Translations under genes and position numbers: made by a program
The notes under the pieces: generated by a model
Seen by the model: the letters and a program-made list of their open reading frames with translations, nothing else
Databases searched by the model: none
What the model was told of the DNA's origin: nothing
Shown here: in pieces, positions 1-64,000 of the stretch
Layout of the letters: each line of letters opens with the position of its first letter
How positions within the stretch are numbered: the stretch's first letter is position 1
DNA from: Nocardiopsis sp. N85
Lineage (GTDB): Bacteria; Actinomycetota; Actinomycetes; Streptosporangiales; Streptosporangiaceae
NCBI RefSeq assembly: GCF_028882275.1
Contig: NZ_JARBUT010000016.1
Location: forward strand, 1 to 64,000
Direction of reading: 5' to 3'
DNA: 64,000 nt

Positions 1-69
1 CCGGGTCTTGCGCCGCGTCGCCAGCGGGCGCGGCGGAGTGGCGGGAATGCCGAGATCGACGGTGGTCAT
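1..69 (-). CDS. ispG: 4-hydroxy-3-methylbut-2-enyl diphosphate synthase (IspG/GcpE), N-terminal fragment
   Basis: Only the first 23 codons are inside the window. The reverse strand reads [20 protein letters not shown] before the edge, which resembles the N-terminus of actinobacterial IspG (a short leader with a LGIP/LGMP element, then an RRKxR stretch). IspG is the penultimate MEP-pathway enzyme, a [4Fe-4S] reductive dehydratase making HMBPP. Its ATG overlaps the dxs stop as ATGA (66-69), so it is the last visible cistron of the ispH-GGPPS-dxs-ispG operon. The short fragment limits certainty, but the operon context is strong support. Confidence 0.75.
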
Positions 70-1925
70 ACCTTCCCCTCGGTGTCGGAACGAACGGTGG
101 AGGCCGATGCGCCGCCGGTGAGGCCGCGCAGACCGGCCGCGAACTCCGGGTCCCTTTCGCGGCCGTCCAGCACGGCCATGTCCTCGGCCGCCGCCATCGA
201 GATGTCCTCGATGGTCAGCCCGCACAGGGAGAGCACGTCGGCGCGGCCTCCGTGGTCCAGGAAGCGGCGGGGGATGCCGAACTCGCGCAGCGGTGTGGTG
301 ACATCGGCGTCGCGCAGCGCCTGGGCGATGGTGGAACCCACCCCGCCCACCCGGCTGTTGTCCTCCACAGTGACCACCAGGCGGTGACGGCGGGCCATGT
401 CGCACAGACCGGGGGCGACCGGCGAGACCCAGCGCGGGTCCACGACCGTCACGCCGTGGCCCAGGTCGGTGAGGCGGTCGGCGACGCCCAGGGCCACGCG
501 CGCCAGCGCGCCGATCGACACCACCAGGACGTCCAGGGCGCCCTGGCGGTAGAGGACGTCCATCCCGGCGAACACGGTCTCGGTGGGGATGTCGGGTCCG
601 GTGGCCCCCTTGGGGAAGCGCACCAGGGTGGGCCCCTCCTCCCAGGAGACGGCCTCGTCCAGGAGTTCGGCCAGCCTGGCCCCGTCGCGGGGGGCGCAGA
701 TGCGCAGGCCCGGCACCACCTGGAGGACGGACATGTCCCACATGCCGTTGTGGCTGGGCCCGTCGTCACCGGTGACCCCCGACCTGTCCAGGACGAAGGT
801 GACGGCCCGACGGTGCAGGGCCACGTCCATGAGGAGCTGGTCCAGGGCGCGGTTGACGAAGGTGGAGTAGATGGCCACCACCGGGTGGACGCCGCCCATG
901 GACAGCCCGGCCGCCATCGTCACCGCGTGCTGTTCCGCTATGCCGACGTCGATGACGCGTTCGGGGAAGCGCTCGCGCAACGGCAGCAGGCCGGTGGGCT
1001 CGGTCATCGCCGCGGTGACGGCCACCACGTCGGGGCGCTCGGCGGCGATACGGGTGACGCACTCGCCGAACACCGCGCTGAAGGAGGGGCCGGAGGACGT
1101 GGACAGGGCTCGTCCGGTCCGACGGTCCATGGGGCGGATGGCGTGCCCCCGGTCCAGGTCGTTCTCCTCCGTGGGGGCGAACCCCCGCCCCTTCTCGGTG
1201 ACGGCGTGCACGATCACCGGACCGGTCGTCCGCCTGGCGCGGGTGAGCGCCTCCCGCAGGGCGGGAATGTCATGGCCGTCCACCGGCCCCAGGTAGGTCA
1301 GCCCCAGCTGCTCGAACACGCTGAGGTCGGCGTCGCCGCCGCGCAGGCGCGCGCAATGGTCGGCGAAGCCGCCGAGGGTGGGGTCGTAGGAGCGCTCGTT
1401 GTCGTTGAGCACGATGACCAGGGGGCGGTCGGGGCCGCCACCGATGTTGTTGAGCGCCTCCCAGGCCATCCCGCCGGTCATGGCCCCGTCGCCGATGACG
1501 GCGACCACCGCCCGGTCCGTGGTCCCGGTGAGGGCGTCGGCGCGGGCCAGACCGTCGGCGTAGGACAGCGCGGTCGAGGCGTGGGAGTTCTCCACCAGGT
1601 CGTGCTCGGACTCGGCACGGGAGGGGTAGCCGGACAGGCCGCCCGCCTTGCGGAGCCGGTCGAACCCGGCCCGGCGCCCCGTGATCAGCTTGTGGACGTA
1701 GGACTGGTGCCCGGTGTCCCAGAGCAGCCGGTCCTTCGGGGAGTCGAAGACCGTGTGCAGGGCGATGGTCAGTTCCACCACCCCCAGGTTGGGGCCCAGG
1801 TGACCACCGGAGGCGGTGACCCGGTCGATGAGGAATTCGCGGATCTCCCCGGCGAGTTCCCGGAGCCGTTCGTCGGAGAGCCCGCGCAACGACGCGGGTC
1901 CTTCGATCGTGTCCAACAGGGCCAT
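66..1925 (-). CDS. dxs: 1-deoxy-D-xylulose-5-phosphate synthase (DXS)
   Basis: DXS condenses pyruvate and glyceraldehyde-3-phosphate to DXP, the entry step of the MEP isoprenoid pathway. The protein is 619 aa, normal for the family. It has the conserved GGHLG near residue 40 and a thiamine-diphosphate motif starting with GDG at 145-147 and running to the NN at 159-160. The central pyrimidine-binding domain and C-terminal transketolase domain follow. A GAGGAG ribosome binding site lies just upstream of the ATG. It is the third gene of a tight MEP operon and its stop overlaps the ispG start. Being clustered with a GGPP synthase and biosynthetic genes, it is probably a pathway-dedicated copy that raises isoprenoid supply rather than the only housekeeping gene; that is inference. 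Confidence 0.95.
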
Positions 1926-1939
1926 GTGATCACTCCTCG

Positions 1940-1959
1940 GGACCGCCTCGGGGCGGTCC
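1940..1959 (-). other. hairpin between GGPP synthase and dxs
   Basis: An 8-bp perfect stem (GGACCGCC/GGCGGTCC) with a 4-nt loop lies in the 60-bp gap between the two cistrons, just upstream of the dxs Shine-Dalgarno. There is no T-tract, so it may tune mRNA stability or partial termination rather than end the transcript. Confidence 0.3.
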
Positions 1960-1985
1960 GGGTTACGGCGGTGGGCGGCACCCGT

Positions 1986-3029
1986 TCAGCGGTTGCGGTA
2001 GGCGACCTCGTGCGCCATGGCGGCGAGTTCGTCACGCCACCCGGAGTCCAGGGACGGGTGGCGCAGCGCGTTGACGGCGTCGGCGACCAGTTCGCCGATG
2101 CGCTCCTCGATGACGTCGCCGATGCCCAGGGCGTCGAGCCGGTCGCGCAGTCGGGGCACGTCCCATTCGGGCTGCTCCACCAGCGCGCGCACCTCGGCGT
2201 CGCGCCGCACGGCCAAGGCCAGGAGCAGGGTCATCTTGTGGGTCTCCAGGTCGAGGCCGACCGGTTTCCCGGTGTGGTCGCTGTCCCCGAACAGGTCGAT
2301 GAGGTCGTCCCGGAGCTGGAACGCCTCGCCCAGGGACTCCCCGTACCTCTCGAAGACCGGTGCCAGGTCGGAGCGCCCGGCCAGGGCGGCGCCCAGCAGC
2401 AGGGGGCGGTGGATGCTGTACCGGCCCGACTTGCAGACGGCGATCCACCGGGACAGCTCGGGATCGACGACCGAGCGGGCCGCCACGGCGACGTCCAATT
2501 GCTGGCCGATGACGATCTCGGTGAGGAAGGCGTTCCAGATCGTGCGCACGTCGGGCGGCAGCTCGGTGGTGAGCCGGTCGGCCAGGATGTCGGCGAAGTC
2601 CCCGGAGAGCACGGCCACCCCCTCGCCGTAGCGGCGGGCCTCGCCCCTCCACTGGTGGTGGAGGTGGTCGCGCAGGTGGCGCACGTGGGCGGTGGAACGC
2701 CCCCGACGCAGGTCGGAGTCGTCCAGGACGTCGTCGTGCAGGAGCGCACCGACGTGGACGAGTTCGACGGCGGCGGCGCAGTCGACGGCCCGCCGGTCGT
2801 CGGGGTCCCCGCCCGCGGCCAGGTGGCCGCTGAGCAGGAAGGCGGGGCGCAGGCGCTTGCCGCCCGCGGCGACCAGGGCGGCCACGTCGTCCACCGGCAC
2901 ACAGGCGCGGGGGTCGACCCTCGCCCACCGTTCGCGTTCGGTGCGCAGCAGGGTGTCGAGCCGGTCCTCGACCCGGTCCAGCAGTCGGGCGCGCAGGTCC
3001 CGGACGTCATCGACGGTGGGTGTCGTCAT
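1986..3029 (-). CDS. polyprenyl diphosphate synthase, probably geranylgeranyl diphosphate synthase
   Basis: An all-alpha trans-prenyltransferase of 347 aa that elongates IPP and allylic diphosphates. It shows GGKRLRP at 56-62, the first aspartate-rich motif DDVLD at 99-103 followed by DLRRGRST, and the second motif DDLID at 241-245. The residues four and five before the first motif are small (Ala, Gly), so the product pocket is not blocked as in FPP synthases. The WRG...RYG...AVLSGD pattern matches actinobacterial GGPP synthases from diterpenoid clusters. C20 is the likely product, though a longer chain is possible. The ATG at 3029 overlaps the ispH stop as ATGA; a longer upstream start would lie inside ispH and is unlikely. 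The gene supplies the terpenoid arm of the cluster. Confidence 0.88.
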   Translation of the reverse strand: MTTPTVDDVRDLRARLLDRVEDRLDTLLRTERERWARVDPRACVPVDDVAALVAAGGKRLRPAFLLSGHLAAGGDPDDRRAVDCAAAVELVHVGALLHDDVLDDSDLRRGRSTAHVRHLRDHLHHQWRGEARRYGEGVAVLSGDFADILADRLTTELPPDVRTIWNAFLTEIVIGQQLDVAVAARSVVDPELSRWIAVCKSGRYSIHRPLLLGAALAGRSDLAPVFERYGESLGEAFQLRDDLIDLFGDSDHTGKPVGLDLETHKMTLLLALAVRRDAEVRALVEQPEWDVPRLRDRLDALGIGDVIEERIGELVADAVNALRHPSLDSGWRDELAAMAHEVAYRNR

Positions 3030-4003
3030 GGGGTCCCCTTCGCGGATGCGGGCCGGTCGTCGCCGGGCCCGGTGCGGGCGAGTCTCGTCGGCGGGGAGAA
3101 GACGATGTCCTCCCGGGCGACGCTCTCCAGCTCGGTGTCGCGGAAGCCGTGGTCGGCGAGGAGGTCGAGCAGTTCCTCGACCAGCACATCGGGGGCGCTG
3201 GCCCCGGCGCTGACCCCCACCGTCGAGACCCCGGTGAGCCACTCCGCGGAGAATTCGCCCACGTCGGGTACCAGGTGGGAGGCGGTTCCGGAACGCCTGG
3301 CCACCTCGACCATGCGCACGGAGTTGCTGGAGTTGCGCGAGCCCACCACCAGGACGAGATCGCTGCGGGGGGCGATGGCCTTGATCGCGTCCTGGCGGTT
3401 CTGGCTGGCGTAGCAGATGTCATCGGTGCCCGGCCCGGTGAGGTCGTGGAACCGATCGCGGAGCACCTCGACGATCTCTCGGGTCTCGTCGACCGACAGG
3501 GTGGTCTGGGTGAGATAGGCCAGCGGGGCGTCGGCCGGCAGGTCCAGGGCCCGGGCGTCCTCCACCGTCTCCACGATCACGGTCCGGTCGGGGGCGTGCC
3601 CGTGGGTGCCCTCGACCTCCTCGTGCCCGGAGTGTCCGATGAGCAGGATCGTCCGGTCCGCCTTGGCGACGCGCAGGGCCTGCTGGTGGACCTTGGACAC
3701 CAGGGGGCAGGTGGCGTCGATGACGTCCAGCCGTCGCCTCCCGGCGTTGCGGCGCACCTCGGGCGAGACGCCGTGCGCGGAGAAGACGCAGACCTCTCCC
3801 TCGGGGATCTCGTCCTCCGAATCCACGAAGATCGCGCCGCGCTCGCGCAGCACGCGCACCACGTAGTGGTTGTGGACGATCTCCTTGCGCACGTAGACCG
3901 GTGGGCCGTACCGCTCCAAGGCGATCTCGATGATGGATATCGCTCGCCGGACACCTGCGCAAAAACCTCGCGGCTCGGCAAGGATCACTTTCTTTCGCTG
4001 CAC
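3026..4003 (-). CDS. ispH: 4-hydroxy-3-methylbut-2-enyl diphosphate reductase (IspH)
   Basis: The last MEP enzyme, reducing HMBPP to IPP and DMAPP. The protein is 325 aa. The three cysteines that ligate the [4Fe-4S] cluster are present at C15 (PRGFCAGV), C99 (DATCP) and C197 (DICYAS), matching the spacing of E. coli IspH. Conserved His residues lie in VHNHY and GHSGHEE. The start is GTG at 4003 with a good GGAGGTGG Shine-Dalgarno. It is the first gene of the leftward isoprenoid operon and is divergent from the rightward IS701-like/DAHP synthase genes, so its promoter lies in the 4004-4316 gap. Confidence 0.95.
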   Translation of the reverse strand: MQRKKVILAEPRGFCAGVRRAISIIEIALERYGPPVYVRKEIVHNHYVVRVLRERGAIFVDSEDEIPEGEVCVFSAHGVSPEVRRNAGRRRLDVIDATCPLVSKVHQQALRVAKADRTILLIGHSGHEEVEGTHGHAPDRTVIVETVEDARALDLPADAPLAYLTQTTLSVDETREIVEVLRDRFHDLTGPGTDDICYASQNRQDAIKAIAPRSDLVLVVGSRNSSNSVRMVEVARRSGTASHLVPDVGEFSAEWLTGVSTVGVSAGASAPDVLVEELLDLLADHGFRDTELESVAREDIVFSPPTRLARTGPGDDRPASAKGTP

Positions 4004-4316
4004 CTCAACGCCACCTCCAGTGACCCGGCTCCGGCGTTTCCGGACACCGGGAGGGTCGCCCTCCGGTGTTATCCATGACTTCGTTCGCGCTCCCCCGACT
4101 CTGCAACCGGAGCCGGCGCCGGGTCAACACGGGAGCAGGAGAAATAGCAGGAATCAGCTACATGTGACCAGAACCTGCTGGACAGGCCATTGTCAGTCGC
4201 TTGTCATTCACAAAACGACGAATCCGTTCTTAGTGTGAGAGCCACCTCAGAAAGAAATCGGAAAACACATTAGCCCCGTGTGGGCCGAGCGAAGTGCACC
4301 GGAGCGGAGAATCCGC
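4004..4316. promoter_or_regulatory. divergent intergenic region with heptamer direct repeat
   Basis: This 313-bp gap separates the leftward MEP operon from the rightward genes and is less GC-rich than its neighbours. At 4190-4207 are two direct heptamers, TTGTCAG and TTGTCAT, with starts 11 bp apart. One helical turn is the usual spacing of SARP/AfsR-type binding repeats. No convincing -10 element could be assigned. No gene is seen in it. Confidence 0.45.
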
Positions 4317-5546
4317 GTGAATACCGTGATCAAACCCGTGGAGAACGAGATCCCGTCACCGTCCGCCGCCCCGCCGCCCGCAGTGGCGGACGACGACCCG
4401 TTGCTGAACGACCTGGTCGACGAGTTGTTCTTTTCCCTGACCCGCAGCGACCAACGCCGTAAAGGGATGGACTACCTGCGCGGACTGTTGAGCACCCCCG
4501 GCCGCAAGTCGGTCCGGAACATGGCGGCCGCCCTCGGCGGCGCCGGGACGGGGCAGAGCCTGCACCACTTCGTGTGCAGTTCCACCTGGGAGTGGTCGCC
4601 GGTGCGCCGGGCCCTGGCCCGGTACACGATGCGCGAGTCGCCGCCGCAGGCGTGGGTGGTACGCCCCCTGGTCATCCCGAAGGTCGGGCGGCACTCGGTG
4701 GGCGTGAGCCGGTACTTCTCCGCGGACCTGGGACAGGTCGTGAACGCCCAGCGCGCCGTGGGGGTGTGGCTGGCCTCCGATCACCTGAGCGTGCCGGTGG
4801 AGTGGCGGCTGCACCTTCCCGGCCGGTGGCGGGGCGCGCTGGACTGCGGCGCCCCCACTCCGGCGATGGCCCAGTCGGAGACCCTGGTGGGGTGCGCCGC
4901 CGAGGCGAGCCTCGCCATGATCGAGAGCTGGGGGCTGCCCCCTCGCCCGGTGATCCTGGACCTGGACGACACCGACCCGTTGCCCGCGTTCCGTCGCCTG
5001 TACGCGGCCGGGCTGCGCCCGGCGGCGCGGATCCGACCGGAGCTGCCGCTGCGGGTGACCGACCCCGCCCTCATCGGCCACCGGGGGCGGACACTGCCCG
5101 CCGAGCTGGTGATGCGGGCCGGCCAGGAGATGCGCCGACCGGTACCGGACCCCTCGGACCCCGCCCGGCGGGCCCGACTGGTCGCGGCGGTGCGGGTGAC
5201 CCGCCCCTCGGCCGCGCCGTCGGCGCCCGGGGCCGCTCCCGAGGAGGAGTTGTTGCTGGTCGGGATCGGCCGGGGCGGACGCCCCTGGCCCCAGGAACTG
5301 TGGCTGGTCCGGCCACCGGAGTCCCACGCGGGCCCCGCCGCCCTGTGGGCGAGCCGGCTGGTGGACCGGGTCGAGCGGTCCTTCGCGCGGTTCGGCGACC
5401 CGGTGGGCATGCGCGACTACGCGGGCCGGTCGTTCAACGGGTGGCACCGCCACATCACACTCGCCTCGGTCGCGCACACCTTCCGCGCCCTGTCGCCGGT
5501 CGCGGAGGCGCGGGCACGGCCCACGACCGTCCCCGCCGCGACATGA
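4317..5546 (+). CDS. IS701-family transposase-like protein, catalytically degenerate
   Basis: A 409-aa protein whose body follows the IS701 DDE transposase fold: the PKxGxHSVGVxRxY block (121-133), the PVEWRLHLPGRW block (160-171), and the C-terminal GRSFNGWHRHITL block (370-382). Catalytic positions are altered. The first Asp, normally in a VVDDTGFPK context, is Arg116 (VVRPLVIPK). The Glu normally before the GRS block is Ala369. An Asp at 215 matches the second acidic position. No terminal inverted repeats or target duplication were seen, and the gene has the cluster's own composition. The GTG at 4317 has GGAGCGGAGA six bases upstream; a farther GTG at 4278 lacks one. It looks like a domesticated DNA-binding protein, perhaps a regulator of the cluster; that role is inference. 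Confidence 0.75.
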   Translation: MNTVIKPVENEIPSPSAAPPPAVADDDPLLNDLVDELFFSLTRSDQRRKGMDYLRGLLSTPGRKSVRNMAAALGGAGTGQSLHHFVCSSTWEWSPVRRALARYTMRESPPQAWVVRPLVIPKVGRHSVGVSRYFSADLGQVVNAQRAVGVWLASDHLSVPVEWRLHLPGRWRGALDCGAPTPAMAQSETLVGCAAEASLAMIESWGLPPRPVILDLDDTDPLPAFRRLYAAGLRPAARIRPELPLRVTDPALIGHRGRTLPAELVMRAGQEMRRPVPDPSDPARRARLVAAVRVTRPSAAPSAPGAAPEEELLLVGIGRGGRPWPQELWLVRPPESHAGPAALWASRLVDRVERSFARFGDPVGMRDYAGRSFNGWHRHITLASVAHTFRALSPVAEARARPTTVPAAT

Positions 5547-5661
5547 CGAAGTACAGCCGACTTCCCATGGCCGAGCCCGAGACCTCGGCACACTCGAACG
5601 GTCCGCGGTACGCGAGCGACCCTCTCGTGCCGCACCGACGCACCCGGATCATGGAGCAGCC

Positions 5662-6831
5662 GTGAAGACCGAGTCGCCCGACCTGCGCCGACGAACCGCG
5701 CTCCAGCAGCCCGACTGGGGCGACGACCCCCGGTTGCCCGAGGTCCGCGAACGGCTCCGGGCCCGGCCCGGACTGGTGCGGATCGAGGACGTGGACCGGT
5801 TGAGCGGCCTGCTGGCGCGGGTCGCGTCGGGCGAGGCCCGTGTGGTCACCGCCGGCGACTGCGCCGAGGACCCGGAGCGGTGCGGGCCCGAGGCGGTCGG
5901 CGCGCAGGAGTTCCTGGTGGGCGCCCTGGCCGAGGTGCTGGAGGCGACGACGGGTCGGCCGGTGGTGCGGGTGGGCCGGATCGGCGGACAGTTCGCCAAA
6001 CCGCGCTCGCGGCCCACCGAGATCGTCGAGGGGCGCGAACTGCCGGTGTACCGGGGCCATCTGGTCAACGCCCCGGAACCGACCCCGACCGGGCGCGCGC
6101 ACGACCCCGAGCGTCTGTTGGCGTGCCACGACGCGGCGCGCACCGTGCTGGAGCACCTGGGCCGGCGGTCCGGTCCCACCGGCCCGGCCCGGACGCCGTC
6201 GCTGTGGACGGCGCACGAGGCCCTGGTGCTCGACTACGAGGTCCCCGCGCTGCGCCGCACCCCGGACGGGCGCACCCTGCTGACCTCCACGCACTGGCCG
6301 TGGGTGGGAGACCGCACCCGCCACCCCGAGGGGGCGCACATCGCCCTGTTGTCCGGTGTCGCCAACCCGGTGGCCTGCAAGGTCGGCCCCTCGGCGACCG
6401 TCGAGGAGTTGCTGGAGGTGTGCGACCGGCTGGACCCCGAGCGGCGGCCGGGGCGGCTCACCCTCATCTCCCGCCAGGGGGTGGGCGGAACGGAGGCGCT
6501 GCGCCGCCTGGTCGCGGCCGTGCGCGCCGCGGGCCACCCGGCGATCTGGATGAGCGACCCGATGCACGGCAACACCGTCAGAACGCCCTCGGGTCTGAAG
6601 ACCCGCTACGTGTCGGCGATCGTCCGGGAGGTGCGGGAGTTCCAGGCGGCGGTGCGCGCGGCCGGCGGCATCGCCGGGGGCCTGCACCTGGAGGCCACCC
6701 ACGAGCCGGTCACCGAGTGCGTGTCCGACGCCTCCCGGGTCGACCGGGTGGCCGACCGGTACACCAGCCTGTGCGATCCCCGGCTCAACCCGGCCCAGGC
6801 GGTCGCGGTGGCGTCGGCGTGGACCGCGTGA
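5662..6831 (+). CDS. class II 3-deoxy-D-arabino-heptulosonate-7-phosphate (DAHP) synthase, PhzC-like
   Basis: Condenses phosphoenolpyruvate and erythrose-4-phosphate, the first shikimate step. The 389-aa protein has the metal-binding Cys of the AGDCAE motif at residue 67, GRIGGQFAKPRS near 113-124, DPMHGNT, and a C-terminal HLEATHEPVTEC segment like secondary-metabolism PhzC enzymes. At about 390 aa it is shorter than the regulated primary enzyme of actinomycetes (about 450 aa), as usual for cluster-borne copies that escape feedback control. GTG start with GGAG upstream. It opens the four-gene operon that ends in the ADIC synthase, so it likely boosts chorismate supply for 3-hydroxyanthranilate. 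Confidence 0.92.
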   Translation: MKTESPDLRRRTALQQPDWGDDPRLPEVRERLRARPGLVRIEDVDRLSGLLARVASGEARVVTAGDCAEDPERCGPEAVGAQEFLVGALAEVLEATTGRPVVRVGRIGGQFAKPRSRPTEIVEGRELPVYRGHLVNAPEPTPTGRAHDPERLLACHDAARTVLEHLGRRSGPTGPARTPSLWTAHEALVLDYEVPALRRTPDGRTLLTSTHWPWVGDRTRHPEGAHIALLSGVANPVACKVGPSATVEELLEVCDRLDPERRPGRLTLISRQGVGGTEALRRLVAAVRAAGHPAIWMSDPMHGNTVRTPSGLKTRYVSAIVREVREFQAAVRAAGGIAGGLHLEATHEPVTECVSDASRVDRVADRYTSLCDPRLNPAQAVAVASAWTA

Positions 6832-6860
6832 GGACCCCCATGGAACGAGAGGAGTCCGCG

Positions 6861-7631
6861 ATGGAGCGGAAGGTGGCCCTGGTGACCGGGGCCGCGAGCG
6901 GTATCGGGGCGGCCGTGGCACGCGCTCTGGGCGAGCGGGGCGCGATGGTGGCCCTGGTGGACCGGGACCGCCCCGGCCTGGAGCGGGTCACCGCCGGGCT
7001 CACGGACGACGGGGTGCGGGCGGTGGCGATCACGGCGGACGTGGCCGCCGCCGGGGAGGCCGAGCGGGTGGTCGCCGAGGCCGAGGACCTGCTGGGATCA
7101 CTGGACCACCTGGTCAACGCCGCCGGGGTGCTGAGGATGGGCGGGGCCTGGGAGCTCGACGACCGGCAGTGGAACGAGAGCCTGGAGGTGAACGCCACCG
7201 GTGTCTTCGCCATGTCCCGGGCGGCGGCGCGCACGATGGTGACGCGTTCGACCGGGGCCATCGTCACCGTGGCCTCCAACGCGGCGGGCACCGCGCGTGC
7301 CGGCATGGCCGCCTACGCCGCCTCAAAGGCCGCGGCCGTGGCGTTCACCCGCTGCCTGGGGCTGGAGCTGGCCGGCCATGGCGTGCGCTGCAACGTCGTG
7401 GCCCCGGGCTCCACCGACACCCCGATGCTGCGGTCGATGTGGAAGGACGCGGCGGGCCCCCGGGCCACCCTCGACGGCGACCCCGACGCCTACCGGGTGG
7501 GCATACCCCTGCGTCGGATCGCCGAGCCCGACGACGTCGCCGACGCGGTCGTCTTCCTACTGTCCGACCGGGCCCGGCACATCACCATGCAGACGCTCAC
7601 CGTGGACGGTGGGGCCACCCTGGGCGCGTGA
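6861..7631 (+). CDS. short-chain dehydrogenase, probable 2,3-dihydro-3-hydroxyanthranilate dehydrogenase
   Basis: A classical SDR of 256 aa: TGAASGIG nucleotide motif at 9-16, NAAG at 86-89, and catalytic Ser139, Tyr152 and Lys156 (YAASK). It resembles DhbA/EntA-type 2,3-dihydro-2,3-dihydroxybenzoate dehydrogenases. Placed between DAHP synthase and PhzD/PhzE homologues, it is best read as the enzyme that aromatises trans-2,3-dihydro-3-hydroxyanthranilate to 3-hydroxyanthranilate with NAD+, as described for calcimycin-type and related pathways. The start at 6861 is preferred over an ATG at 6840 because GAGAGGAG sits 6-8 bases ahead. Substrate assignment is inferred from context. Confidence 0.82.
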   Translation: MERKVALVTGAASGIGAAVARALGERGAMVALVDRDRPGLERVTAGLTDDGVRAVAITADVAAAGEAERVVAEAEDLLGSLDHLVNAAGVLRMGGAWELDDRQWNESLEVNATGVFAMSRAAARTMVTRSTGAIVTVASNAAGTARAGMAAYAASKAAAVAFTRCLGLELAGHGVRCNVVAPGSTDTPMLRSMWKDAAGPRATLDGDPDAYRVGIPLRRIAEPDDVADAVVFLLSDRARHITMQTLTVDGGATLGA

Positions 7632-7682
7632 ACCCGCCCGCACCGGGGACCGCACCGGACGACCAGCAGGAGGAGGACGACC

Positions 7683-8366
7683 ATGCCAGGCATCCCGCCC
7701 ATCCGGAACTACCCCATGCCGACCGCCGACGCACTGCCCGACAACGTCGCGCGGTGGGACCTCGATCCCGACCGAGCGGTCCTGCTCGTCCATGACATGC
7801 AGCGGTTCTTCCTCCGGCCCTTCGCCACCACCGAGGAGCCGTACGGAACGCTGCTGAAGAACTGTGCCCTGTTGCGCGAGCACGCCGTGCGTGCGGGCGC
7901 ACGGGTCGCGTACACCGCCCAGCCGGGACGGATGACCCCCGGCGAACGCGGCCTGCTCCGCGATTTCTGGGGACCGGGCATGACCACTTCCGTCGAGGAC
8001 CGCGAGGTGGTGGAACCGCTCACCCCGGGACCGGACGACTGGATGTTCACCAAGTGGCGTTACAGCGCCTTCCACCGGTCCGACCTGCTGGAGCGCATGC
8101 GCGCCGAGGGGCGCGACCAGTTGGTGCTCTGTGGCGTGTACGCGCACGTGGGCGTGTTGATGACGGGGGTGGACGCCTTCAGCCATGACATCCGCGTGTT
8201 CCTGGCGGCCGACGCGGTCGCCGACTTCGACGCCGAACACCACCGTCTCGCGCTGGAGTACGCCGCGACGCGGTGCGCCGTGGTGGCGCCCACCGAGAGA
8301 CTGCTCGACCGCATGACCGTCCCCGGGGCCGACCGGAGCCCGGTCGAAGTGGAGGAGGAACGATGA
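7683..8366 (+). CDS. PhzD-like isochorismatase (2-amino-2-deoxyisochorismate hydrolase)
   Basis: An isochorismatase-fold vinyl-ether hydrolase of 227 aa that should split ADIC into pyruvate and trans-2,3-dihydro-3-hydroxyanthranilate. The catalytic Asp is at residue 38 in LLVHDMQ, the same position as in Pseudomonas PhzD. The partner Lys is in TKWRYSAF (K124), and the CGVYAHVG signature is present. The N-terminal [12 protein letters not shown] segment is typical of PhzD/EntB proteins. It lacks the C-terminal aryl-carrier domain of EntB, so the product is released free. AGGAGG-type ribosome binding site upstream. Its stop overlaps the next start as ATGA. Confidence 0.92.
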
Positions 8367-10252
8367 CCGCACACCCCCACGACACGGATTCCGGGAACCT
8401 GCTCGACCGGATCGTCACCGGCGCGGTGCCCGCGTTCGCACTGGTGCACCGTCCCGAGTCCGGCCCGGGGGCGATCGAGGTGCTGACCGGGACGGTGTCC
8501 CTGCACGACTCCCTCGCCGACATCCCGCTGGAGGAGGGCGGCGACGCGCCCGGTCCCCCCGGGTGGGACGTACTGGTGGCCGTACCGTACCGGCAGATCT
8601 CGGAGCGGGGGTTCGCGAGCGTCGACGACGGCGCGCCGATCATCTCGCTGAAGGTCTCCGAGTGCCGCGAGGAGACCGTGGAGCGGGTGTTGGAGCGGGT
8701 CCCCGACACCGGGCTGACGGTGAACGGCGGCGACTTCGACATCGACGACGACACCTATTCCGACACCGTGCGGCGGGTCATCACCGAGGAGATCGGCCGC
8801 GGCGAGGGCTCCAACTTCGTGCTGCGCCGTTCGTTCACCGCGCGGATCGAGGGGTTCGGCCACGGCAGCGCCCTGAGCCTGTTCCGTCGCCTCCTGGAGC
8901 AGGAGTCGGGGACCTACTGGACGTTCGTGCTGTTCACCCCCGAGTACACCCTGGTGGGCGCCACCCCCGAGCGGCACGTCAGCCTCGAAGGCGGGACGGC
9001 GGTGATGAACCCCATCAGCGGCACCTACCGGTACCCGGCGGGAGGCCCCACCCTGAACGGGATGGTGGACTTCCTGGCCGACCGCAAGGAGGCCGACGAG
9101 CTGTACATGGTGGTGGACGAGGAACTGAAGATGATGGCCCGGATCTGCGACTCCGGGCTGCGCGTGGTGGGTCCCCGGCTCAAGGAGATGGCCCGGCTGG
9201 CGCACACCGAATACCTGATCCAGGGGGAATGCGACCGGGACCCGCGCGAGATCCTGCGCGAGACGATGTTCGCGCCCACCGTCACCGGCAGCCCGCTGGA
9301 GAACGCCTGCCGGGTGATCGCGCGTTACGAGACCCTGGGGCGGGGCCACTACAGCGGGGCGCTGGCGCTCATCGGCCGCGACGCCCGCGGGGCCGCCGCC
9401 CTGGATTCGGCGATCCTCATCCGCACCGCGGAGATCGACCGGGGGGGTCATCTGCGCCTGTCGGTGGGGGCGACCCTGGTCCGCCACTCCGTCCCGGAGT
9501 CGGAGGTGGTGGAGACCCGGGCGAAGGCGGCCGGGCTGCTGAGCGCGCTGAACGCCGACCGTTCGAAGGCCCTGGCCGGCGACCCCACGGTGCTGGACGC
9601 GCTGGCCGCGCGCAACGCGCGCCTGTCGGGTTTCTGGCTGGGCCGGCCCTGCCCCACCCCCCAGGTGACCCTGGACGGGATGGACATCCTGGTCGTCGAC
9701 GCCGAGGACACGTTCACCGCCATGCTCGCCCACCAGCTGCGCTCGTGCGGGGCGTCGGTGCGGGTGCGCGGGTTCGCCGAGGAGTTCGCCCCGGACGGGT
9801 ACGACCTGGTGATCATGGGGCCGGGCCCGGGTGATCCGCGCGACCTGGACCACCCCAAGATCGCCCGGGTCCGGGCGGGGGTGCGGACCCTGCTGGCACG
9901 ACGGTCGCCGTTCCTCGCCGTGTGCCTGAGCCATCAGGCCCTCAGCCTGGAACTGGGCCTGCCGGTACTGCGCCGGGAGCACCCCAACCAGGGGGCGCAG
10001 CACCTGATCGACCTGTTCGGCCACCAGGAGCTGGTGGGCTTCTACAACACCTTCTCGACCCACTGCGAGGAGGACAAGATCCACTGCGAGGGCCTGGGGG
10101 CGGTCGAGGTGAGCCGCGACCCCGGCACCGGGGAGGTGCACGCGCTGCGCGGACCGTGGTTCGCCTCGGTGCAGTTCCACACCGAGTCGGTGCTCACCCG
10201 CGACGGGGTGGGGGTCATCACCCGCCTGATCACCGAGGTGGCGGGGCGCTGA
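8363..10252 (+). CDS. PhzE-like 2-amino-2-deoxyisochorismate (ADIC) synthase
   Basis: A 629-aa fusion of an anthranilate-synthase-type chorismate-binding domain (about 1-420) and a class I glutamine amidotransferase domain (about 435-629). The chorismate domain has the [24 protein letters not shown] and FAPTVTGSP blocks. The amidotransferase has nucleophile Cys521 (LAVCLSHQ) and His606/Glu608 (QFHTES). The domain order and length match PhzE rather than TrpE. It should convert chorismate plus glutamine to ADIC without pyruvate elimination, feeding the PhzD homologue. The ATG at 8363 is translationally coupled to the gene before it. It is the last gene of the operon; a 10-bp stem (10256-10302) spans the junction with the convergent dehydratase. 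Confidence 0.92.
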
Positions 10253-10279
10253 GGCCCACCGGGGCCGCCGCGGCCGTCC

Positions 10280-11605
10280 TCACGGGCGCAGCGCCCCGGT
10301 GGTGAGCGCGGCCAGCAGGGTGCGGGCCTGGACGTCCAGGTAGTGGCCGTGACGGGCCAGCGCCACGAGCTGGTCGGGGGTGGCCCACAGGTACCCCGGG
10401 GGCTCGGGCGCCCCGGCGGGGCGGGGGTCCTCGACCACCAGGCAACGGGTGCGGGCGTGCAGGAACCGGCCGCCCTCCTCGGAGTGGACGGCACGGTAGC
10501 GCACCAGTTCGGGCGGGGCGGACAGCACCGTGTCCAGGAAGGGCGGCCGCAGCCCCGGGGGCGCGGTCGCCTCGTCGTGGGTGCACTGCACGGTCGGCCC
10601 CAGCTCGACCGTGTCCAGGAAGCCCGGCTCGACCCGGGCGTGGACGAGCAGGTGCGGGACCCCGGCCACCCGACGGGTCAGGAAGGCCGCCACGCCCGGC
10701 CCGCGCGGGGCCAGCAGGGGCTGGGACCAGGAGGCGACCTCGCGGGCCCGGGCCCGGACCGCCACGGCCACCACGTCGAAGTCGCGGTCCTGTTCGTGGT
10801 GCAGCCGGTCGGGGGTGCGCACCCAGCCGGGCAGGGAGCCCAGGGGGACCCGTTCGGCGCTCAGGGTCCTCGACGCGCGTTGCTCGGTGAACCACGACAG
10901 GAGTCCGGTGTCGGAGTGGGCGGATCCGTCGGCGCCGAAGGACACCGGGGCGCAGGCCAGAACCGTGCGGGTGTCCATGTTGACGGTCTCGTCGACGTGC
11001 ATCAACGCGCCGAGGGTGCCCAGCGTGACCCAGCGGAAGTCCTCGTGGGGCTCGACCTCGCGGTCGGTCTCCACGATCATGTTCCGGTTGCTCTTGTGGT
11101 GGAACCACCAGCCGTGCTCGGACTGGAGGACGTCGGTGAGCACGCGGCCCCGACCCGACCCGACGAAGTGCTCGATGTGGCGCACCGGGCGCCCCCGGTG
11201 CGCGCGGGTGTAGTTGCTGCGGGTGGCCTGGACGGTCGGTGAGAGCTGGACGATGCCCGGGTTGCCGGGCTCCATCTTGGCCTGCACCAGGAAGTGCAGG
11301 ACCCCGTCGAACTCCTTCGCGAGCAGGCCCAGGACGCCCACCTCGGGCTGGTGGATGACGGGCTGGTGGCGGAGGGTGCCGGGATCGCCGTCCACGACGC
11401 TGCGCAGGCCGGTGATGGAGAAGAACCGTCCGCTGTCGTGGACGAGGTCGCCGGTGTCGGGCCGAAAGCCCCAGGAGTCCATCTCGGCGAAGGGCACCCG
11501 GGTGACGGAGAACCCGCCGGCGGCGGCGCGTTCGGCGGCCCAGGCGACGACGTCGGCCGGGCCGTCGGAGGTGGGGGCGCCGTCGGGGCCCCGCACCGAC
11601 GGCAC
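10280..11605 (-). CDS. dTDP-4-keto-6-deoxyglucose 2,3-dehydratase
   Basis: Belongs to the EvaA/TylX3/OleV family, which removes the C2 hydroxyl of TDP-4-keto-6-deoxyglucose, the committed step to 2,6-dideoxy and 2,3,6-trideoxy sugars. The protein shows the internal duplication of the family: two halves each with a PTVQxT substrate motif (SPTVQAT and GPTVQCT) and an HIEHF/RSxxG-type segment. The start is uncertain. GTG at 11605 gives 441 aa just after the 4,6-dehydratase stop; ATG at 11743 would give 487 aa but overlaps that gene by about 90 bp. It is the last gene of the leftward sugar operon 13669-10280. Confidence 0.88.
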   Translation of the reverse strand: MPSVRGPDGAPTSDGPADVVAWAAERAAAGGFSVTRVPFAEMDSWGFRPDTGDLVHDSGRFFSITGLRSVVDGDPGTLRHQPVIHQPEVGVLGLLAKEFDGVLHFLVQAKMEPGNPGIVQLSPTVQATRSNYTRAHRGRPVRHIEHFVGSGRGRVLTDVLQSEHGWWFHHKSNRNMIVETDREVEPHEDFRWVTLGTLGALMHVDETVNMDTRTVLACAPVSFGADGSAHSDTGLLSWFTEQRASRTLSAERVPLGSLPGWVRTPDRLHHEQDRDFDVVAVAVRARAREVASWSQPLLAPRGPGVAAFLTRRVAGVPHLLVHARVEPGFLDTVELGPTVQCTHDEATAPPGLRPPFLDTVLSAPPELVRYRAVHSEEGGRFLHARTRCLVVEDPRPAGAPEPPGYLWATPDQLVALARHGHYLDVQARTLLAALTTGALRP

Positions 11606-11651
11606 GTCGGCGGAGAGCGCCAGCCGCTCGGCGTCGTGCCGGCCGGAGGGG

Positions 11652-12605
11652 TCAGGCCGCGAGGGGTTTCCACCAGCCGGGGTTGTCGCGGTACCAGGCG
11701 ACCGTGTCGCGCAGGCCTCGGGCGAAGGGGACGCGGGGTTCATACCCCAACTCCTCACGGATCGTGGTGTCGTCGATGCAGTAGCGCAGATCGTGCCCGA
11801 GCCGATCGGGAACCCGTTCGATGGCCGTCTCGTCGGCGCCGCACAGCTCCAGCAGGCGCCGGGTCATCTCCAGGTTGGTCAGACCGTCGCCGCCGCCGAC
11901 GTTGTAGACCCCGCCCGCCCGACCCCGGGTCAGCACCAGGTGGACGGCCCGGCAGTGGTCCTCCACGTGCAGCCACTCGCGGACGTTGCGGCCGTCGCCG
12001 TAGAGGGGGACGCGACCGCCCGACACCAGGGCGGTGACGAACCTGGGGATGAGCTTCTCGGGGTGCTGGCGCGGCCCGTAGTTGTTGGAGCACCGGGTGA
12101 CGGAGACGTCGAGGCCGTGGGTGCGCCAGTAGGCGCGGGCGATGAGGTCCGACCCCGCTTTGGAGGCCGCGTACGGGGAGTTGGGGGCGAGCGGGTGGTC
12201 CTCGCGCGCCGCACCCCGTTCCAGGGAACCGTAGACCTCGTCGGTGGACACGTGCACGACCCGTTCGACACCGGCCGCCACCGCCGCCGCCAACAGGGTC
12301 TGGGTGCCGACGACGTTGGTGCGGACGAACACCGACCCGTCGGCGACGGAGCGGTCCACGTGGCTCTCGGCCGCGAAGTGCACCACGGCGTCGTGTCCGG
12401 GGAGCACGTCGGCCAGGGCCCGGGCGTCGCAGACGTCGGCCCGGACGAACTCCATGCGCGGGTGGGAGGGCGGCAGGTTGTCCCGGTTGCCCGCGTAGGT
12501 GAGCAGGTCCAGGGCGGTGACCCGGGGCGCGTCGGCGTCCGCCAGCAGGGACCGGACGTAGTGCGATCCGATGAACCCGGCGGCGCCGGTGACCAGGATC
12601 CTCAT
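11652..12605 (-). CDS. dTDP-glucose 4,6-dehydratase
   Basis: An extended SDR of 317 aa that makes TDP-4-keto-6-deoxyglucose. It has the GAAGFIG Rossmann motif at residues 7-13, the STDEVYG catalytic block (Thr-Asp-Glu) and YAASK. SNNYGPRQHPEKLIP and the GDGRNVREWLHVEDH segment are diagnostic of RmlB-type enzymes. Its ATG overlaps the stop of the upstream thymidylyltransferase as ATGA (12602-12605). Context with the 2,3-dehydratase and aminosugar genes shows it serves the cluster's deoxysugar rather than rhamnose. Confidence 0.94.
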   Translation of the reverse strand: MRILVTGAAGFIGSHYVRSLLADADAPRVTALDLLTYAGNRDNLPPSHPRMEFVRADVCDARALADVLPGHDAVVHFAAESHVDRSVADGSVFVRTNVVGTQTLLAAAVAAGVERVVHVSTDEVYGSLERGAAREDHPLAPNSPYAASKAGSDLIARAYWRTHGLDVSVTRCSNNYGPRQHPEKLIPRFVTALVSGGRVPLYGDGRNVREWLHVEDHCRAVHLVLTRGRAGGVYNVGGGDGLTNLEMTRRLLELCGADETAIERVPDRLGHDLRYCIDDTTIREELGYEPRVPFARGLRDTVAWYRDNPGWWKPLAA

Positions 12606-13669
12606 ATCCGGACCTCCGCCCGGCCGTGGTCGCCGATCACGAGGCTGGGGCCGAGGGCCGAGGTGTCCGTGGGCCGGACCGAGGCGGATCTGCCGATGAT
12701 GGAACTGTGCAGGCCGGGCACTCCGACCAGTTCGGCGTCGTCCAGGACGATGGAGTCGCCGATCCCGGACCGTCGGATGACGCAGTCCCTGCCCACGGAG
12801 GTGTGCGGTCCCACGTGGCCGTCCTCGATGACGGTGCGGGCGCCCACGATCACCGGACCGTCGATGCGCGAACGCACGATCCGCGCTCCGGGCTCCACCA
12901 CCACGGGGCCGTTCAGCACGCTGGACTCGTCCACCCACCCCCGGATCTCTCTCCGCGTCCCGTCCAGGGCCCAGCGGTTGCAGCGCAGGACGCCCGGGAT
13001 GTCCCCCGCGTCCTGCCAGAACCCGGTGTGCTCCACGGCCCGGACCGGGCGTCCGGCCGAGACCAGCCACTGGATGGCGTCGGTGATCTCCAGTTCCCCG
13101 CGAGGGCTCGGCCGGATGGCGGCCACGGCCTCGTGGATGGCGGAGGTGAAGAAGTAGGCGCCCATGACGGCCAGGTCACCGGGCGGGTCCTGGGGTTTCT
13201 CCTCCAGTCGGAGCACGGTGCCGTCGTCACCGACCACCGCCACCCCGAACTCACGGGGATCGGGGACCCGGTGCACGGCCAGTTGCACGTCGGGGCGGTC
13301 GGCGGCGAAAGTGCGCGCCATCCCCGCGACCCCGTCGGAGAGGATGTTGTCGCCCAGATACATGAGGAAGTCGTCGTCGCCGAGGAAGTCCCGGGCGAGC
13401 AGGACGCAGTGGGCCAGTCCCAGCGGCGCGTCCTGACGCAGGTAGGTCAGACGCAGCCCCAACCGGGACCCGTCGCCGACCGCCCGCTCGATCTCCTCCG
13501 CGTGGTCACCGACCACGACGCCGACATCGACCGCTCCGGCCCGGCGGACGTCGTCCAGGACGTGTTCCACGACGGGGCGGTTGGCGATGGGCATCAGTTG
13601 TTTGGGCATGGAGTGGGTGAAAGGACGGAGTCGGGTTCCCATCCCTCCGGACAGAACCAGAGCCTTCAT
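12602..13669 (-). CDS. glucose-1-phosphate thymidylyltransferase, long (StrD/DnmL) type
   Basis: Activates glucose-1-phosphate with dTTP to TDP-glucose. At 355 aa it is the long form typical of antibiotic clusters. It has an N-terminal nucleotidyltransferase domain with LSGGMGTRLRPFTHSMPKQLMP, a YLGDN motif and EEKP, and a C-terminal left-handed beta-helix of hexapeptide repeats (about 255-340). ATG at 13669 with AAGGGAT upstream. It is the first gene of the leftward sugar operon; the promoter region is shared with the divergent MpaB-family gene and holds the 13771-13792 inverted repeat. Confidence 0.93.
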   Translation of the reverse strand: MKALVLSGGMGTRLRPFTHSMPKQLMPIANRPVVEHVLDDVRRAGAVDVGVVVGDHAEEIERAVGDGSRLGLRLTYLRQDAPLGLAHCVLLARDFLGDDDFLMYLGDNILSDGVAGMARTFAADRPDVQLAVHRVPDPREFGVAVVGDDGTVLRLEEKPQDPPGDLAVMGAYFFTSAIHEAVAAIRPSPRGELEITDAIQWLVSAGRPVRAVEHTGFWQDAGDIPGVLRCNRWALDGTRREIRGWVDESSVLNGPVVVEPGARIVRSRIDGPVIVGARTVIEDGHVGPHTSVGRDCVIRRSGIGDSIVLDDAELVGVPGLHSSIIGRSASVRPTDTSALGPSLVIGDHGRAEVRI

Positions 13670-13770
13670 CGTCGTTATCCCTTCGGAGCCGATCCACGCT
13701 GATCCCGCGACCAAGGACACCGGAAGCATCGTGTGTTCGCGGGTGCCGGGCAACGGCGATCGCGGAAATC

Positions 13771-13792
13771 TGTCAGGTCAGACGACTTGACA
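13771..13792. promoter_or_regulatory. back-to-back TGTCAxGTC inverted repeat, candidate operator
   Basis: TGTCAGGTCAG (13771-13781) abuts ACGACTTGACA (13782-13792). The second arm is the complement of TGTCAAGTCGT. The same 11-mer with one base changed, TGTCATGTCGT, occurs twice as an inverted pair at 25999-26037. Both sites lie between divergent cluster transcripts, so a shared regulator is plausible. TTGACA at 13787-13792 could also act as a -35 box. Confidence 0.45.
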
Positions 13793-13873
13793 CAGTGCCG
13801 ACGGTCGGTGCCGGGACGGCGTCGGGGTCGCGCATGATCGGTGTGCACGGACCGCCGAGAAGAAGGGCCGACC

Positions 13874-14809
13874 ATGCTCGGGGCACGCAGGAGGGCACGC
13901 CGCTACGCGCGTCTGCGCGAGATCGAGGCCATGGACGTCGAGCGGGACCACAGCGGGATCTGGCTGCTCGACATGGCCTACGAGTTCCCCTGGGACATGC
14001 AGGTCGGCGGAAGCGTGGGCTTCTACCACAGCCTGGCCCCGCCCCGGATGGCCCGGCTGCTGGCGCGTACCGGCGAGCTCACCGACAACACGCAGCGGCG
14101 GTTGGACGACACCAACATCCTCATGTGGGAGATGTTCCGGAACGGGTTCGCCGGGCACCGGGGCCGGGAGGCGGTCCGCCAGATGAACCGCATCCACCGC
14201 AACGCGGTGCGGCACGTCAACGGGCTCGACGGTGAGGGCCGGTGGTCGATCACGAACGAGGAGTACATGTTCGTGCTGGCGGCCGTCATGGTCAACATGG
14301 TCCGGGCGGTGGACCGGCACGGGTGGCGGCCCTTCGGGGACGCCGAGCGCCGGGCGGCCTACCTGCACTTCCGTTCGATGGGCGAGCACATGGGGATCAG
14401 GGACCTCCCCGACACCTACGAGGGGTTCGAGCGCTTCCACGACGAGTACGTGCGCGCCGAGTTCGCCTACTCCCCCGAGGGCGCGGCGCTGTGGCGGGCC
14501 ACCCGGGGGCTGTTCGTGGAGGTGCTGGTGGGCTGGTTGCCGCCGCGTCTGCACGGGGTGGCGGGCCGCGCCGTGGGTCCGGTCCTGCCCGCGCTGCTGG
14601 GCCCCGACCTGTGCCGGGCCTTCGGGCTGCGGCCGGCGTCACCGCTGCTGACCCGGGCCGTGCGGTCGGCCCTGCGCGCCCGTTCGGTCTACGTGCGCTG
14701 GTCGCCGCCGCGCCGGGAGTCGGCGATGCCCGACCGGATGCCGACCGAGCGCTTCCCCGAGGGCGACTACGAGTTCCCCCAGGTGGGACCGGATCACAGC
14801 ACGGGCTGA
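13874..14809 (+). CDS. MpaB-family (DUF2236) oxygenase
   Basis: A 311-aa protein of the ER-bound-oxygenase MpaB / DUF2236 family. Characteristic are NRIHRNAVRHVNG, the SITNEEYMFVL block, the VRAVDRHGWRPF block, and a MGEHMGIRDLPDTYEGF segment. Family members include fungal MpaB', which oxidatively cleaves a farnesyl side chain during mycophenolic acid synthesis, and the related latex-clearing proteins; both act on isoprenoid double bonds. Beside a GGPP synthase, an attack on a polyprenyl chain is attractive but unproven. ATG at 13874 has AGAAGGG seven bases upstream; a GTG at 13841 is less likely. It converges with, and overlaps by 16 bp, the AfsR-type gene. Confidence 0.82.
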   Translation: MLGARRRARRYARLREIEAMDVERDHSGIWLLDMAYEFPWDMQVGGSVGFYHSLAPPRMARLLARTGELTDNTQRRLDDTNILMWEMFRNGFAGHRGREAVRQMNRIHRNAVRHVNGLDGEGRWSITNEEYMFVLAAVMVNMVRAVDRHGWRPFGDAERRAAYLHFRSMGEHMGIRDLPDTYEGFERFHDEYVRAEFAYSPEGAALWRATRGLFVEVLVGWLPPRLHGVAGRAVGPVLPALLGPDLCRAFGLRPASPLLTRAVRSALRARSVYVRWSPPRRESAMPDRMPTERFPEGDYEFPQVGPDHSTG

Positions 14810-17800
14810 CCGGCGGGGGCCGGACGGAGCGCGTACCAGCGTCGGGCGCGCTCCACCGTCTCCTCCAGCGGCTCCCGGGCACCGCGCTCCCATCCACGGG
14901 CGAACGCCTCCTCCCCCAGCGCGGCCACCGACGCCACCCGCACCCGCTCGACGTCCCAGCGCTCGGCGGGCGGCAGAGGGGTGTGCACCGAGGCGCGCGC
15001 GGACGAGGCCGCGCCCAGCAGGCGGGCGGCCCGCAGCGGCAGCCCCGCCAGGGCCCAGGCACCGGCCAGGCCCTCCAGGGCCAAGGCGATCTTGCGGGGG
15101 CTGCCGGTGGTGAACGCGGCGGTGAGCCCCTCGTCGTGCAGGCGCAGTGCGGTGTCGGCGTCGCCGCGCTGCTCGGCGACGAACCCGAGTTCGGCCAGCA
15201 CGGTGGCCCCCGCCGCCGGGGCGTTGATCCCCCGGACCCGGTCCAGCCAACCCGACAGGTACCGTTCGGCCCGGTCGAGCCTGCCCTCGCGGCGGGCGCC
15301 CAGGCCCAGGCCGAACTCGGCGAAGCGCTCGCCGAACCGGTCGCCCTGCTCCACCGCCAGGCGGCGGGCGCGCTCGTGGAAGTCCTCGGCCTGGCGGTGC
15401 TCGCCGCGCAGCAGGGCGTTGCGTCCCAGCTCGGAGAGCCGGTAGGACACCTCCGACCACAATCCGAGGTCCTCCGCCAGACGCAGACCCTCCCGGTGCA
15501 GCCGGGCCGCCTCCGGGTAGTCGCCGTCGATCTCGGCACGGCTGCCCAGGGCCGGCATGGCCTGCAACCGGCCCCAGCGGTCCCCGATCTCACCGAAGAG
15601 CTCCAAGGAGAGCCTGCCGTCGGCCTCGAACCCGGCCATCCGGCCCCGGGCCTTGAGCAGCCACGCGCGGGTGCACAGGGCGGCCGCGGTCCCCCAGCGG
15701 TCGTCCTCGCGGCGGAACACGGCGAGGGAGCGCTCGACGAGGTCGCCGCTCACCTGAAGCTCGCCGAAGTCCAGCAGGGCGGTGCCCAGGAACCACTCGA
15801 CCCTGGCCCATTCGCGTTCGGGGACCGGGTCCGCGCGGTCCGCCAGGGCGGCCCGCACCAGCGCCACCGGGTCCTCGGGTTCGTTGACCATCAGGGCCAT
15901 GCCCACCCGCCATGCCCCGGCGAGGGCGCGCAGGGCGGGGGTGCCGCCCGGCAGCTCCAGCGCCCGGGACAGGGAGCGGTGCGCCTCGCCGGGGCGGCCC
16001 CGCAGGTAGCGGTACCAGACCAGGTCCAAGGCCAGCCGCAGGGCGGTGTCGGCGTCACCGGCACGGGCCGCGGTGTCCTCGGCCGCGCGCAGGTCGGCGT
16101 TCTCCTCGTCCAGACGGCGCAACCAGAGGTGCTGCCGACGACCGCGCAGGAGGGGATCGGCCGTGGCGGCCAGCGACGCCAGGTGGCGCAGGTGGCGCAG
16201 GCGCACCGTGTCGGCCTCGCCCGCCGCCTCCAGACGCTCCCGGGCGTAGGCGGCGATGGTCTCCAGCAGTCGGTAGCGGATCCCGTCGGAGCCCTCGACC
16301 GCGATGACCAGGGAGCGCTCCACCAGACGCGCCAGGATCTCCACGACCTCGTCGGGTTCGATGCCGTCACCGCCCACCACCGCCTCGGCGCCCTCGGGGG
16401 TGCAGCCCTCGGCGTGCACGGACAGGCGGCGCAGCACGGTCCGCTCGGGCTCGCCGAGCAGGTCCCAGCTCCAGTCGATGACGGCGCGCAGGGTGCGCTG
16501 GCGTCCCGGAGCGCCCCGGCTGCCCACCGCCAGCAAACGGAAGCGGTCGTCCAGTCCGTCGGCGAGGCGGCGCACGCCCAGGGCGCGCACCCGGTTGGCG
16601 GCCAGTTCCAGGGCCAGCGGCAGGCCGTCGAGGCGGCGGCAGATCGACGCCACGGTCGAGGCGGTGTCCTCCCCCAGGGTGAAACCGGGGGCGCCCGCCG
16701 AGGCGCGGGAGGCGAACAGGCGCACCGCGGGGTAGGACCGCGCGTCGGCGGGGTCGGCCGGATCGGGGAAGCCGAGCGGGCGGACCTCGTACAGGTGCTC
16801 GCCGTCGATCCCCAGGGGTTCACGGCTGGTCACCAGCAGGCGCAGGTGCGGGGCGGCGCGCAGCAGCTCCCGGGAGAGCGCGGCCACGGACTCGACGACG
16901 TGCTCACAGTTGTCCAGGATCAGGAGGGTGCGGGTGGCGCTCAACGCCTGGACGAGATCGCGGGCGCCGGTGACGGCCACGACCGCTTCGGCCACCCGGG
17001 CGGCCGCGCCCGGGTCCTCCCCCTGCTCCGGGGGGACCGTGCCCAGCTCCACGAACCACAGTCCGTCGGGGTGACGGTCGTCCAGGCCCGCGGCCACCTC
17101 CAGGGAGAGCCGGGTCTTGCCGACACCGCCCGCGCCGGTGAGGGTGATCAGGCGGGCGCGCTCCATGAGGGCGCGGATCCGCTCGACGTCCGCCTCGCGG
17201 CCGATGGTGTCGTCCACCGGGGCGGGGAGGTTGGTGCGCGGGCGCAGGACCGCCCGGAGCGGACCGGGGTCCGCCGGGTCCAGGGTGGTGTCCTGGCGCA
17301 GGATCCGGGCGTGCAGCTCGGCGGTCTCGGGGCCGGGCGAGGCCCCCAGCTCCTCTTTGAGGCGGTGGCGCAGCCGGTCGAAGACGCCCAGCGCCTCGGC
17401 CTGGCGGCCGGAACGGTACAGCGCCCTCATGTAGGCGGCGCACAGGCGCTCGCGGAGCGGGTGCAGGTCGACCAGCTCGCCGAGTTCCTCCACCCACAGG
17501 TGGTGTTCGCCCAGGTCCAACCGGGCCAGGGCGAGCTCCTCGAACGCCGACAGGCGTTCCTCGTCCAGGCGGAGCGCGGCGCGGGCCAGGCGGGGGGTGT
17601 CGGTGAGGCCCGCGAGGGCGTCCCCGCGCCACAGGGCCAGCCCGTCGTTGAGGGCGACCGCCGCCGCGCGCCGGTCGTCGGTGCCGCGCGCCCGCTCGAC
17701 CAGGGCGCGGAACCGGGTGGAGTCCACCTCGTCGGGTTCCACCCGCAGCCGATAGCCGCCGGGGGTGCGCAGCACCCGGTCGCGGGCTCCGGGTTCGGCC

Positions 17801-18024
17801 TTGTCCAGGACGCCCCGGAGCTGGGACAGCTTGGCGCGCAGGACCCGTGTGGGGTGGGCGGGCAGGTGTTCGCCCCACAGGTCGTCGATGAGGGTGTCGG
17901 CGGTGACCGGCCGTCCCTCGTCCAGGAGCAGTGCGGCCAGCAGCACGCGCACCTTGGCTTCGGGGACGCGGACCGGTTCGCCGTCGCCCCACACCTCCAG
18001 CGGGCCGAGAATCCCGAAGCGCAT
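14794..18024 (-). CDS. AfsR/SARP-family large transcriptional regulator
   Basis: A 1076-aa regulator. An OmpR-type winged helix (about 1-95) is followed by a bacterial transcriptional activator domain (about 96-245). Next is an NB-ARC STAND NTPase with a Walker A at 297-304 (GAGGVGKT) and a LILDNCEHV Walker B. The C-terminal half is TPR-like helical repeats. Such proteins activate antibiotic clusters by binding heptameric direct repeats near -35 regions, and this is the best candidate pathway activator. Its promoter is shared with the divergent exporter. ATG at 18024 is chosen because MRFGILGPLEV is the canonical SARP N-terminus; a start six codons earlier is possible. Confidence 0.92.
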   Translation of the reverse strand: MRFGILGPLEVWGDGEPVRVPEAKVRVLLAALLLDEGRPVTADTLIDDLWGEHLPAHPTRVLRAKLSQLRGVLDKAEPGARDRVLRTPGGYRLRVEPDEVDSTRFRALVERARGTDDRRAAAVALNDGLALWRGDALAGLTDTPRLARAALRLDEERLSAFEELALARLDLGEHHLWVEELGELVDLHPLRERLCAAYMRALYRSGRQAEALGVFDRLRHRLKEELGASPGPETAELHARILRQDTTLDPADPGPLRAVLRPRTNLPAPVDDTIGREADVERIRALMERARLITLTGAGGVGKTRLSLEVAAGLDDRHPDGLWFVELGTVPPEQGEDPGAAARVAEAVVAVTGARDLVQALSATRTLLILDNCEHVVESVAALSRELLRAAPHLRLLVTSREPLGIDGEHLYEVRPLGFPDPADPADARSYPAVRLFASRASAGAPGFTLGEDTASTVASICRRLDGLPLALELAANRVRALGVRRLADGLDDRFRLLAVGSRGAPGRQRTLRAVIDWSWDLLGEPERTVLRRLSVHAEGCTPEGAEAVVGGDGIEPDEVVEILARLVERSLVIAVEGSDGIRYRLLETIAAYARERLEAAGEADTVRLRHLRHLASLAATADPLLRGRRQHLWLRRLDEENADLRAAEDTAARAGDADTALRLALDLVWYRYLRGRPGEAHRSLSRALELPGGTPALRALAGAWRVGMALMVNEPEDPVALVRAALADRADPVPEREWARVEWFLGTALLDFGELQVSGDLVERSLAVFRREDDRWGTAAALCTRAWLLKARGRMAGFEADGRLSLELFGEIGDRWGRLQAMPALGSRAEIDGDYPEAARLHREGLRLAEDLGLWSEVSYRLSELGRNALLRGEHRQAEDFHERARRLAVEQGDRFGERFAEFGLGLGARREGRLDRAERYLSGWLDRVRGINAPAAGATVLAELGFVAEQRGDADTALRLHDEGLTAAFTTGSPRKIALALEGLAGAWALAGLPLRAARLLGAASSARASVHTPLPPAERWDVERVRVASVAALGEEAFARGWERGAREPLEETVERARRWYALRPAPAGQPVL

Positions 18025-18165
18025 GGGATCACCGTAGTGCAAGGGGAGGGTCCGGAGCGTGGTCGGATCACGATCGGAGCCTTTTCGGAACGCCGGGGGG
18101 CGATGGTGGTGGTCGAGTCATGCTCGCGTCACGGCACAACGACCCTGGAAGGACGGACACCACCC
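18025..18165. promoter_or_regulatory. divergent promoter region with GTCA heptamer pair
   Basis: This 141-bp region lies between the SARP regulator and the exporter. AGTCATG (18116-18122) and CGTCACG (18127-18133) are direct heptamers with starts 11 bp apart. This is the same geometry as the 4190-4207 repeats. Possible SARP-binding repeats; no clear -10 was identified. Confidence 0.35.
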
Positions 18166-19737
18166 ATGTCCCCGGACGAAACGACCTCCGCCCCCGCCGC
18201 GAAGGCGGGGCTGCGCGAATGGCTCGGACTGGCCGTCCTGGCACTGCCGACCATTCTGCTCGCCCTGGACTTCACGGTCCTGCACCTGGCGTTGCCGCAC
18301 CTGGCGGCGGACCTGGCGCCCACCAGCGCGCAGCAACTGTGGATCCTGGACATCTACGGCTTCATGATCGCCGGGTTCCTCATCACGATGGGCACGCTGG
18401 GGGACCGCATCGGCCGACGTCGGCTGCTGATGATCGGTGCCGTGGCCTTCGGCGCGGCCTCCCTGCTGGCGGCCTACTCCACCAGCGCCGAGATGCTCAT
18501 CGCCGCCCGCGCCCTCCTGGGTGTGGCGGGCGCCACGCTGATGCCCTCCACCCTGTCCCTGATCACCAACATGTTCCACGACCCCAAGCAGCGGGGTGTG
18601 GCGGTGGCGGTGTGGCTGAGCTGCTTCTCCGCGGGCGGGGCCATCGGCCCGATGGTCGGCGGCGTCATGCTCCAGTGGTTCTGGTGGGGTTCGGTGTTCC
18701 TGATGGGCGTGCCGGTGATGGTGCTGCTGCTGATCGCCGCGCCGTTGCTCCTGCCGGAGTTCCGCGACCCCACCCCCGGGCGGCTGGACCTGTTCAGCGT
18801 CGCCCTGTCCCTCGCGGCCATCCTCCCGGTCGTCTACGCGATCAAGGAGGCCGCGGCCGAGGGATGGAACCCGATCGTGATCGCCATGCTCGTGGCCGGT
18901 GTGGTCTTCGGTTGGCTGTTCGTGCGACGCCAGCGCAGGCTGGAGAGCCCGCTGATGGACCTGGCCCTGTTCCGGCTGCCGCCGTTCACGGTGGGGCTGG
19001 GCGGGCTGCTGCTGGGCACCGTGGTGCTGGGCGCGTTCGTCCTGCTGTTCGCCCAGTACCTCCAGCTGGTCCTGGAGTTGTCGCCGGCCGCCGCCGGCCT
19101 GTGGATGGTCCCCTACGCGGTGGCCAACATCGCCGGCGCGATGCTCGCCCCGCTCGTCGCCGCACGGCTCCGGGCGGCCAACACGATCGCCCTGGGTCTG
19201 CTGGTGGCGGCGGTGGGCCTGATCGTGTTCACCCTGAGCGGGGCTGACTCGGGCCCGCTCCCGGCGGTGCTGGGCAGCATGCTCGTCACCTTCGGACTGA
19301 GCCCGCTGATGGTGCTGGTCATCGACCTGGTCATCGCCTCCGCGCCCAAGGAGAAGAGCGGTTCGGCCTCGTCCATGTCCGAGACGTGCAGCGAGATCGG
19401 CATGGCCATGGGCATCGCCACCCTGGGTGCGCTGGGGACCGCCGTCTACCGCTACCTGATGGTCGACTCCGTGCCCACCGGAGTCCCCGCCGAGGAGGCC
19501 GCCGCGGTCCGCGACAGCCTGCCCGGCGCCATGGCGGCGACCGAGGACTTGGAGCCGTCCCTGGCGGCGCAGGTGTCGGAGGCCGCGGAGCAGGCGTTCA
19601 TGACCGGCCTGTCCGTGGTGGGCTACACCGGGGTGGCCATCGTGCTCGGCGTCGCCCTCATCACCTTCCTGTTCCTGCGCGACGTCCCCGAGGAGGCCGA
19701 GGAGGAGCAGCGGGAGGAGCAGCCGCAGGAGAGCTGA
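18166..19737 (+). CDS. MFS drug exporter, DHA2 (14-TM) family
   Basis: An inner-membrane proton-coupled exporter of 523 aa with about 14 hydrophobic segments. It has the GDRIGRRRLLMIG loop motif between TM2 and TM3 and a motif-C-like AGGAIGPMVGG stretch in TM5. The acidic C-terminal tail is cytoplasmic. Resembles EmrB/QacA-type proteins found beside antibiotic clusters, where they give self-resistance and product export. It is divergent from the AfsR-type regulator and is followed by a strong terminator at 19780. Confidence 0.92.
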   Translation: MSPDETTSAPAAKAGLREWLGLAVLALPTILLALDFTVLHLALPHLAADLAPTSAQQLWILDIYGFMIAGFLITMGTLGDRIGRRRLLMIGAVAFGAASLLAAYSTSAEMLIAARALLGVAGATLMPSTLSLITNMFHDPKQRGVAVAVWLSCFSAGGAIGPMVGGVMLQWFWWGSVFLMGVPVMVLLLIAAPLLLPEFRDPTPGRLDLFSVALSLAAILPVVYAIKEAAAEGWNPIVIAMLVAGVVFGWLFVRRQRRLESPLMDLALFRLPPFTVGLGGLLLGTVVLGAFVLLFAQYLQLVLELSPAAAGLWMVPYAVANIAGAMLAPLVAARLRAANTIALGLLVAAVGLIVFTLSGADSGPLPAVLGSMLVTFGLSPLMVLVIDLVIASAPKEKSGSASSMSETCSEIGMAMGIATLGALGTAVYRYLMVDSVPTGVPAEEAAAVRDSLPGAMAATEDLEPSLAAQVSEAAEQAFMTGLSVVGYTGVAIVLGVALITFLFLRDVPEEAEEEQREEQPQES

Positions 19738-19779
19738 CGACAATATCCTGCTATTCATCGGGACGCCGATGAAAAATAA

Positions 19780-19821
19780 AATGGGAAGGGCGGGGGAAAT
19801 CTCCGCCCTTCCCATTCTTTT
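19780..19821 (+). terminator. intrinsic terminator after exporter / leader of flavoprotein gene
   Basis: A perfect 14-bp stem (19780-19793 with 19803-19816) and a 9-nt loop, followed by CTTTT. It ends only two bases before the GGAGG ribosome binding site of the next gene. It could therefore also act as an attenuator for that gene. Confidence 0.8.
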
Positions 19822-19835
19822 CGGAGGCCTGACGC

Positions 19836-21185
19836 ATGCCGGAGCACACGAGGATCGCCGTTATCGGCGGAGGAATGGCGGGATGCGCCGCCGCCAGGGA
19901 ACTGACCGCGGCGGGGAAGGAGGTCGTGCTCTTCGAGTCGGCCGACGGCCTGGGAGGGCGGGCCCGCTCCTGGCGTCGGCCGGAGATCGAGCCCGAGGTC
20001 GGGATCAACCTGATGTGCGCCAGCATGTACTCGACCATGTGGGGGATGATCCGCGAGTACGGCCTGGAGGGGGAACTGGAGAAGATCTCCAGCAACCTGC
20101 TGGTCTCCGACGGCGGCGTCGTGGCCCCGCTGCCCTCCGACTCCATTCCGGCGCTCCTGCGCTACCGGCACGTGCGGCTGCGCGACCGGCTGGCGTTCCT
20201 GTACTCCTCGATGCGGGAGATGCTGGTGAACGGGCGCACGGGCCGGATCGACCTGTTCGACCCCGAGCGTCTGGCCGACTTCGACGACGGCACCACGGCC
20301 ACGGAGTACGGCCGGAGCCTGATGTCGCACCGGGGCTTCGACTACATGCTGCGATCGCAGATCGAGGGGTTCTGGAACTTCGACTGCGACGGGATCTCCG
20401 TCTCGCACGCCCGGGCGATGCTCGCGACGATGGGCGGGGCCGAGTTCTTCGTGTTCCGGGAGGGCATGCAGGTCCTGGCCGAGCGCAACGCCGCGGACGC
20501 CCGGGTGCTGCTGCGCCATGAGGTGTCGGAGGTGCGTCTGGAGCACGGCCGGGTGGTCGTCTCCTCCCAGGGGGAGGGGGGAGAGGCCGGCGGGGAGTTC
20601 GACGCCGTGGTGGTGGCGGTGCCCGCGCCGATCGCGGCCAAGGTCATCGCGTCGCTGCCCCGCGAGGCGGTGGGCGACCGGATGCGCGACTACCTGGAGG
20701 GCCAGGAGTACGAGCCGGCGCTGTCGATGTCCTACCTGGTGGACGCGGACGCCCTGCCGCCGGAGACGCACATCATGGCCGGCGGCGCGCAGGACCCGCC
20801 GATCCGGAACATGATCACCTACCCGCGCCGGGTGCGCGGCGCCGACGGCACCGTCCGCGACCGGCTGCTGGTGTTCGCCTACCCGGGACGGGCCGTCACC
20901 CGTCGTCTCCTGGGGCGCGGCCCCGAGGAGCAGTACGCCACCGTCACCCCGCTGCTGAGCAGGCTGTGGCCGGACTTCCCCCGCGACCCCGAACCCTTCC
21001 AGGTGGCCGAGCGGCCCTACGGGTTCCCCATCCCCTCGCCGGGCCGCTACCGGGCCTCGGTGGCCGCCACCCGGGGCCAACGGCCGCCCGTGGTGTTCGC
21101 GGGCGACCACTTCAGCTCCCCCACCACCGAGGCCGCGATGCGCTCGGGCATCCGGGCCGCCCGCAGCATCCTGGGCGCCTCGTAG
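19836..21185 (+). CDS. FAD-dependent amine-oxidase-like oxidoreductase
   Basis: A 449-aa flavoprotein with the dinucleotide-binding GGGMAG at residues 11-16, a VVLFESADGLGGRARS segment, and a C-terminal FAGDHFSSPTTEAAMRSG FAD-binding motif. These place it with flavin-containing amine oxidases, protoporphyrinogen oxidases and phytoene-desaturase-like enzymes. The substrate cannot be told from sequence. In this cluster it may desaturate or oxidise the terpenoid or the aminophenol ring, or an aminosugar. A heme-pathway HemG is encoded separately at 48758-50215, so this is not the housekeeping porphyrinogen oxidase. GGAGG upstream of ATG 19836. Confidence 0.8.
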   Translation: MPEHTRIAVIGGGMAGCAAARELTAAGKEVVLFESADGLGGRARSWRRPEIEPEVGINLMCASMYSTMWGMIREYGLEGELEKISSNLLVSDGGVVAPLPSDSIPALLRYRHVRLRDRLAFLYSSMREMLVNGRTGRIDLFDPERLADFDDGTTATEYGRSLMSHRGFDYMLRSQIEGFWNFDCDGISVSHARAMLATMGGAEFFVFREGMQVLAERNAADARVLLRHEVSEVRLEHGRVVVSSQGEGGEAGGEFDAVVVAVPAPIAAKVIASLPREAVGDRMRDYLEGQEYEPALSMSYLVDADALPPETHIMAGGAQDPPIRNMITYPRRVRGADGTVRDRLLVFAYPGRAVTRRLLGRGPEEQYATVTPLLSRLWPDFPRDPEPFQVAERPYGFPIPSPGRYRASVAATRGQRPPVVFAGDHFSSPTTEAAMRSGIRAARSILGAS

Positions 21186-21262
21186 GTGTTCCGGCCGGGC
21201 GCCCCGGTCGGCGGTCGTGCGCGATCGACGGCCGCCCGGCCGGGGCGCCGGGACACGGACGG

Positions 21263-21297
21263 GCCCGGTGATCGTCGTCCGCCGACGATCACCGGGC
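21263..21297. terminator. bidirectional hairpin between convergent genes
   Basis: A perfect 15-bp stem (21263-21277 with 21283-21297) with a 5-nt loop lies between the flavoprotein gene and the convergent ketoreductase, touching the latter's stop codon. There is no T-tract, as is common in high-GC actinomycetes. Confidence 0.65.
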
Positions 21298-22236
21298 TCA
21301 GGCGTACCACATGTCGTGCAGGGAGTCGCTGACCGGGACCACGGGACGCCAGCCCAGCAGGCGTTCGGCGGCCGCGATGTCGGCGAGCATCCAGCCACCG
21401 CCCATCCCCGCGACGGGTTCGAGCACCTCTTGCACCCGGTCCGGGGCGACACCGGACGCCCGGCGCAACCAGGCGACCATCTCCCCGATGCCCACCGCCC
21501 GGCCGCCGCCGACGTTGAGGATCCGCCCCGAAACACCGGGCCGGTCTCCGGCGAGCACCACGGCGCGGGCCACATCGCGCACGTCGACGAAGTCGCGGCG
21601 GTCCCCCGTCACCCGCAGGGAGACCCGTTCTCCCGCGACGGCCCGTCGGAACCGCTCCAGGAGGACGCCGGGGAAGGACGCCGGGGAGGGGTGCGGCCCG
21701 CAGACGTTGGCCACGCGCAGCACCACGGCGTCGACGCGTCCCTCCCGGGCGGCTCGGACGACCGTGTCCGACCCCGCGCGCTTGGTGCGGGCGTAGGCGT
21801 TGGCCGGGCGGGGCGGGGTGTCCTCGTGCACGGCCGTCCCGTCGGGGACCGGACCGTACTCGTGGAGGGTGCCCAGGTGCACCAGCCGGGGCGGGCGCTC
21901 CACGGCCTCGACGGCATCGACCAGGGTGGCGACCGCCCCGACGTTGCCCTTCTCCAGCTCGCTCTCGGGCCGGTGCCAGCCGTCGCGGGAGTTGGCGGCG
22001 TCGGTGGCGTTGACCACCACCCGGGCATCGTGCGCCTCCAGCAGCCGCGCCACCTCCTCCGGGCCGGCCTCGGCCAGGTCGAGGCGGTGGAAGGGGTGCC
22101 CTCCGAGGTGCGGGGCCGGCTCCCGTGCCACCGCCACGGCCGGGCGGCCGGTGCGGGCGTGGGCGGCCAGTACGTGACGGCCGATCCACCCGGTGGCGCC
22201 GAGCACCACCACCGTCCCGGTCCCCTCCCCGGTCAT
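21298..22236 (-). CDS. NDP-hexose 4-ketoreductase (NAD-dependent epimerase/dehydratase family)
   Basis: An extended SDR of 312 aa with the LGATGWIG Rossmann motif near residues 12-19, a LGTLHEYGP segment with the catalytic Thr, and YARTK as YxxxK. It belongs with EvaE/TylD/EryBIV-type reductases that set the C4 hydroxyl in the last step of a TDP-deoxysugar. It is the terminal gene of the leftward operon and its ATG overlaps the epimerase stop as ATGA (22233-22236). The C4 stereochemistry, which would separate rhodosamine-like from megosamine-like products, cannot be read from sequence here. Confidence 0.82.
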   Translation of the reverse strand: MTGEGTGTVVVLGATGWIGRHVLAAHARTGRPAVAVAREPAPHLGGHPFHRLDLAEAGPEEVARLLEAHDARVVVNATDAANSRDGWHRPESELEKGNVGAVATLVDAVEAVERPPRLVHLGTLHEYGPVPDGTAVHEDTPPRPANAYARTKRAGSDTVVRAAREGRVDAVVLRVANVCGPHPSPASFPGVLLERFRRAVAGERVSLRVTGDRRDFVDVRDVARAVVLAGDRPGVSGRILNVGGGRAVGIGEMVAWLRRASGVAPDRVQEVLEPVAGMGGGWMLADIAAAERLLGWRPVVPVSDSLHDMWYA

Positions 22237-22856
22237 ACCGGCGTCCCCTGCCGCCACAACGCCTCCTCCAGCTCGACACAGGTGCGGTGGTCCGGTAGCC
22301 CGCCCTCCTCCATGACCTGCGCGAGGCCGGGGGCGGCCCGGTCCCGTTCGGACAGGATCGGGGTCACGTCCTCGGGCAGGGGCAGCCCCAGGTCCGGGTC
22401 CAGCGGGTGCAGGGCCCGCTCGTTGCGGGGGTCGTACTCCACCGACAGGGAGTAGGTGACGATGGTGTCGTCCTCCAGCGAGACGAACAGGTGGCCGACC
22501 CCCACGGGCAGGTAGAGCGCCACCGGGGCCGTCGGCTCCAGCACGACGCTCTCGTGCCGGCGGAAGGTGGGCGAGCCGACGCGCAGGTCGACGGCGATGT
22601 CCAGCGCCCGACCGCGCGGGCAGTGCACGTACTTGGCCATCCCGGGCGGGGCCTGGGTGTAGTGCACGCCCCGCACGACGCCCCGGCGGGAGACGCTGTA
22701 ACTGGTCTGCACCACGGGGAAGAGCCCGTGGCCCGAGACACGGCGCAGCTCCGCGCCTTGGAGGGGTGTGGCGAACAGGCCGCGTTCGTCGTCGAAGACC
22801 TCGTAGGGCAGCAGGTAGGCCCCCTCGATGCCGAGGGGGCGGGCCCGGAGGGTCAC
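22233..22856 (-). CDS. dTDP-4-keto-6-deoxyhexose 3,5-epimerase (EvaD/RmlC-like)
   Basis: A cupin-fold sugar epimerase of 207 aa with the RGVHYTQAPPGMAKYV active-site block containing the catalytic His and the DIAVDLRVGSPTF motif. For a substrate already deoxygenated at C2 and aminated at C3, the expected activity is C5 epimerisation, converting the D to the L series. GTG at 22856 overlaps the methyltransferase stop as GTGA. The presence of this enzyme is the main reason to predict an L-configured aminosugar. Confidence 0.87.
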   Translation of the reverse strand: MTLRARPLGIEGAYLLPYEVFDDERGLFATPLQGAELRRVSGHGLFPVVQTSYSVSRRGVVRGVHYTQAPPGMAKYVHCPRGRALDIAVDLRVGSPTFRRHESVVLEPTAPVALYLPVGVGHLFVSLEDDTIVTYSLSVEYDPRNERALHPLDPDLGLPLPEDVTPILSERDRAAPGLAQVMEEGGLPDHRTCVELEEALWRQGTPV

Positions 22857-23596
22857 GCCGGGCCTCCCGCCACACCGACGAACAGGCCGGGGCCGGGGCC
22901 GGGGATGTACTCCACCGAGCATCCGGCGGCGGCGAACGCCTTCTCGTAGACCTCGCGCCGGTGGACGGCCAGCACGTGCACGTCGATGAAGTGCTCGACG
23001 CCCTCCTCAGGGGAGGCGACGGTGTAGTGCACGTCCATGTGGTGGGCGCCGTCCCGGTACAGGCTGTGGGACACGCGCGCGATGGTGCGGCCCTCGACGG
23101 TGACGAGCGCGCTGGACACGTGGCGTTCGGTGGCCCTCTCGGGGAAGTACCAGGGTTCCAGCACGATCACGCCGCCGGGCTCCGTGTGGGCGGCGAGGCG
23201 GGCCAGGGTCGCCTCGACCTCGGCCGCCTCGGACAGGTGGGCGATGGAGCTGAACATGCAGATGACCGCGTCGAAGCGGCGGCCCAGGTCGAAGGAGCGC
23301 ATGTCGCCCTGGTGGACGGGCGTGCCGGGCAGGTTGGCGGCGGCGAGTCGCACCATGTCCTCGGCCAGGTCCACTCCCTCGACCCGCTCGAAGGATCCGG
23401 AGAGGTGGCCCAGGTGGGTGCCGGGACCGCAGGCGACGTCCAGCAGGGAGGAGGCGTCCGGCCGACGCTCGCGCACCAGGGCCGTGATCTGGGCCGCCTC
23501 GGCCTCGTAGTCCTTGCCCCGGCCTCGGTAGACGGCCTCGTAGATCTCGGCGCGACGGTAGATCGCGGTGAGGCGGTCCTCATGGGTCTCGGTCAT
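22853..23596 (-). CDS. TDP-aminosugar N-methyltransferase (DesVI/TylM1-like)
   Basis: A class I SAM-dependent methyltransferase of 247 aa. The YEAVYRGRGKDYEAEA N-terminal stretch and the LLDVACGPGTHLGHL SAM-binding loop (about 51-65) are hallmarks of the TylM1/DesVI/RdmD group. These N,N-dimethylate the 3-amino group of TDP-aminosugars. AAGGAG ribosome binding site just upstream. It sits between the 3-aminotransferase and the epimerase, in pathway order. Di- rather than mono-methylation follows from family behaviour and is not proven. Confidence 0.9.
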   Translation of the reverse strand: MTETHEDRLTAIYRRAEIYEAVYRGRGKDYEAEAAQITALVRERRPDASSLLDVACGPGTHLGHLSGSFERVEGVDLAEDMVRLAAANLPGTPVHQGDMRSFDLGRRFDAVICMFSSIAHLSEAAEVEATLARLAAHTEPGGVIVLEPWYFPERATERHVSSALVTVEGRTIARVSHSLYRDGAHHMDVHYTVASPEEGVEHFIDVHVLAVHRREVYEKAFAAAGCSVEYIPGPGPGLFVGVAGGPA

Positions 23597-23604
23597 TGTT
23601 CTCC

Positions 23605-24726
23605 TTAGAGTTCGTCCAGGACCTTGCGCAGCACGGTGATGACCCGCTCCTGGTGCTCCCGGGGCAGGTGGGGGTACATGGGCAGGGAGAAGATCTCCCC
23701 CGCGAGGGCCTCGGTCACCGGCAACGACCCTCGCTCGATCCCCAGGTGGGCGAAGCCGGACATGGTGTGGACCGGCCAGGGGTAGCTGATGTTGAGGTGG
23801 ATGTCGTGTTCCCGCAGGCGCTCGATGATCGTGTCGCGCTCGGGGTGACGGACCACGTAGACGTAATGGACGTGCTCGTTGCCCTCGGTGGTGACGGGCA
23901 GCCGCAGGCCGTCGGGGGAGACGAGGTCGCCCAGGCCCTCGACGTAGCGGCGGGCCACGTCGCGGCGGCCCTCGACGTAGGCGTCCAGGCGGGTCAGCTT
24001 GCGCCGCAGGATCTCGGCCTGGACCTCGTCCAGACGGCTGTTGTGCCCGGGTGTGCGAACGACGTAGTAGACCTCCTCCATGCCGTAGTAGCGCAGGCGG
24101 CGCAGCGCCCGTTCGACCTCGGGGTCGTCGGTCACCACGGCCCCCGCGTCCCCGTAGGCCCCGAGCACCTTGGTGGGGTAGAAGGAGAACGCGGCGGCGT
24201 CGCCCATGGTCCCGGCCGGTCGGCCGTGGTGACGGGCCCCGTGCGCCTGTGCGCAGTCCTCCAGGACCACCAGGCCGTGGCGGTCGGCGACGGACCGGAC
24301 CGCGGCCATGTCCACGCACTGGCCGTACAGGTGGACCGGCAGCAGGGCCTTGGTGCGTTCGGTGACCGCGGCCTCCAGCAGCCCGGTGTCCATGAGGTGG
24401 TCGCTCTCGTGGACGTCCACGAACACCGGGGTCGCGCCGACGGCGTCGATGGCGATCACGGTGGGGGCGGCCGTGTTGGACACGGTGACGACCTCGTCAC
24501 CGGGACCCACGCCCAGGGCCTGGAGGCCGAGGGCGACCGCGTTGGTGCCGTTGTCGACGCCGACGCAGTGGGCGAGTCCGTGGCGGGCGGCGAACTCCCG
24601 CTCGAAGCCGAGCACGCTCTCGCCGAGGATGAGCCTTCCCGAGGCGAAGACGGTGCGCACCGCGTCCAGGACGTCGTCGCGCTCCTTCTCGTACTCGGGC
24701 AGGTAGTCCCATACGCGGATGGTCAT
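23605..24726 (-). CDS. DegT/DnrJ/EryC1-family NDP-hexose 3-aminotransferase
   Basis: A PLP-dependent sugar aminotransferase of 373 aa. The PLP Lys is K186 in [15 protein letters not shown]; the cofactor Asp is in [11 protein letters not shown] (D157). It transfers an amino group, usually from glutamate, to the 3-keto sugar formed after 2,3-dehydration, as EvaB/DesV/TylB do. No separate 3-ketoreductase was found, which agrees with direct amination at C3. ATG at 24726 with AGGAG upstream; an in-frame start 12 codons earlier is less likely. Confidence 0.9.
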
Positions 24727-24768
24727 GTCGTCCTCACTCCTGTTTCCTCCTTCGCCGGGCACGGTGGC

Positions 24769-24802
24769 GCTCCCCCTTCCGGCCTCGACCGGAGGGGGGA
24801 GC
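24769..24802 (-). terminator. hairpin between glycosyltransferase and aminotransferase
   Basis: A 14-bp stem with one G:T wobble (24769-24782 with 24789-24802) and a 6-nt loop. It lies in the only sizeable gap of the leftward sugar operon. It may partially terminate or stabilise the mRNA, making the glycosyltransferase level differ from that of the other genes. Confidence 0.45.
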
Positions 24803-24807
24803 CGAGG

Positions 24808-25914
24808 TCACCGGGCGAGTTTCTCCAGCAGGCCGACGACCTCCGCCGGCGAGGGCAGCGCGGCCATCTGCTCCGACAGCGCACGGGCACGGTCGCCGTA
24901 GGCGGGGTCGGCGAGGATCCGGCCGCAGGCCGCGGCGATGTCCTCGGTCCGCTGTGCGCCCGGTTCGAGCAGCAGCCCCGCCCCGTAGTCGGCCAGGCGG
25001 CGCATGGCGTCGGCCGAGACGTCCTGCTCGACGATGAGCTGGGGGACCCCGGCGCGCAGGGAGGCCATGTCGGTCACGCCACCGCCGTGGTGCAGGATCA
25101 CGTCGCAGGTGGGGGCGACCACGTCGAGGGGGGCCCAGCCCACGTGGGCTTCGGGCAGGTCGCCGCGCACCTCGGCGGCGACGTGCTCGGCGACCCCGAT
25201 CACCACCTCGACGCCGAGGTCGGCGACGCCGCGGGCCATGTGGACCAGGGCCCGGGGGTCGGGCACCCGCGCCCCCGCGGTGATGTAGACGCGGGGGCGG
25301 TCGCCCTTGGTGTACATCCACGGTTCCAGGGGGCGCTGGGGGTTCACCGGGAGCCAGCGCATCGGCTGCCGCCCGGCCTCCTGGCCGGGGGTGCGCAGGT
25401 CCGGCGGGCAGATGTCGATCCACAGGTCGGGGTCGGGGACGGCGTCCAGGCCGCGCCGTTCCAGTTCGGGGGCGAGGACGTCCCGGGCGCCGGGGGCGTA
25501 GATGGCGGAGTCCGTGCGGTCCCACTCCAGCCGCACGGACGGCACGCCCAGCGTGTGGGCCAGCAGCGGGGCGGAGTAGAACATGGAGCCGCCGACCACC
25601 AGGTCGGGCCGCCACTGCGCGGCCAGGTCGAGCAGGGCCGGCTGGCTCCGCAGGGCGATGTCGGCGTAGATGCGGCCGACGGCCACGGCCTGTTCGGCCG
25701 GGTCGGCGGGCGCGTTGCCCATGAACTCGGCGACGTCGGCCCCGGTGACGGGGGCGATCGTGAGGGGGGTCAGGCCGATGGCGGCGATGTCGGGGACGAC
25801 CCATTCGATGCCGCCGACCACGACCTCGTGCCCGGCGCCGCGCGCGGCGTAGGCGAGGGCCGCGTGCGAGAAGATCGGCGAGGGACTGTTCCCGGGAATG
25901 AAGAGAATGCGCAT
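24808..25914 (-). CDS. GT1-family glycosyltransferase
   Basis: A GT-B fold enzyme of 368 aa related to EryCIII/DesVII and other macrolide and aromatic glycosyltransferases. N-terminal MRILFIPGNSPSPIFSH acceptor-domain start and the C-terminal DVILHHGGGVTDMASLRAG donor-binding motif. It should attach the TDP-aminosugar to the aglycone in the cytoplasm. DesVII-like transferases often need a DesVIII-type partner, but none is seen in the window. First gene of the leftward operon, divergent from the PhyH gene, with the 25999-26037 inverted repeat in its promoter region. Confidence 0.9.
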   Translation of the reverse strand: MRILFIPGNSPSPIFSHAALAYAARGAGHEVVVGGIEWVVPDIAAIGLTPLTIAPVTGADVAEFMGNAPADPAEQAVAVGRIYADIALRSQPALLDLAAQWRPDLVVGGSMFYSAPLLAHTLGVPSVRLEWDRTDSAIYAPGARDVLAPELERRGLDAVPDPDLWIDICPPDLRTPGQEAGRQPMRWLPVNPQRPLEPWMYTKGDRPRVYITAGARVPDPRALVHMARGVADLGVEVVIGVAEHVAAEVRGDLPEAHVGWAPLDVVAPTCDVILHHGGGVTDMASLRAGVPQLIVEQDVSADAMRRLADYGAGLLLEPGAQRTEDIAAACGRILADPAYGDRARALSEQMAALPSPAEVVGLLEKLAR

Positions 25915-25998
25915 GGGAATTCACTTTTCTGCGGCAGATGAGAACGCAGCCAAGGGTGGCCCCGGCCGAAGGGGCCGACAAGGGGCCCGAATCCGGTT

Positions 25999-26037
25999 TG
26001 TCATGTCGTCCCGTCCCCCGGAAATCACGACATGACA
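25999..26037. promoter_or_regulatory. perfect 11-bp inverted repeat TGTCATGTCGT, candidate operator
   Basis: TGTCATGTCGT (25999-26009) and its exact inverse ACGACATGACA (26027-26037) are separated by 17 nt in the 198-bp divergent gap between the glycosyltransferase and PhyH genes. Near-identical half-sites occur at 13771-13792. It probably binds a dimeric regulator that acts on both directions. Confidence 0.55.
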
Positions 26038-26112
26038 TAGTGATCGCCGCGTTTCCGTGGCCGCGGGCACCGGGCGTTAGAACGGGGTTGACGCCTGGAA
26101 GGGAGAACGGCC

Positions 26113-26910
26113 GTGATCGACGACACGGAACTGACGACTCCGGAGAACCTGCCGGAGGAGGCGATCCGCAAGTACCAGGAAGAGGGGTACCTCCACATTC
26201 CCCGGGTCCTGACGGACGAGGAGGTCGCCGAGTGCTACGCGGACGCGAAGAAGCTCATCGAGGAGGAGAAGGGGGGTGTGTGGGACGACTCGGTGGACGA
26301 GATGGTCAAGGACAAGGGCGCGACCGTCATGCAGTGGCTGGAGGAGGCCGAGACCCGCAGTGAGGCCCTGCGCCGCCTGGCCCTGCACCCCCGGGTCACC
26401 ACCATCGCCGAGATGATCACCGGCCGACCGTTGCGGATGTTCCGCTCCGAGATCCTGCGCAAGCCCAGCGACAACTCGGCGGCCACCCCGCCGCACATCG
26501 ACGAGCCCTACTGGCCGTGGCAGGGCGGGGTCACGATGACCGCGTGGGTGGCCCTGGTGGACGTGCCCGTGGAGCGGGGGTGCATGTCGTTCGTCCCCGG
26601 TTCGAACAAGATCCCGCCGCCCGGACCCGGTGACTGGGACATCTTCTCCAAGTACCCGGAGCTGACGTGGCGGCCCCGGGTGACGGTGCCGCTGCGGGCC
26701 GGCGGTTGCACCTTCCACAACGAGCGGGTCGTGCACATGGCCGGGGCCAACCTGAGCGGCTCCGACCGGTTGTCGCTGGGCACGGTGTACATCGACGCCG
26801 AGACCCGGTTCGACCCCGACGCGGGCTTCTCCGAGGAGGACCTGGGGTTCGGCCCCGGCGACCTCATCGTCGGGGACAAGTACCCGCTCGTGGGCACGTT
26901 CTCCGGCTGA
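26113..26910 (+). CDS. phytanoyl-CoA dioxygenase (PhyH)-family Fe(II)/2-oxoglutarate oxygenase
   Basis: A 265-aa non-heme iron oxygenase. The iron triad is visible as H128-x-D130 in PPHIDEPYWP and H208 in ERVVHMAGA. Arg219 in SDRLSLG is placed to bind 2-oxoglutarate. Such enzymes hydroxylate unactivated carbons in many terpenoid and antibiotic pathways; the substrate here is unknown, but the terpenoid part or the aglycone is likely. GTG start with AAGGGAGAA upstream. Followed after six bases by idi, so probably co-transcribed. Confidence 0.87.
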   Translation: MIDDTELTTPENLPEEAIRKYQEEGYLHIPRVLTDEEVAECYADAKKLIEEEKGGVWDDSVDEMVKDKGATVMQWLEEAETRSEALRRLALHPRVTTIAEMITGRPLRMFRSEILRKPSDNSAATPPHIDEPYWPWQGGVTMTAWVALVDVPVERGCMSFVPGSNKIPPPGPGDWDIFSKYPELTWRPRVTVPLRAGGCTFHNERVVHMAGANLSGSDRLSLGTVYIDAETRFDPDAGFSEEDLGFGPGDLIVGDKYPLVGTFSG

Positions 26911-26916
26911 GCGGCC

Positions 26917-27489
26917 GTGTCCCAGAGCGCCGGGCGGGAGACCCGGCAGTCCACGGTCCTGGTCGAACTGGTCGATGGCGGCGGGGCGACGATCGGCACA
27001 CGGGAGAAACTCGCGGCGCACCGGCCGCCGGGCGAACCGCACCGGGCGTTCTCGGTGTTCCTGTTCTCCTCTGACGGACGGATGCTGTTGCAGCGCCGCG
27101 CCGAGGGCAAGTACCACTCCCCCGGCGTGTGGTCGAACACCTGTTGCGGCCACCCCCTGCCGGAGGAGCCGCCGTTCCTGGCGGCGACCCGGCGCACCGT
27201 CGAGGAGCTGGGGGTCGCGCCCTGGTCGCTGCGGCCGGCGGGCACCGTCCGCTACGACCTGGAGGACCCGCGCTCGGGGCTGGTGGAACGGGAGTTCAAC
27301 CACCTGTTCGTGGGCCGGGTCGCCGACACCCCTCGGCCCGACCCCGAGGAGGTCGCCGAGACGACCCTGGTGACCCCCGACGGGTTGCGCGGGCTCCAGA
27401 AGGAGACGGAGTTCTCCGTGTGGTTCGAGACGGTCCTGAACGCCGCCTCGCCGGAGATACGGAGACTGGTGCCCGAACACCTTTGGTGA
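26917..27489 (+). CDS. idi: isopentenyl-diphosphate delta-isomerase, type I
   Basis: A Nudix-fold metalloenzyme of 190 aa interconverting IPP and DMAPP. SNTCCGHP contains the catalytic Cys77, and VEREFNH has the acidic residues (E124/E126) matching the E. coli catalytic Glu. The GREKLAAH-type leader and LLQRRAEGKYHSPGVW are typical. It balances the DMAPP/IPP ratio for the GGPP synthase, linking the right end of the cluster to the MEP operon at its left end. Start GTG at 26917, six bases after the PhyH stop. Confidence 0.94.
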   Translation: MSQSAGRETRQSTVLVELVDGGGATIGTREKLAAHRPPGEPHRAFSVFLFSSDGRMLLQRRAEGKYHSPGVWSNTCCGHPLPEEPPFLAATRRTVEELGVAPWSLRPAGTVRYDLEDPRSGLVEREFNHLFVGRVADTPRPDPEEVAETTLVTPDGLRGLQKETEFSVWFETVLNAASPEIRRLVPEHLW

Positions 27490-27508
27490 GGGCACCGTCC
27501 ATCGGACC

Positions 27509-27548
27509 CCGGGCCCCGTGACGTTGCGCCAAACGTCACGGGGCCCGG
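27509..27548 (+). terminator. strong hairpin terminator at the right edge of the cluster
   Basis: A perfect 17-bp stem (27509-27525 with 27532-27548) with a 6-nt loop follows idi by 20 bp, without a T-run. It marks the likely right boundary of the biosynthetic cluster. Confidence 0.7.
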
Positions 27549-27646
27549 CACCTTTCACGGGGGCGGGCCCCCGGAAGCGCCGATCGGGCGGGCCACGGGG
27601 TGGGCGGAGTCCCTCCGGAGAGCCCGGCCCTCCACCGGTCCGAGAC

Positions 27647-27681
27647 TTGACAAGCTCGAAGCGATCAATAAAGTTGAGCTT
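27647..27681 (+). promoter_or_regulatory. hsp20 promoter with overlapping inverted repeat
   Basis: TTGACA (27647-27652) and TAAAGT (27669-27674) are separated by 16 nt, a good housekeeping-type promoter. AAGCTC (27652-27657) and its inverse GAGCTT (27676-27681) flank the spacer and -10, suggesting a repressor site. Confidence 0.55.
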
Positions 27682-27734
27682 AACCGCATCAAGTCATCGA
27701 CGATTATGTCGAAGATACGTGGAGGTGACGAGCG

Positions 27735-28160
27735 ATGCTGATGCGCACCGATCCGTTCCGGGAGTTCGACCGGTTCACCCAGCGACTGCTGGAGAACGGC
27801 AGGCCGACCGTCATGCCGATGGACGCCTACCGTGAGGGCGACGACTTCGTGGCCCACTTCGACCTTCCCGGGGTCTCCCCCGAGAGCATCGACCTCGAAG
27901 TCGAGCGCAACGTGCTCACCGTCAAGGCGGAGCGTCCCGCACCACGCCGCGACGGTTTGGAACCGATCGTGAACGAACGGCCGAGCGGCACGTTCACCCG
28001 CCAGGTCCTCCTCGGGGACACCCTGGACACCGAGCGCGTCACCGCGCACCACGCGGACGGCGTGCTCACCCTGCGCATTCCGGTGTCCGAGCATTCCAAG
28101 GCCCGCAAGATCGCGGTCGGCCACGACGCCGGGCGCGAGCAGACCTCGATCGAGGTCTGA
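27735..28160 (+). CDS. Hsp20/alpha-crystallin small heat-shock protein
   Basis: A 141-aa ATP-independent holdase. The alpha-crystallin domain spans about 30-130, with the AHFDLPGVSPESIDLEVERN beta-strand block, the RPSGTFTRQVLLGD stretch and the ADGVLTLRIPVSE block near the end. MLMRTDPFREFDRFTQ is the usual N-terminus of actinobacterial Hsp18/Hsp20. GGAGGTGA ribosome binding site. A consensus-like promoter with an inverted repeat lies upstream and an intrinsic terminator follows. Confidence 0.94.
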   Translation: MLMRTDPFREFDRFTQRLLENGRPTVMPMDAYREGDDFVAHFDLPGVSPESIDLEVERNVLTVKAERPAPRRDGLEPIVNERPSGTFTRQVLLGDTLDTERVTAHHADGVLTLRIPVSEHSKARKIAVGHDAGREQTSIEV

Positions 28161-28186
28161 CGGGGGCGCCCGTACCCTGTGCCGTG

Positions 28187-28210
28187 GGGGCCGCGCGAGC
28201 GGCCCCTTTT
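28187..28210 (+). terminator. intrinsic terminator after hsp20
   Basis: A perfect 8-bp stem GGGGCCGC/GCGGCCCC with a GCGA tetraloop followed by TTTT, between hsp20 and the convergent DUF5713 gene. Confidence 0.8.
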
Positions 28211-28216
28211 CGCGTG

Positions 28217-28543
28217 TCACCAGTCGCGCTCGGCGAGCGCCTCCTCCAGATCGGCGTCGGCGAATCCACAGGCGGCCATCACGTACTCGAAGGAGAGGGC
28301 GATGTCGTCGCGGGCGACGGTCTCGATCTCACTGTCGGCCGCCCAGAACTCCTCCTGGAGGGCGTTGAACTCCTCGACCGCCGCGTTGGTGAGGACGTGG
28401 AGGGCGGGCAGGTCGGCCGGGCGTTCGGTCTCGATGCGCTCGCGCAGGGCCACCAGGATCGCCCTGCCCTTGTCCACGAGGTGGTCGGGGAAGTAGGCGT
28501 CCCGGTACATGCCCGCCAGGTAGGCGGGCTCGGTGGTGGGCAC
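28217..28543 (-). CDS. DUF5713-family protein
   Basis: A 108-aa acidic soluble protein. The MYRDAYFPDHLVDKGRAIL N-terminal block and the C-terminal FADADLEEALAERDW stretch fit the DUF5713 family, whose function is unknown. GTG start at 28543 with GAGGAGG upstream; a long upstream extension of this frame is out-of-frame coding of the next gene and is not used. It lies just upstream of nothing obviously related; the MFS gene behind it runs in the same direction with a 59-bp gap. Confidence 0.7.
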   Translation of the reverse strand: MPTTEPAYLAGMYRDAYFPDHLVDKGRAILVALRERIETERPADLPALHVLTNAAVEEFNALQEEFWAADSEIETVARDDIALSFEYVMAACGFADADLEEALAERDW

Positions 28544-28602
28544 GGGGTCCTCCTCGATGACGGATCCGCGCACATCCTGCCGGCCGGGTCCGACGGATCC
28601 GG

Positions 28603-29784
28603 TCAACCGGCGGTGACGGCCGCCGCGAGCAGGACGGCGGCGGAGAACAACAGGGCCCCGGGGGCGCCCACCGCGCCGGCCACCCCGGCGGCGGCCGCGG
28701 GGATGGCGACCTGGCCCAGCCGGTTGCCCCAGATCCGCAGGGCCAGGGCGGCGCCCCGGGCGCCCTCGGGGGCCAGGGTGGTCACCTGGGCCATCGTGAG
28801 GGGCTGGCCGAGGCCGAGCAGGAAGCCGCCGACGCCCAGGACCACGGCCAGCACCGCGAAACCGCCCAGGGGCAGGGCGACCAGGGTCAGCGACAGGCCC
28901 GCGACGGCGGTGCTGGTGACGATGAGGCTCGTGCGGGACCAGCGGCGCAGCATCCACGGCAGGGTCAGCCGCGAGAGCAGGGAGGAGCCGGCGCGCAGGC
29001 TCAGCAGCACGCCGACGAGCATCGGGGAGATCCCCCGGCTCTCGGCGATGAGGGGGAGGTAGGCGGTGAGGATGTCCACCGCGGACAGCAGCGCCAGACT
29101 GCTGAGCAGTGCGGAGGGCATCCGACGGCGGCGCAGCAGGTCCCGGGCCGGTACCGGCGGGGCGGCCCTCTGTTCGGCCGTGCGCCGGACCGGGCGCAGC
29201 CGCAGCAGCGGGATCAGGGGGAGCGCGCCCGAGGCGGCGACGAGGCCCGCGACGATCAGCGCGGTGGAGGTGGCCGGGAGCAGGGCCGCGCCGGAGGCGT
29301 CGGCGAGGATCGCGCCGGAGATCAGGGGGCCGGCGAGCTGGCCGAGGGAGGCGGCGGCGGCGAACCAGCCGAAGTCGCGATCGAGGTTCCCCGGGCGCGA
29401 GTACCGCGCGATGATGCCCTGCCCGGCGACCATGCACAGCAGGTGGCCGACACCGACGACGGTGCCGGCCAGGGCCAGTCCGACGAGGCCGTCCGCGCCC
29501 GCCAGGAGCAGGCCGCCCACGGCCAGGATCGCCGAGCCCAGGCCGACGATCCAGGCGATGCGCGCCGAACGGTCGGTGAAGCGGCCCAGGGGGACGGCGA
29601 TCGCGAGTGGGAGGAGCGCGTAGGCCGCGGTGATGAGACCGACCTCGACGGCGTCGCCGCCCACGGCGATGGTCCGGTAGGAGATGAGGGGACGGATGAG
29701 GTTGAGTGCGGTGTGGGTGAGCACCACGCTGCCGAGGAGGGCCCAGAGCCGGCGCGTGCGCTCCGGAGGCTCCGTCTCCGCCAT
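28603..29784 (-). CDS. MFS transporter (12-TM)
   Basis: A hydrophobic 393-aa protein with about 12 membrane segments, a PLGRFTDRSARIAW motif-A-like loop between TM2 and TM3, and a charged central loop (about 195-225). It is a major facilitator of unknown substrate, most like actinobacterial multidrug or sugar-efflux permeases. The C-terminus (ALRIWGNRLGQVAIPAAAAG) is conserved in this group. Same direction as the DUF5713 gene downstream, and possibly co-transcribed with it. Confidence 0.85.
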   Translation of the reverse strand: MAETEPPERTRRLWALLGSVVLTHTALNLIRPLISYRTIAVGGDAVEVGLITAAYALLPLAIAVPLGRFTDRSARIAWIVGLGSAILAVGGLLLAGADGLVGLALAGTVVGVGHLLCMVAGQGIIARYSRPGNLDRDFGWFAAAASLGQLAGPLISGAILADASGAALLPATSTALIVAGLVAASGALPLIPLLRLRPVRRTAEQRAAPPVPARDLLRRRRMPSALLSSLALLSAVDILTAYLPLIAESRGISPMLVGVLLSLRAGSSLLSRLTLPWMLRRWSRTSLIVTSTAVAGLSLTLVALPLGGFAVLAVVLGVGGFLLGLGQPLTMAQVTTLAPEGARGAALALRIWGNRLGQVAIPAAAAGVAGAVGAPGALLFSAAVLLAAAVTAG

Positions 29785-29915
29785 GGTCCTCCCCCTCCCA
29801 CCGTGCCCCCGCCGCGACGCCCCGGGTGGGGTCCCGTCGCGGGATCACCGGATTACCGGCGGCGTCGAGCGGCAGGGGCATCGTATCGAGGACACGAGGG
29901 GCGAAACCGGGCGGG

Positions 29916-30293
29916 TCAGGAGCGGCTCGCGTCGATGACGCAGAAGCGGTTGCCCTCGGTGTCGGCGAGGACGACGAAGTCGGGGTCCTCGGGGTAGAGG
30001 TCCCAGTCGACGCGCTCGGCGCCCAGGGCGACCAGGCGTTCCACCTCGGCGGCCTGGTCGGCGGCGTCGCGGGCGTAGAGGTCCGGGTGGACTCGGGGGT
30101 GTTCCTGGAGGGGGACGTCGCTGAGGCCGAGCGCGACCTGCACGCCGGGCCCTCGGGCGGGCACCAGGACGACCCAGCGGTCGGTGCCGGGCTCACGGGG
30201 GACGTAACCCAGGGCCGCGGCCCAGAAGGTCGTCGCGCGGGCCACGTCGGAGACGCCCAGCACGACGGATCCGATGTTCAGCATGTCCCGCAT
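29916..30293 (-). CDS. VOC-family (glyoxalase/bleomycin-resistance-like) protein
   Basis: A 125-aa beta-alpha-beta-beta-beta fold protein of the vicinal oxygen chelate superfamily. Visible are the MLNIGSVVLGVSDVARATTFW N-terminal strand-helix, a central VQVALGLSD strand, HPDLYARD, and the C-terminal DFVVLADTEGNRFCVID strand with a metal-ligand-type Glu. It is probably a metal-dependent enzyme or binding protein of unknown substrate. Starts at 30293 and 30284 are both possible; neither has a clear ribosome binding site. Confidence 0.75.
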   Translation of the reverse strand: MRDMLNIGSVVLGVSDVARATTFWAAALGYVPREPGTDRWVVLVPARGPGVQVALGLSDVPLQEHPRVHPDLYARDAADQAAEVERLVALGAERVDWDLYPEDPDFVVLADTEGNRFCVIDASRS

Positions 30294-30322
30294 TCTGCCC
30301 GACGCGGGGGAAGGGAGCGGCA

Positions 30323-30940
30323 TCAGCCCGCGACCAGACGGGGCACGAGGTAGACGAGTTCGAAGGCCTCGTAGAGCGCGCCGATGACGAACAGCGCCAG
30401 CGCGGGCAGGCTCAGCCACCCGACCTGCTTCAGTCCGTGGACGTACGCCTGGCGGCGGCTGTCGGCGCCGACCGTCGCGGGGCGCAGCCAGGCCCGGCCC
30501 AGGACGTGGGCGGCGAGCATCACGAGGATGTAGGCCTGGAACTCGATGAGGATCGTCACCGAGTGCGGGATCAGGATCTTCGCCATGGTCGCGTCGACCG
30601 GGGCCAGGACCACCCCGAAGGTGAACGCCTTGTACGAGAAGAGGACGATGCCCGCGAACGGCACGACCATCGAGGGAAGCAGGATCATCGGCAGGGCGAC
30701 CGTCAGCACGTTCACCGCGAGGATGGTCAGGCCGAACAGCCAGACGTTCCCGAGCAGTATCCCCACCAGGTCCGCCGTACCGTCCTCTTCCAGGGACGCG
30801 GTCTGCGCCGTGTGCAGGTCGGGGAAGACCAGCGCCGCCGCGACACCGATGAAGAACAGGCCGAATACGATCGCGTTCATGGCGAGGTAGGCGCGGAGGT
30901 TCGCGCGGATGATCCGGAAGGGCTCGTGAAGGCGGCGCAT
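30323..30940 (-). CDS. SpoIIM/DUF95-like integral membrane protein
   Basis: A 205-aa membrane protein with about five hydrophobic segments. The FRIIRANLRAYLAMNAIVFG start, a TILAVNVLTVALPMILLP segment and a central GIVLFSYKAFTFGVVLAP stretch resemble the stage II sporulation protein M (DUF95) family found across actinobacteria outside endospore formers. Function there is unknown. It is divergent from the MerR regulator, and a perfect palindrome lies between them, so it may be a MerR target. Confidence 0.65.
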   Translation of the reverse strand: MRRLHEPFRIIRANLRAYLAMNAIVFGLFFIGVAAALVFPDLHTAQTASLEEDGTADLVGILLGNVWLFGLTILAVNVLTVALPMILLPSMVVPFAGIVLFSYKAFTFGVVLAPVDATMAKILIPHSVTILIEFQAYILVMLAAHVLGRAWLRPATVGADSRRQAYVHGLKQVGWLSLPALALFVIGALYEAFELVYLVPRLVAG

Positions 30941-30984
30941 GTGTCTTCTTCCATGGTGGGGTCCGGACGGTCATCACCACTTCA

Positions 30985-31007
30985 GACCATGCCCTCGGGG
31001 CATGGTC
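30985..31007. promoter_or_regulatory. perfect 23-bp palindrome between SpoIIM-like and merR genes
   Basis: GACCATGCCC (30985-30994) and GGGCATGGTC (30998-31007) flank a TCG centre. A second, weaker dyad, TGACCC-N7-GGGTCA, lies at 31040-31058, within TTGACC that could be a -35 box. MerR proteins bind such dyads in over-long promoter spacers, so autoregulation and control of the divergent gene are likely. Confidence 0.6.
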
Positions 31008-31094
31008 AAGCCCGGCGCGGGTTCGACCGTGGGAACGCTTGACCCGGTGCCGGGGTCAGGATGTGGGCTGTGCGCGGAAGCGGAGGAGGGGCAC

Positions 31095-31835
31095 ATGGCG
31101 TGGAGTACCCGGCAGGTCGCCGAACTCGCCGGAACGACGTTGAAGGCCGTGCGGCACTACCACGAGATCGGGTTGCTGGACGTACCGGAACGGACGGCGA
31201 ACGGCTACAAGCAGTACGGGGTCTCACACCTGATCCGGCTGGTACAGATCAGGCGCCTGAGCGAACTGGGGGTCCCGCTGTCGGAGATCGCGGCGATGGA
31301 GCACGGGGACCGGGAGCCGGATGAGGCGATCCGCGTGCTCGACGCGGAACTGGAGGCGAAGATCGACCGGCTGACCCGGGTACGGGAGGAGCTCGCCGAC
31401 ATCCTGCGCCACCGCGCCCCGGCGCACGCCCCGCCCGGATTCGCCTCGGTCTACGGTGACCTGTCCGAGCGGCAGCGGTCGCTGCTGGCGGTCTACTCGA
31501 CCGTCCTCAGCGAGAAGTCCACCGAGGAGCTCCGCGCGCTCATCAGCGAGCCGGACGCAACGGAGCAGGAATTCGAGGCGCTTCCCCCGGACGCGGACGA
31601 CGCCTCGATCGCCGACCTCGCCGAGCGCCTGGTGCCGGGAACCCTCCGTGCGCGCGAGAGGAGTCCCTGGTCGAGGGATCCGACCTCGGACTCCCCGCAG
31701 GGGTCTCGGCAGGCGGCGCGGGCGATGGCCGACGCGGCGGCGGAACTGTACAACCCGGCGCAGCTGCGCGTGCTGAAGCGTCTGATCGAGCTCATGGCCG
31801 AGACGGCCGGGGGGACGGGCGACGAGGCGCGTTGA
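31095..31835 (+). CDS. MerR-family transcriptional regulator
   Basis: A 246-aa regulator. The N-terminal winged helix is clear: the STRQVAELAGTTLKAVRHYHE helix-turn-helix, GLLDVPERTANGYKQYG wing, and a dimerisation coiled coil at about 85-115. The C-terminal part (about 125-246) is a larger all-helical effector domain, similar to TipAL-type sensor regions in length but not clearly assigned. GGAGGAGGG ribosome binding site at 31082-31090. Operator candidates lie upstream. Confidence 0.92.
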   Translation: MAWSTRQVAELAGTTLKAVRHYHEIGLLDVPERTANGYKQYGVSHLIRLVQIRRLSELGVPLSEIAAMEHGDREPDEAIRVLDAELEAKIDRLTRVREELADILRHRAPAHAPPGFASVYGDLSERQRSLLAVYSTVLSEKSTEELRALISEPDATEQEFEALPPDADDASIADLAERLVPGTLRARERSPWSRDPTSDSPQGSRQAARAMADAAAELYNPAQLRVLKRLIELMAETAGGTGDEAR

Positions 31836-31859
31836 GCCGACCGTCCCGGCTGTACGCGG

Positions 31860-32354
31860 TCACCGGGGGCGGCGGATCCGGTGGTCGGCGGCGCGGCTGA
31901 AGACCGCGCGCACGGTGAGGGGGCCTCCGGCCTCACCCGTCCAGTCCCAGTACAGGGAGAGGGATTCGAGCAGGCGCAGTCCGTGTCCGCCGACGGCGGG
32001 GAGCTCGCCGTCGGGGGCGGGCGGGAGGGCGAGGGGAACACCGAAAGGCACGGAAGTGTCGGGGCCGTTGTCGGTGACGTAGAGGATGTGCACGAATTCC
32101 TGGCGTTCGAGAACGATGCGAACGGTACCGCCGGGTTTTCCGGAAAGAGTGTGACGCAAACAGTTGGTGTGGAGTTCGCTGAGCGCCGACACCAGGGCGG
32201 AACTCACCGAGGGCCCGCTTTGGGAAGAGCGTTCGATCCACCGCCGCGCGACGGCGACGTGCCGGGGATCGCTGCCGCACAGGAGGCCGGTCGTGGCGGC
32301 GTCGGGGAAGGGAATGCGCCGGGGCAGGGCCGGTGCGGGTGTTGTGGCCTGCAT
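31860..32354 (-). CDS. ATP-binding protein, anti-sigma/HATPase-like (Streptomyces-type)
   Basis: A 164-aa GHKL-fold protein. SELHTNCLRHT is the N-box; VTDNG is the first G-box; GGHGLRLLESL is the second. These match HATPase_c_2 proteins related to RsbW/SpoIIAB anti-sigma factors. In Streptomyces and relatives they are commonly next to an HTH-DUF5753 regulator and a DUF397 protein, as here (32598-33595, divergent). GAGGTGAG ribosome binding site. No kinase activity is implied. Confidence 0.85.
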   Translation of the reverse strand: MQATTPAPALPRRIPFPDAATTGLLCGSDPRHVAVARRWIERSSQSGPSVSSALVSALSELHTNCLRHTLSGKPGGTVRIVLERQEFVHILYVTDNGPDTSVPFGVPLALPPAPDGELPAVGGHGLRLLESLSLYWDWTGEAGGPLTVRAVFSRAADHRIRRPR

Positions 32355-32597
32355 ATCTCTCACCTCGTGTGTTGGTGTCCCACCGATGACATGGGGTCGG
32401 AGGCCGCGCCCCGGAGCTGTCGCCGACAGGCACCGGAACGACCGGGTGGCCAGGTCCGTCCGCGTTTTCGCAGGCGGGAGGGTCGTTGTGGAAAAGCCTG
32501 CCCTTTCTCTCCGCCCCGCTCTACACTCATTCCGCAATACGGTCTTATTCCCATGGCTTGCGGTAGCCGGCGGTTCGTCAGCGATAAAGGCGGTAAA

Positions 32598-33410
32598 ATG
32601 GTGGTGGCAAGCGATTCCTCAAGGAGGAGGTTCGGACTCCTGTTGCGCAATCACCGACTCAGGGCGGGGATGACGCAACAGGAGATGGCGCGGGCCGCGT
32701 TTCTCTCCCAGAGCACGGTCAGCTCCCTGGAGAGCGGAGAAAAAGGGACGAAAAGGGAGCAGGTGGAACGGCTGGACGCGGCCCTCACCGCCAATGGCAC
32801 ACTCGTGAACTCCTGGGACGCCCACTTCGCGCCACACGGGATGATCGACTACTTTCGCGAGGTGGCCGAAGCGGAGCAGACGGCCACGGAGATCCGGCAG
32901 TACGGCTTCGGCGTCGTTCCAGGGCTGGTCCAGACGGAGGGCTACGCCCGGGTGATCAGCCGGATGGGATCCCCGCACGCCTCACCGGAGAAGATCGAGG
33001 CCATGGTCAAGGCCCGCCGGCACCGGCAGTCGATCCTGGACCGCGAGCATCCGCCGATGTGCGTCATCCTCTTGGACGAGAGCACGGTCATGCGCGCGTT
33101 CAGCGACCCGGACATCATGTACGCCCAGATCAACCGGCTGCTCGAACTCTCGTACCGCCCGCGGATCACCATCCAGCTGGTCCCGATGCTGACCGAGCAA
33201 CATCCCGGCCTGGACGGCTCCTTTAAACTGCTCGCAGTCCCCGACAGCGGCGATTTCGCCTACATCGAGGGGCGTGGAGCGGGTCTGACGATCAAGGAGC
33301 CCGAGATCGTCCAGGGCTACGAGCGAGTCTTCGGAGAGCTGCGGAGCGCCGCTCTCCCCCTCCCCGCCTCCCGTGCCCGGTTGGAAGAGATTCGAGGAGA
33401 GGCTCCATGA
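32598..33410 (+). CDS. HTH (XRE) regulator with DUF5753 domain
   Basis: A 270-aa regulator of the WhiJ/AbaA-orf type. The N-terminal Cro/C1 helix-turn-helix covers about 12-70 (LLLRNHRLRAGMTQQEMARAA, then STVSSLESGEK). The DUF5753 effector domain follows (about 85-260, YFREVAEAEQTATEIRQYG and IPGLVQTEGYA-like VVPGLVQTEGYAR). These proteins govern development and antibiotic synthesis in Streptomyces together with a small DUF397 partner, encoded next as an ATGA overlap. Start 32598 is chosen with AAAGGCGG upstream; an ATG at 32553 would add 15 residues. Confidence 0.92.
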   Translation: MVVASDSSRRRFGLLLRNHRLRAGMTQQEMARAAFLSQSTVSSLESGEKGTKREQVERLDAALTANGTLVNSWDAHFAPHGMIDYFREVAEAEQTATEIRQYGFGVVPGLVQTEGYARVISRMGSPHASPEKIEAMVKARRHRQSILDREHPPMCVILLDESTVMRAFSDPDIMYAQINRLLELSYRPRITIQLVPMLTEQHPGLDGSFKLLAVPDSGDFAYIEGRGAGLTIKEPEIVQGYERVFGELRSAALPLPASRARLEEIRGEAP

Positions 33411-33595
33411 TCAGCGAGCACTGGACCAAGTCCGGTTACAGCAACGGTGAGGGCGGGGACTGCGTCGAGGCGCGGAGCATGGCGGCCCACTCCCGGATCG
33501 GTGTCCGCGACACCCAGAACAGGCACCTCGGGCACCTCGAAATCCCCGCCGCCGAGTGGGCCGCCCTCCTGCGCACCGCCACCGCGCACGGCTGA
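33407..33595 (+). CDS. DUF397-family small regulatory protein
   Basis: A 62-aa protein with the DUF397 signature: WTKSGYSNGEGGDCVEAR near the start and a central VRDTQNR strand, ending in EWAALL. DUF397 proteins are small partners or antagonists of DUF5753 HTH regulators in actinomycetes, known from the BldB/WhiJ-type loci. Translationally coupled to the HTH gene through ATGA at 33407-33410. Confidence 0.92.
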   Translation: MISEHWTKSGYSNGEGGDCVEARSMAAHSRIGVRDTQNRHLGHLEIPAAEWAALLRTATAHG

Positions 33596-33620
33596 CGACA
33601 CCGCCGGCCGGGCGGACCGC

Positions 33621-34457
33621 TCAGAGGACGTGGTCGGCCAGTCGGACGAACGCCTCCACCACCTCGGGGCCGTGCACCAGCTCGGCGTCGTTGTGGTCGG
33701 CCCCCGGCAGGACCACCTCCTCGAAGAGGTGCGCGCTCGCCCCGGCCACCGCGCGGCTCTGTTCCGGCGGCACGACACGGTCGGCGTCCCCGATCACCAC
33801 CGTGGTCGGGACGTCCACCTCCGCCGCCCGCTCGGCCACCGGGTAGCGGTCCCACAACAGCATCCGTACCGGCAGGAACGGGTAGTGCCGCTCCCCCATG
33901 TCCGCCAGGGAGCTGAACGGGGAGCGCAGGAACAGCGCCGCGGGCGGGCGTTCGGCGGCCAGACCGGTCGCCACGGCGGCGCCGAGGCTCTCCCCGAAGT
34001 AGATCGTGCGGTCGGCGCCGAAGCCGCGTTCGGCGAGATGGTCGGCGGCGGCGCGGGCGTCGGCGGCCAGCCCCCGCTCCGAGGGCGAGCCCTCGTTGCC
34101 TCCATAGCCGCGGTAGTCGAACAGCAGCACCGAGAAACCCTCGGCGGCCAGCGCGCGGGCCAGGGCCGCCCGGCTCTCCCGGTTCCCGGCGTTGCCGTTG
34201 GCGACCAGCACGGCGGCCTCACGGTCCCGGCCCAGGGGCGGAACGAACCAGCCGCCCGGTTCGAGGCCGTCCTCCGTGGTCAGGCGTACGTCCTCGGCTC
34301 CCGGAAGGACCCCGGCGGCGGCCGGGGGGACACCGCCCGAGGGCAGGTAGATCACCGATCGCTGCCCGGCCCACAGGAGTCCCGCCGGGATCAGGACCAG
34401 GATGACGACGACCATCACCGCGATCACGGCCGAACGACCTCTTCTCCCACTCGTCAC
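33621..34457 (-). CDS. membrane-anchored alpha/beta hydrolase (BEM46/ABHD13-like)
   Basis: A 278-aa serine hydrolase with a single N-terminal membrane segment (about 10-30) that likely anchors the catalytic domain outside the membrane. The nucleophile elbow is GESLGA (Ser about 154), with Asp in VIGDADRVVP and His in GADHNDAEL. An LLFDYRGYGGNEG block follows the oxyanion strand. Similar proteins are thioesterase/lipase-like with unknown substrates. It overlaps nothing and is followed by convergent DUF397. Confidence 0.82.
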   Translation of the reverse strand: MTSGRRGRSAVIAVMVVVILVLIPAGLLWAGQRSVIYLPSGGVPPAAAGVLPGAEDVRLTTEDGLEPGGWFVPPLGRDREAAVLVANGNAGNRESRAALARALAAEGFSVLLFDYRGYGGNEGSPSERGLAADARAAADHLAERGFGADRTIYFGESLGAAVATGLAAERPPAALFLRSPFSSLADMGERHYPFLPVRMLLWDRYPVAERAAEVDVPTTVVIGDADRVVPPEQSRAVAGASAHLFEEVVLPGADHNDAELVHGPEVVEAFVRLADHVL

Positions 34458-34469
34458 GGAACCTGGGTA

Positions 34470-35501
34470 TCACACGCGCGGGTGACCCGTTGGGCCCCGG
34501 TCTCCCGCGCGTGGAGTCGGTGACGGCGCGGTGGGTCGGGTGAGTCGGAACCCGGACCGGTAGGCCGACGGACTGAGGCCGGTGTGGGCGCGGACCGCCT
34601 GGCGCAGGTTCGCCGTCGTGCCCAGACCGCTGGCCCGGGCCACGGCGGCCAGGTCCAGCTCCGTGCCCTCCAGCAGGCGCCGGGCCGCGAGCACCCGCTC
34701 GGCGCGCAGCCACGCCAGCGGGGTGGTGCCCAGTTCGGCGCGGAAGCGGCGGTGCAGGGTCGCTTGGCTCACCGCGATCCGGACGGCCAGGTCGGCCACG
34801 GTGATTGGGTCGCCCAGACGCTCGCGGGCCCATTCCAGGAGCGGGGCCAGGGACACGTCGGTGCTCTCCGGGACCGGGACGGGCACGAACTGGCGCTGCC
34901 CGCCCTCCCGGTGCGCGGTGAACACCAGACGCCTGCTCACCGACGCCGCCGCCTCCGCCCCGTGGTCGCGCCGGATCAGATGCAGCCCCAGGTCCAGGGC
35001 GGCTGCGCTGCCCGCCGCCGTGAGCACGTCCCCCTCGTCCACGAACAGCACGTCGCGCTCCAGCCGCACCCTCGGGTACAGACGGGCGAACAGCTCCTCG
35101 TGCCGCCAGTGGGTGGCCGCCCGGCGGCCGTCCAGCACCCCCGCCGCGGCCAGGGTGAAGGCACCCGTGCAGAAGCTCACCAGCCGGGCCCCGCGCCCGG
35201 ACGCGGCGCGCACCGCCTCGATGACCTCCGGCCGGGGCGGCACCCACGGATCGGGCCGGTTGGGCACGATCACCGTGTCCGCCTCCTCCGCCGCCGCGTC
35301 CAGCCCCGCCAGGTCGGACAGGGTGAACAGGCCCAGGTGGACGGGCGCCGACGGGGTGGCCGAGCAGACGGCGAGGGTGTACCACGCCCGATCGATCTCG
35401 GGTCGGCGCAGCCCGAACAGTTCGGTGGCGACCCCCATCTCGAAAGGGTTGGACCCGGAGTCGACGATCAGCGCCACCCGGTGCGAGGAATCTTGCGGCA
35501 T
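34470..35501 (-). CDS. GlxA-type AraC-family transcriptional regulator
   Basis: A 343-aa protein with an N-terminal DJ-1/PfpI-like glutamine-amidotransferase-fold domain (about 8-180) and a C-terminal AraC double helix-turn-helix (about 225-320). The DJ-1 domain has SFCTGAFTLAAAGVLDG with the elbow Cys; the HTH region shows VADLAVRIAVSQATLHRRF and the closing GLSPSAYRSGF. Such regulators sense small metabolites or stress. The 13-bp gap to the hydrolase gene suggests possible co-transcription with it. Confidence 0.92.
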   Translation of the reverse strand: MPQDSSHRVALIVDSGSNPFEMGVATELFGLRRPEIDRAWYTLAVCSATPSAPVHLGLFTLSDLAGLDAAAEEADTVIVPNRPDPWVPPRPEVIEAVRAASGRGARLVSFCTGAFTLAAAGVLDGRRAATHWRHEELFARLYPRVRLERDVLFVDEGDVLTAAGSAAALDLGLHLIRRDHGAEAAASVSRRLVFTAHREGGQRQFVPVPVPESTDVSLAPLLEWARERLGDPITVADLAVRIAVSQATLHRRFRAELGTTPLAWLRAERVLAARRLLEGTELDLAAVARASGLGTTANLRQAVRAHTGLSPSAYRSGFRLTRPTAPSPTPRAGDRGPTGHPRV

Positions 35502-35553
35502 GTGCGATTCCTAGCACTTCCGTGGCCCGCGCACCACCGAGAGGATGGCGTCC

Positions 35554-35955
35554 ATGAGCGAGGAACCCATCGACCTGGCGACCGCGCTGGCCTCCTTCGA
35601 GCAGTTGTGGAGCCCGCGCGTCGTCACCCGGGTCAACGACTACGACGTCCGGGTGGCCAAGGTCCGCGGCGATTACGTCTGGCACGCCCACGAACACACC
35701 GACGAGTTCTTCCTGCTGCTCGACGGGGATCTGCGCATCAGACTGCGCGACGACGCCGACGCCCCCGAGCGCACCGTGACCCTGCGACCGGGCTCGGTGT
35801 TCGTGGTGCCGCGCGGGGTCGAGCACCGGCCCGAGTCGGACGGCGGCGCCTCGATCCTGCTGTTCGAGCCCACCGGGACACTGACGGTGGGCGAGCGCCA
35901 CGAGGAGATCCCCGACCACGTCGACGCCACCACCGGCCACCCCCTGGAGTGCTGA
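35554..35955 (+). CDS. cupin-domain protein
   Basis: A 133-aa single-domain cupin. Motif 1 is WHAHEHTDEFFLLLDGDLRI with three metal-binding His/Glu residues; motif 2 is PRGVEHRPES. It may bind a divalent metal and act as a small epimerase, dioxygenase or ligand sensor, but the substrate is unknown. ATG at 35554 has GAGG nine bases upstream; an ATG at 35545 is possible. It is divergent from the GlxA-type regulator, so could be its target. Confidence 0.82.
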   Translation: MSEEPIDLATALASFEQLWSPRVVTRVNDYDVRVAKVRGDYVWHAHEHTDEFFLLLDGDLRIRLRDDADAPERTVTLRPGSVFVVPRGVEHRPESDGGASILLFEPTGTLTVGERHEEIPDHVDATTGHPLEC

Positions 35956-36019
35956 TGGACCGCCGGAGGGCGGGACGCCCCCGGGCAGCGGTCGCCCGCC
36001 CCGGCGCACCCGACCGGGA

Positions 36020-36979
36020 TCAGGCGTCCGACCGCAGCTCCGGGAGCAGGTTCTCCTCCGCGTAGGCGAAGAAGTCCTCCACGTCGGCCCCGGCGTTCAT
36101 CAGGACCAGGTGGTCGAACCCGGCCTCCGAGAAGGTCCGTACCTGCTTCAGGTGCTCCTGCGGGTCCGGGCCGACGGACGCCATCTGTCGCATGTCCTCC
36201 GCCCTGGTGAGGGCGGTGGCGGCCTCGAAGTTGATCGGGTTGGGCAGCTCCGACATCACCTTCCACCCGCTGAGGCCGAACCGGAACCCCTCCCAGGCGT
36301 TCTGGAGGGCGGTGTCCACGTCGTCGGCGATGGCCAGCGGCACCTCCACGTACCGTGGCCCGTCACCTCCGGCGGCCGTGTAGGCCTCCACGAGTTCCGG
36401 CTTGGGCTCGGTGGCGAACAGCCCGTCACCGAGTTCGGCCGCCAGGGCGGCGGCCCGCTCCCCGCCGGCCGCGACGATGATCTCGGGCGCGGTCTCGGGC
36501 AGGTCGAACACCCGCGCGTCGTCCAGGGTCAGGTACTCGCCCTCGTAGGAGTGGTAGCCCTCGGTCCAGAGCGTCCGGATGATCTCCAGCGACTCCCTGA
36601 GCATGGCGTGCCGCACGGTGACCGACGGCCACGCGTCACCGACGACGTGCTCGTTGAGCCGCTCCCCCGATCCCACTCCGAGGAAGTGCCGTCCGCCGGA
36701 CAGCACCGCCGTGGTGGCCGACATCTGGGCGACGATCGCCGGGTGGTACCGCATCGACGGGCACGTCACCCCCGGACCGATGCGGATGCGCTCGGTGGCC
36801 TGGGCGATGGCCGCCATCACCGACCACGCGAACGGCGAATGGCCGTGGCTGAACAGCCACGGGTGGTAGTGGTCGCTGATCTCCACGAAGTCGAACCCGA
36901 GTTCTTCGGCGCGCACCGCCTGGCGCACCAGTTCGGGGGCCTCGTACCTCTCGGCCATGAGCTTGAATCCGATCTCCAC
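36020..36979 (-). CDS. LLM-class F420-dependent oxidoreductase (TIGR03557/FGD-like)
   Basis: A TIM-barrel luciferase-like flavin/F420 enzyme of 319 aa. EISDHYHPWLFSHGHSPFAW is the block typical of the group that includes F420-dependent glucose-6-phosphate dehydrogenase; GVGSGERLNEHVVGD is another. It probably uses coenzyme F420 to oxidise or reduce an unknown substrate. The GTG at 36979 is preferred over an ATG eight codons upstream because of a strong GAGAGGAG ribosome binding site. Confidence 0.87.
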   Translation of the reverse strand: MEIGFKLMAERYEAPELVRQAVRAEELGFDFVEISDHYHPWLFSHGHSPFAWSVMAAIAQATERIRIGPGVTCPSMRYHPAIVAQMSATTAVLSGGRHFLGVGSGERLNEHVVGDAWPSVTVRHAMLRESLEIIRTLWTEGYHSYEGEYLTLDDARVFDLPETAPEIIVAAGGERAAALAAELGDGLFATEPKPELVEAYTAAGGDGPRYVEVPLAIADDVDTALQNAWEGFRFGLSGWKVMSELPNPINFEAATALTRAEDMRQMASVGPDPQEHLKQVRTFSEAGFDHLVLMNAGADVEDFFAYAEENLLPELRSDA

Positions 36980-37140
36980 CGTGTCTCCTCTCCATCGGGC
37001 CATCGCGTGGTGCCACTGCCCGGGACGGGCCGGTGGAACACCCGTGTCCCGGGAGTTTTGGGGATTCTTGGCGCGCCCTTCCTCCGACCGGGTCGGAGTC
37101 CGGCCCGTATCGTGGGCTCCGCCGATCCGAGAGGAGCCCC

Positions 37141-37797
37141 ATGTCCATCCGGGACCTGCTGCGCGGTCTGCCCGTGTTCGCGGGAGATCTGCCCGAGTTC
37201 GATCCGTCCACCGCGCCCGACGACCCGATCGCGCTGTTCGTCGCCTGGTTCGAGGAGGCCGTGACGAGCGGGGTGTCCGAGCCGCACGCCATGACGGTCG
37301 CGACCGCCGACGAGAGCGGCGCGCCGTCGGCCCGGGTGGTGATCCTCAAGGACCTCACCCCCGAGGGCTGGTGGTTCGCGACCACGACGACCTCGCGCAA
37401 GGGGCGGGAGCTGGCCGTGGAGCCGCGGGCGGCGCTGCTGTTCCACTGGCGCGAGCAGGGGCGTCAGGTGCGGGTGCGCGGGACCGCCGGGCTCGCCTCG
37501 CCCGAGCGGTGCGCCGCCGACTTCCTGCACCGGCCGCTGGAGTCGCGGGTCGCCGGATTCCAGGGCCGGCAGAGCTCCCCGTTGGCCGACCCCGCCGAGG
37601 TCGGGCGGGCGGCGGAGGAGAACCGCGCCCGACTGATCGCCGATCCGTCCCTGGTGCCCGACGACTGGGGCCTGTACCTGGTGCGCCCGGCCGAGGTGGA
37701 GTTCTGGCAGGGTTCCCCCGACCGTCGCCACGTACGCCTGCGGTACCTGCGCGAGAAGCCCGAGGGGCCTTGGGAGCGCGGCCTGCTCTGGCCCTGA
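37141..37797 (+). CDS. pdxH: pyridoxamine 5'-phosphate oxidase
   Basis: An FMN-dependent oxidase of 218 aa that makes pyridoxal 5'-phosphate from PNP or PMP. The TVATADESGAPSARVVILKD N-terminal strand, the TTSRKGRELAVEPRAALLFHW block and the C-terminal VRLRYLREKPEGPWERGLLWP stretch are the PNPOx pattern. GAGAGGAG ribosome binding site. It is a core vitamin B6 enzyme and stands alone between divergent and unrelated genes. Confidence 0.9.
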   Translation: MSIRDLLRGLPVFAGDLPEFDPSTAPDDPIALFVAWFEEAVTSGVSEPHAMTVATADESGAPSARVVILKDLTPEGWWFATTTTSRKGRELAVEPRAALLFHWREQGRQVRVRGTAGLASPERCAADFLHRPLESRVAGFQGRQSSPLADPAEVGRAAEENRARLIADPSLVPDDWGLYLVRPAEVEFWQGSPDRRHVRLRYLREKPEGPWERGLLWP

Positions 37798-37984
37798 CAC
37801 GGGACCCCCCGACCTCTCGGAGGCGGGTGTGGAACCCCGGGCGGCGGAGGTCCGGTGGCCGGAGCGCCGGTTCGCCCCCGACCGGGGCGGGTCCTGCTCT
37901 CACCGGGCCCGCCGGATGCCCAGGCGGCCGCACCGTGCGGGAAAAGCCCGTGCGCGCCCGGATCCCGCTTCCTAGGATCGCCGG

Positions 37985-38875
37985 ATGACGAACTCCGCAC
38001 ACCTTCCGTTGCAGGGCAGGACCGCGCTGGTCACCGGGGTCTCCCGGCGCAAGGGCATCGGGTACGCGATCGCCGTCCGCCTGGCCGGGCTGGGCGCCGA
38101 CCTGTTCGTCCACCACCACCGGGCGCACGACGCGGACCAGCCCTGGGGCGCCGACGACCTGGGGCCGGTGCGCGACGGGGTCAGGGCGGCCCTGCGCCCC
38201 GGTGCCGCGTTCGGGGACATGGGTCTGGACCTGGCCGCCCCGGACGCCCCCGAACGGCTCATCACGGCCGCCCGGGGCCTGACCGGCTCGCTCGACGTCC
38301 TCGTGTGCAACCACGCGCGTTCGGGCGGGGACGGCTCCATCCTGGACATGACCGCCGAGAGGCTCGACGGCCACTGGTCGGTCAACACCCGCTCCACCCT
38401 CTTGTTGACCTCGCACTTCGCCAGGGCGTTCGCCGGGGTGCGGGAGGCGCCGGCGGCCCGCCCCGGGGACCGGCGGGCGTTCTCCGCGCCGCTGGACGAG
38501 CACGCCACCGGCCGGGTGTTCTGGACGACCTCCGGGCAGATCCACGGCCCCATGGTGGGCGAGGTGGCCTACGCCGCGAGCAAGGCGGCGCTGGCCGGGC
38601 TGACCCCGACCGTCGCCGCCGAACTCCTGCCGTACGGCATCGTCCTCAACACGATCGACCCCGGTCCGGTGAACACCGGCTACCTGGACCCGGAGTCCAC
38701 CGACCGCGCCCCGGAGACCATCGCACGGGTGCTGGCCGCCACCCCCTTCGGGAGGTTCGGGCGCCCGGACGACCCGGCCCGGCTCGTGGGGTGGCTGTCC
38801 ACCGACGAGGGTCGCTGGATCACCGGTCAGGTCATCAGCACCGACGGCGGCTTCTCGTTGGGCACCGGCGGCTGA
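37985..38875 (+). CDS. short-chain dehydrogenase/reductase
   Basis: A 296-aa classical SDR. TGVSRRKGIGYA is the nucleotide-binding motif, NHAR the NNAG-like strand end, YAASK the catalytic Tyr/Lys, with a Ser in TSGQIHG. A proline- and charged-rich insert (about 150-170) is unusual. It resembles actinobacterial reductases annotated as 3-ketoacyl-ACP reductase-like; substrate unknown. No Shine-Dalgarno is obvious upstream, so it may be leaderless (ccTAGGAT lies about seven bases before the ATG, fitting a TANNNT -10). Confidence 0.82.
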   Translation: MTNSAHLPLQGRTALVTGVSRRKGIGYAIAVRLAGLGADLFVHHHRAHDADQPWGADDLGPVRDGVRAALRPGAAFGDMGLDLAAPDAPERLITAARGLTGSLDVLVCNHARSGGDGSILDMTAERLDGHWSVNTRSTLLLTSHFARAFAGVREAPAARPGDRRAFSAPLDEHATGRVFWTTSGQIHGPMVGEVAYAASKAALAGLTPTVAAELLPYGIVLNTIDPGPVNTGYLDPESTDRAPETIARVLAATPFGRFGRPDDPARLVGWLSTDEGRWITGQVISTDGGFSLGTGG

Positions 38876-38913
38876 TCCGGGGAGGCCCCGGGAGAGCACG
38901 ACGGGCGGGGGCC

Positions 38914-39060
38914 GCGCCCTCACGGACCAGGCCCCCACGGGGACGTTCACGCCGACCCGGGAGGCCCGCGCACGATCACGACGGACGGCTCCGGCCACCC
39001 ACACGGACGGAAGGCGCGCCGTCACGGACGAGGTCCCCACGGGGCGGTCACGCCGGTCCG
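38914..39060. repeat. imperfect 45-bp direct repeat in intergenic region
   Basis: Copies at 38914-38959 and 39016-39060 match at about 39 of 45 aligned positions with one 1-bp gap; starts are 102 bp apart. Both contain TCACGGAC, CCCCACGGGG and TCACGCCG. The 38876-39225 gap (350 bp) holds this repeat, the palindrome at 39140, and no gene. Function unknown; a decayed local duplication or two regulator sites are possible. Confidence 0.6.
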
Positions 39061-39139
39061 CTCCTGGGCACGGGCGGCCGTTTCCTCACGGAGCCGCCTG
39101 AGGACCCGGGTGGACGCCTCGGCGGGGCAGGATCGGAAC

Positions 39140-39152
39140 AGAACCCGGTTCT
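39140..39152. promoter_or_regulatory. 13-bp palindrome upstream of the AidB-like gene
   Basis: AGAACCCGGTTCT is a perfect palindrome around a central C, about 73 bp before the start codon. It may be an operator of the AidB-like gene. Confidence 0.4.
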
Positions 39153-39225
39153 AGTGTCGTGGCTCGGTACGGGAGTAGGATGCGCGGCACCCCGGCCGCC
39201 TGCGAACAGGAACGGAAAGCACGCC

Positions 39226-40857
39226 ATGCCCCCGACACACGAGGTGTTCAACCAGGCCGCCCCGCTCGGCGACCACAACGCCGCCGACGACCCGGCCCTC
39301 CTGGAGGGCGTACGGCGCGAGGACGCCGGCTGGGCCGAGGCGGAGGTGCGCGAGGTCGGTGACGCCGCCGGCACGGAACGGGTCCGCTCCTGGGGTGAGT
39401 CCGCCAACGCCCATCCGCCCGTGCTGCGCACGCACGACCGCTACGGCCACCGCATCGACGAGGTCGACTACCAGCCCGCCTACCACGTGCTCATGGACCA
39501 GGCGGTGGAGTTCGGACTGCACGCCGCGCCCTGGGGCGACGAGCGGCCCGGCGCCCACGTGGCCCGCGCCGCCAAGTTCTACCTGTGGTCCCAGCCCGAG
39601 GCCGGGCACGGCTGTCCGATCTCGATGACCTACGCGGTGGTCCCCGCGCTGCGCCACGCCCCGGAACTGGCGCGGCGGTACGAACCCCTCCTGACCTCCC
39701 GCACCTACGACTTCGGGCTGCGCGCGCCGCACACCAAGCGCGGCCTGCTCGCGGGCATGTCCATGACCGAGAAGCAGGGCGGGTCGGACGTGCGCGCGAA
39801 CACCACCCGCGCGGTGCCCACCGACGACGGGCATCACCTGCTCACCGGGCACAAGTGGTTCACGTCCGCGCCGATGAGCGACTTCTTCCTCACCCTGGCC
39901 CAGGCGCCCGAGGGGTTGAGCTGCTTCCTCGTGCCCCGGGTGCTGGAGGACGGCACCCGCAACCGGCTGCACGTCCAACGGCTCAAGGACAAGCTCGGCA
40001 ACAGGTCCAACGCCTCGGCGGAACTGGAGTACGACGGCGCGGTCGCCCACCTGGTGGGCGAGGCGGGCCGGGGCGTGCCGACCATCATCGAGATGGTCAA
40101 CAGCACCCGGTTGGACTGCGTCATCGGTTCGGCGGCGGGCATGCGCGCGGCGCTCACCCACGCCCTGCACCACGCGGAGCACCGGTCCGCGTTCGGCAAG
40201 GTCCTGGTGGACCAGCCGCTCATGCGCAACGTACTGGCCGACCTGGCGTTGGAGTCGGAGGCGGCCACCGCGCTGATGACGCGGCTGGCCGGGGCGGTGG
40301 ACCGGTCGGTGCGCGGTGACGAGGCCGAGACGGCCTTCCGCCGGCTGGCGGTGGCCGTGAGCAAGTTCTGGGTGACCAAGCGCCAGCCCGCGCACGCCGC
40401 CGAGGCCCTGGAGTGCCTGGGCGGCAACGGGTACGTGGAGGAGTCGGGCATGCCCCGGCTGTTCCGGGACTCCCCGCTCAACTCCATCTGGGAGGGGTCG
40501 GGCAACGTGGCGGCCCTGGACGTGCTGCGCGCGATGGGCCGCGGCCCCGAGACCGTGGAGGCGTTCTTCGCCGAACTGGACACCGCCCGGGGGGTGGACG
40601 ACCACTACGACACTGCGCTCAAACGGCTGGAGCAGGTCCTGAGCGACCCGGAGGAGATCCAGTACCGGGCGCGTTCGGTGGTGGAGCTGATGGCGCTCAC
40701 CCTCCAGGCGTCGGTGTTGCTGCGCCACTCGCCCACGCCCGTGGCCGAGGCGTTCACCGCGTCCCGGTTGGGCGGTGAGTGGGGGCACGTGTTCGGCACC
40801 CTGCCCCGGGGTGTGGACACCGGTCTGATCCTGGACCGGGCCCGGCCCCGGCAGTGA
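39226..40857 (+). CDS. AidB-like acyl-CoA dehydrogenase family protein
   Basis: A 543-aa flavoprotein of the AidB branch. It has MSMTEKQGGSDVRANTT, WFTSAPMSD, the LECLGGNGYVEE block and SIWEGSGNV, the last two being FAD/active-site blocks. The N-terminal FNQAAPLGDHNAADD is characteristic of AidB, a DNA-binding flavoprotein linked to protection against alkylating agents in E. coli. Length matches AidB (about 540 aa). GGAAAG ribosome binding site. Single-gene transcript, with a palindrome upstream and a hairpin after it. Confidence 0.9.
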   Translation: MPPTHEVFNQAAPLGDHNAADDPALLEGVRREDAGWAEAEVREVGDAAGTERVRSWGESANAHPPVLRTHDRYGHRIDEVDYQPAYHVLMDQAVEFGLHAAPWGDERPGAHVARAAKFYLWSQPEAGHGCPISMTYAVVPALRHAPELARRYEPLLTSRTYDFGLRAPHTKRGLLAGMSMTEKQGGSDVRANTTRAVPTDDGHHLLTGHKWFTSAPMSDFFLTLAQAPEGLSCFLVPRVLEDGTRNRLHVQRLKDKLGNRSNASAELEYDGAVAHLVGEAGRGVPTIIEMVNSTRLDCVIGSAAGMRAALTHALHHAEHRSAFGKVLVDQPLMRNVLADLALESEAATALMTRLAGAVDRSVRGDEAETAFRRLAVAVSKFWVTKRQPAHAAEALECLGGNGYVEESGMPRLFRDSPLNSIWEGSGNVAALDVLRAMGRGPETVEAFFAELDTARGVDDHYDTALKRLEQVLSDPEEIQYRARSVVELMALTLQASVLLRHSPTPVAEAFTASRLGGEWGHVFGTLPRGVDTGLILDRARPRQ

Positions 40858-40865
40858 GCTCCCGG

Positions 40866-40894
40866 CCGGTCCCTCCTGTGGCGGGAGGGGCCGG
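40866..40894 (+). terminator. hairpin terminator after the AidB-like gene
   Basis: An 11-bp stem (40866-40876 with 40884-40894, one G:T pair) with a 7-nt loop just past the stop codon. Confidence 0.6.
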
Positions 40895-41085
40895 TGTGAC
40901 TCTTGTGGTCATTTGCGTGGACCGAATGCGGGAAGCGCGGTCGAAGTTCGTCTCATCCGCGCGCCTCGTATATCCCTGGAAATCATCATTTTCGGGGTCG
41001 CGATCCTCGATCCGGGGTGGCCGATGAATGATCATCGGCCCAGTTCTGCATACTTCTACGGTCAGAGCGGAAGGAAGAAGTCGTC

Positions 41086-41212
41086 ATGAACACGACCGCC
41101 CGCTTTCGGACCATCGCAGGACCGTCCGCGCACCCGACCGCAATGGGAGCGCTCACGGACGGCCCGGACGATACCCTCCGAAGGCCCCGAGATCAAGAGA
41201 CCGATAACGTCC

Positions 41213-41235
<23 letters not shown>
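41086..41235 (+). CDS. possible 49-aa leader ORF overlapping glgX start
   Basis: ATG at 41086 has a strong GGAAGGAAG ribosome binding site and reads 49 codons (MNTTARFRTIAG ... GGSLAR) to TAG at 41233-41235, 20 bp inside glgX in another frame. The glgX ATG itself has no good ribosome binding site. Translation of the leader could couple to or gate glgX. The peptide has no recognisable domain. It lies in the 355-bp gap 40858-41212, which otherwise holds only the terminator at 40866. Confidence 0.35.
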
Positions 41236-43381
<2,146 letters not shown>

Positions 43382-43404
43382 TGGAGGGCGAGGGCTGATC
43401 GGCA

Positions 43405-43441
43405 CCGACCCGGCGGCGCGACGACCGCGCCGCCGGGTCGG
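43405..43441 (+). terminator. terminator after glgX
   Basis: A perfect 16-bp GC-rich stem (43405-43420 with 43426-43441) with an ACGAC loop, seven bases past the second in-frame stop region. Confidence 0.7.
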
Positions 43442-43504
43442 GCGGGGCGACACGGGCCGGGTGTGGAGGGGCCCCGCCACGGCAAGGCCCTACGCTGGTG
43501 CACC

Positions 43505-44284
43505 ATGTCCGGCAACGATGTGAACGTGACCTTCCGTGCGCTCCTCCCCTCCCCTGACGTGGAGGTGGACCTGGTCGCCGCCTACGCCCATCCGGTCGGC
43601 CTCGACCGCCCCTGGGTGAGGGCCAACATGGTGGCCAGCGTCGACGGCGGGGCCATCGGTCCCTCCGGGCGCAGCCGCGACCTGTCATCATCCGCCGACC
43701 GCCGGGTGATGGGGGTCCTGCGCGGACTGTGCGACGTCGTGCTGGTGGGCGCGCACACCGCCCGGGTGGAGGGCTACGGCCCCGTCAAGGCCCGGACCTC
43801 CTGGGCCGCGCTGCGGGCCGGGCGCCCCTCGACCCCTCCCGTCGCCGTCGTCTCACGCACGCTGGACCTGCCCGAGCGGCTCCTCGCCGAGGCGCCCGGG
43901 CACGCGCGCACCATCGTGTTCACCACGGCCGGCGCTCCGGCCGACCGCAGGGCGCACGCGGCCCGCCACGCCGACCTGGTGGTGGTCGAGGGGGAATCGG
44001 TCACGCCCGCTCACGTGGTCAACGCGCTCGCCGGCCGGGGGCTGCACCGGATCCTCACCGAGGGCGGCCCGCACCTGCTGGCCGAGTTCACCGCCGCCGG
44101 GCTGCTGGACGAACTGTGCCTGACCCTGAGCCCGCGCCTGTTGGGCGCCGGGGCGCCGCGCATCGTCTCCGGCGGTCCGGGCACCCCCGGGACGCGCGAA
44201 CACGTCTCGACGCAAAGCACACCCGTGCGGATGGCGCACCTGTTGGCGGCGGAAGGTGCCCTGTTCGCGCGCTACGTGCGGTGA
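43505..44284 (+). CDS. RibD C-terminal-domain pyrimidine reductase family protein
   Basis: A 259-aa DHFR-like reductase of the RibD_C family without the deaminase domain. It shows VRANMVASVDGGAIGPSGRS, VLVGAHTARVEGYGP, ILTEGGPHLLAEF and the C-terminal core of the fold, typical of actinobacterial stand-alone 5-amino-6-(5-phosphoribosylamino)uracil reductase-like proteins. It may work in riboflavin or deazaflavin metabolism, but no rib genes adjoin it. Start 43505 is the MSGN start; a start 14 codons upstream is in the terminator region and unlikely. Confidence 0.87.
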   Translation: MSGNDVNVTFRALLPSPDVEVDLVAAYAHPVGLDRPWVRANMVASVDGGAIGPSGRSRDLSSSADRRVMGVLRGLCDVVLVGAHTARVEGYGPVKARTSWAALRAGRPSTPPVAVVSRTLDLPERLLAEAPGHARTIVFTTAGAPADRRAHAARHADLVVVEGESVTPAHVVNALAGRGLHRILTEGGPHLLAEFTAAGLLDELCLTLSPRLLGAGAPRIVSGGPGTPGTREHVSTQSTPVRMAHLLAAEGALFARYVR

Positions 44285-44445
44285 TGGCGCACACCCGCGA
44301 ACCCTGACCATAACCGGTCGATTTCGGCCACCACTCAATCACGCATGAACCCTCCCGCAATCGGACATACCCGAGATGTGCCATCCAGTGGACACACCGC
44401 ATCGACGGGACTGACCGGGCCTGGCCCCCGGCCGAGAGGAAGAAC

Positions 44446-45219
44446 GTGGTGCCGACGTCCGAAAACGGATCCCCTCCGCCGGTCTACAGGGAGATAGCCG
44501 AGGAACTACGCGAGCAGATCCGCTCCGGACGGTACGCCGACGGCGACCGCCTTCCCGGGGAGAACGTCATCATGGAGCGCCATGGTGTCGCGCGGGCGAC
44601 CGCACGGCAGGCGCTGTCCGTGCTCATCAACGAGGGGCTGGCCGTGGCCGTGCGGGGGTCCGGCGTCTACGTGCGCCTGTTCCGCCCGATACGAAGACAC
44701 GGTGCCCGACGCCTGTCCAGAGAGCTGTGGGGCAACGGACGGGCCATCTGGCAGACCGACACCGATGGTGAGGATCGCGGCTACGAGGTGGACCGCCTGC
44801 GGGTGGAGGAGGGCACGGCGCGCGATCACGTGGCCCGCGTCCTGGGATTGACCGAGGGCGAGGGGGTGCTGCTGCGTTCCCGGCGCTACCTGGTGGACGG
44901 CCGGCCCGTCCAGACGGCCCTCTCCCACCTGCCCCTGGCCCTGGTCGGCGACGAACCGCGCTTCCGCGACGGCGACACCGGACCCGGTGGGATCTACGCG
45001 CGCCTGGCCGAACGAGGGCTGGCCCCGGCGCGCTTCACCGAGGAGATCCGCGGCCGCATGCCGACCCCGGAGGAGACCGAGGCCTTGGGACTGGCCCCGG
45101 GGACCCCGGTGCTGGAGGTGGCGCGGACCGCGCTGACCGCCGATCACCGGCCCGTGGAGTTCAACGAGATCACGATGGACGGCTCGGCCTACGTGCTGCA
45201 GTACGACTTCGAGGCCTGA
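44446..45219 (+). CDS. GntR-family transcriptional regulator with UTRA domain
   Basis: A 257-aa HutC-subfamily regulator. The N-terminal winged helix spans about 8-75 (YREIAEELREQIRSGRYADGDRLP, VARATARQALSVLINEGLA). The UTRA ligand-binding domain covers about 95-255 and ends in EFNEITMDGSAYVLQYDF. HutC-type members bind small metabolites such as amino-acid or sugar derivatives; the ligand is unknown. GTG at 44446 with GAGAGGA upstream. Convergent with the small membrane protein across a long terminator. Confidence 0.92.
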   Translation: MVPTSENGSPPPVYREIAEELREQIRSGRYADGDRLPGENVIMERHGVARATARQALSVLINEGLAVAVRGSGVYVRLFRPIRRHGARRLSRELWGNGRAIWQTDTDGEDRGYEVDRLRVEEGTARDHVARVLGLTEGEGVLLRSRRYLVDGRPVQTALSHLPLALVGDEPRFRDGDTGPGGIYARLAERGLAPARFTEEIRGRMPTPEETEALGLAPGTPVLEVARTALTADHRPVEFNEITMDGSAYVLQYDFEA

Positions 45220-45224
45220 GCGTC

Positions 45225-45270
45225 GAACATCCCGGTGGGGCGCCCGCGTGGGCGCCCCACCGGGATGTTC
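45225..45270. terminator. bidirectional terminator between GntR and membrane protein genes
   Basis: A perfect 21-bp stem (45225-45245 with 45250-45270) with a GCGT tetraloop lies between two convergent genes and overlaps the membrane protein's stop codon. It is the longest perfect hairpin in the window. Confidence 0.75.
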
Positions 45271-45715
45271 ACTCCCGTTCCTCCGCCACGGCGCGACGCC
45301 TCCGTTTGGAGGTGAACACCAGGTGGCCCAGGGGCAGCAGCACCGCCCCGACCACCACGGCGCCCAACCCGGCGATGAGCAGCGCCTCGGGCTCGGTCCG
45401 CATCCATTCGGCCACGCCGAATCCCAGGAGGAGGGAGACGGCCACCGCCACCACGGAGAACACCGTCAACCCGGTGAACAGCGTCCGGTCGTCCCAGGGT
45501 TCGGACGCGGTGGAACGGCCCGCCCTGGCCGGGAGGAGGCGCAGGGTCGCGTCCGCGGCCCCCCGTATCTCCCGAGCCGCCACCCGGGTGAAGGCGTGGA
45601 TCCCGCCGCGCGCGCCGGCGGTGGCCCGTTCGACCCGCCACAGCCCGTACCGCACCCTTCCCACTCTTCGTGTTCTTTTAGTCACTTTCAGTGACTGTTC
45701 CGCTGCAACGGCCAT
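45269..45715 (-). CDS. hypothetical protein with two predicted membrane segments
   Basis: A 148-aa protein not recognised. The N-terminal half is basic and soluble; two hydrophobic segments follow (about 83-103, LFTGLTVFSVVAVAVSLLLG; and about 113-133, ALLIAGLGAVVVGAVLLPLG), and an Arg/Lys-rich tail (SKRRRRAVAEERE) ends it. The start at 45715 follows GAGGCGGG; an upstream start would add 22 Arg-rich residues. Possibly a small membrane-associated adaptor. It is divergent from msrB. Confidence 0.6.
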   Translation of the reverse strand: MAVAAEQSLKVTKRTRRVGRVRYGLWRVERATAGARGGIHAFTRVAAREIRGAADATLRLLPARAGRSTASEPWDDRTLFTGLTVFSVVAVAVSLLLGFGVAEWMRTEPEALLIAGLGAVVVGAVLLPLGHLVFTSKRRRRAVAEERE

Positions 45716-45909
45716 GTCACCCGCCTCGTGCGCCCTCGATCTTCGAACCCTGCCCGCTGCCCTACCCGCACGGGTGACCACCGAACGCCACCGAGGGTGA
45801 AGTTAGGGGTATGTCACGGCCAAGGAGGATTTACCACGCCGGAGAGTGAACGCGCCCCGAGTCCGCCCGGGGGCGACACCGGCATCCGTTTCCGGATAAC
45901 GTCGAAGGT

Positions 45910-46344
45910 ATGGCTGACACAGCGGACCGGACCCCGCCCGGCGGGACCGACATCCCGAAGACCGACCGGGAGTGGCGCGAGCGGCTCGACGACCAGGAGT
46001 ACGCGGTACTGCGCCTGGCCGGCACAGAACGCCCGTGGACCGGGGCCTATGTGGAGACGAAGACCCGGGGCGTCTATCGTTGCAGGGGTTGTGGGAGCGA
46101 ACTGTTCCGTTCCGACGAGAAGTTCGACTCCCACTGCGGCTGGCCCAGCTTCTACGACCCGACCGACTCCGACGCCGTCGTCCTGCACGAGGACCGGTCC
46201 CTGGGCACGGTGCGGACCGAGGTACGGTGCGCCACCTGCGACTCCCATCTGGGGCACGTCTTCCACGGTGAGGGGTACGCCACGCCCACTGACGACCGTT
46301 ATTGCATCAATTCGGTCGCCCTTACCCTGGAGCCGACGGAGTAG
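45910..46344 (+). CDS. msrB: peptide-methionine (R)-S-oxide reductase MsrB
   Basis: A 144-aa repair enzyme reducing methionine-R-sulfoxide with thioredoxin. Two zinc CxxC pairs are visible (C58/C61 and C107/C110), the CGWPSF block at 76-81, and the catalytic Cys132 in RYCINS near the C-terminus. The GVYRCRGCGSELF start of the domain is canonical. A stand-alone transcript followed by a hairpin terminator. Confidence 0.94.
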   Translation: MADTADRTPPGGTDIPKTDREWRERLDDQEYAVLRLAGTERPWTGAYVETKTRGVYRCRGCGSELFRSDEKFDSHCGWPSFYDPTDSDAVVLHEDRSLGTVRTEVRCATCDSHLGHVFHGEGYATPTDDRYCINSVALTLEPTE

Positions 46345-46379
46345 GTTGGCGTACCATCCTGGTTCCGGGCGTACGCCTG

Positions 46380-46401
46380 CGGGTCGCCCGAGGGCGACCC
46401 G
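46380..46401 (+). terminator. hairpin after msrB
   Basis: CGGGTCGCCC-GA-GGGCGACCCG, a 10-bp inverted repeat with a 2-nt centre (effective loop of four). A second weak dyad and a GATAAT (46436-46441) that could be a -10 for psd follow. Confidence 0.6.
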
Positions 46402-46515
46402 GTGTTCACCTGATCACCGCCCTCGGCGGATCAGGGATAATCGCATGCGGTGTGCCGAAGGCCTGCTCCCCCGCCGGCCCGCGACACACCGAATCACCCG
46501 CGACGAAAGCGCTCG

Positions 46516-47184
46516 ATGACCGACGACTCACCTTCCACATCCGTCTCCCACCGGCCACCGGCACGCCCTCGGTTCGGCATGGCCCAGGGTTCCGCCCCGT
46601 GGCTGCTGCCGGCGCTCGGCGCCGCCGGCGTCGCGGCCCTGGCCGCCCGCGGTTCCCGAGCACGCACGGCGGTGGCCGTGCCGGTGGTGGCCCTGGCCGC
46701 CGGGATGACGTGGTTCTTCCGCGACCCCGAGCGGGGTCCGGCGACCGGTCGGGTGTTGTCCGCGGCAGACGGCGTCGTGCAGAGCATCGATGTCCGATCC
46801 GATGGCCGCACCCGGATCGCGGTGTTCATGAACCCCCTCAACGTGCACGTCAATCGTGCCCCCCTCGCCGGTGTGGTGACCGGTGTCGAACACCGCCCCG
46901 GGGGCTTTCGCCCCGCATTCGACAAGGACAGCGAGCGTAATGAACGCGTCATCTGGACCCTTGAAACCGAGATCGGTGAGATCACGGTCGTTCAAATCGC
47001 CGGCGCGATGGTCAGGCGTATCATCCCGTATCTCGCTGCGGGGCAGAAGGTCGAACAAGGCGAGAGGATCGGGCTCATCCGGTTCGGCTCCCGCGTCGAC
47101 GTCTACCTTCCGGCCGGTGTCACCCCGGCGGTGGAGGTCGGCCAGCGGGTCCGCGCCGGGGAAACCCGCCTTGACGCCGACTGA
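46516..47184 (+). CDS. psd: phosphatidylserine decarboxylase proenzyme
   Basis: A 222-aa membrane-associated enzyme making phosphatidylethanolamine. It self-cleaves at G191-S192 in the RFGSRVD motif, giving the pyruvoyl cofactor; this is the short prokaryotic type with FGSR rather than LGST. Two hydrophobic stretches lie at about 28-64, and the FFRDPER and FMNPLNVHVNR blocks are conserved. It overlaps the phosphatidylserine synthase gene by 14 bp, so the two-step pathway is translated together. Confidence 0.93.
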   Translation: MTDDSPSTSVSHRPPARPRFGMAQGSAPWLLPALGAAGVAALAARGSRARTAVAVPVVALAAGMTWFFRDPERGPATGRVLSAADGVVQSIDVRSDGRTRIAVFMNPLNVHVNRAPLAGVVTGVEHRPGGFRPAFDKDSERNERVIWTLETEIGEITVVQIAGAMVRRIIPYLAAGQKVEQGERIGLIRFGSRVDVYLPAGVTPAVEVGQRVRAGETRLDAD

Positions 47185-47983
47185 GGGCCCCCTCGCCTCA
47201 CCCGTCACCGACGGTACCCCCCGGCTTCGTCTGGCCCTGGCCGACTACTTGACGCTGGGCAACGCCCTGTGCGGGTTCCTCGCCGTGTTGGCGCTGGTCT
47301 CCGCCCTGTCGACGCACATCGCCACCGGCGCGACGGGGCCCCTGCCCCGCAGCGCCATGGCCATGGTCGTGGGGCTGATGCTGGTGGCCGCCGCGCTGGA
47401 CGTGCTCGACGGGCGGGTGGCCCGCAAACTCGGCGGCAGCGGCATGGGCGCCGAACTCGACAACCTCGCCGACGTCATCAGCTTCGGGTTCACCCCCGCG
47501 TTCCTGTTCGTCGTCTGGGGCACCCAGAGCGGCGGAGCCGGGACACTGACGATCATGGCGGGCGGCGCGGTGCTGCTCGCGGTGATCGTGCGTCTGGCGC
47601 GCTTCTCCCTCCAGGCCCCGGGCACGGGGTACTTCACCGGTCTGCCGTGCCCGTTCGGCGCGATGGCCGTGGTCACCGTGGTGTTGCTGAACCCGCCGCC
47701 GGCCATCGCCGCGGTGGCGGTGCTGTTCATCTCCTGGCTGATGGTGAGCCGCGTCGAGTACCCCAAACCGCGCGGCCGCAAGGCGTACGCGGTCCTGGGC
47801 GTGCTCGGCACCGGTGTGGCCCTCATCGTGTCCTGGGGTCTGGGCCTGCCCGCCGGACAGTGGCTGGTCTACCTGATGAGCGCCCTGGTCCTGGCCTTCA
47901 TCGTGACGGTGCCCTTCTACGTCCTGGCCACCCGGCACGCGGTCGAGGAGCCGGCCCGACCGGCCGACCCCGTCGAGGAGTAG
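47171..47983 (+). CDS. pssA: CDP-diacylglycerol-serine O-phosphatidyltransferase
   Basis: A 270-aa integral membrane CDP-alcohol phosphatidyltransferase making phosphatidylserine. The catalytic motif D-x2-DG-x2-AR-x8-G-x3-D-x3-D is present as DVLDGRVARKLGGSGMGAEL then DNLAD. About seven hydrophobic segments. No ATG or GTG fits between the psd end and the domain, so a TTG at 47171 overlapping psd by 14 bp is chosen; GGGGAAA lies upstream. The product feeds the Psd encoded just before it. A terminator follows at 48000. Confidence 0.9.
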   Translation: MTPTEGPLASPVTDGTPRLRLALADYLTLGNALCGFLAVLALVSALSTHIATGATGPLPRSAMAMVVGLMLVAAALDVLDGRVARKLGGSGMGAELDNLADVISFGFTPAFLFVVWGTQSGGAGTLTIMAGGAVLLAVIVRLARFSLQAPGTGYFTGLPCPFGAMAVVTVVLLNPPPAIAAVAVLFISWLMVSRVEYPKPRGRKAYAVLGVLGTGVALIVSWGLGLPAGQWLVYLMSALVLAFIVTVPFYVLATRHAVEEPARPADPVEE

Positions 47984-47999
47984 GCGGGACGAACGCGCG

Positions 48000-48033
48000 A
48001 CGGCGCCCCGGCGGAGATCCGCCGGGGCGCCGT
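48000..48033. terminator. terminator between pssA and hemQ
   Basis: A perfect 16-bp stem (48000-48015 with 48018-48033) with a minimal centre lies between convergent genes. Confidence 0.7.
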
Positions 48034-48050
48034 TCGCCGTCCGGGGCCGG

Positions 48051-48761
48051 TTACGGCAGGGACTCGACCAGCTCGGCGACGCTCTTGCGACGACCCGTGT
48101 AGAACGGGATCTCCTCGCGGGTGTGCAGCCGGGCCTTGGCGCCGCGCAGGTGGCGCATGAGGTCGACGATGCGGTGCAGCTCGTCGGCCTCGAAGGCCAG
48201 CAGCCACTCGTAGTCGCTCAGACCGAACGAGGAGACGGTGTTGGCGCGCACGTCCGGGTAGGGGGCGGCCATCCGGCCGTGCTCGGCCAGCATCGCCCGA
48301 CGCTCGTCGTCGGGCAGCAGGTACCACTCGTAGGAGCGCACGAAGGGGTACACGCAGAGGTTGTCGCGGGGCTCCTCGCCCGCCAGGAACGCCGGCACGT
48401 GGCCTCGGTTGAACTCGGCGGGCCGGTGCAGGCCCATCACCGACCACACCGGGGTGGCCGCGCGGCCGACCGCGGTGCGGCGGAACGCGGCGTAGACGTC
48501 CTGGAGCCGCTCGTGGGTGTCGGCCACCCACCAGAACATGATGTCGGCGTCGGCGCGGAAGCCCTGCACGTCGTAGCCGCCGCGGGTGGTGACGCCCTGC
48601 TCGGCCGCCTTGTCGAGCAGGCCCTGGAGTTCGTCCGCTGCGGCGGCCCGGTCGACGCCTTCGAGGGTGTCGACCTTGAAGACCGACCACATGGTGTAGC
48701 GGATGAGGGCGTTGAGGTCGGTGCCGCCCTGGCCGGTGGCGTCGTTGTGCTGGCCCGTCAC
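48051..48761 (-). CDS. hemQ: coproheme decarboxylase HemQ (chlorite-dismutase-like, ChdC)
   Basis: A 236-aa enzyme that decarboxylates coproheme to heme b in the Gram-positive pathway. The [13 protein letters not shown] block, [13 protein letters not shown] and the [13 protein letters not shown] helix with the axial His are typical of actinobacterial HemQ; the TGR-tail EIPFYTGRR follows. The GTG at 48761 overlaps the hemG stop as GTGA (48758-48761) and AAGGAG lies upstream, so the two are co-translated. Confidence 0.92.
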
Positions 48762-50215
48762 GGGTTGACTCCTTGCTGGTTGGTGCCGTCGGCTCCGTCG
48801 CCGCGGCTGGTGCGACTGTCGGTCTGGAGGGCGGAGACCAGGTCCCGGGCCTGGCGATCCGCGTCGGCGATGCACGCCGGTACGCCCACCCCGCCGTAGG
48901 CCGCTCCGCACACCGACAGTCCATGGTGGCGGGCGAGGGCCTCGCGGACGCGGGCGACGCGCGCGGTGTGCCCGACCGCGTACTGGGGCAGACCGTCGTC
49001 CCAGCGGGTCACCCGGGTCTGGGCGGGGCGGCCGATCGGGCCGAGCACCTCGGACAGGTCGGTCACGGCGGTGGCGACGAGCTCCTCGTCGGAGCGGTCC
49101 AGGACACCGGTCTCGCCGAAGCGGCCGATGGAGCAGCGCACCATGACCAGGTCCTCGCCGGTCGCGGCGAGCTCCTCGGCGATCCAGGGCCACTTGTTGC
49201 TCGAAAAGGTGGCCGCCTTGATGGTGAGGCCGCCCTCCCCCACCGGGACGAGGAAGCCGGTCCCGGTGAGCGGGGCGGGCAGCGCCGACGCCGGAAGGGC
49301 CAGGGTGATCAGGGCCATGCTCGCGTACTCGATGCCGCGCAGGTCCCGGGCGGCCTCGGGGACGTGGTCGGTGAGGAGGCGGGCCGCCTCCGGGGCCGGG
49401 CAGGCCAGCAGGACGGCGGAGGCCTCGACCCGGTCGCCGCCGTCGAGGTGGACGCGCCAGCCCTCGGGGAGGCGTTCCAGGGAACGGACACGGGTTCCGG
49501 TGCGCAGGTCCCCGCCGTGGCGTTCGGCGAGTTCCCCGGTGAGACCGGCGATGCCGCCGCGCAGGGAGGCGAAGACCGGTCCCGACGCGGCCCCGGCGCC
49601 GCCCAGGGCGTCGTGGACGCCGCGGATCAGGGATCCCCCGTCGCGGGCCATGGCCGCGATCCGCGGCACGGTGGCCTCCAGGGAGAGGAGGTCGGCGTTG
49701 CCCGCGTAGACGCCGCCCAGCAGCGGTTCCACGAGGCGCTCGACGACCTCGCGGCCCAGGCGCACCCCGATGTAGGAGGCCACCGGGAGGTCGCCGCGCA
49801 CCGGGGTGCGCGGGCGCACCAGGTCCAGGGCGGCGCGGGCGGTCCCCAGGGGGGAGAGCACGCCGCTGCGGGCCAGCGCCCGCAGGTCACCGGGGACTCC
49901 CATGAGCTGTCCCCGGGGCAGGGGGCGGACGCGACCGCGACTGTAGACGGCGGCCGTGCCGGGACCGGGGTGGACGACGCGGTCGGTCATCCCGAGTTCG
50001 GCGATGAGATCGAGCGCCTCGGGGCGGCGCGCCAGCACGGATTCGGCACCGGCGTCGACCTCCACACCCGCCACGGGGGAGGCCCGCAGCTTGCCGCCGG
50101 GCGCGTCGGCGGCCTCGATCACGGTGACGGCGACGCCGAGCCCGGTGAGACGGTGCGCGGCGGTGAGTCCGGAGACGCCGCCCCCGACCACGACGACGTG
50201 CGGTGCTTCAGGCAT
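48758..50215 (-). CDS. hemG: coproporphyrinogen III / protoporphyrinogen oxidase (HemG/HemY/CgoX)
   Basis: An FAD-dependent oxidase of 485 aa with [17 protein letters not shown] at the N-terminus, the [16 protein letters not shown] block and a C-terminal [18 protein letters not shown] motif. In organisms with HemQ this enzyme oxidises coproporphyrinogen III rather than protoporphyrinogen. It is upstream of and overlaps hemQ. Start 50215 with GGGAG nearby. HemE is encoded 1.4 kb away on the same strand, beyond the divergent lipoprotein gene. Confidence 0.92.
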
Positions 50216-50422
50216 GCTCCCAGCTTCCCAGATGCCGTGGATCACAGCGTCCCGCCGCCCCCGTTGGCGACCGGGGTCGCGACCCTCCCCCTCCAGGATC
50301 GGACATCCGGTGCCGGAGGGGCGTCGGGAACGTCCCGTAGAGCCTTTCGACCCGATTCGGACCGTTGTCGGCTCGTTACCAATGGGTCGAAACGGGTGTG
50401 GTGCGGGCCACGTCGAAGGAGC

Positions 50423-51556
50423 ATGGTTATCTCAGGTTCGACCCCGGTGCGGCGTTTCGCCGGGGTGATGTGCGCGGGCCTGACGGCCCTCATGGTCACC
50501 TCGTGCGGGGCGACCCTCCATTCCTCCGACTCCTCCGCCGGGTCCTCCGCGGAGTACGCCGTCCCGGGCACCGTCGAGGACGGGGGGTTCTCCGAGGAGG
50601 CGGGCCGGGCCGAGGACGGTGCGGTCGAACAGGAGGGGGGCGCGTCGGGCATCGACTCCGACGTCGTGATCTCCGATCGCGAGCTCATCCACACCGCCGA
50701 ACTCACCGTGCGGGTGGACGACGTCTCCGAGGCCTCCGAGCGCGCCAAGGAGCTGACCCTGGCCGCCGACGGCTACGTCTCCTCGGAGTCGCTGTCCACG
50801 CCCAAGGGCGGCACTCCCGAGGCGTACCTGACGCTGCGCATCCCCAACGACGACTACGAGGGCGCGCTGGAGGAGCTGGCGGACCTGGGCGACCGGTCCG
50901 ACCTGCACCGATCGGTGCAGGACGTCACCGAGGAGGTCGCCGACGTCGAGAGCCGCATCGCGTCGTCCGAGACGGCCCTGGAGACCCTGCGCGGGTACCT
51001 GGAGGAGGCCGAGGACGTCGACGACCTGCTGCGGGTCGAGCGGGAGATCCAGGACCGCCAGGCGGAGCTGGAGGCGCTCCAGGCGCGGCAGAAGGCCCTG
51101 GAGAACGAGATCTCGTACTCGACGGTCCACCTCGTGCTGATGCCGCCGCAGACCTACATCGAGGAGCCCTCCGAGGAGAGCATCGGGTTCCTGGGCGGCC
51201 TGGAGCGCGGCTGGCTGGCGCTGGTCTCGGTCTTCGAGGGGTTCGCCGTCGCGCTGGGCTGGCTGCTGCCGTTCCTCGCCGTCCTGGCCGTGCCGGTGAC
51301 CGCGCTGGCGTGGTGGCTGCGCTCCCTTGTCCGGCGCCGCCGCGCCGCCGCGCCGCACCCGCACCCGCACCCGGGGGTACCGGTCCACACCGGCGCCGCG
51401 GGCCCCGGGACCGCGGGGGCCGACGGGACGCCCGTCCCGGAGGGGGGCGCCGTCACGCCCGAGCGCGAGGGGACGCCCGAGGCCGCCGGGACCGGCGAGG
51501 TGCCCGAGGACGGCCGGGACACCGACACGGACGGGCCGCCGACCGGCGGCCGCTGA
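50423..51556 (+). CDS. DUF4349-containing lipoprotein
   Basis: A 377-aa predicted lipoprotein. The signal peptide runs to a lipobox VTSC, so the mature protein starts at about Cys28. A Ser/Glu-rich linker is followed by the DUF4349 domain (about 95-260) with a strong coiled coil (DVDDLLRVEREIQDRQAELEA). A membrane segment (about 275-305) and a Pro/Gly/Glu-rich tail with a His-Pro run end it. Similar proteins are envelope proteins of unknown function. It lies between hemG and hemE, but there is no evidence for a role in heme synthesis. Confidence 0.82.
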   Translation: MVISGSTPVRRFAGVMCAGLTALMVTSCGATLHSSDSSAGSSAEYAVPGTVEDGGFSEEAGRAEDGAVEQEGGASGIDSDVVISDRELIHTAELTVRVDDVSEASERAKELTLAADGYVSSESLSTPKGGTPEAYLTLRIPNDDYEGALEELADLGDRSDLHRSVQDVTEEVADVESRIASSETALETLRGYLEEAEDVDDLLRVEREIQDRQAELEALQARQKALENEISYSTVHLVLMPPQTYIEEPSEESIGFLGGLERGWLALVSVFEGFAVALGWLLPFLAVLAVPVTALAWWLRSLVRRRRAAAPHPHPHPGVPVHTGAAGPGTAGADGTPVPEGGAVTPEREGTPEAAGTGEVPEDGRDTDTDGPPTGGR

Positions 51557-51564
51557 CACCGTGA

Positions 51565-51608
51565 CGCCGACGGCGCCCGCCCCCACCGGGGACCGGGCGC
51601 CGTCGGCG
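51565..51608. terminator. terminator between lipoprotein gene and hemE
   Basis: A perfect 15-bp stem (51565-51579 with 51594-51608) with a 14-nt loop lies between the two convergent genes. Confidence 0.65.
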
Positions 51609-51625
51609 ATCAGGGGAGGCGCGGA

Positions 51626-52657
51626 TCAGACCGCGGTCTCCTCGTGGACGAACGCGGTGAGGCGCTGGAGCATGTCCGGGTCGGTCTCCGGAAGCACGCC
51701 GTGGCCCAGGTTGAAGATGTGGCCGTCGGCGGTCCGGCCCCGGGACAGGATGTCGCGGGTGCGCTCGGCCACGACCTCCCAGGGTGCGAACAGGGTGGCC
51801 GGGTCCAGGTTGCCCTGAAGCGCCGTGCCCGGCTGGACCCGCTGGACGGCCTTGTCCAGGGGCACCCGCCAGTCCACGCCCACCACGTCGGCCCCGGCCT
51901 CGCTGAGCAGGCCGAGCAGCTCACCGGTGCCCACGCCGAAGTGGATGCGGGGCACCTCGTACTCGCTGAGCTGGCCGAAGATCCACGAGGTGTAGGGCAG
52001 CACGGAGGCGCGGTAGTCCTCGGCGCCGAGCGCGCCGACCCAGGAGTCGAACAGCTGGATCGCGCTGGCGCCCGCTTCGATCTGGGTGCGCAGGAAACCG
52101 AGCGTGATGGCGGAGAGCCGGCGCATCAGCTCGTCCCACAGTTCGGGCTCGCCGTACATGAGCGCCTTGGTGTGCTCATGGTTCTTGGAGGGCCCGCCCT
52201 CGATGAGGTAGGAGGCCAGCGTGAACGGGGCGCCCGCGAAGCCGATGAGCGGCCTGTCGCCGAGCTCTCCGGTGAGCATGCCCACGGCCTCGGTCACGTA
52301 CGACAGGTCGTCGGGCTCGATGTCCCGCAGCCGCTTGACGCCGTCGGCGTCGCGGATCGGGTCGGCCACCACGGGGCCGACACCGGGTTTGATGTCCAGG
52401 TCGATGCCGATGGCCTTGAGCGGAACGACGATGTCGCTGAAGAAGATGGCGGCGTCGACGTCGTACCGGCGGACCGGTTGCATCGTGATCTCGGTGATCA
52501 TGTCGGGACGGGCGCAGGCCTCCAGCATCGGCACGTCGGCGCGGACCCGTCGGTACTCGGGCAGGGAGCGCCCGGCCTGGCGCATGAACCACACCGGGGT
52601 GTGGGACACGGGCAGGCGCCGGCAGGCGCGAAGGAATGGAGATTCTTGCAGCGTCAC
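51626..52657 (-). CDS. hemE: uroporphyrinogen decarboxylase
   Basis: A TIM-barrel enzyme of 343 aa that removes four carboxylates from uroporphyrinogen III, the branch point to coproporphyrinogen. It has PVWFMRQAGRSLPEYR near the N-terminus, which contains the substrate-binding Arg residues, FAGAPFTLASYLIEGG, and the C-terminal FNLGHGVLPETDP. The best start is GTG at 52657, although GGAGG directly abuts it with no spacer, so the start or the mode of initiation (possibly leaderless) remains open. Confidence 0.93.
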   Translation of the reverse strand: MTLQESPFLRACRRLPVSHTPVWFMRQAGRSLPEYRRVRADVPMLEACARPDMITEITMQPVRRYDVDAAIFFSDIVVPLKAIGIDLDIKPGVGPVVADPIRDADGVKRLRDIEPDDLSYVTEAVGMLTGELGDRPLIGFAGAPFTLASYLIEGGPSKNHEHTKALMYGEPELWDELMRRLSAITLGFLRTQIEAGASAIQLFDSWVGALGAEDYRASVLPYTSWIFGQLSEYEVPRIHFGVGTGELLGLLSEAGADVVGVDWRVPLDKAVQRVQPGTALQGNLDPATLFAPWEVVAERTRDILSRGRTADGHIFNLGHGVLPETDPDMLQRLTAFVHEETAV

Positions 52658-52942
52658 CCTCCGATCGTGCCATGCCCCGCCCGGTGCTCTCACGCGGATG
52701 GCGGGATCGGCCGTCGCCGGGCCCCGGCCCGGGAGGGCCCACAAAGGCGCACAAAGGCTCGCAAGGGCGCCGTCCGGTGGCGGAGCGGTCCCAAGATCAT
52801 CACAAAACCCCGACACGCCGGGGGATCTACGACCACGGGGCCGTGACTCGTGCCACGGTCGGTTCCGTGCCCACCCTCCTGCCCGCGATGGGGAGAGCCG
52901 TCCCCTTCCGAGCGACACCCCGCCAGCGCGCGATCACACACA

Positions 52943-53539
52943 ATGAAGGCTGACGTTTCCACCATGCCCGATGTCGGTAGCGCCGCGGACGCCGGCGAAA
53001 CGTTCCGACGAGCGATCGAAGCCCTGAACAGCCCTTCCCTCAGGTCCGAGATCACCGTCCGGGAGATCCCCGCCCCGGCCCGTCTGGCCCCCCATACCGC
53101 CGCCGTGTCGGCGCAGGTCACCGTACACGGCGAAGAGATCGCCTGGGGGCGCCTCATCGTCCTGTACGACCCCGAGGGGACCCGGGAGTGGCCCGGGCCC
53201 TTCAGGGTCGTCTGTCAGATCAACTCCGAGTTGGAGTCGGACATCGCCACCGACCCGCTGCTCGGGCGGGTCGCCTGGAGCTGGCTGACCGATGCCCTGG
53301 CCGCGTGCGGGGCCTCCCACCACACGTTGAGCGGCACGGTCACCCGTGCCACCACCGAGGGGTTCGGTACCAAGGCCGGCGAGGGGTCGACGACGGAGGT
53401 GGAGATGCGCGCCTCGTGGACCCCGGAGGAGGACGACCTGCTCCCGCACAGCGCGGCCTGGCAGACCCTGTTGGCGGCGGCCGCGGGGCTGCCGCCCGCC
53501 GATGTCGCCGACATCGCACGACAGCGTTCACGGCCCTGA
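52943..53539 (+). CDS. DUF3000-family protein
   Basis: A 198-aa protein of the actinobacterial DUF3000 family: PAPARLAPHTAAVSAQV, the GRLIVLYDPEGTREWPGPFR block, and VEMRASWTPEEDDLLPHSAAW. Function unknown. It lies between hemE and the RNase D gene, which is its common setting in actinobacteria. Two starts are possible, 52943 and 52964; neither has a strong Shine-Dalgarno. Confidence 0.85.
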   Translation: MKADVSTMPDVGSAADAGETFRRAIEALNSPSLRSEITVREIPAPARLAPHTAAVSAQVTVHGEEIAWGRLIVLYDPEGTREWPGPFRVVCQINSELESDIATDPLLGRVAWSWLTDALAACGASHHTLSGTVTRATTEGFGTKAGEGSTTEVEMRASWTPEEDDLLPHSAAWQTLLAAAAGLPPADVADIARQRSRP

Positions 53540-53612
53540 GGTGCCCGGCCCGCGCGGGTCCGGGGACCTCGTTCGTGACCGGACCGAATCCGCGTACGGT
53601 GTCGGCAGCGCA

Positions 53613-53618
53613 TACCGT
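53613..53618 (+). promoter_or_regulatory. -10 element for a leaderless RNase D transcript
   Basis: TACCGT (TANNNT consensus) ends seven bases before the GTG at 53625 of the RNase D gene, which has no ribosome binding site. This places transcription start at or next to the start codon, the arrangement of leaderless actinobacterial mRNAs. Confidence 0.5.
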
Positions 53619-53624
53619 AGTGGT

Positions 53625-54887
53625 GTGGCGAACGCGTTGAACTCGAAGACAGAACCCCGCGATCCAGGTGACGACGACGCCGAGAAGGCGCCCCTGTTGC
53701 GGGAACCGCGCGAAGGCCTGCCGGAGGTCACCTCCGACGATGACGCCCTGGCCGGAGTGATCGCCGCCCTCGCCGCCGGCAGCGGACCGATCGCGGTCGA
53801 TGCCGAGCGCGCGTCGGGGTACCGCTACGGGCAACGCGCCTACCTGGTCCAGTTGCGCCGGGAGGGGGCGGGGTCGGCGTTGATCGACCCGATCGCCTGC
53901 CCGGACCTGAGCGGGCTGGACGACGCCGTGCGGGACATCGAGGTGGTGCTGCACGCGGCCCACCAGGACCTGCCGTGCCTGACCGAGGTCAACCTGCGAC
54001 CGCGCCGGTTGTTCGACACCGAGCTGGCCGGCAGGCTGCTGGGCTACCAGCGCGTGGGGCTGGGTTTCATGGTGGAGCGGATGCTCAACGTGCGCCTGGC
54101 CAAGGAGCACTCGGCCGTCGACTGGTCGCAGCGTCCCCTGCCCGAGGACTGGTTGCGGTACGCGGCGTTGGACGTGGAGATCCTCATCGAGCTCCGAGAC
54201 GCCCTGGAGGTGGAGCTGGAGGAGGCGGGGAAACTGGAGTGGGCCCTGGAGGAGTTCTCCTCGGTGCTGGCCGCCCCGCCCAAGGAGCCGCGTCCGGATC
54301 CGTGGCGTCGTACCTCGGGCATCCACCGGGTGCGCAATCAGCGTTCCCTGGCCGCAGTGCGGGAGCTGTGGTACGAGCGCGACCGCATCGCGCAGGAGCG
54401 GGACATCTCGCCCGGGCGGGTGCTGCCGGACGCCGCGATCGTGGAGGCCGCGGCCACCATGCCGCGCACCACGACCGACCTGACCAGGATCCGCCAGTTC
54501 GGGATCAAGCTGGCGCGGCGGTACGTGAGCACGTGGATGCAGGCGATCGACCGGGTCCGGGAGTTGGAGCAGTCGGACCTGCCCCGCCCCAACGCCCCCG
54601 GAGACGGTCCGCCGCCGGTCAACCGGTGGGCCGACCGCGCCCCGGAGGCGGCGCGCCGACTGGAGGCGGCACGGGCGACGGTGACGGGCATCGCGGAGGA
54701 CGTGGTGATGCCGACCGAGAACCTGCTGTTGCCCGACACCGTGCGCAGGCTGGCGTGGGCGCCGCCCGCGACGGTGGACCCGGACTCCATCGGGGTGTTC
54801 CTGCGCGAGCGCGGGGCCCGGGAGTGGCAGATCGGACTGACCGCGGAACCCCTGGCGAGGTCCCTGAAATCAGCAGAAGAGGGGTAA
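53625..54887 (+). CDS. ribonuclease D-like 3'-5' exonuclease
   Basis: A 420-aa DEDD-family nuclease with an HRDC domain. Exo I is VDAERASGYRYG (Asp-Glu), exo II is HAAHQDL, and exo III is WLRYAALDVEILIEL with the Tyr/Asp pair. The HRDC region lies at about 225-300 (SLAAVRELWYERDRIAQERD). It trims stable RNA 3' ends. The GTG at 53625 has no Shine-Dalgarno but a TACCGT -10 just upstream, suggesting leaderless translation. A GGGTAAA-CC-TTTACCC palindrome (54882-54897) straddles its stop. Confidence 0.9.
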   Translation: MANALNSKTEPRDPGDDDAEKAPLLREPREGLPEVTSDDDALAGVIAALAAGSGPIAVDAERASGYRYGQRAYLVQLRREGAGSALIDPIACPDLSGLDDAVRDIEVVLHAAHQDLPCLTEVNLRPRRLFDTELAGRLLGYQRVGLGFMVERMLNVRLAKEHSAVDWSQRPLPEDWLRYAALDVEILIELRDALEVELEEAGKLEWALEEFSSVLAAPPKEPRPDPWRRTSGIHRVRNQRSLAAVRELWYERDRIAQERDISPGRVLPDAAIVEAAATMPRTTTDLTRIRQFGIKLARRYVSTWMQAIDRVRELEQSDLPRPNAPGDGPPPVNRWADRAPEAARRLEAARATVTGIAEDVVMPTENLLLPDTVRRLAWAPPATVDPDSIGVFLRERGAREWQIGLTAEPLARSLKSAEEG

Positions 54888-55124
54888 ACCTTTACCCACT
54901 TCAAACGTCCCGAATCCCATGTGTCCGAAGTCACTATGCATCCAGAGGTCAAACCGCCTGTTCCATCACCTCGTGTCCGATTAAGTTATGGAAACGTGCC
55001 CTGGAACTTCCAGGTTCCGTGACCTCTTGACGGGTGAGAGGGAACATTGCGACGGTGTGAGTGCACACCGGGAGCACCGGTGGTCCGATCCGGGGTGCGA
55101 CGAGGATGCGATCAGGGAAATAGG
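54888..55124. promoter_or_regulatory. intergenic region with inverted repeats before the TPR gene
   Basis: This 237-bp AT-richer stretch contains CCTGGAA-C-TTCCAGG at 55000-55014, a perfect 7-bp-arm palindrome. AGAGGTCA (54944-54951) and its inverse TGACCTCT (55020-55027) surround it. The RNA could fold into a branched structure upstream of the TPR gene. No gene is seen in it. Confidence 0.4.
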
Positions 55125-56153
55125 GTGAGTCTGCTGTCGTTCTGGCGTTCGCTGCTGGGCGGAACCGGGCGGGCGCGCGTGAACCGGGCGCGTGCCGCCG
55201 ACGAGGTCGTCCCCTCGCTCGACGAGTCCGTGCCCGTGCCCGAGACACCCGACCGGGTCGTGGTGGAACCCTCCGTTCCCCTCCCTTCGCGGGTCCCGGC
55301 CACGGCGGGCGTGATGAGCGATCCGATCCCCGTGGCGGCGCTCGCGCCGGTGTTCGACTCCTCCCCGCCCGCGTCCACCGCGGGGATGCGAGCGGCCTCA
55401 CTGGAGCGCACCCTGCGGTCCCTCGTGGAGCGGCTGGGCACCGAACACCCCGACACCATCACCGCCCGCAACAATCTGGCGACCAAGTACGCGCAGATGG
55501 GCCGCCGCCAGGCCGCCGTGCAGCAGTTCGAGCTGACGCTGGCCGAGGCCATCGCGGTCTTCGGCACCGAGCACCCCCGGACCGAGATCATCCGCGAGAA
55601 CCTGGCCTGGGCCTATGAGGACGCCGGGCGGCCCGCCGACGCCGCCTCGCAGTGGGAGGTCCTGCTGCGCGACCGGGAGGGCGCCTTCGGCCCCTCCGAC
55701 GAGGACACCGTGGAGGCGCGCACCCGGCTGGCCGTGTGCTACCGGCGCAGCGGCCGACTGGACGCGGCCATGGCCCACTACGAGCGGGCCCTGGAGGACG
55801 TGACCGGCGCGGAGCGCTGCGAGGACCTGCGGCTGGGGCTGAGCGCGGCGCAGAGCATGGCGGGCCGCTACGACGACGCCGTCCGCCAGTTGCGCATGGT
55901 GCTGTCCGCCCGACGCCGTCGGATCGGCAAGGGTCACCTGGACACCCTGACCGTGCACCACCGGCTGGGCCGCGCCTACACCCAGGCGGGCCGCACGGAG
56001 GAGGCCGTGGAGACGCTGCGCGAGGCCTACCGGTCCGCGCTCAACTCCTCGGGCGACCCCGAGGTGCGCCGGCTGACCCTGCGGCTGCGCCGCGACCTGG
56101 CGGGCGCCTACAGCGCGGCGGGCCGGCACCGCGAGGCCGACGCGCTGTTCTGA
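55125..56153 (+). CDS. tetratricopeptide-repeat protein
   Basis: A 342-aa protein. The first 110 residues are low-complexity and Pro/Val-rich. From about 115 there are five to six TPR units of the kinesin-light-chain/NB-ARC type, marked by LGTEHPDTITARNNLA, GTEHPRTEIIRENLAWAYEDAG and GHLDTLTVHHRLGRAYTQAG. It is probably a protein-interaction scaffold; no catalytic domain is attached. GTG at 55125 with AGGGAAA upstream. Followed by a perfect 16-bp terminator. Confidence 0.8.
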   Translation: MSLLSFWRSLLGGTGRARVNRARAADEVVPSLDESVPVPETPDRVVVEPSVPLPSRVPATAGVMSDPIPVAALAPVFDSSPPASTAGMRAASLERTLRSLVERLGTEHPDTITARNNLATKYAQMGRRQAAVQQFELTLAEAIAVFGTEHPRTEIIRENLAWAYEDAGRPADAASQWEVLLRDREGAFGPSDEDTVEARTRLAVCYRRSGRLDAAMAHYERALEDVTGAERCEDLRLGLSAAQSMAGRYDDAVRQLRMVLSARRRRIGKGHLDTLTVHHRLGRAYTQAGRTEEAVETLREAYRSALNSSGDPEVRRLTLRLRRDLAGAYSAAGRHREADALF

Positions 56154-56199
56154 CCGGTCGTCGCCCTCCGGGCCTTCGATCGCACCGCACCGTCCGCCG

Positions 56200-56235
56200 C
56201 TCCGGGCCGGGACCCCCTCGGGTCCCGGCCCGGAG
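56200..56235 (+). terminator. terminator after the TPR gene
   Basis: A perfect 16-bp stem (56200-56215 with 56220-56235) with a CCTC loop. The rest of the 467-bp gap 56154-56620 is very GC-rich and shows no gene until the fadA promoter region. Confidence 0.7.
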
Positions 56236-56558
56236 GCGTGTCGTGCGCCCGTACCGCGCGGTGCGGCCGGGGCGGGACGACGGGCGAGGACGCGCCGAAG
56301 GGCGGGAGTCGTGGGAGCGGCCGGAGCGGGACGCGCCCCGGACGTCGACGCCCGCCCGGCGAGGACCGCGCCCTCCCCCGTCCGGGGCGGCGTCCGTTAC
56401 ATACTCGAACCCGCCCCGGTGTCCGCCGGGGCGGGAGCGCCTCGCGTTCGCGCACGTCGCACCGGTGGTGACGCCCACCGGGGACCGGGGACGGCAGCGA
56501 GGACCGACACCCCCGGGAAATCCGCGCGACAACGCCGGGCCCGGCGCTCGCACAATTT

Positions 56559-56574
56559 GTTACTGACGAGTAGC
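56559..56574 (+). promoter_or_regulatory. candidate fatty-acid-responsive operator and -10 upstream of fadA
   Basis: GTTACTGACGAGTAGC contains the inverted repeat TACT-GACG-AGTA (one mismatch in the outer base). TAGCAT (56571-56576) fits a TANNNT -10 overlapped by it. Palindromes of this TTACTNNNNAGTAA type are seen before beta-oxidation genes in other actinobacteria. Repression by a TetR-like acyl-CoA sensor is plausible. Confidence 0.5.
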
Positions 56575-56620
56575 ATGGGCTTGACAGTCCATCCCACGCT
56601 TTGGAGAAGGAGGGGCCATC

Positions 56621-57820
56621 GTGCCGCGAACCGCCCGCGATGTCGTATTCGTCGACGGGGTCCGTACCCCGTTCGGCAAGTCAGGCAAGGGCCTCTACGC
56701 CGAGACGCGCGCCGACGACATGGTCGTCCGCGTCATTCGCGAACTGATGCGCCGCAACCCGGATCTGCCCCCGGAGCGCATCGACGAGGTGGCCATCGCC
56801 GCCACCACCCAGATCGGCGATCAGGGCCTGACCATCGGGCGTACCGCCGCGATCCTGGCCGGGCTGCCGCGCAGCGTCCCCGGCTACGCCATCGACCGCA
56901 TGTGCGCCGGCGCGCTCACCGCCGTGACCACCTCCGGCGCGGGCATCGCCTTCGGCGCCTACGACGTGGTCATCGCCGGCGGCGTCGAGCACATGGGCCG
57001 ACACCCCATGGGCGAGGGCGTCGACCCCAACCCGCGCTTCCTCTCCGAGAAGCTGGTCGACCCGACCGCGCTGGTCATGGGCAACACCGCCGAGAACCTG
57101 CACGACCGGTACCCCTCCATCACCAAGGAGCGCGCGGACGCCTACGCGGTGCGCAGCCAGGAGAAGGTCGCCAAGGCCTACGCCGACGGCAAGATCCAGC
57201 CCGACCTGGTCGAGGTCGTGGTCCGCTCCCTGGAGCAGGGTTACGGTCTGGCCACCAAGGACGAGCCGCCGCGGCCGGGCACCACCATGGAGTCCCTGGC
57301 CGGCCTCAAGACCCCCTTCCGCGCGCACGGCAACGTGACCCCCGGTAACGCCGCGGGACTCAACGACGGTGCCACCGGCGCCATCCTGGCCGCCGAAGAG
57401 GTCGCGCGGGAGCTGGGCCTGAGCGCCAGGATGCGCCTGGTCGACTTCTCCTTCGCCGGTGTCGAGCCCGAGGTCATGGGTGTCGGCCCGGTTCCGGCCA
57501 CCGAGAAGCTGCTGGCCCGTCAGGGTATCTCGATGGACGAGATCGGCCTCATCGAGATCAACGAGGCCTTCGCCGTCCAGGTGCTCGCCTTCCTGGAGCA
57601 CTTCGGCATCGCCGACGACGACGCCCGCGTCAACCCGTGGGGCGGCGCGATCGCGCTGGGCCACCCGCTGGCCTCCTCCGGCGTGCGTCTGATGATGCAG
57701 CTCGCGCGCCAGTTCGCCGAGCGTCCCGACGTCCGCTACGGCATCACCACCATGTGCGTCGGTATGGGCATGGGCGGCACCGTGCTCTGGGAGAACACCA
57801 ACTACGAGGGGGGCAAGTGA
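56621..57820 (+). CDS. fadA: acetyl-CoA acyltransferase (3-ketoacyl-CoA thiolase, FadA)
   Basis: A 399-aa thiolase for the last beta-oxidation step. DRMCAGALTAV contains the acyl-enzyme Cys, and EINEAFAVQ, NPWGGAIALGHPLASSG (His) and the C-terminal TTMCVGMGMGGT (second Cys) complete the active site. GTG start with GAAGGAGGGG upstream. Its stop overlaps the GTG of fadB (57817-57820), so the two subunits of the trifunctional complex are coupled. Confidence 0.94.
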   Translation: MPRTARDVVFVDGVRTPFGKSGKGLYAETRADDMVVRVIRELMRRNPDLPPERIDEVAIAATTQIGDQGLTIGRTAAILAGLPRSVPGYAIDRMCAGALTAVTTSGAGIAFGAYDVVIAGGVEHMGRHPMGEGVDPNPRFLSEKLVDPTALVMGNTAENLHDRYPSITKERADAYAVRSQEKVAKAYADGKIQPDLVEVVVRSLEQGYGLATKDEPPRPGTTMESLAGLKTPFRAHGNVTPGNAAGLNDGATGAILAAEEVARELGLSARMRLVDFSFAGVEPEVMGVGPVPATEKLLARQGISMDEIGLIEINEAFAVQVLAFLEHFGIADDDARVNPWGGAIALGHPLASSGVRLMMQLARQFAERPDVRYGITTMCVGMGMGGTVLWENTNYEGGK

Positions 57821-59910
57821 GCACCGCGATCGACGAGGCGCGCGAGCTGTTCAAGGACGAGGTCGTCACCAAGGCGATCTCCCGGGACATCGAACTCCCC
57901 TACGGTGCCGGCACCGCCGTCCTGATCACCCTGGACAACGGGCACGACCACACCCGGCCCAACACCTTCGGCCCCGGCGGCCTGCTCAGCCTGGACGCCG
58001 CGATCGAGGCGGCCCGCGGCCGCAAGGACATCGTGGCGCTCGCGGTGACCGGCAAGCCGTTCATCTTCGCCGTCGGCGCCGACCTGAGCGGTGTCCCGGC
58101 CCTCCAGAACCGCGACCAGGCACTGGCCATCGGCAAGCTGGGCCACGACGTGTTCCGCAAGCTCGGCGAGCTGGACGTACCGACCTTCGCGCTGGTCAAC
58201 GGCGCGGCCATGGGCGGCGGTGTCGAGGTGGCCCTGCACTGCACCTACCGCACCATCTCCTCGGGCGTCCCGGCGCTGGCCCTGCCCGAGACCTTCCTGG
58301 GTCTGGTGCCCGGCTGGGGCGGCACCTACCTCCTGCCGAACCTGATCGGCGCGGAGAAGGCCCTCAAGGTCATCATCGAGAACCCGCTGGCCCAGAACAA
58401 GATGCTCAAGGGCGGGCAGGCGTTCGAGCTGGGCATCGCCGACGCGATGTTCGAGCCCGCCGACTTCGTCGAGGAGTCGCTGCGCTGGGTGGCCAAGGTC
58501 GTCAAGGGCGACGTCACCGTCGAGCGCCCCGAGGTCGACAAGGGCGAGGCCTGGGACAACGCGGTCAACATGGCCCGGTTCGTCGTCGAGGGCAAGCTGC
58601 ACGGCGCCGCCCCGGCCCCGGCCCGCGCCGTCGAGCTGGTCGCCGAGGCCAGGACGCGCACCCGTGACGAGGCCTTCGCCGCCGAGGACGAGGCGCTGGC
58701 CGACCTCATCATGAGCCCCGAGCTCAAGGCCGGGCTGTACGCCTTCGACCTGGTGCAGAAGCGCGCCAAGCGGCCCGCCGGCGCACCGGACAAGTCGCTG
58801 GCCCGCAAGGTCACCAAGGTCGGCGTCGTCGGCGCCGGTCTGATGGCCGGTCAGCTGGCCCTGCTGTTCGCCCGCCGCCTGGACGTGCCGGTCGTCATGA
58901 CCGACCTGGACCAGGACCGCCTGGACAAGGGCGTCGCCTACGTCCACGGCGAGGTCGACAAGCTCCTGAAGAAGGGGCGCGTCAACCAGGACAAGGCCAA
59001 CCACCTCAAGGCCCTGGTCACGGGTTCGCTGACCAAGGACGCCTTCGCGGACGCCGACTTCGTCATCGAGGCCGTGTTCGAGAGGATGGAGGTCAAGCAG
59101 CAGGTGTTCGCCGAGGTGGAGGCCGTGGTCTCCCCCGAGGCGATCCTGGCCACCAACACCTCCTCGCTGTCCATCACCGAGATGGCCTCGAAGCTGGAGC
59201 ACCCCGAGCGGGTCGTCGGCTTCCACTTCTTCAACCCCGTGGCCGTCCTGCCGCTGCTGGAGATCGTCCGCGGCGAGAAGACCGACGAGGTCGCCCTGGC
59301 CACGGCGTTCGCCACGGCCAAGAAGCTGAAGAAGACCGCCGTCCTGTGCAAGGACGCCCCGGCGTTCGTGGTCAACCGCCTGCTCACCCTGTTCATGGGC
59401 GAGGTCCTGGGCGCGGTGTCCGAGGGCACCGAGCCCGAGACCGCCGACCGCGCGGTGGCCCCGCTGGGTCTGCCGATGTCGCCTCTCATGCTGCTCCAGC
59501 TGGTCGGCCCGGCCGTCGCGCTGCACGTGTCGGAGACCCTGCACGAGGCGTTCCCGGAGCGGTTCGCGGTCTCCCCCGAGCTGGCCGAGGTCGTCAAGGC
59601 GGGCAAGACCGCGATCTTCGCGCCCGACTTCAGCATCGACCCCGAGGTCAAGAAGCTGCTCGTGGGCGGTGACGAGCCCTCCGCCGAGAGCGAGATCCTG
59701 GACCGGGCGCTGCGCGCGCTGGCCAAGGAGATCCGGATCATGTTGGACGAGGGTGTCGTGGCCGAGGCCGCCGACATCGACCTGTGCCTGATCACGGGTG
59801 CCGGCTGGCCGTTCCACACCGGTGGCATCACCCCCTACCTGGACAAGGTCGGGGTGTCCGAGGCCGTCAACGGCAAGCCCTTCCACGAGGGTGACCCGAA
59901 GGCCGTCTGA
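57817..59910 (+). CDS. fadB: fatty-acid oxidation complex alpha subunit (enoyl-CoA hydratase / 3-hydroxyacyl-CoA dehydrogenase)
   Basis: A 697-aa bifunctional enzyme. The N-terminal crotonase domain (about 1-300) has FAVGADLSG, GAAMGGGVEVALHC and LPETFLGLVPGWGGTYLLP with the two catalytic Glu residues. The NAD-binding dehydrogenase (about 335-515) starts with VGVVGAGLMAGQLA and includes the NTSSLSI and GFHFFNPV blocks. C-terminal dehydrogenase domain repeats follow. It is the hydratase/dehydrogenase partner of FadA. GTG at 57817 overlaps the fadA stop. A 14-bp terminator hairpin follows. Confidence 0.95.
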   Translation: MSTAIDEARELFKDEVVTKAISRDIELPYGAGTAVLITLDNGHDHTRPNTFGPGGLLSLDAAIEAARGRKDIVALAVTGKPFIFAVGADLSGVPALQNRDQALAIGKLGHDVFRKLGELDVPTFALVNGAAMGGGVEVALHCTYRTISSGVPALALPETFLGLVPGWGGTYLLPNLIGAEKALKVIIENPLAQNKMLKGGQAFELGIADAMFEPADFVEESLRWVAKVVKGDVTVERPEVDKGEAWDNAVNMARFVVEGKLHGAAPAPARAVELVAEARTRTRDEAFAAEDEALADLIMSPELKAGLYAFDLVQKRAKRPAGAPDKSLARKVTKVGVVGAGLMAGQLALLFARRLDVPVVMTDLDQDRLDKGVAYVHGEVDKLLKKGRVNQDKANHLKALVTGSLTKDAFADADFVIEAVFERMEVKQQVFAEVEAVVSPEAILATNTSSLSITEMASKLEHPERVVGFHFFNPVAVLPLLEIVRGEKTDEVALATAFATAKKLKKTAVLCKDAPAFVVNRLLTLFMGEVLGAVSEGTEPETADRAVAPLGLPMSPLMLLQLVGPAVALHVSETLHEAFPERFAVSPELAEVVKAGKTAIFAPDFSIDPEVKKLLVGGDEPSAESEILDRALRALAKEIRIMLDEGVVAEAADIDLCLITGAGWPFHTGGITPYLDKVGVSEAVNGKPFHEGDPKAV

Positions 59911-59937
59911 CCACGTGGGACCATCGTCCGACACGGC

Positions 59938-59971
59938 CGGGCCCGGCACCCTTCACGGGGTGCCGGGCCCG
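59938..59971. terminator. terminator between fadB and the epimerase gene
   Basis: A perfect 14-bp stem (59938-59951 with 59958-59971) with a 6-nt loop between convergent genes. Confidence 0.7.
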
Positions 59972-59983
59972 TTCCCGTGGGGG

Positions 59984-61075
59984 TCAGCGGGCGGATCCGG
60001 CCCGCATCGGACCGGTGGGCAGCATGCCGTGGCCCCGATACCAGGAGCCCATGGCGGTGATGGTCTCGGCGACGGAGCGGAACCCCACCCCGAGTTCGCC
60101 GCGGGCCAGGTCGGAGCTGATGTTGCGGGTGTCCCCCTCACGCAGGACCCGCACGCCCTCACGGGTGGCGGTCGGTTCCCCCCCGCTCAGCCGGGCCTGG
60201 AGTTCCATGAGTGCGGCGGCGGCCGTGGCCAGACCGGCGGGGACCGCCCGGGGCGGGCGGGCCCCGGTCTCGGCGGCGATCGCTTCGGTCAGCGCGGGCA
60301 GAGAGCGCTTCTCCCCCGCCACCACGTAGCGCTCGGAGGAGCCCACCCTGGCCGCGGCGACGCAGGCGTGGGCCACGTCACGGGCGTCCACCACGTAGTT
60401 GGACAGACGCGGAACGGCCCGGACCGTCCCCTTGGCCACATCGAGGAAGAGCCGGCCGGAGGAGGTCGGTCCGGCGTCCCCGGGCCCCCACATCCATCCG
60501 GGCAGGACCGTGGTGACCCGGGTGGAACCGGTCCGGCCCGAGCGGACCATCGCGGCCACCGCGCGGTCGGCGCGCACCTTGCTGGTGGGATAGGAATCCG
60601 ACACGGTCGGACGCGCGTACCTCTCCGGAGGCGGGGTGGACTCGTCGGCCGGGCGGTCGGGACCGCGCAGGGCGAGGGTGTTGATGGACCCCGTGTGCAC
60701 GAACACGGGGGTCCCCGCCGCGGCCGCGGCGCTCAGGACCAGCTCGGTCCCGTGCACGTTGATCTTCTCCAGGGGCTCGGTGAGTGTGGGGTCCTGGAAG
60801 TACTCGCGGAAGTAGGCCGCGGTGTGGAAGACCTCGTCCACCCCGGCCAGGTGCGACCGGTAGGTGTCGGGTTCGGTGATGTCCCCGGGGACCAGGCGCA
60901 GCCGAGGGTGGTCGGGCAGCAGCCGGCGGGCCCGGTCGACGTCCCGGACCAGGGCGACGACCTCCTGGTCGAGGTCGAGGAGGAACCGGACGATGTTGCC
61001 GCCCAGGAGGCCGGTGGCCCCGGTCACCAGGGACCTCTCCCTGTCCGGGAGTCGTGTCGCGTCGGTGTCCGCCAT
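59984..61075 (-). CDS. NAD-dependent epimerase/dihydroflavonol-reductase-like protein
   Basis: A 363-aa extended SDR. VTGATGLLGGNIVRFLL is the NAD(P) motif; HTGSINTLAL and YPTSK give the catalytic Ser/Thr and Tyr/Lys. It is related to HpnA/DFR-type reductases. The substrate is unknown. It is divergent from a MarR regulator with only 73 bp between them, so it is the probable MarR target and may detoxify an aldehyde or ketone. ATG at 61075; a TTG at 61090 is possible. Confidence 0.82.
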   Translation of the reverse strand: MADTDATRLPDRERSLVTGATGLLGGNIVRFLLDLDQEVVALVRDVDRARRLLPDHPRLRLVPGDITEPDTYRSHLAGVDEVFHTAAYFREYFQDPTLTEPLEKINVHGTELVLSAAAAAGTPVFVHTGSINTLALRGPDRPADESTPPPERYARPTVSDSYPTSKVRADRAVAAMVRSGRTGSTRVTTVLPGWMWGPGDAGPTSSGRLFLDVAKGTVRAVPRLSNYVVDARDVAHACVAAARVGSSERYVVAGEKRSLPALTEAIAAETGARPPRAVPAGLATAAAALMELQARLSGGEPTATREGVRVLREGDTRNISSDLARGELGVGFRSVAETITAMGSWYRGHGMLPTGPMRAGSAR

Positions 61076-61090
61076 GGTGTCACATCCCAA

Positions 61091-61134
61091 CTATCGTATA
61101 ATTTTTATATAATCTTTTTCGATGATTAATTTTT
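61091..61134. promoter_or_regulatory. AT-rich divergent promoter/operator of the MarR locus
   Basis: A 44-bp block of very low GC content in an otherwise GC-rich region, between the epimerase and MarR genes. TATAATTTTT (61097) and TATAATCTTT (61108) are direct repeats 11 bp apart, followed by TTAATTTTT (61126). TATAAT at 61108 may be a -10 for marR. The regulator probably binds here and represses both genes. Confidence 0.55.
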
Positions 61135-61148
61135 GAGGGTGATCGGGC

Positions 61149-61610
61149 ATGGAGAACGCGTCGGGGTGGGACACCCCCCTGTGGCAAACGACCGGCTTCC
61201 GATTGATCAAACTGGGTGAGCTGGTCCAGGCGGTCACCGCCGACATCTTCGACCCGCAGGAGATCTCCTCCCGGCAGTTCCACGTACTGGCCGCGGCGGA
61301 GGCGATGTCCGAGCCCTCGCAGAAGGAGCTGAGCCGTTCGCTGGGCGTGGATCCGAACGTGATGGTCGGTCTGATCGACGACCTGGAGTCGCAGGGGCTG
61401 GCCGTGCGCACGCGCAATCCGAAGGACCGGCGACGCTACATCGTGACGCCCACACCCGAGGCGTCGCTGCTGTTGCGGAAGGCCCGTGAGGCGATCGCCC
61501 TCGCCGAGGAGGAGTTCTTCTCCTCGCTCTCCAAGCAGGAGGTCCGGACCCTGCACGAGCTCTCGGGCCGGCTGCTCGACGCGCACCCCCGGGTCACCAA
61601 GTTCGAGTGA
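61149..61610 (+). CDS. MarR-family transcriptional regulator
   Basis: A 153-aa winged-helix dimer. QKELSRSLGVDPNVMVGLIDDLESQG is the recognition helix region, and the basic NPKDRRRYIV wing follows at about 95-104, as in phenolic-compound and oxidant sensors. It is divergent from the epimerase gene. The AT-rich 61091-61134 block is the likely operator. GAGGG ribosome binding site. A hairpin separates it from the convergent MMPL gene. Confidence 0.92.
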   Translation: MENASGWDTPLWQTTGFRLIKLGELVQAVTADIFDPQEISSRQFHVLAAAEAMSEPSQKELSRSLGVDPNVMVGLIDDLESQGLAVRTRNPKDRRRYIVTPTPEASLLLRKAREAIALAEEEFFSSLSKQEVRTLHELSGRLLDAHPRVTKFE

Positions 61611-61622
61611 ACCGGACGGGAG

Positions 61623-61655
61623 CCGCCGGGGATCGGGACGGACGATCCCCGGCGG
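61623..61655. terminator. terminator between marR and the MMPL gene
   Basis: A perfect 13-bp stem (61623-61635 with 61643-61655) with a 7-nt loop between convergent genes. Confidence 0.7.
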
Positions 61656-61661
61656 AACGCG

Positions 61662-63890
61662 CTACTCGGAGATGCCGAACCGGGCGTGCAGCCGCTTGAG
61701 CGGCGCCGGCGCCCACCAGTTGGCGTCACCCGCCAGACGCATGAACACCGGGACGAGCACACCGCGGATGAGGGTGGCGTCCACGAGGATCACCACCGCC
61801 ATCCCGATCGCCAGCATCATCAGGTAGAGCACGTCGGAGACCGCGTAGGTCGCGAACGAGGCGGCCAGGATGACCGCGGCCGCCGTGACGAGCGGCCCGC
61901 TGCGCTGGAGGCCGGCCGCGACGGCCCGGGTGTTGTCCCCGGTCAGGTCGTACTCCTCCTTGATCCGGGACATCATGAACACCTCGTAGTCCATGGAGAG
62001 ACCGAACGCGATGCAGAACATCAGGATCGGGAAGGTCGTCTCCAGGGTCCCGTTGGCGGTGAACCCGAGCAGCCCGGACAGGTTGCCCTCCTGGAAGATC
62101 CACACCATCACGCCGAACATCACCGCGAGGCTGAGCACGTTGAGGACGATCGCCTTGGCGGGCAGCAGCAGGCTCCCGGTCATGAAGAACAGCAGGACGA
62201 AGGTGATGGCCAGGATGAGACCGAACACCAGGGGCACCTGGCCCAGCAGCGCGCCGCGGAAGTCGGTGAGGTCGGCCGGGTAACCGCCGATCTCGGCCTC
62301 CGCCGGCGCCGGCACGTCCCGGATGCGCTCGATCAGGTCCTCCGCGTCGCCGAGGGCGGCCGCGTCGGGCACCGCCGAGAACCACGTCGCCTCCTCCGAG
62401 CCGAACCTCTCCCGGGCGTCCGGCTCCGCCTCGGCCACCTGCTCGCCGTCCACGAACCGGCCGGTGAGGGCGTCGACCTGGTAGACGCCCTCGACCCGGG
62501 ACAGGTCGGCGGCGTAGGCGGTGATGGCGTCCGACTCGGCGTCCGTGCCGGGCAGATCCGCGATCACCTGGACGGCGTCCATCTCCTCCTGGGCGAAACC
62601 GGTCTCGATCTGGTCCTGCACGTCACGGCTGGAATTGCCCTGGGGCAGCACGCGGGCGTCGGGCAGGCCGAAGTTCAGCCCGAGCGCGGGAGCGGCCAGC
62701 ACCAGGACGATGAGCAGGGCGGGCAGACCCCACAGCACGGGGCGGCGCATCATCCGCAGGGCGGTGTCGTGCCACCAGCCGCGGTCGGGGTCGGGTTCGC
62801 GCTTGGGCCGGACGCGGTGCCCGATCCGCGCCAGCGCGGCGGGGAGGATGACCAGGGACGCGAACACCGAGGTCACCACGGTGCCCATACCGGCGTAGGC
62901 GAAGGACTGGAGGAACGGGAAGGGGAAGAGCATCAGGCACGACAGCGCGACGGCGACGGTCAGGCCGCTGAAGGCGACGGTGCGCCCGGCCTTGGCCACC
63001 GCGATCGCCACGGCGTCGGGGACCTCCCGGCCCCGGGCCAGTTCCTCCCGGAAGCGGTTGATGACGAACAGGCTGTAGTCGACGCCCAGCCCCACGCCCA
63101 TGACCAGGGTGAGGTTGGCGGCGAAGGTGGACACGTCGGTGATGTAGGTGACCCCGCGCAGCAGGGCCAGCGTGGTGATCACCGAGAACAGCCCCATGCC
63201 CAGGGTGAGGGCGGCCACCGAGAACCGGCGGTAGATGATGAACAGGAGCACGAACACCAGGGGGAAGATGATCGCCTCGGCCAACAGGAAGTCGGCCTGG
63301 GCCTGGAGGGCCGCCTGGCGGAAGATCTCGTCCCCGCCGCCGACCTCCACCCGCATGACGTCGTCCTCGCGGGTGAAGTCCGGGGAGATCTCGCCCAGCG
63401 CGGTCCGCGCCTCGGTGACGCTCCCCTCCATGCGCACGGTGATGAGCGCCTGGGAGCCGTCCTCGGAACGCATCGCCGGGGAGTCGCCGCGCCCCCAGTA
63501 GGAGGCGGTCTCGGCGACGCCCTCCCGGGAGGCCAGTTCGTCCTCCAGGGCCGTGGCGGCCTGGATCACGGCGGGATCGTCGACGTCACCGCCCTGGGCG
63601 GTCACCAGCAGCAGGAAGTGGTGCTTGCCGGTGGCGAAGCCCTCCTCCAGGCGCTGTTCCACCAGCGCGGACTCCGAGCCGGGGCTCTCGAACCGGCTGA
63701 GCAGCAGTCGGTCCATCGTGCCCGCGGCCAGGACCAGACCGATCAGCGTCAGGACGATGCCGAGCGTGATGAACCGTCCCGGGCGCCGGGCCAGTGCCTC
63801 TCCGAGACGGGCCAGCAGGGGCGGGCGGTCCGGGGGTCCGCCGTGGCTTTCGGCGCCCGGGGGTGGCGCGGTGGTCGATGAGGTCGCCAT
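61662..63890 (-). CDS. MMPL/RND-family transporter
   Basis: A 742-aa inner-membrane exporter with about 12 membrane segments in two halves, each with a large extracytoplasmic loop (about 60-210 and 415-540). The MGVGLGVDYSLFVINRFREE and AFGLSMDYEVFMMSRIKEEYD blocks carry the Asp-Tyr pairs of proton-coupled MMPL proteins such as MmpL3 and ActII-ORF3. Substrate unknown; lipids or drugs are typical. Start 63890 with GGAAGGCGAG upstream. The partial gene at 63911 ends 20 bp before it in the same direction, so they are probably co-transcribed. Confidence 0.92.
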   Translation of the reverse strand: MATSSTTAPPPGAESHGGPPDRPPLLARLGEALARRPGRFITLGIVLTLIGLVLAAGTMDRLLLSRFESPGSESALVEQRLEEGFATGKHHFLLLVTAQGGDVDDPAVIQAATALEDELASREGVAETASYWGRGDSPAMRSEDGSQALITVRMEGSVTEARTALGEISPDFTREDDVMRVEVGGGDEIFRQAALQAQADFLLAEAIIFPLVFVLLFIIYRRFSVAALTLGMGLFSVITTLALLRGVTYITDVSTFAANLTLVMGVGLGVDYSLFVINRFREELARGREVPDAVAIAVAKAGRTVAFSGLTVAVALSCLMLFPFPFLQSFAYAGMGTVVTSVFASLVILPAALARIGHRVRPKREPDPDRGWWHDTALRMMRRPVLWGLPALLIVLVLAAPALGLNFGLPDARVLPQGNSSRDVQDQIETGFAQEEMDAVQVIADLPGTDAESDAITAYAADLSRVEGVYQVDALTGRFVDGEQVAEAEPDARERFGSEEATWFSAVPDAAALGDAEDLIERIRDVPAPAEAEIGGYPADLTDFRGALLGQVPLVFGLILAITFVLLFFMTGSLLLPAKAIVLNVLSLAVMFGVMVWIFQEGNLSGLLGFTANGTLETTFPILMFCIAFGLSMDYEVFMMSRIKEEYDLTGDNTRAVAAGLQRSGPLVTAAAVILAASFATYAVSDVLYLMMLAIGMAVVILVDATLIRGVLVPVFMRLAGDANWWAPAPLKRLHARFGISE

Positions 63891-63910
63891 GGTGTTCTCG
63901 CCTTCCAGGG

Positions 63911-64000
63911 TCAAGACGTGGGGGCGTGCCGTTCCATCCATTCGGCAGCCGTGTCGTACAGGAGTTCCGCGCCGGCGTCGATGGTGACGAAGTGGCCGGC
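63911..64000 (-). CDS. C-terminal fragment, probable alpha/beta hydrolase
   Basis: The last 29 codons of a gene that continues past the right edge. The tail reads AGHFVTIDAGAELLYDTAA and ends in MERHAPTS. A GHF near the C-terminus followed by an amphipathic helix is typical of the catalytic-His end of alpha/beta hydrolases. Too short to be sure. Confidence 0.35.
   Translation of the reverse strand, partial: AGHFVTIDAGAELLYDTAAEWMERHAPTS

Follow-up and report, generated by a model that had tools for sequence, protein, structure and literature searches.

A probable gene cluster for a prenylated, N–N-bonded and glycosylated 3-hydroxyanthranilate in Nocardiopsis sp. N85

The analysed DNA of Nocardiopsis sp. 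N85, a stretch of 64,000 nucleotides (the window), opens with genes for isoprenoid precursors, an aromatic amino acid and an aminosugar. Do these modules serve one product, and what would that product be? The earlier note took positions 1 to 27,548 to be a single cluster that yields a glycosylated aminobenzoate meroterpenoid and, apart from genes expected left of position 1, is complete within 27.5 kb. The gene set is compared here with that of nine other genomes, and counts out of ten include N85. On the reading that we favour with reasonable confidence, a single cluster directs the synthesis of a prenylated, N–N-bonded, glycosylated 3-hydroxyanthranilate, a structure deduced from gene content.

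Isoprenoid, aromatic and aminosugar modules

The left part of the window encodes the MEP genes and a prenyl synthase, accompanied by a distant idi at the right border, as had been noted before.

1 to 68, minus: 5′ end of ispG; the remainder is absent from the assembly and the gene resumes on contig C4
66 to 1925, minus: dxs, 1-deoxy-xylulose-5-phosphate synthase, second copy (Pfam DXP_synthase_N 7e-97; 10/10 genomes)
1986 to 3029, minus: polyprenyl diphosphate synthase (Pfam polyprenyl_synt 2.5e-45)
3026 to 4003, minus: ispH (LytB; Pfam LYTB 5e-90; 10/10 genomes)
26917 to 27489, plus: idi, isopentenyl-diphosphate isomerase type 1, right cluster border (NF002995 185 bits, cut-off 127; 4/10 genomes)

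A further dxs copy lies on the window contig, C8, at 80.8 kb, with 69–75% DNA identity. The polyprenyl synthase has the motifs DDVLD and DDLID, shares 62–92% identity with its counterparts in the nine other genomes, and GGPP is a plausible product.

The second module is the chorismate-to-3-hydroxyanthranilate set, likewise recognized earlier, which is preceded by a transposase-derived gene.

4278 to 5546, plus: IS701-transposase-derived gene (NF033540 259 bits, cut-off 150)
5662 to 6831, plus: class II DAHP synthase (Pfam DAHP_synth_2 4e-114)
6870 to 7631, plus: 2,3-dihydro-3-hydroxyanthranilate dehydrogenase (SDR, 2,3-dihydro-2,3-dihydroxybenzoate-type; start approximate; TIGR04316 dhbA 324.9 bits, cut-off 300)
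7683 to 8366, plus: PhzD-like isochorismatase (Pfam Isochorismatase 5e-37)
8363 to 10252, plus: PhzE-like 2-amino-2-deoxyisochorismate synthase, a fusion of chorismate-binding and glutamine amidotransferase domains (Pfam Chorismate_bind 1e-39, GATase 2e-23)

The PhzE-like synthase, the isochorismatase and the dehydrogenase together form the 3-hydroxyanthranilate set of the calcimycin/limazepine type, found in 7 of the 10 genomes. The IS701-like gene has an ortholog in 8 of them. None of the seven inverted-repeat pairs in 3900–6000 brackets it, and its first catalytic aspartate position, placed by the canonical transposase motif, is occupied by another residue in all 12 aligned sequences. The gene is retained with the cluster and is probably inactive as a transposase.

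The third module comprises the aminosugar genes.

10280 to 11605, minus: NDP-hexose 2,3-dehydratase (Pfam Hexose_dehydrat 1e-143)
11652 to 12605, minus: dTDP-glucose 4,6-dehydratase (Pfam GDP_Man_Dehyd / Epimerase)
12602 to 13594, minus: glucose-1-phosphate thymidylyltransferase, start maybe further upstream (TIGR01208 338 bits, cut-off 320)
21298 to 22236, minus: NDP-hexose 4-ketoreductase, role assigned from context (Pfam Epimerase)
22233 to 22856, minus: dTDP-sugar 3,5- or 5-epimerase (Pfam dTDP_sugar_isom 2e-46)
22853 to 23596, minus: TDP-3-amino-sugar N,N-dimethyltransferase (PDB 3bxo 4e-75; 3pfg 3e-73)
23605 to 24726, minus: NDP-hexose 3-aminotransferase, DegT family, position 3 presumed (Pfam DegT 9e-107; PDB 7b0d 3e-92, 2oga 2e-89, 3frk QdtB 4e-79)
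24808 to 25914, minus: EryCIII-type glycosyltransferase (Pfam EryCIII-like_C 1e-24)

All eight activities expected of a TDP-3-dimethylamino-2,3,6-trideoxyhexose pathway, glycosyltransferase included, are present, which bears out the full pathway proposed earlier. The solved matches of the methyltransferase are an N,N-dimethyltransferase (3bxo) and a TDP-3-aminosugar N,N-dimethyltransferase (3pfg). The sugar is thus predicted to be a 3-dimethylamino-2,3,6-trideoxyhexose, with the amino position and the stereochemistry being part of the prediction.

The remaining genes encode three redox enzymes, where two or three oxygenases had been noted, together with the SARP and exporter that had also been noted.

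13931 to 14809, plus: MPAB/Lcp-type, trans-anethole-oxygenase-like oxygenase (Pfam MPAB_Lcp_cat 5e-19; PDB 8s1j trans-anethole oxygenase 1e-6; 4/10 genomes)
14794 to 18024, minus: SARP-type regulator with ATPase/TPR domains (Pfam BTAD 2e-39, Trans_reg_C)
18166 to 19737, plus: MFS exporter (Pfam MFS_1 2e-45)
19836 to 21185, plus: flavin amine-oxidase/desaturase-like oxidoreductase (Pfam Amino_oxidase 3e-36), similar to solved amine oxidases in its N-terminal part only
26113 to 26910, plus: PhyH-type 2-oxoglutarate/Fe dioxygenase (Pfam PhyH 1e-33)

Proposed extent of the cluster across the contig gap

Position 1 of the window is a contig end inside ispG. The window contig and contig C4 each begin with one end of this gene. 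The 22-residue minus-strand reading of positions 1 to 68 equals, except for its first residue, the residues leading into ispG of genome G016, and C4:2-52 encodes the last 17 ispG residues, 100% identical to those of G016. A PF04551 search detected no ispG in the assembly, and window bases 1–68 are 99% shared with C23:1-68. In two Nocardiopsis relatives, the cluster ispG is 99.3% and 98.0% identical at the DNA level to the other ispG copy; such near-identical copies probably broke the assembly here.

Relatives show that the cluster goes on to C4, where about 11.5 kb of it lie, carrying a UbiA prenyltransferase, an AMP-ligase, CreE and CreD. The join of C8 and C4 is drawn from synteny with these relatives. 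The proposed single cluster of about 40 kb would thus consist of C4:1 to 11473, ispG and window positions 1 to 27489. The genes named by the earlier note are indeed in the window, and positions 1 to 27,548 hold an incomplete cluster. To the right of idi, the four tabulated genes adjoin the cluster in G016 only.

The predicted UbiA prenyltransferase (Pfam UbiA 66 bits, cut-off 34) keeps both Asp-rich motifs in 10 of 10 genomes. Of the genes expected left of position 1, the prenyltransferase and the ligase are therefore on C4; a terpene cyclase is not among the Pfam matches of the scanned cluster proteins from the window and C4. Clusters of the brasilicardin/terpentecin type yield cyclised diterpenoids, and the scanned proteins lack the cyclase that such a type requires.

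The isoprenoid part on the left and the aromatic-aminosugar part on the right might be two unrelated, abutting clusters, and each module does occur alone elsewhere; some ligase loci, for example, have neither UbiA nor MEP genes within the examined stretch. However, MEP genes, UbiA and the ligase occur together in ten genomes of five genera, contiguously in six; in the other four, N85 among them, the parts are spread over several contigs. The cluster is contiguous in G016, G021 and the single-contig G208. The nine other genomes have much the same gene set in altered order, a recurrence beyond chance, and the modules thus do not belong to separate clusters, the outcome by which the earlier note's single-cluster reading could have fallen. 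The two-cluster explanation is largely refuted and very improbable. Between the MEP, 3-hydroxyanthranilate, nitrite, ligase and sugar modules, pairwise identities show correlations of 0.86–0.97 (10–45 pairs), which fits joint inheritance, although host phylogeny alone would raise the correlation too.

Predicted nitrous acid supply and fate of the amino group

The nitrite pathway and the diazotase-like ligase lie off the window; they change which chemistry is to be expected and group the core with that of penzonemycin. The CreD homolog scores 690 bits on the nitrosuccinate lyase equivalog NF052556 (cut-off 650). Its loop SSAMPHKRNP matches the published SSxMPxKRNP, and Arg, Trp and His are retained at the 341, 346 and 347 places of the 302-341-346-347 spacing, as far as the lyase is described in the available text of PMC13411527. 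The CreE homolog, an aspartate N-monooxygenase, is 59% identical to PDB 8cp2 over 589 positions; 11 of the 12 site residues listed in the accessible part of PMC10404684 are kept, with entry-chamber arginines among those tested and R597 replaced. Such identity and active-site conservation point to the aspartate-nitrosuccinate pathway.

The C4 ligase is an ANL-type AMP-binding enzyme (Pfam AMP-binding 2e-38) adjoined by an SRPBCC protein and a quinone reductase. It matches the solved Tri17 structures 9bq0/8tf7 at 1.5e-22, and Tri17 is described, in the available text, as turning anilines into diazo compounds (PMC11705231). In the solved-structure profile search, Tri17 ranks second, behind “FadD”, the best match, named as a fatty-acid-CoA ligase, and narrowly before 4-chlorobenzoate ligases.

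The enzyme might instead activate the carboxyl group of 3-hydroxyanthranilate for an amide or ester; nitrite would then go to a different enzyme or have no part in the pathway. The ligase scores higher on a CoA-ligase model (130 bits) than on the diazotase model NF058622 (88 bits, cut-off 975), and it retains the C-terminal lysine region used by carboxylate-activating enzymes. Related ligases (~50%) adjoin genes that by eye resemble p-aminobenzoate synthesis. The ligase is also present in G208, where no creD or creE adjoins the otherwise contiguous cluster and no CreE was detected genome-wide at E<=1e-60, which counts against nitrite use. Of eight genomes that lack a CreE of at least 50% near the ligase and were searched whole, five do have a CreE relative elsewhere, two of them at 64–67%; that of Microtetraspora reaches 43% only, and Streptomonospora mangrovi and a Pseudonocardiaceae MAG have none genome-wide. 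Against carboxyl activation, both CreE and CreD are encoded close to the ligase at 20 of the 29 named loci, and no second AMP-ligase appeared when the cluster genes in the window and C4 were scanned with Pfam. Moreover, the available text of PMC9323291 describes Pzm18, the counterpart beside an SRPBCC gene, as a homolog of CreM (48% identity). This explanation is therefore given a low probability, below that of the traceless route considered next.

In the traceless route, diazotisation would be followed by hydride replacement, giving a prenylated 3-hydroxybenzoate glycoside without an N–N bond. Diazotisation-dependent deamination is reported for the ava and cma clusters (avenalumic and p-coumaric acid) in the consulted text of PMC10777205, and the hydride could come from the quinone reductase (26 of the 29 loci; SRPBCC in all 29) or from an FMN reductase of the N85 genome. 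The penzonemycin cluster, however, lists the same ligase, SRPBCC and quinone reductase core, and its product keeps the N–N bond (PMC9323291, available part). Loss of the nitrogen is unlikely.

For the favoured route, retaining the N–N bond, the sequence itself gives the gene identities, their linkage, the conserved CreD and CreE active sites and the UbiA motifs; from these we deduce the step order, the prenylated ring position, the last N–N group and the stereochemistry of the sugar. A C15–C20 diphosphate would come from the additional MEP genes together with idi and the polyprenyl synthase; DAHP synthase, the PhzE-like synthase, isochorismatase and dehydrogenase would supply 3-hydroxyanthranilate, and the UbiA enzyme would prenylate its ring. 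CreE and CreD would convert aspartate to nitrous acid, with which the CreM/Tri17-type ligase and ATP would diazotise the amino group. The hydroxyl ortho to it could stabilise an ortho-diazoquinone, on which the SRPBCC protein and the quinone reductase may act, and the final N–N group is likewise presumptive. The flavin, PhyH and MPAB-type oxygenases would trim the product, and dTDP-3-dimethylamino-2,3,6-trideoxyhexose would be attached before export. More tentatively, and at somewhat under even chances, the product may belong to a family of diazo/hydrazone meroterpenoid aminoglycosides, in which the ortho-diazoquinone is held or converted by the SRPBCC protein and quinone reductase, possibly with ring closure onto the prenyl chain, and the dimethylamino sugar is added last. 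The literature searched describes no member of this class.

Known systems and meaning of the cluster

To our knowledge, cremeomycin contains neither isoprenoid nor sugar. Azamerone and the SF2415 napyradiomycins are meroterpenoids with a polyketide naphthoquinone core and, as far as we know, have neither 3-hydroxyanthranilate nor an aminosugar. A diazo step belongs to their biosynthesis, and the cluster holds a CreM homolog, NapB4 (PMC11705231). Cremeomycin (CreD, CreE, CreM) shares aspartate-derived nitrous acid and a diazotisation that, with ATP, turns an amino-hydroxybenzoate into an ortho-diazoquinone (PMC11705231), but is made from 3,4-AHBA (PMC11429834). The tasikamide cluster aha (Aha11) shares CreM-type diazotisation of a hydroxyanthranilate, followed by hydrazone formation, and differs in its alkyl 5-hydroxyanthranilate and peptide partner, with isoprenoid and aminosugar unmentioned (PMC11705231). 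The 1,6-dihydroxyphenazine cluster encodes a membrane-bound prenyltransferase alongside phenazine and isoprenoid genes but yields a phenazine, the nitrite pathway and aminosugar being unmentioned (PMC4044012). These likenesses and differences hold for the portions of the sources available.

By gene list rather than sequence, penzonemycin pzm of Streptomyces sp. SCSIO 40020 shares the anthranilate-type synthase, isochorismatase, 2,3-dihydro-2,3-dihydroxybenzoate dehydrogenase, DAHP synthase, “transposase” pzm10, CreD, CreE, quinone reductase, CreM-like ligase, SRPBCC and SARP; the list in the available text names no MEP genes, prenyl synthase, UbiA, sugar genes or glycosyltransferase, and has instead acetolactate synthase and an N-acetyltransferase (PMC9323291). 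The gene content of the window and C4 does not fit the penzonemycin type proper, with its acetolactate-synthase-derived partner and without isoprenoid or sugar genes. The nearest named relative seen is S. halstedii L087 (two ligases 70% and 66%, CreE 67%, CreD 66%). Among the published clusters compared, none with a known product matched at high identity, and the N85 set is probably an uncharacterised cluster joining a known diazo-type core with isoprenoid and aminosugar.

A 2026 paper puts the known diazo natural products at fewer than 30; it also counts 469 predicted diazo clusters and can assign a product to 20 of these (PMC13061610, available text). The N85 cluster would couple diazo chemistry with isoprenoid and aminosugar. 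For the two accessory proteins of its ligase/SRPBCC/quinone reductase cassette, no tested role was found in the literature, and G208, which keeps the ligase while CreE is undetectable, is a natural test case. Strains for isolation include Nocardiopsis sp. CC223A, N. chromatogenes, N. endophytica, Kibdelosporangium persicum and Microtetraspora sp. NBRC 13810. The conservation of the cluster across genera argues for a product worth keeping.

Gene content and the left flank

Contig C8, whose first 64 kb form the window, is 153 kb long and belongs to a 6.5-Mb, 54-contig genome. An ORF listing, together with Pfam and NCBIfam scans, verified the cluster genes at positions 1-27,489, and every module named in the earlier note, which read the stretch as a glycosylated aminobenzoate meroterpenoid cluster, is present there. 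A close colinear counterpart lies on contig C37 of G016, a relative of the same genus, in which the cluster proteins are 79-96% identical (92% for the polyprenyl synthase).

Position 1 of the window is the end of contig C8. Bases 1-68 match the first 68 bases of another contig of the genome (C23) at 99%, and their minus strand encodes 22 residues which, except for the first one or two, are those of the lead-in to ispG in G016. The last 17 codons of ispG open a further contig, C4, and no ispG was found anywhere in the assembly. The cluster copy and the other copy of ispG share 99.3% and 98.0% DNA identity in two Nocardiopsis relatives; the assembly was therefore probably broken at ispG by such near-identical copies. 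The contigs of N. endophytica and N. chromatogenes likewise stop between dxs and UbiA, with one ispG shown per genome, which fits the same break. UbiA comes after ispG in G016, in G021 (a 7.2-Mb contig) and in the single-contig genome G208. The view that the left flank is unknown was rejected: C4 opens with the end of ispG and C8 starts in this gene, so the flank most likely lies on C4.

The two copies of ispG show 94.8-99.3% DNA identity in G016, G021 and G208, and about 83% in three other genomes. Such near-identity is unlike that of the two dxs copies of this genome (only 69-75% DNA identity), and it suggests that one cluster gene, ispG, was recently replaced or gene-converted by the housekeeping copy. 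Draft assemblies seem to be interrupted here by the near-identical ispG copies.

The earlier note had expected a prenyltransferase, cyclase or ligase to the left of position 1, and a UbiA prenyltransferase and an AMP-ligase were found on C4.

Cluster genes on contig C4
C4:96-1058, UbiA
C4:1-11,473 stretch, LuxR/ATPase regulator
C4:1-11,473 stretch, FMN reductase
C4:1-11,473 stretch, zinc-type quinone reductase
C4:1-11,473 stretch, SRPBCC protein
C4:6517-8088, AMP-ligase
C4: about 8088-10,088, CreE homolog
C4:10,085-11,473, CreD homolog

The genes beyond C4:11,473 resemble, by eye, sulfur and cofactor metabolism, and the border of the cluster was taken there. The expected prenyltransferase and ligase are thus present, and a nitrite pathway was overlooked because it is located outside the window. 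Overall, the meroterpenoid interpretation is partly supported and enlarged.

The predicted nitrite pathway and the ligase

The CreD homolog scores 690 bits on the NCBI nitrosuccinate lyase model, above the cut-off of 650, and aligns with the crystallised CreD 5xny (5e-162). Its signature loop is intact, and so are the Arg, Trp and His that have been described as required (PMC13411527). The CreE homolog is 59% identical to the L-aspartate N-hydroxylase 8cp2, keeps 11 of the 12 residues of a set taken from PMC10404684, and is the sole CreE of this genome at E<=1e-20.

The ligase is a member of the ANL family, and two of its top solved relatives are the Tri17 structures 9bq0 and 8tf7, Tri17 being able to convert anilines into diazo compounds (PMC11705231). 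The profile search of solved structures does not separate diazotases from CoA ligases for this protein. Three points count against the diazotase reading, namely the score of only 88 bits on the diazotase model NF058622 (cut-off 975), the best solved match, which bears the name of a fatty-acid-CoA ligase, and the retained C-terminal lysine region. Among the relatives about 50% identical to the ligase, there is no anchor gene such as creM.

Ligase relatives at E<=1e-90 occur in 18 of 394 genomes of the class. In the scan of genome contigs, the 29 named ligase loci contain SRPBCC (29/29), quinone reductase (26/29), CreE and CreD (21/29 each, both in 20/29), and two loci end less than 600 bases from the ligase. 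A whole-genome search revealed a CreE relative at E<=1e-60 in five of eight ligase genomes and none at this threshold in G208, Streptomonospora mangrovi and a Pseudonocardiaceae MAG. In B-S-A12 and the genome of locus L070, CreE (64-67%) is located on other contigs. The best CreE matches reach 38-47% in three of the eight, one of which (the genome of locus L090) also has fragments at 64-65%. The single-contig G208, where the remaining cluster is present without CreE (E<=1e-60), counts against the use of nitrite: this genome either takes nitrite from outside or has a ligase that works without it. The CreE/CreD pair is missing from 72 of 134 ava-like clusters, for which outside nitrite is one option raised (PMC10777205). 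Judged from sequence, the ligase of this cluster likely uses nitrite.

The ligases of six further loci, L158-L163 (G296, G057, G244, G379, G133, G233), are 48-51% identical to the diazotase-like ligase. Those of L159 and L163 sit, by eye, among genes resembling a PabAB synthase and a flavin hydroxylase, and the group possibly acts on p-aminobenzoate derivatives.

Distribution and accessory genes

The MEP genes, UbiA and the ligase occur together in ten genomes: this one, G016, G021, G208 (another genus of the same family), N. endophytica, N. chromatogenes, Kibdelosporangium persicum, Microtetraspora sp. NBRC 13810, Streptomyces sp. LHD-70 and Streptomyces sp. B-S-A12. In six genomes, namely G016, G021, G208, K. 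persicum, Microtetraspora and LHD-70, all of these share a single stretch of contig, and in the remaining four they are divided among contigs. Dxs, ispH, polyprenyl synthase, UbiA, ligase, SRPBCC, the LuxR regulator and 2,3-dehydratase are present in all ten; quinone reductase, 4,6-dehydratase, MFS and SARP in nine; aminotransferase, N-methyltransferase, epimerase, ketoreductase, glycosyltransferase and the IS701-like gene in eight; each 3-hydroxyanthranilate (3-HAA) gene, CreD and CreE in seven; flavin oxidase and PhyH in six, with the Microtetraspora PhyH (40%) below the threshold and not counted; and the MPAB-like gene and idi in four. Several absences concern draft assemblies examined in part (B-S-A12, LHD-70, N. 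chromatogenes), and the partial cases, S. mangrovi, G363, the MAG and Streptomyces halstedii, stand outside these counts.

Across genera, the gene order varies and the content is largely retained; no other observation argues as strongly for a single pathway. Two abutting clusters were rejected as an explanation, since the modules recur together, in changed order, in other genomes. Correlations between pairwise identities are 0.81-0.97 among the MEP, UbiA, 3-HAA, nitrite, ligase and sugar modules and 0.41-0.85 between the oxidases and the remaining modules, both without control for host phylogeny; they favour joint descent and do not prove it.

The matches of the N,N-dimethyltransferase are TDP-3-aminosugar enzymes of solved structure, and those of the aminotransferase are sugar aminotransferases; together with the 2,3-dehydratase, these two enzymes predict a 3-dimethylamino-2,3,6-trideoxyhexose. 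Six relatives carry an extra gene, whose G021 copy, the sole one scanned, is a sugar-type C-methyltransferase (Methyltransf_13/14). This type was not seen in the cluster stretches of this genome or G016, and the congeners of the relatives probably bear a branched sugar. An alpha-L-fucosidase-like glycosidase (Pfam) lies in G021 at L034 6057-7457. It has homologs in the corresponding stretches of Microtetraspora, N. chromatogenes and N. endophytica, and none was seen in this cluster; its role may be to release the active compound from an inactive glycosylated form extracellularly.

The best NCBIfam model of the IS701-family gene (window 4278-5546) names a transposase. A random insertion was rejected, as the gene accompanies the cluster in several genera and lacks bracketing inverted repeats. 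The position of the first catalytic Asp of the canonical motif holds R, Q or H in 12 aligned sequences. Among 30 loci from a class-wide search, this one included, it is Asp in three and another residue in 27; four of these loci, again with this one, adjoin a DAHP synthase and five are near a SARP-like gene. The gene resembles a former transposase that has been put to a new use in biosynthetic clusters, and its protein is perhaps a regulator.

A second locus of the same genome, L155 (G000:C11, 8480-16553), contains a UbiA enzyme 47% identical to that of the cluster, a flavin amine-oxidase-like enzyme, two DegT aminotransferases, a CoA-transferase and an AMP-ligase that shares 38-39% identity with the diazotase-like one. 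It is perhaps another aminobenzoate meroterpenoid locus.

Comparison with the penzonemycin cluster

The nearest published cluster is that of penzonemycin (pzm). Its Table 3 lists a PhzE-type synthase, isochorismatase, dehydrogenase, DAHP synthase, a 432-aa 'transposase', CreD, CreE, quinone reductase, a CreM homolog and SRPBCC, and an oxidase role was proposed for the SRPBCC protein Pzm19 (PMC9323291). The core genes of this table are common to both clusters, whereas the cluster described here adds MEP genes, a prenyl synthase, UbiA and aminosugar genes. Assignment as a penzonemycin cluster was rejected, because the pzm list contains none of these isoprenoid and aminosugar genes. As a weak negative result, no cluster combining nitrite, 3-HAA, UbiA and aminosugar genes was reported in the accessible text of the open-licence literature matches listed (e.g., the best 20 of 232). 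As far as the searches reach, the cluster is uncharacterised, and the joining of the penzonemycin 3-HAA, nitrite and ligase core to isoprenoid and aminosugar pathways is a new combination.
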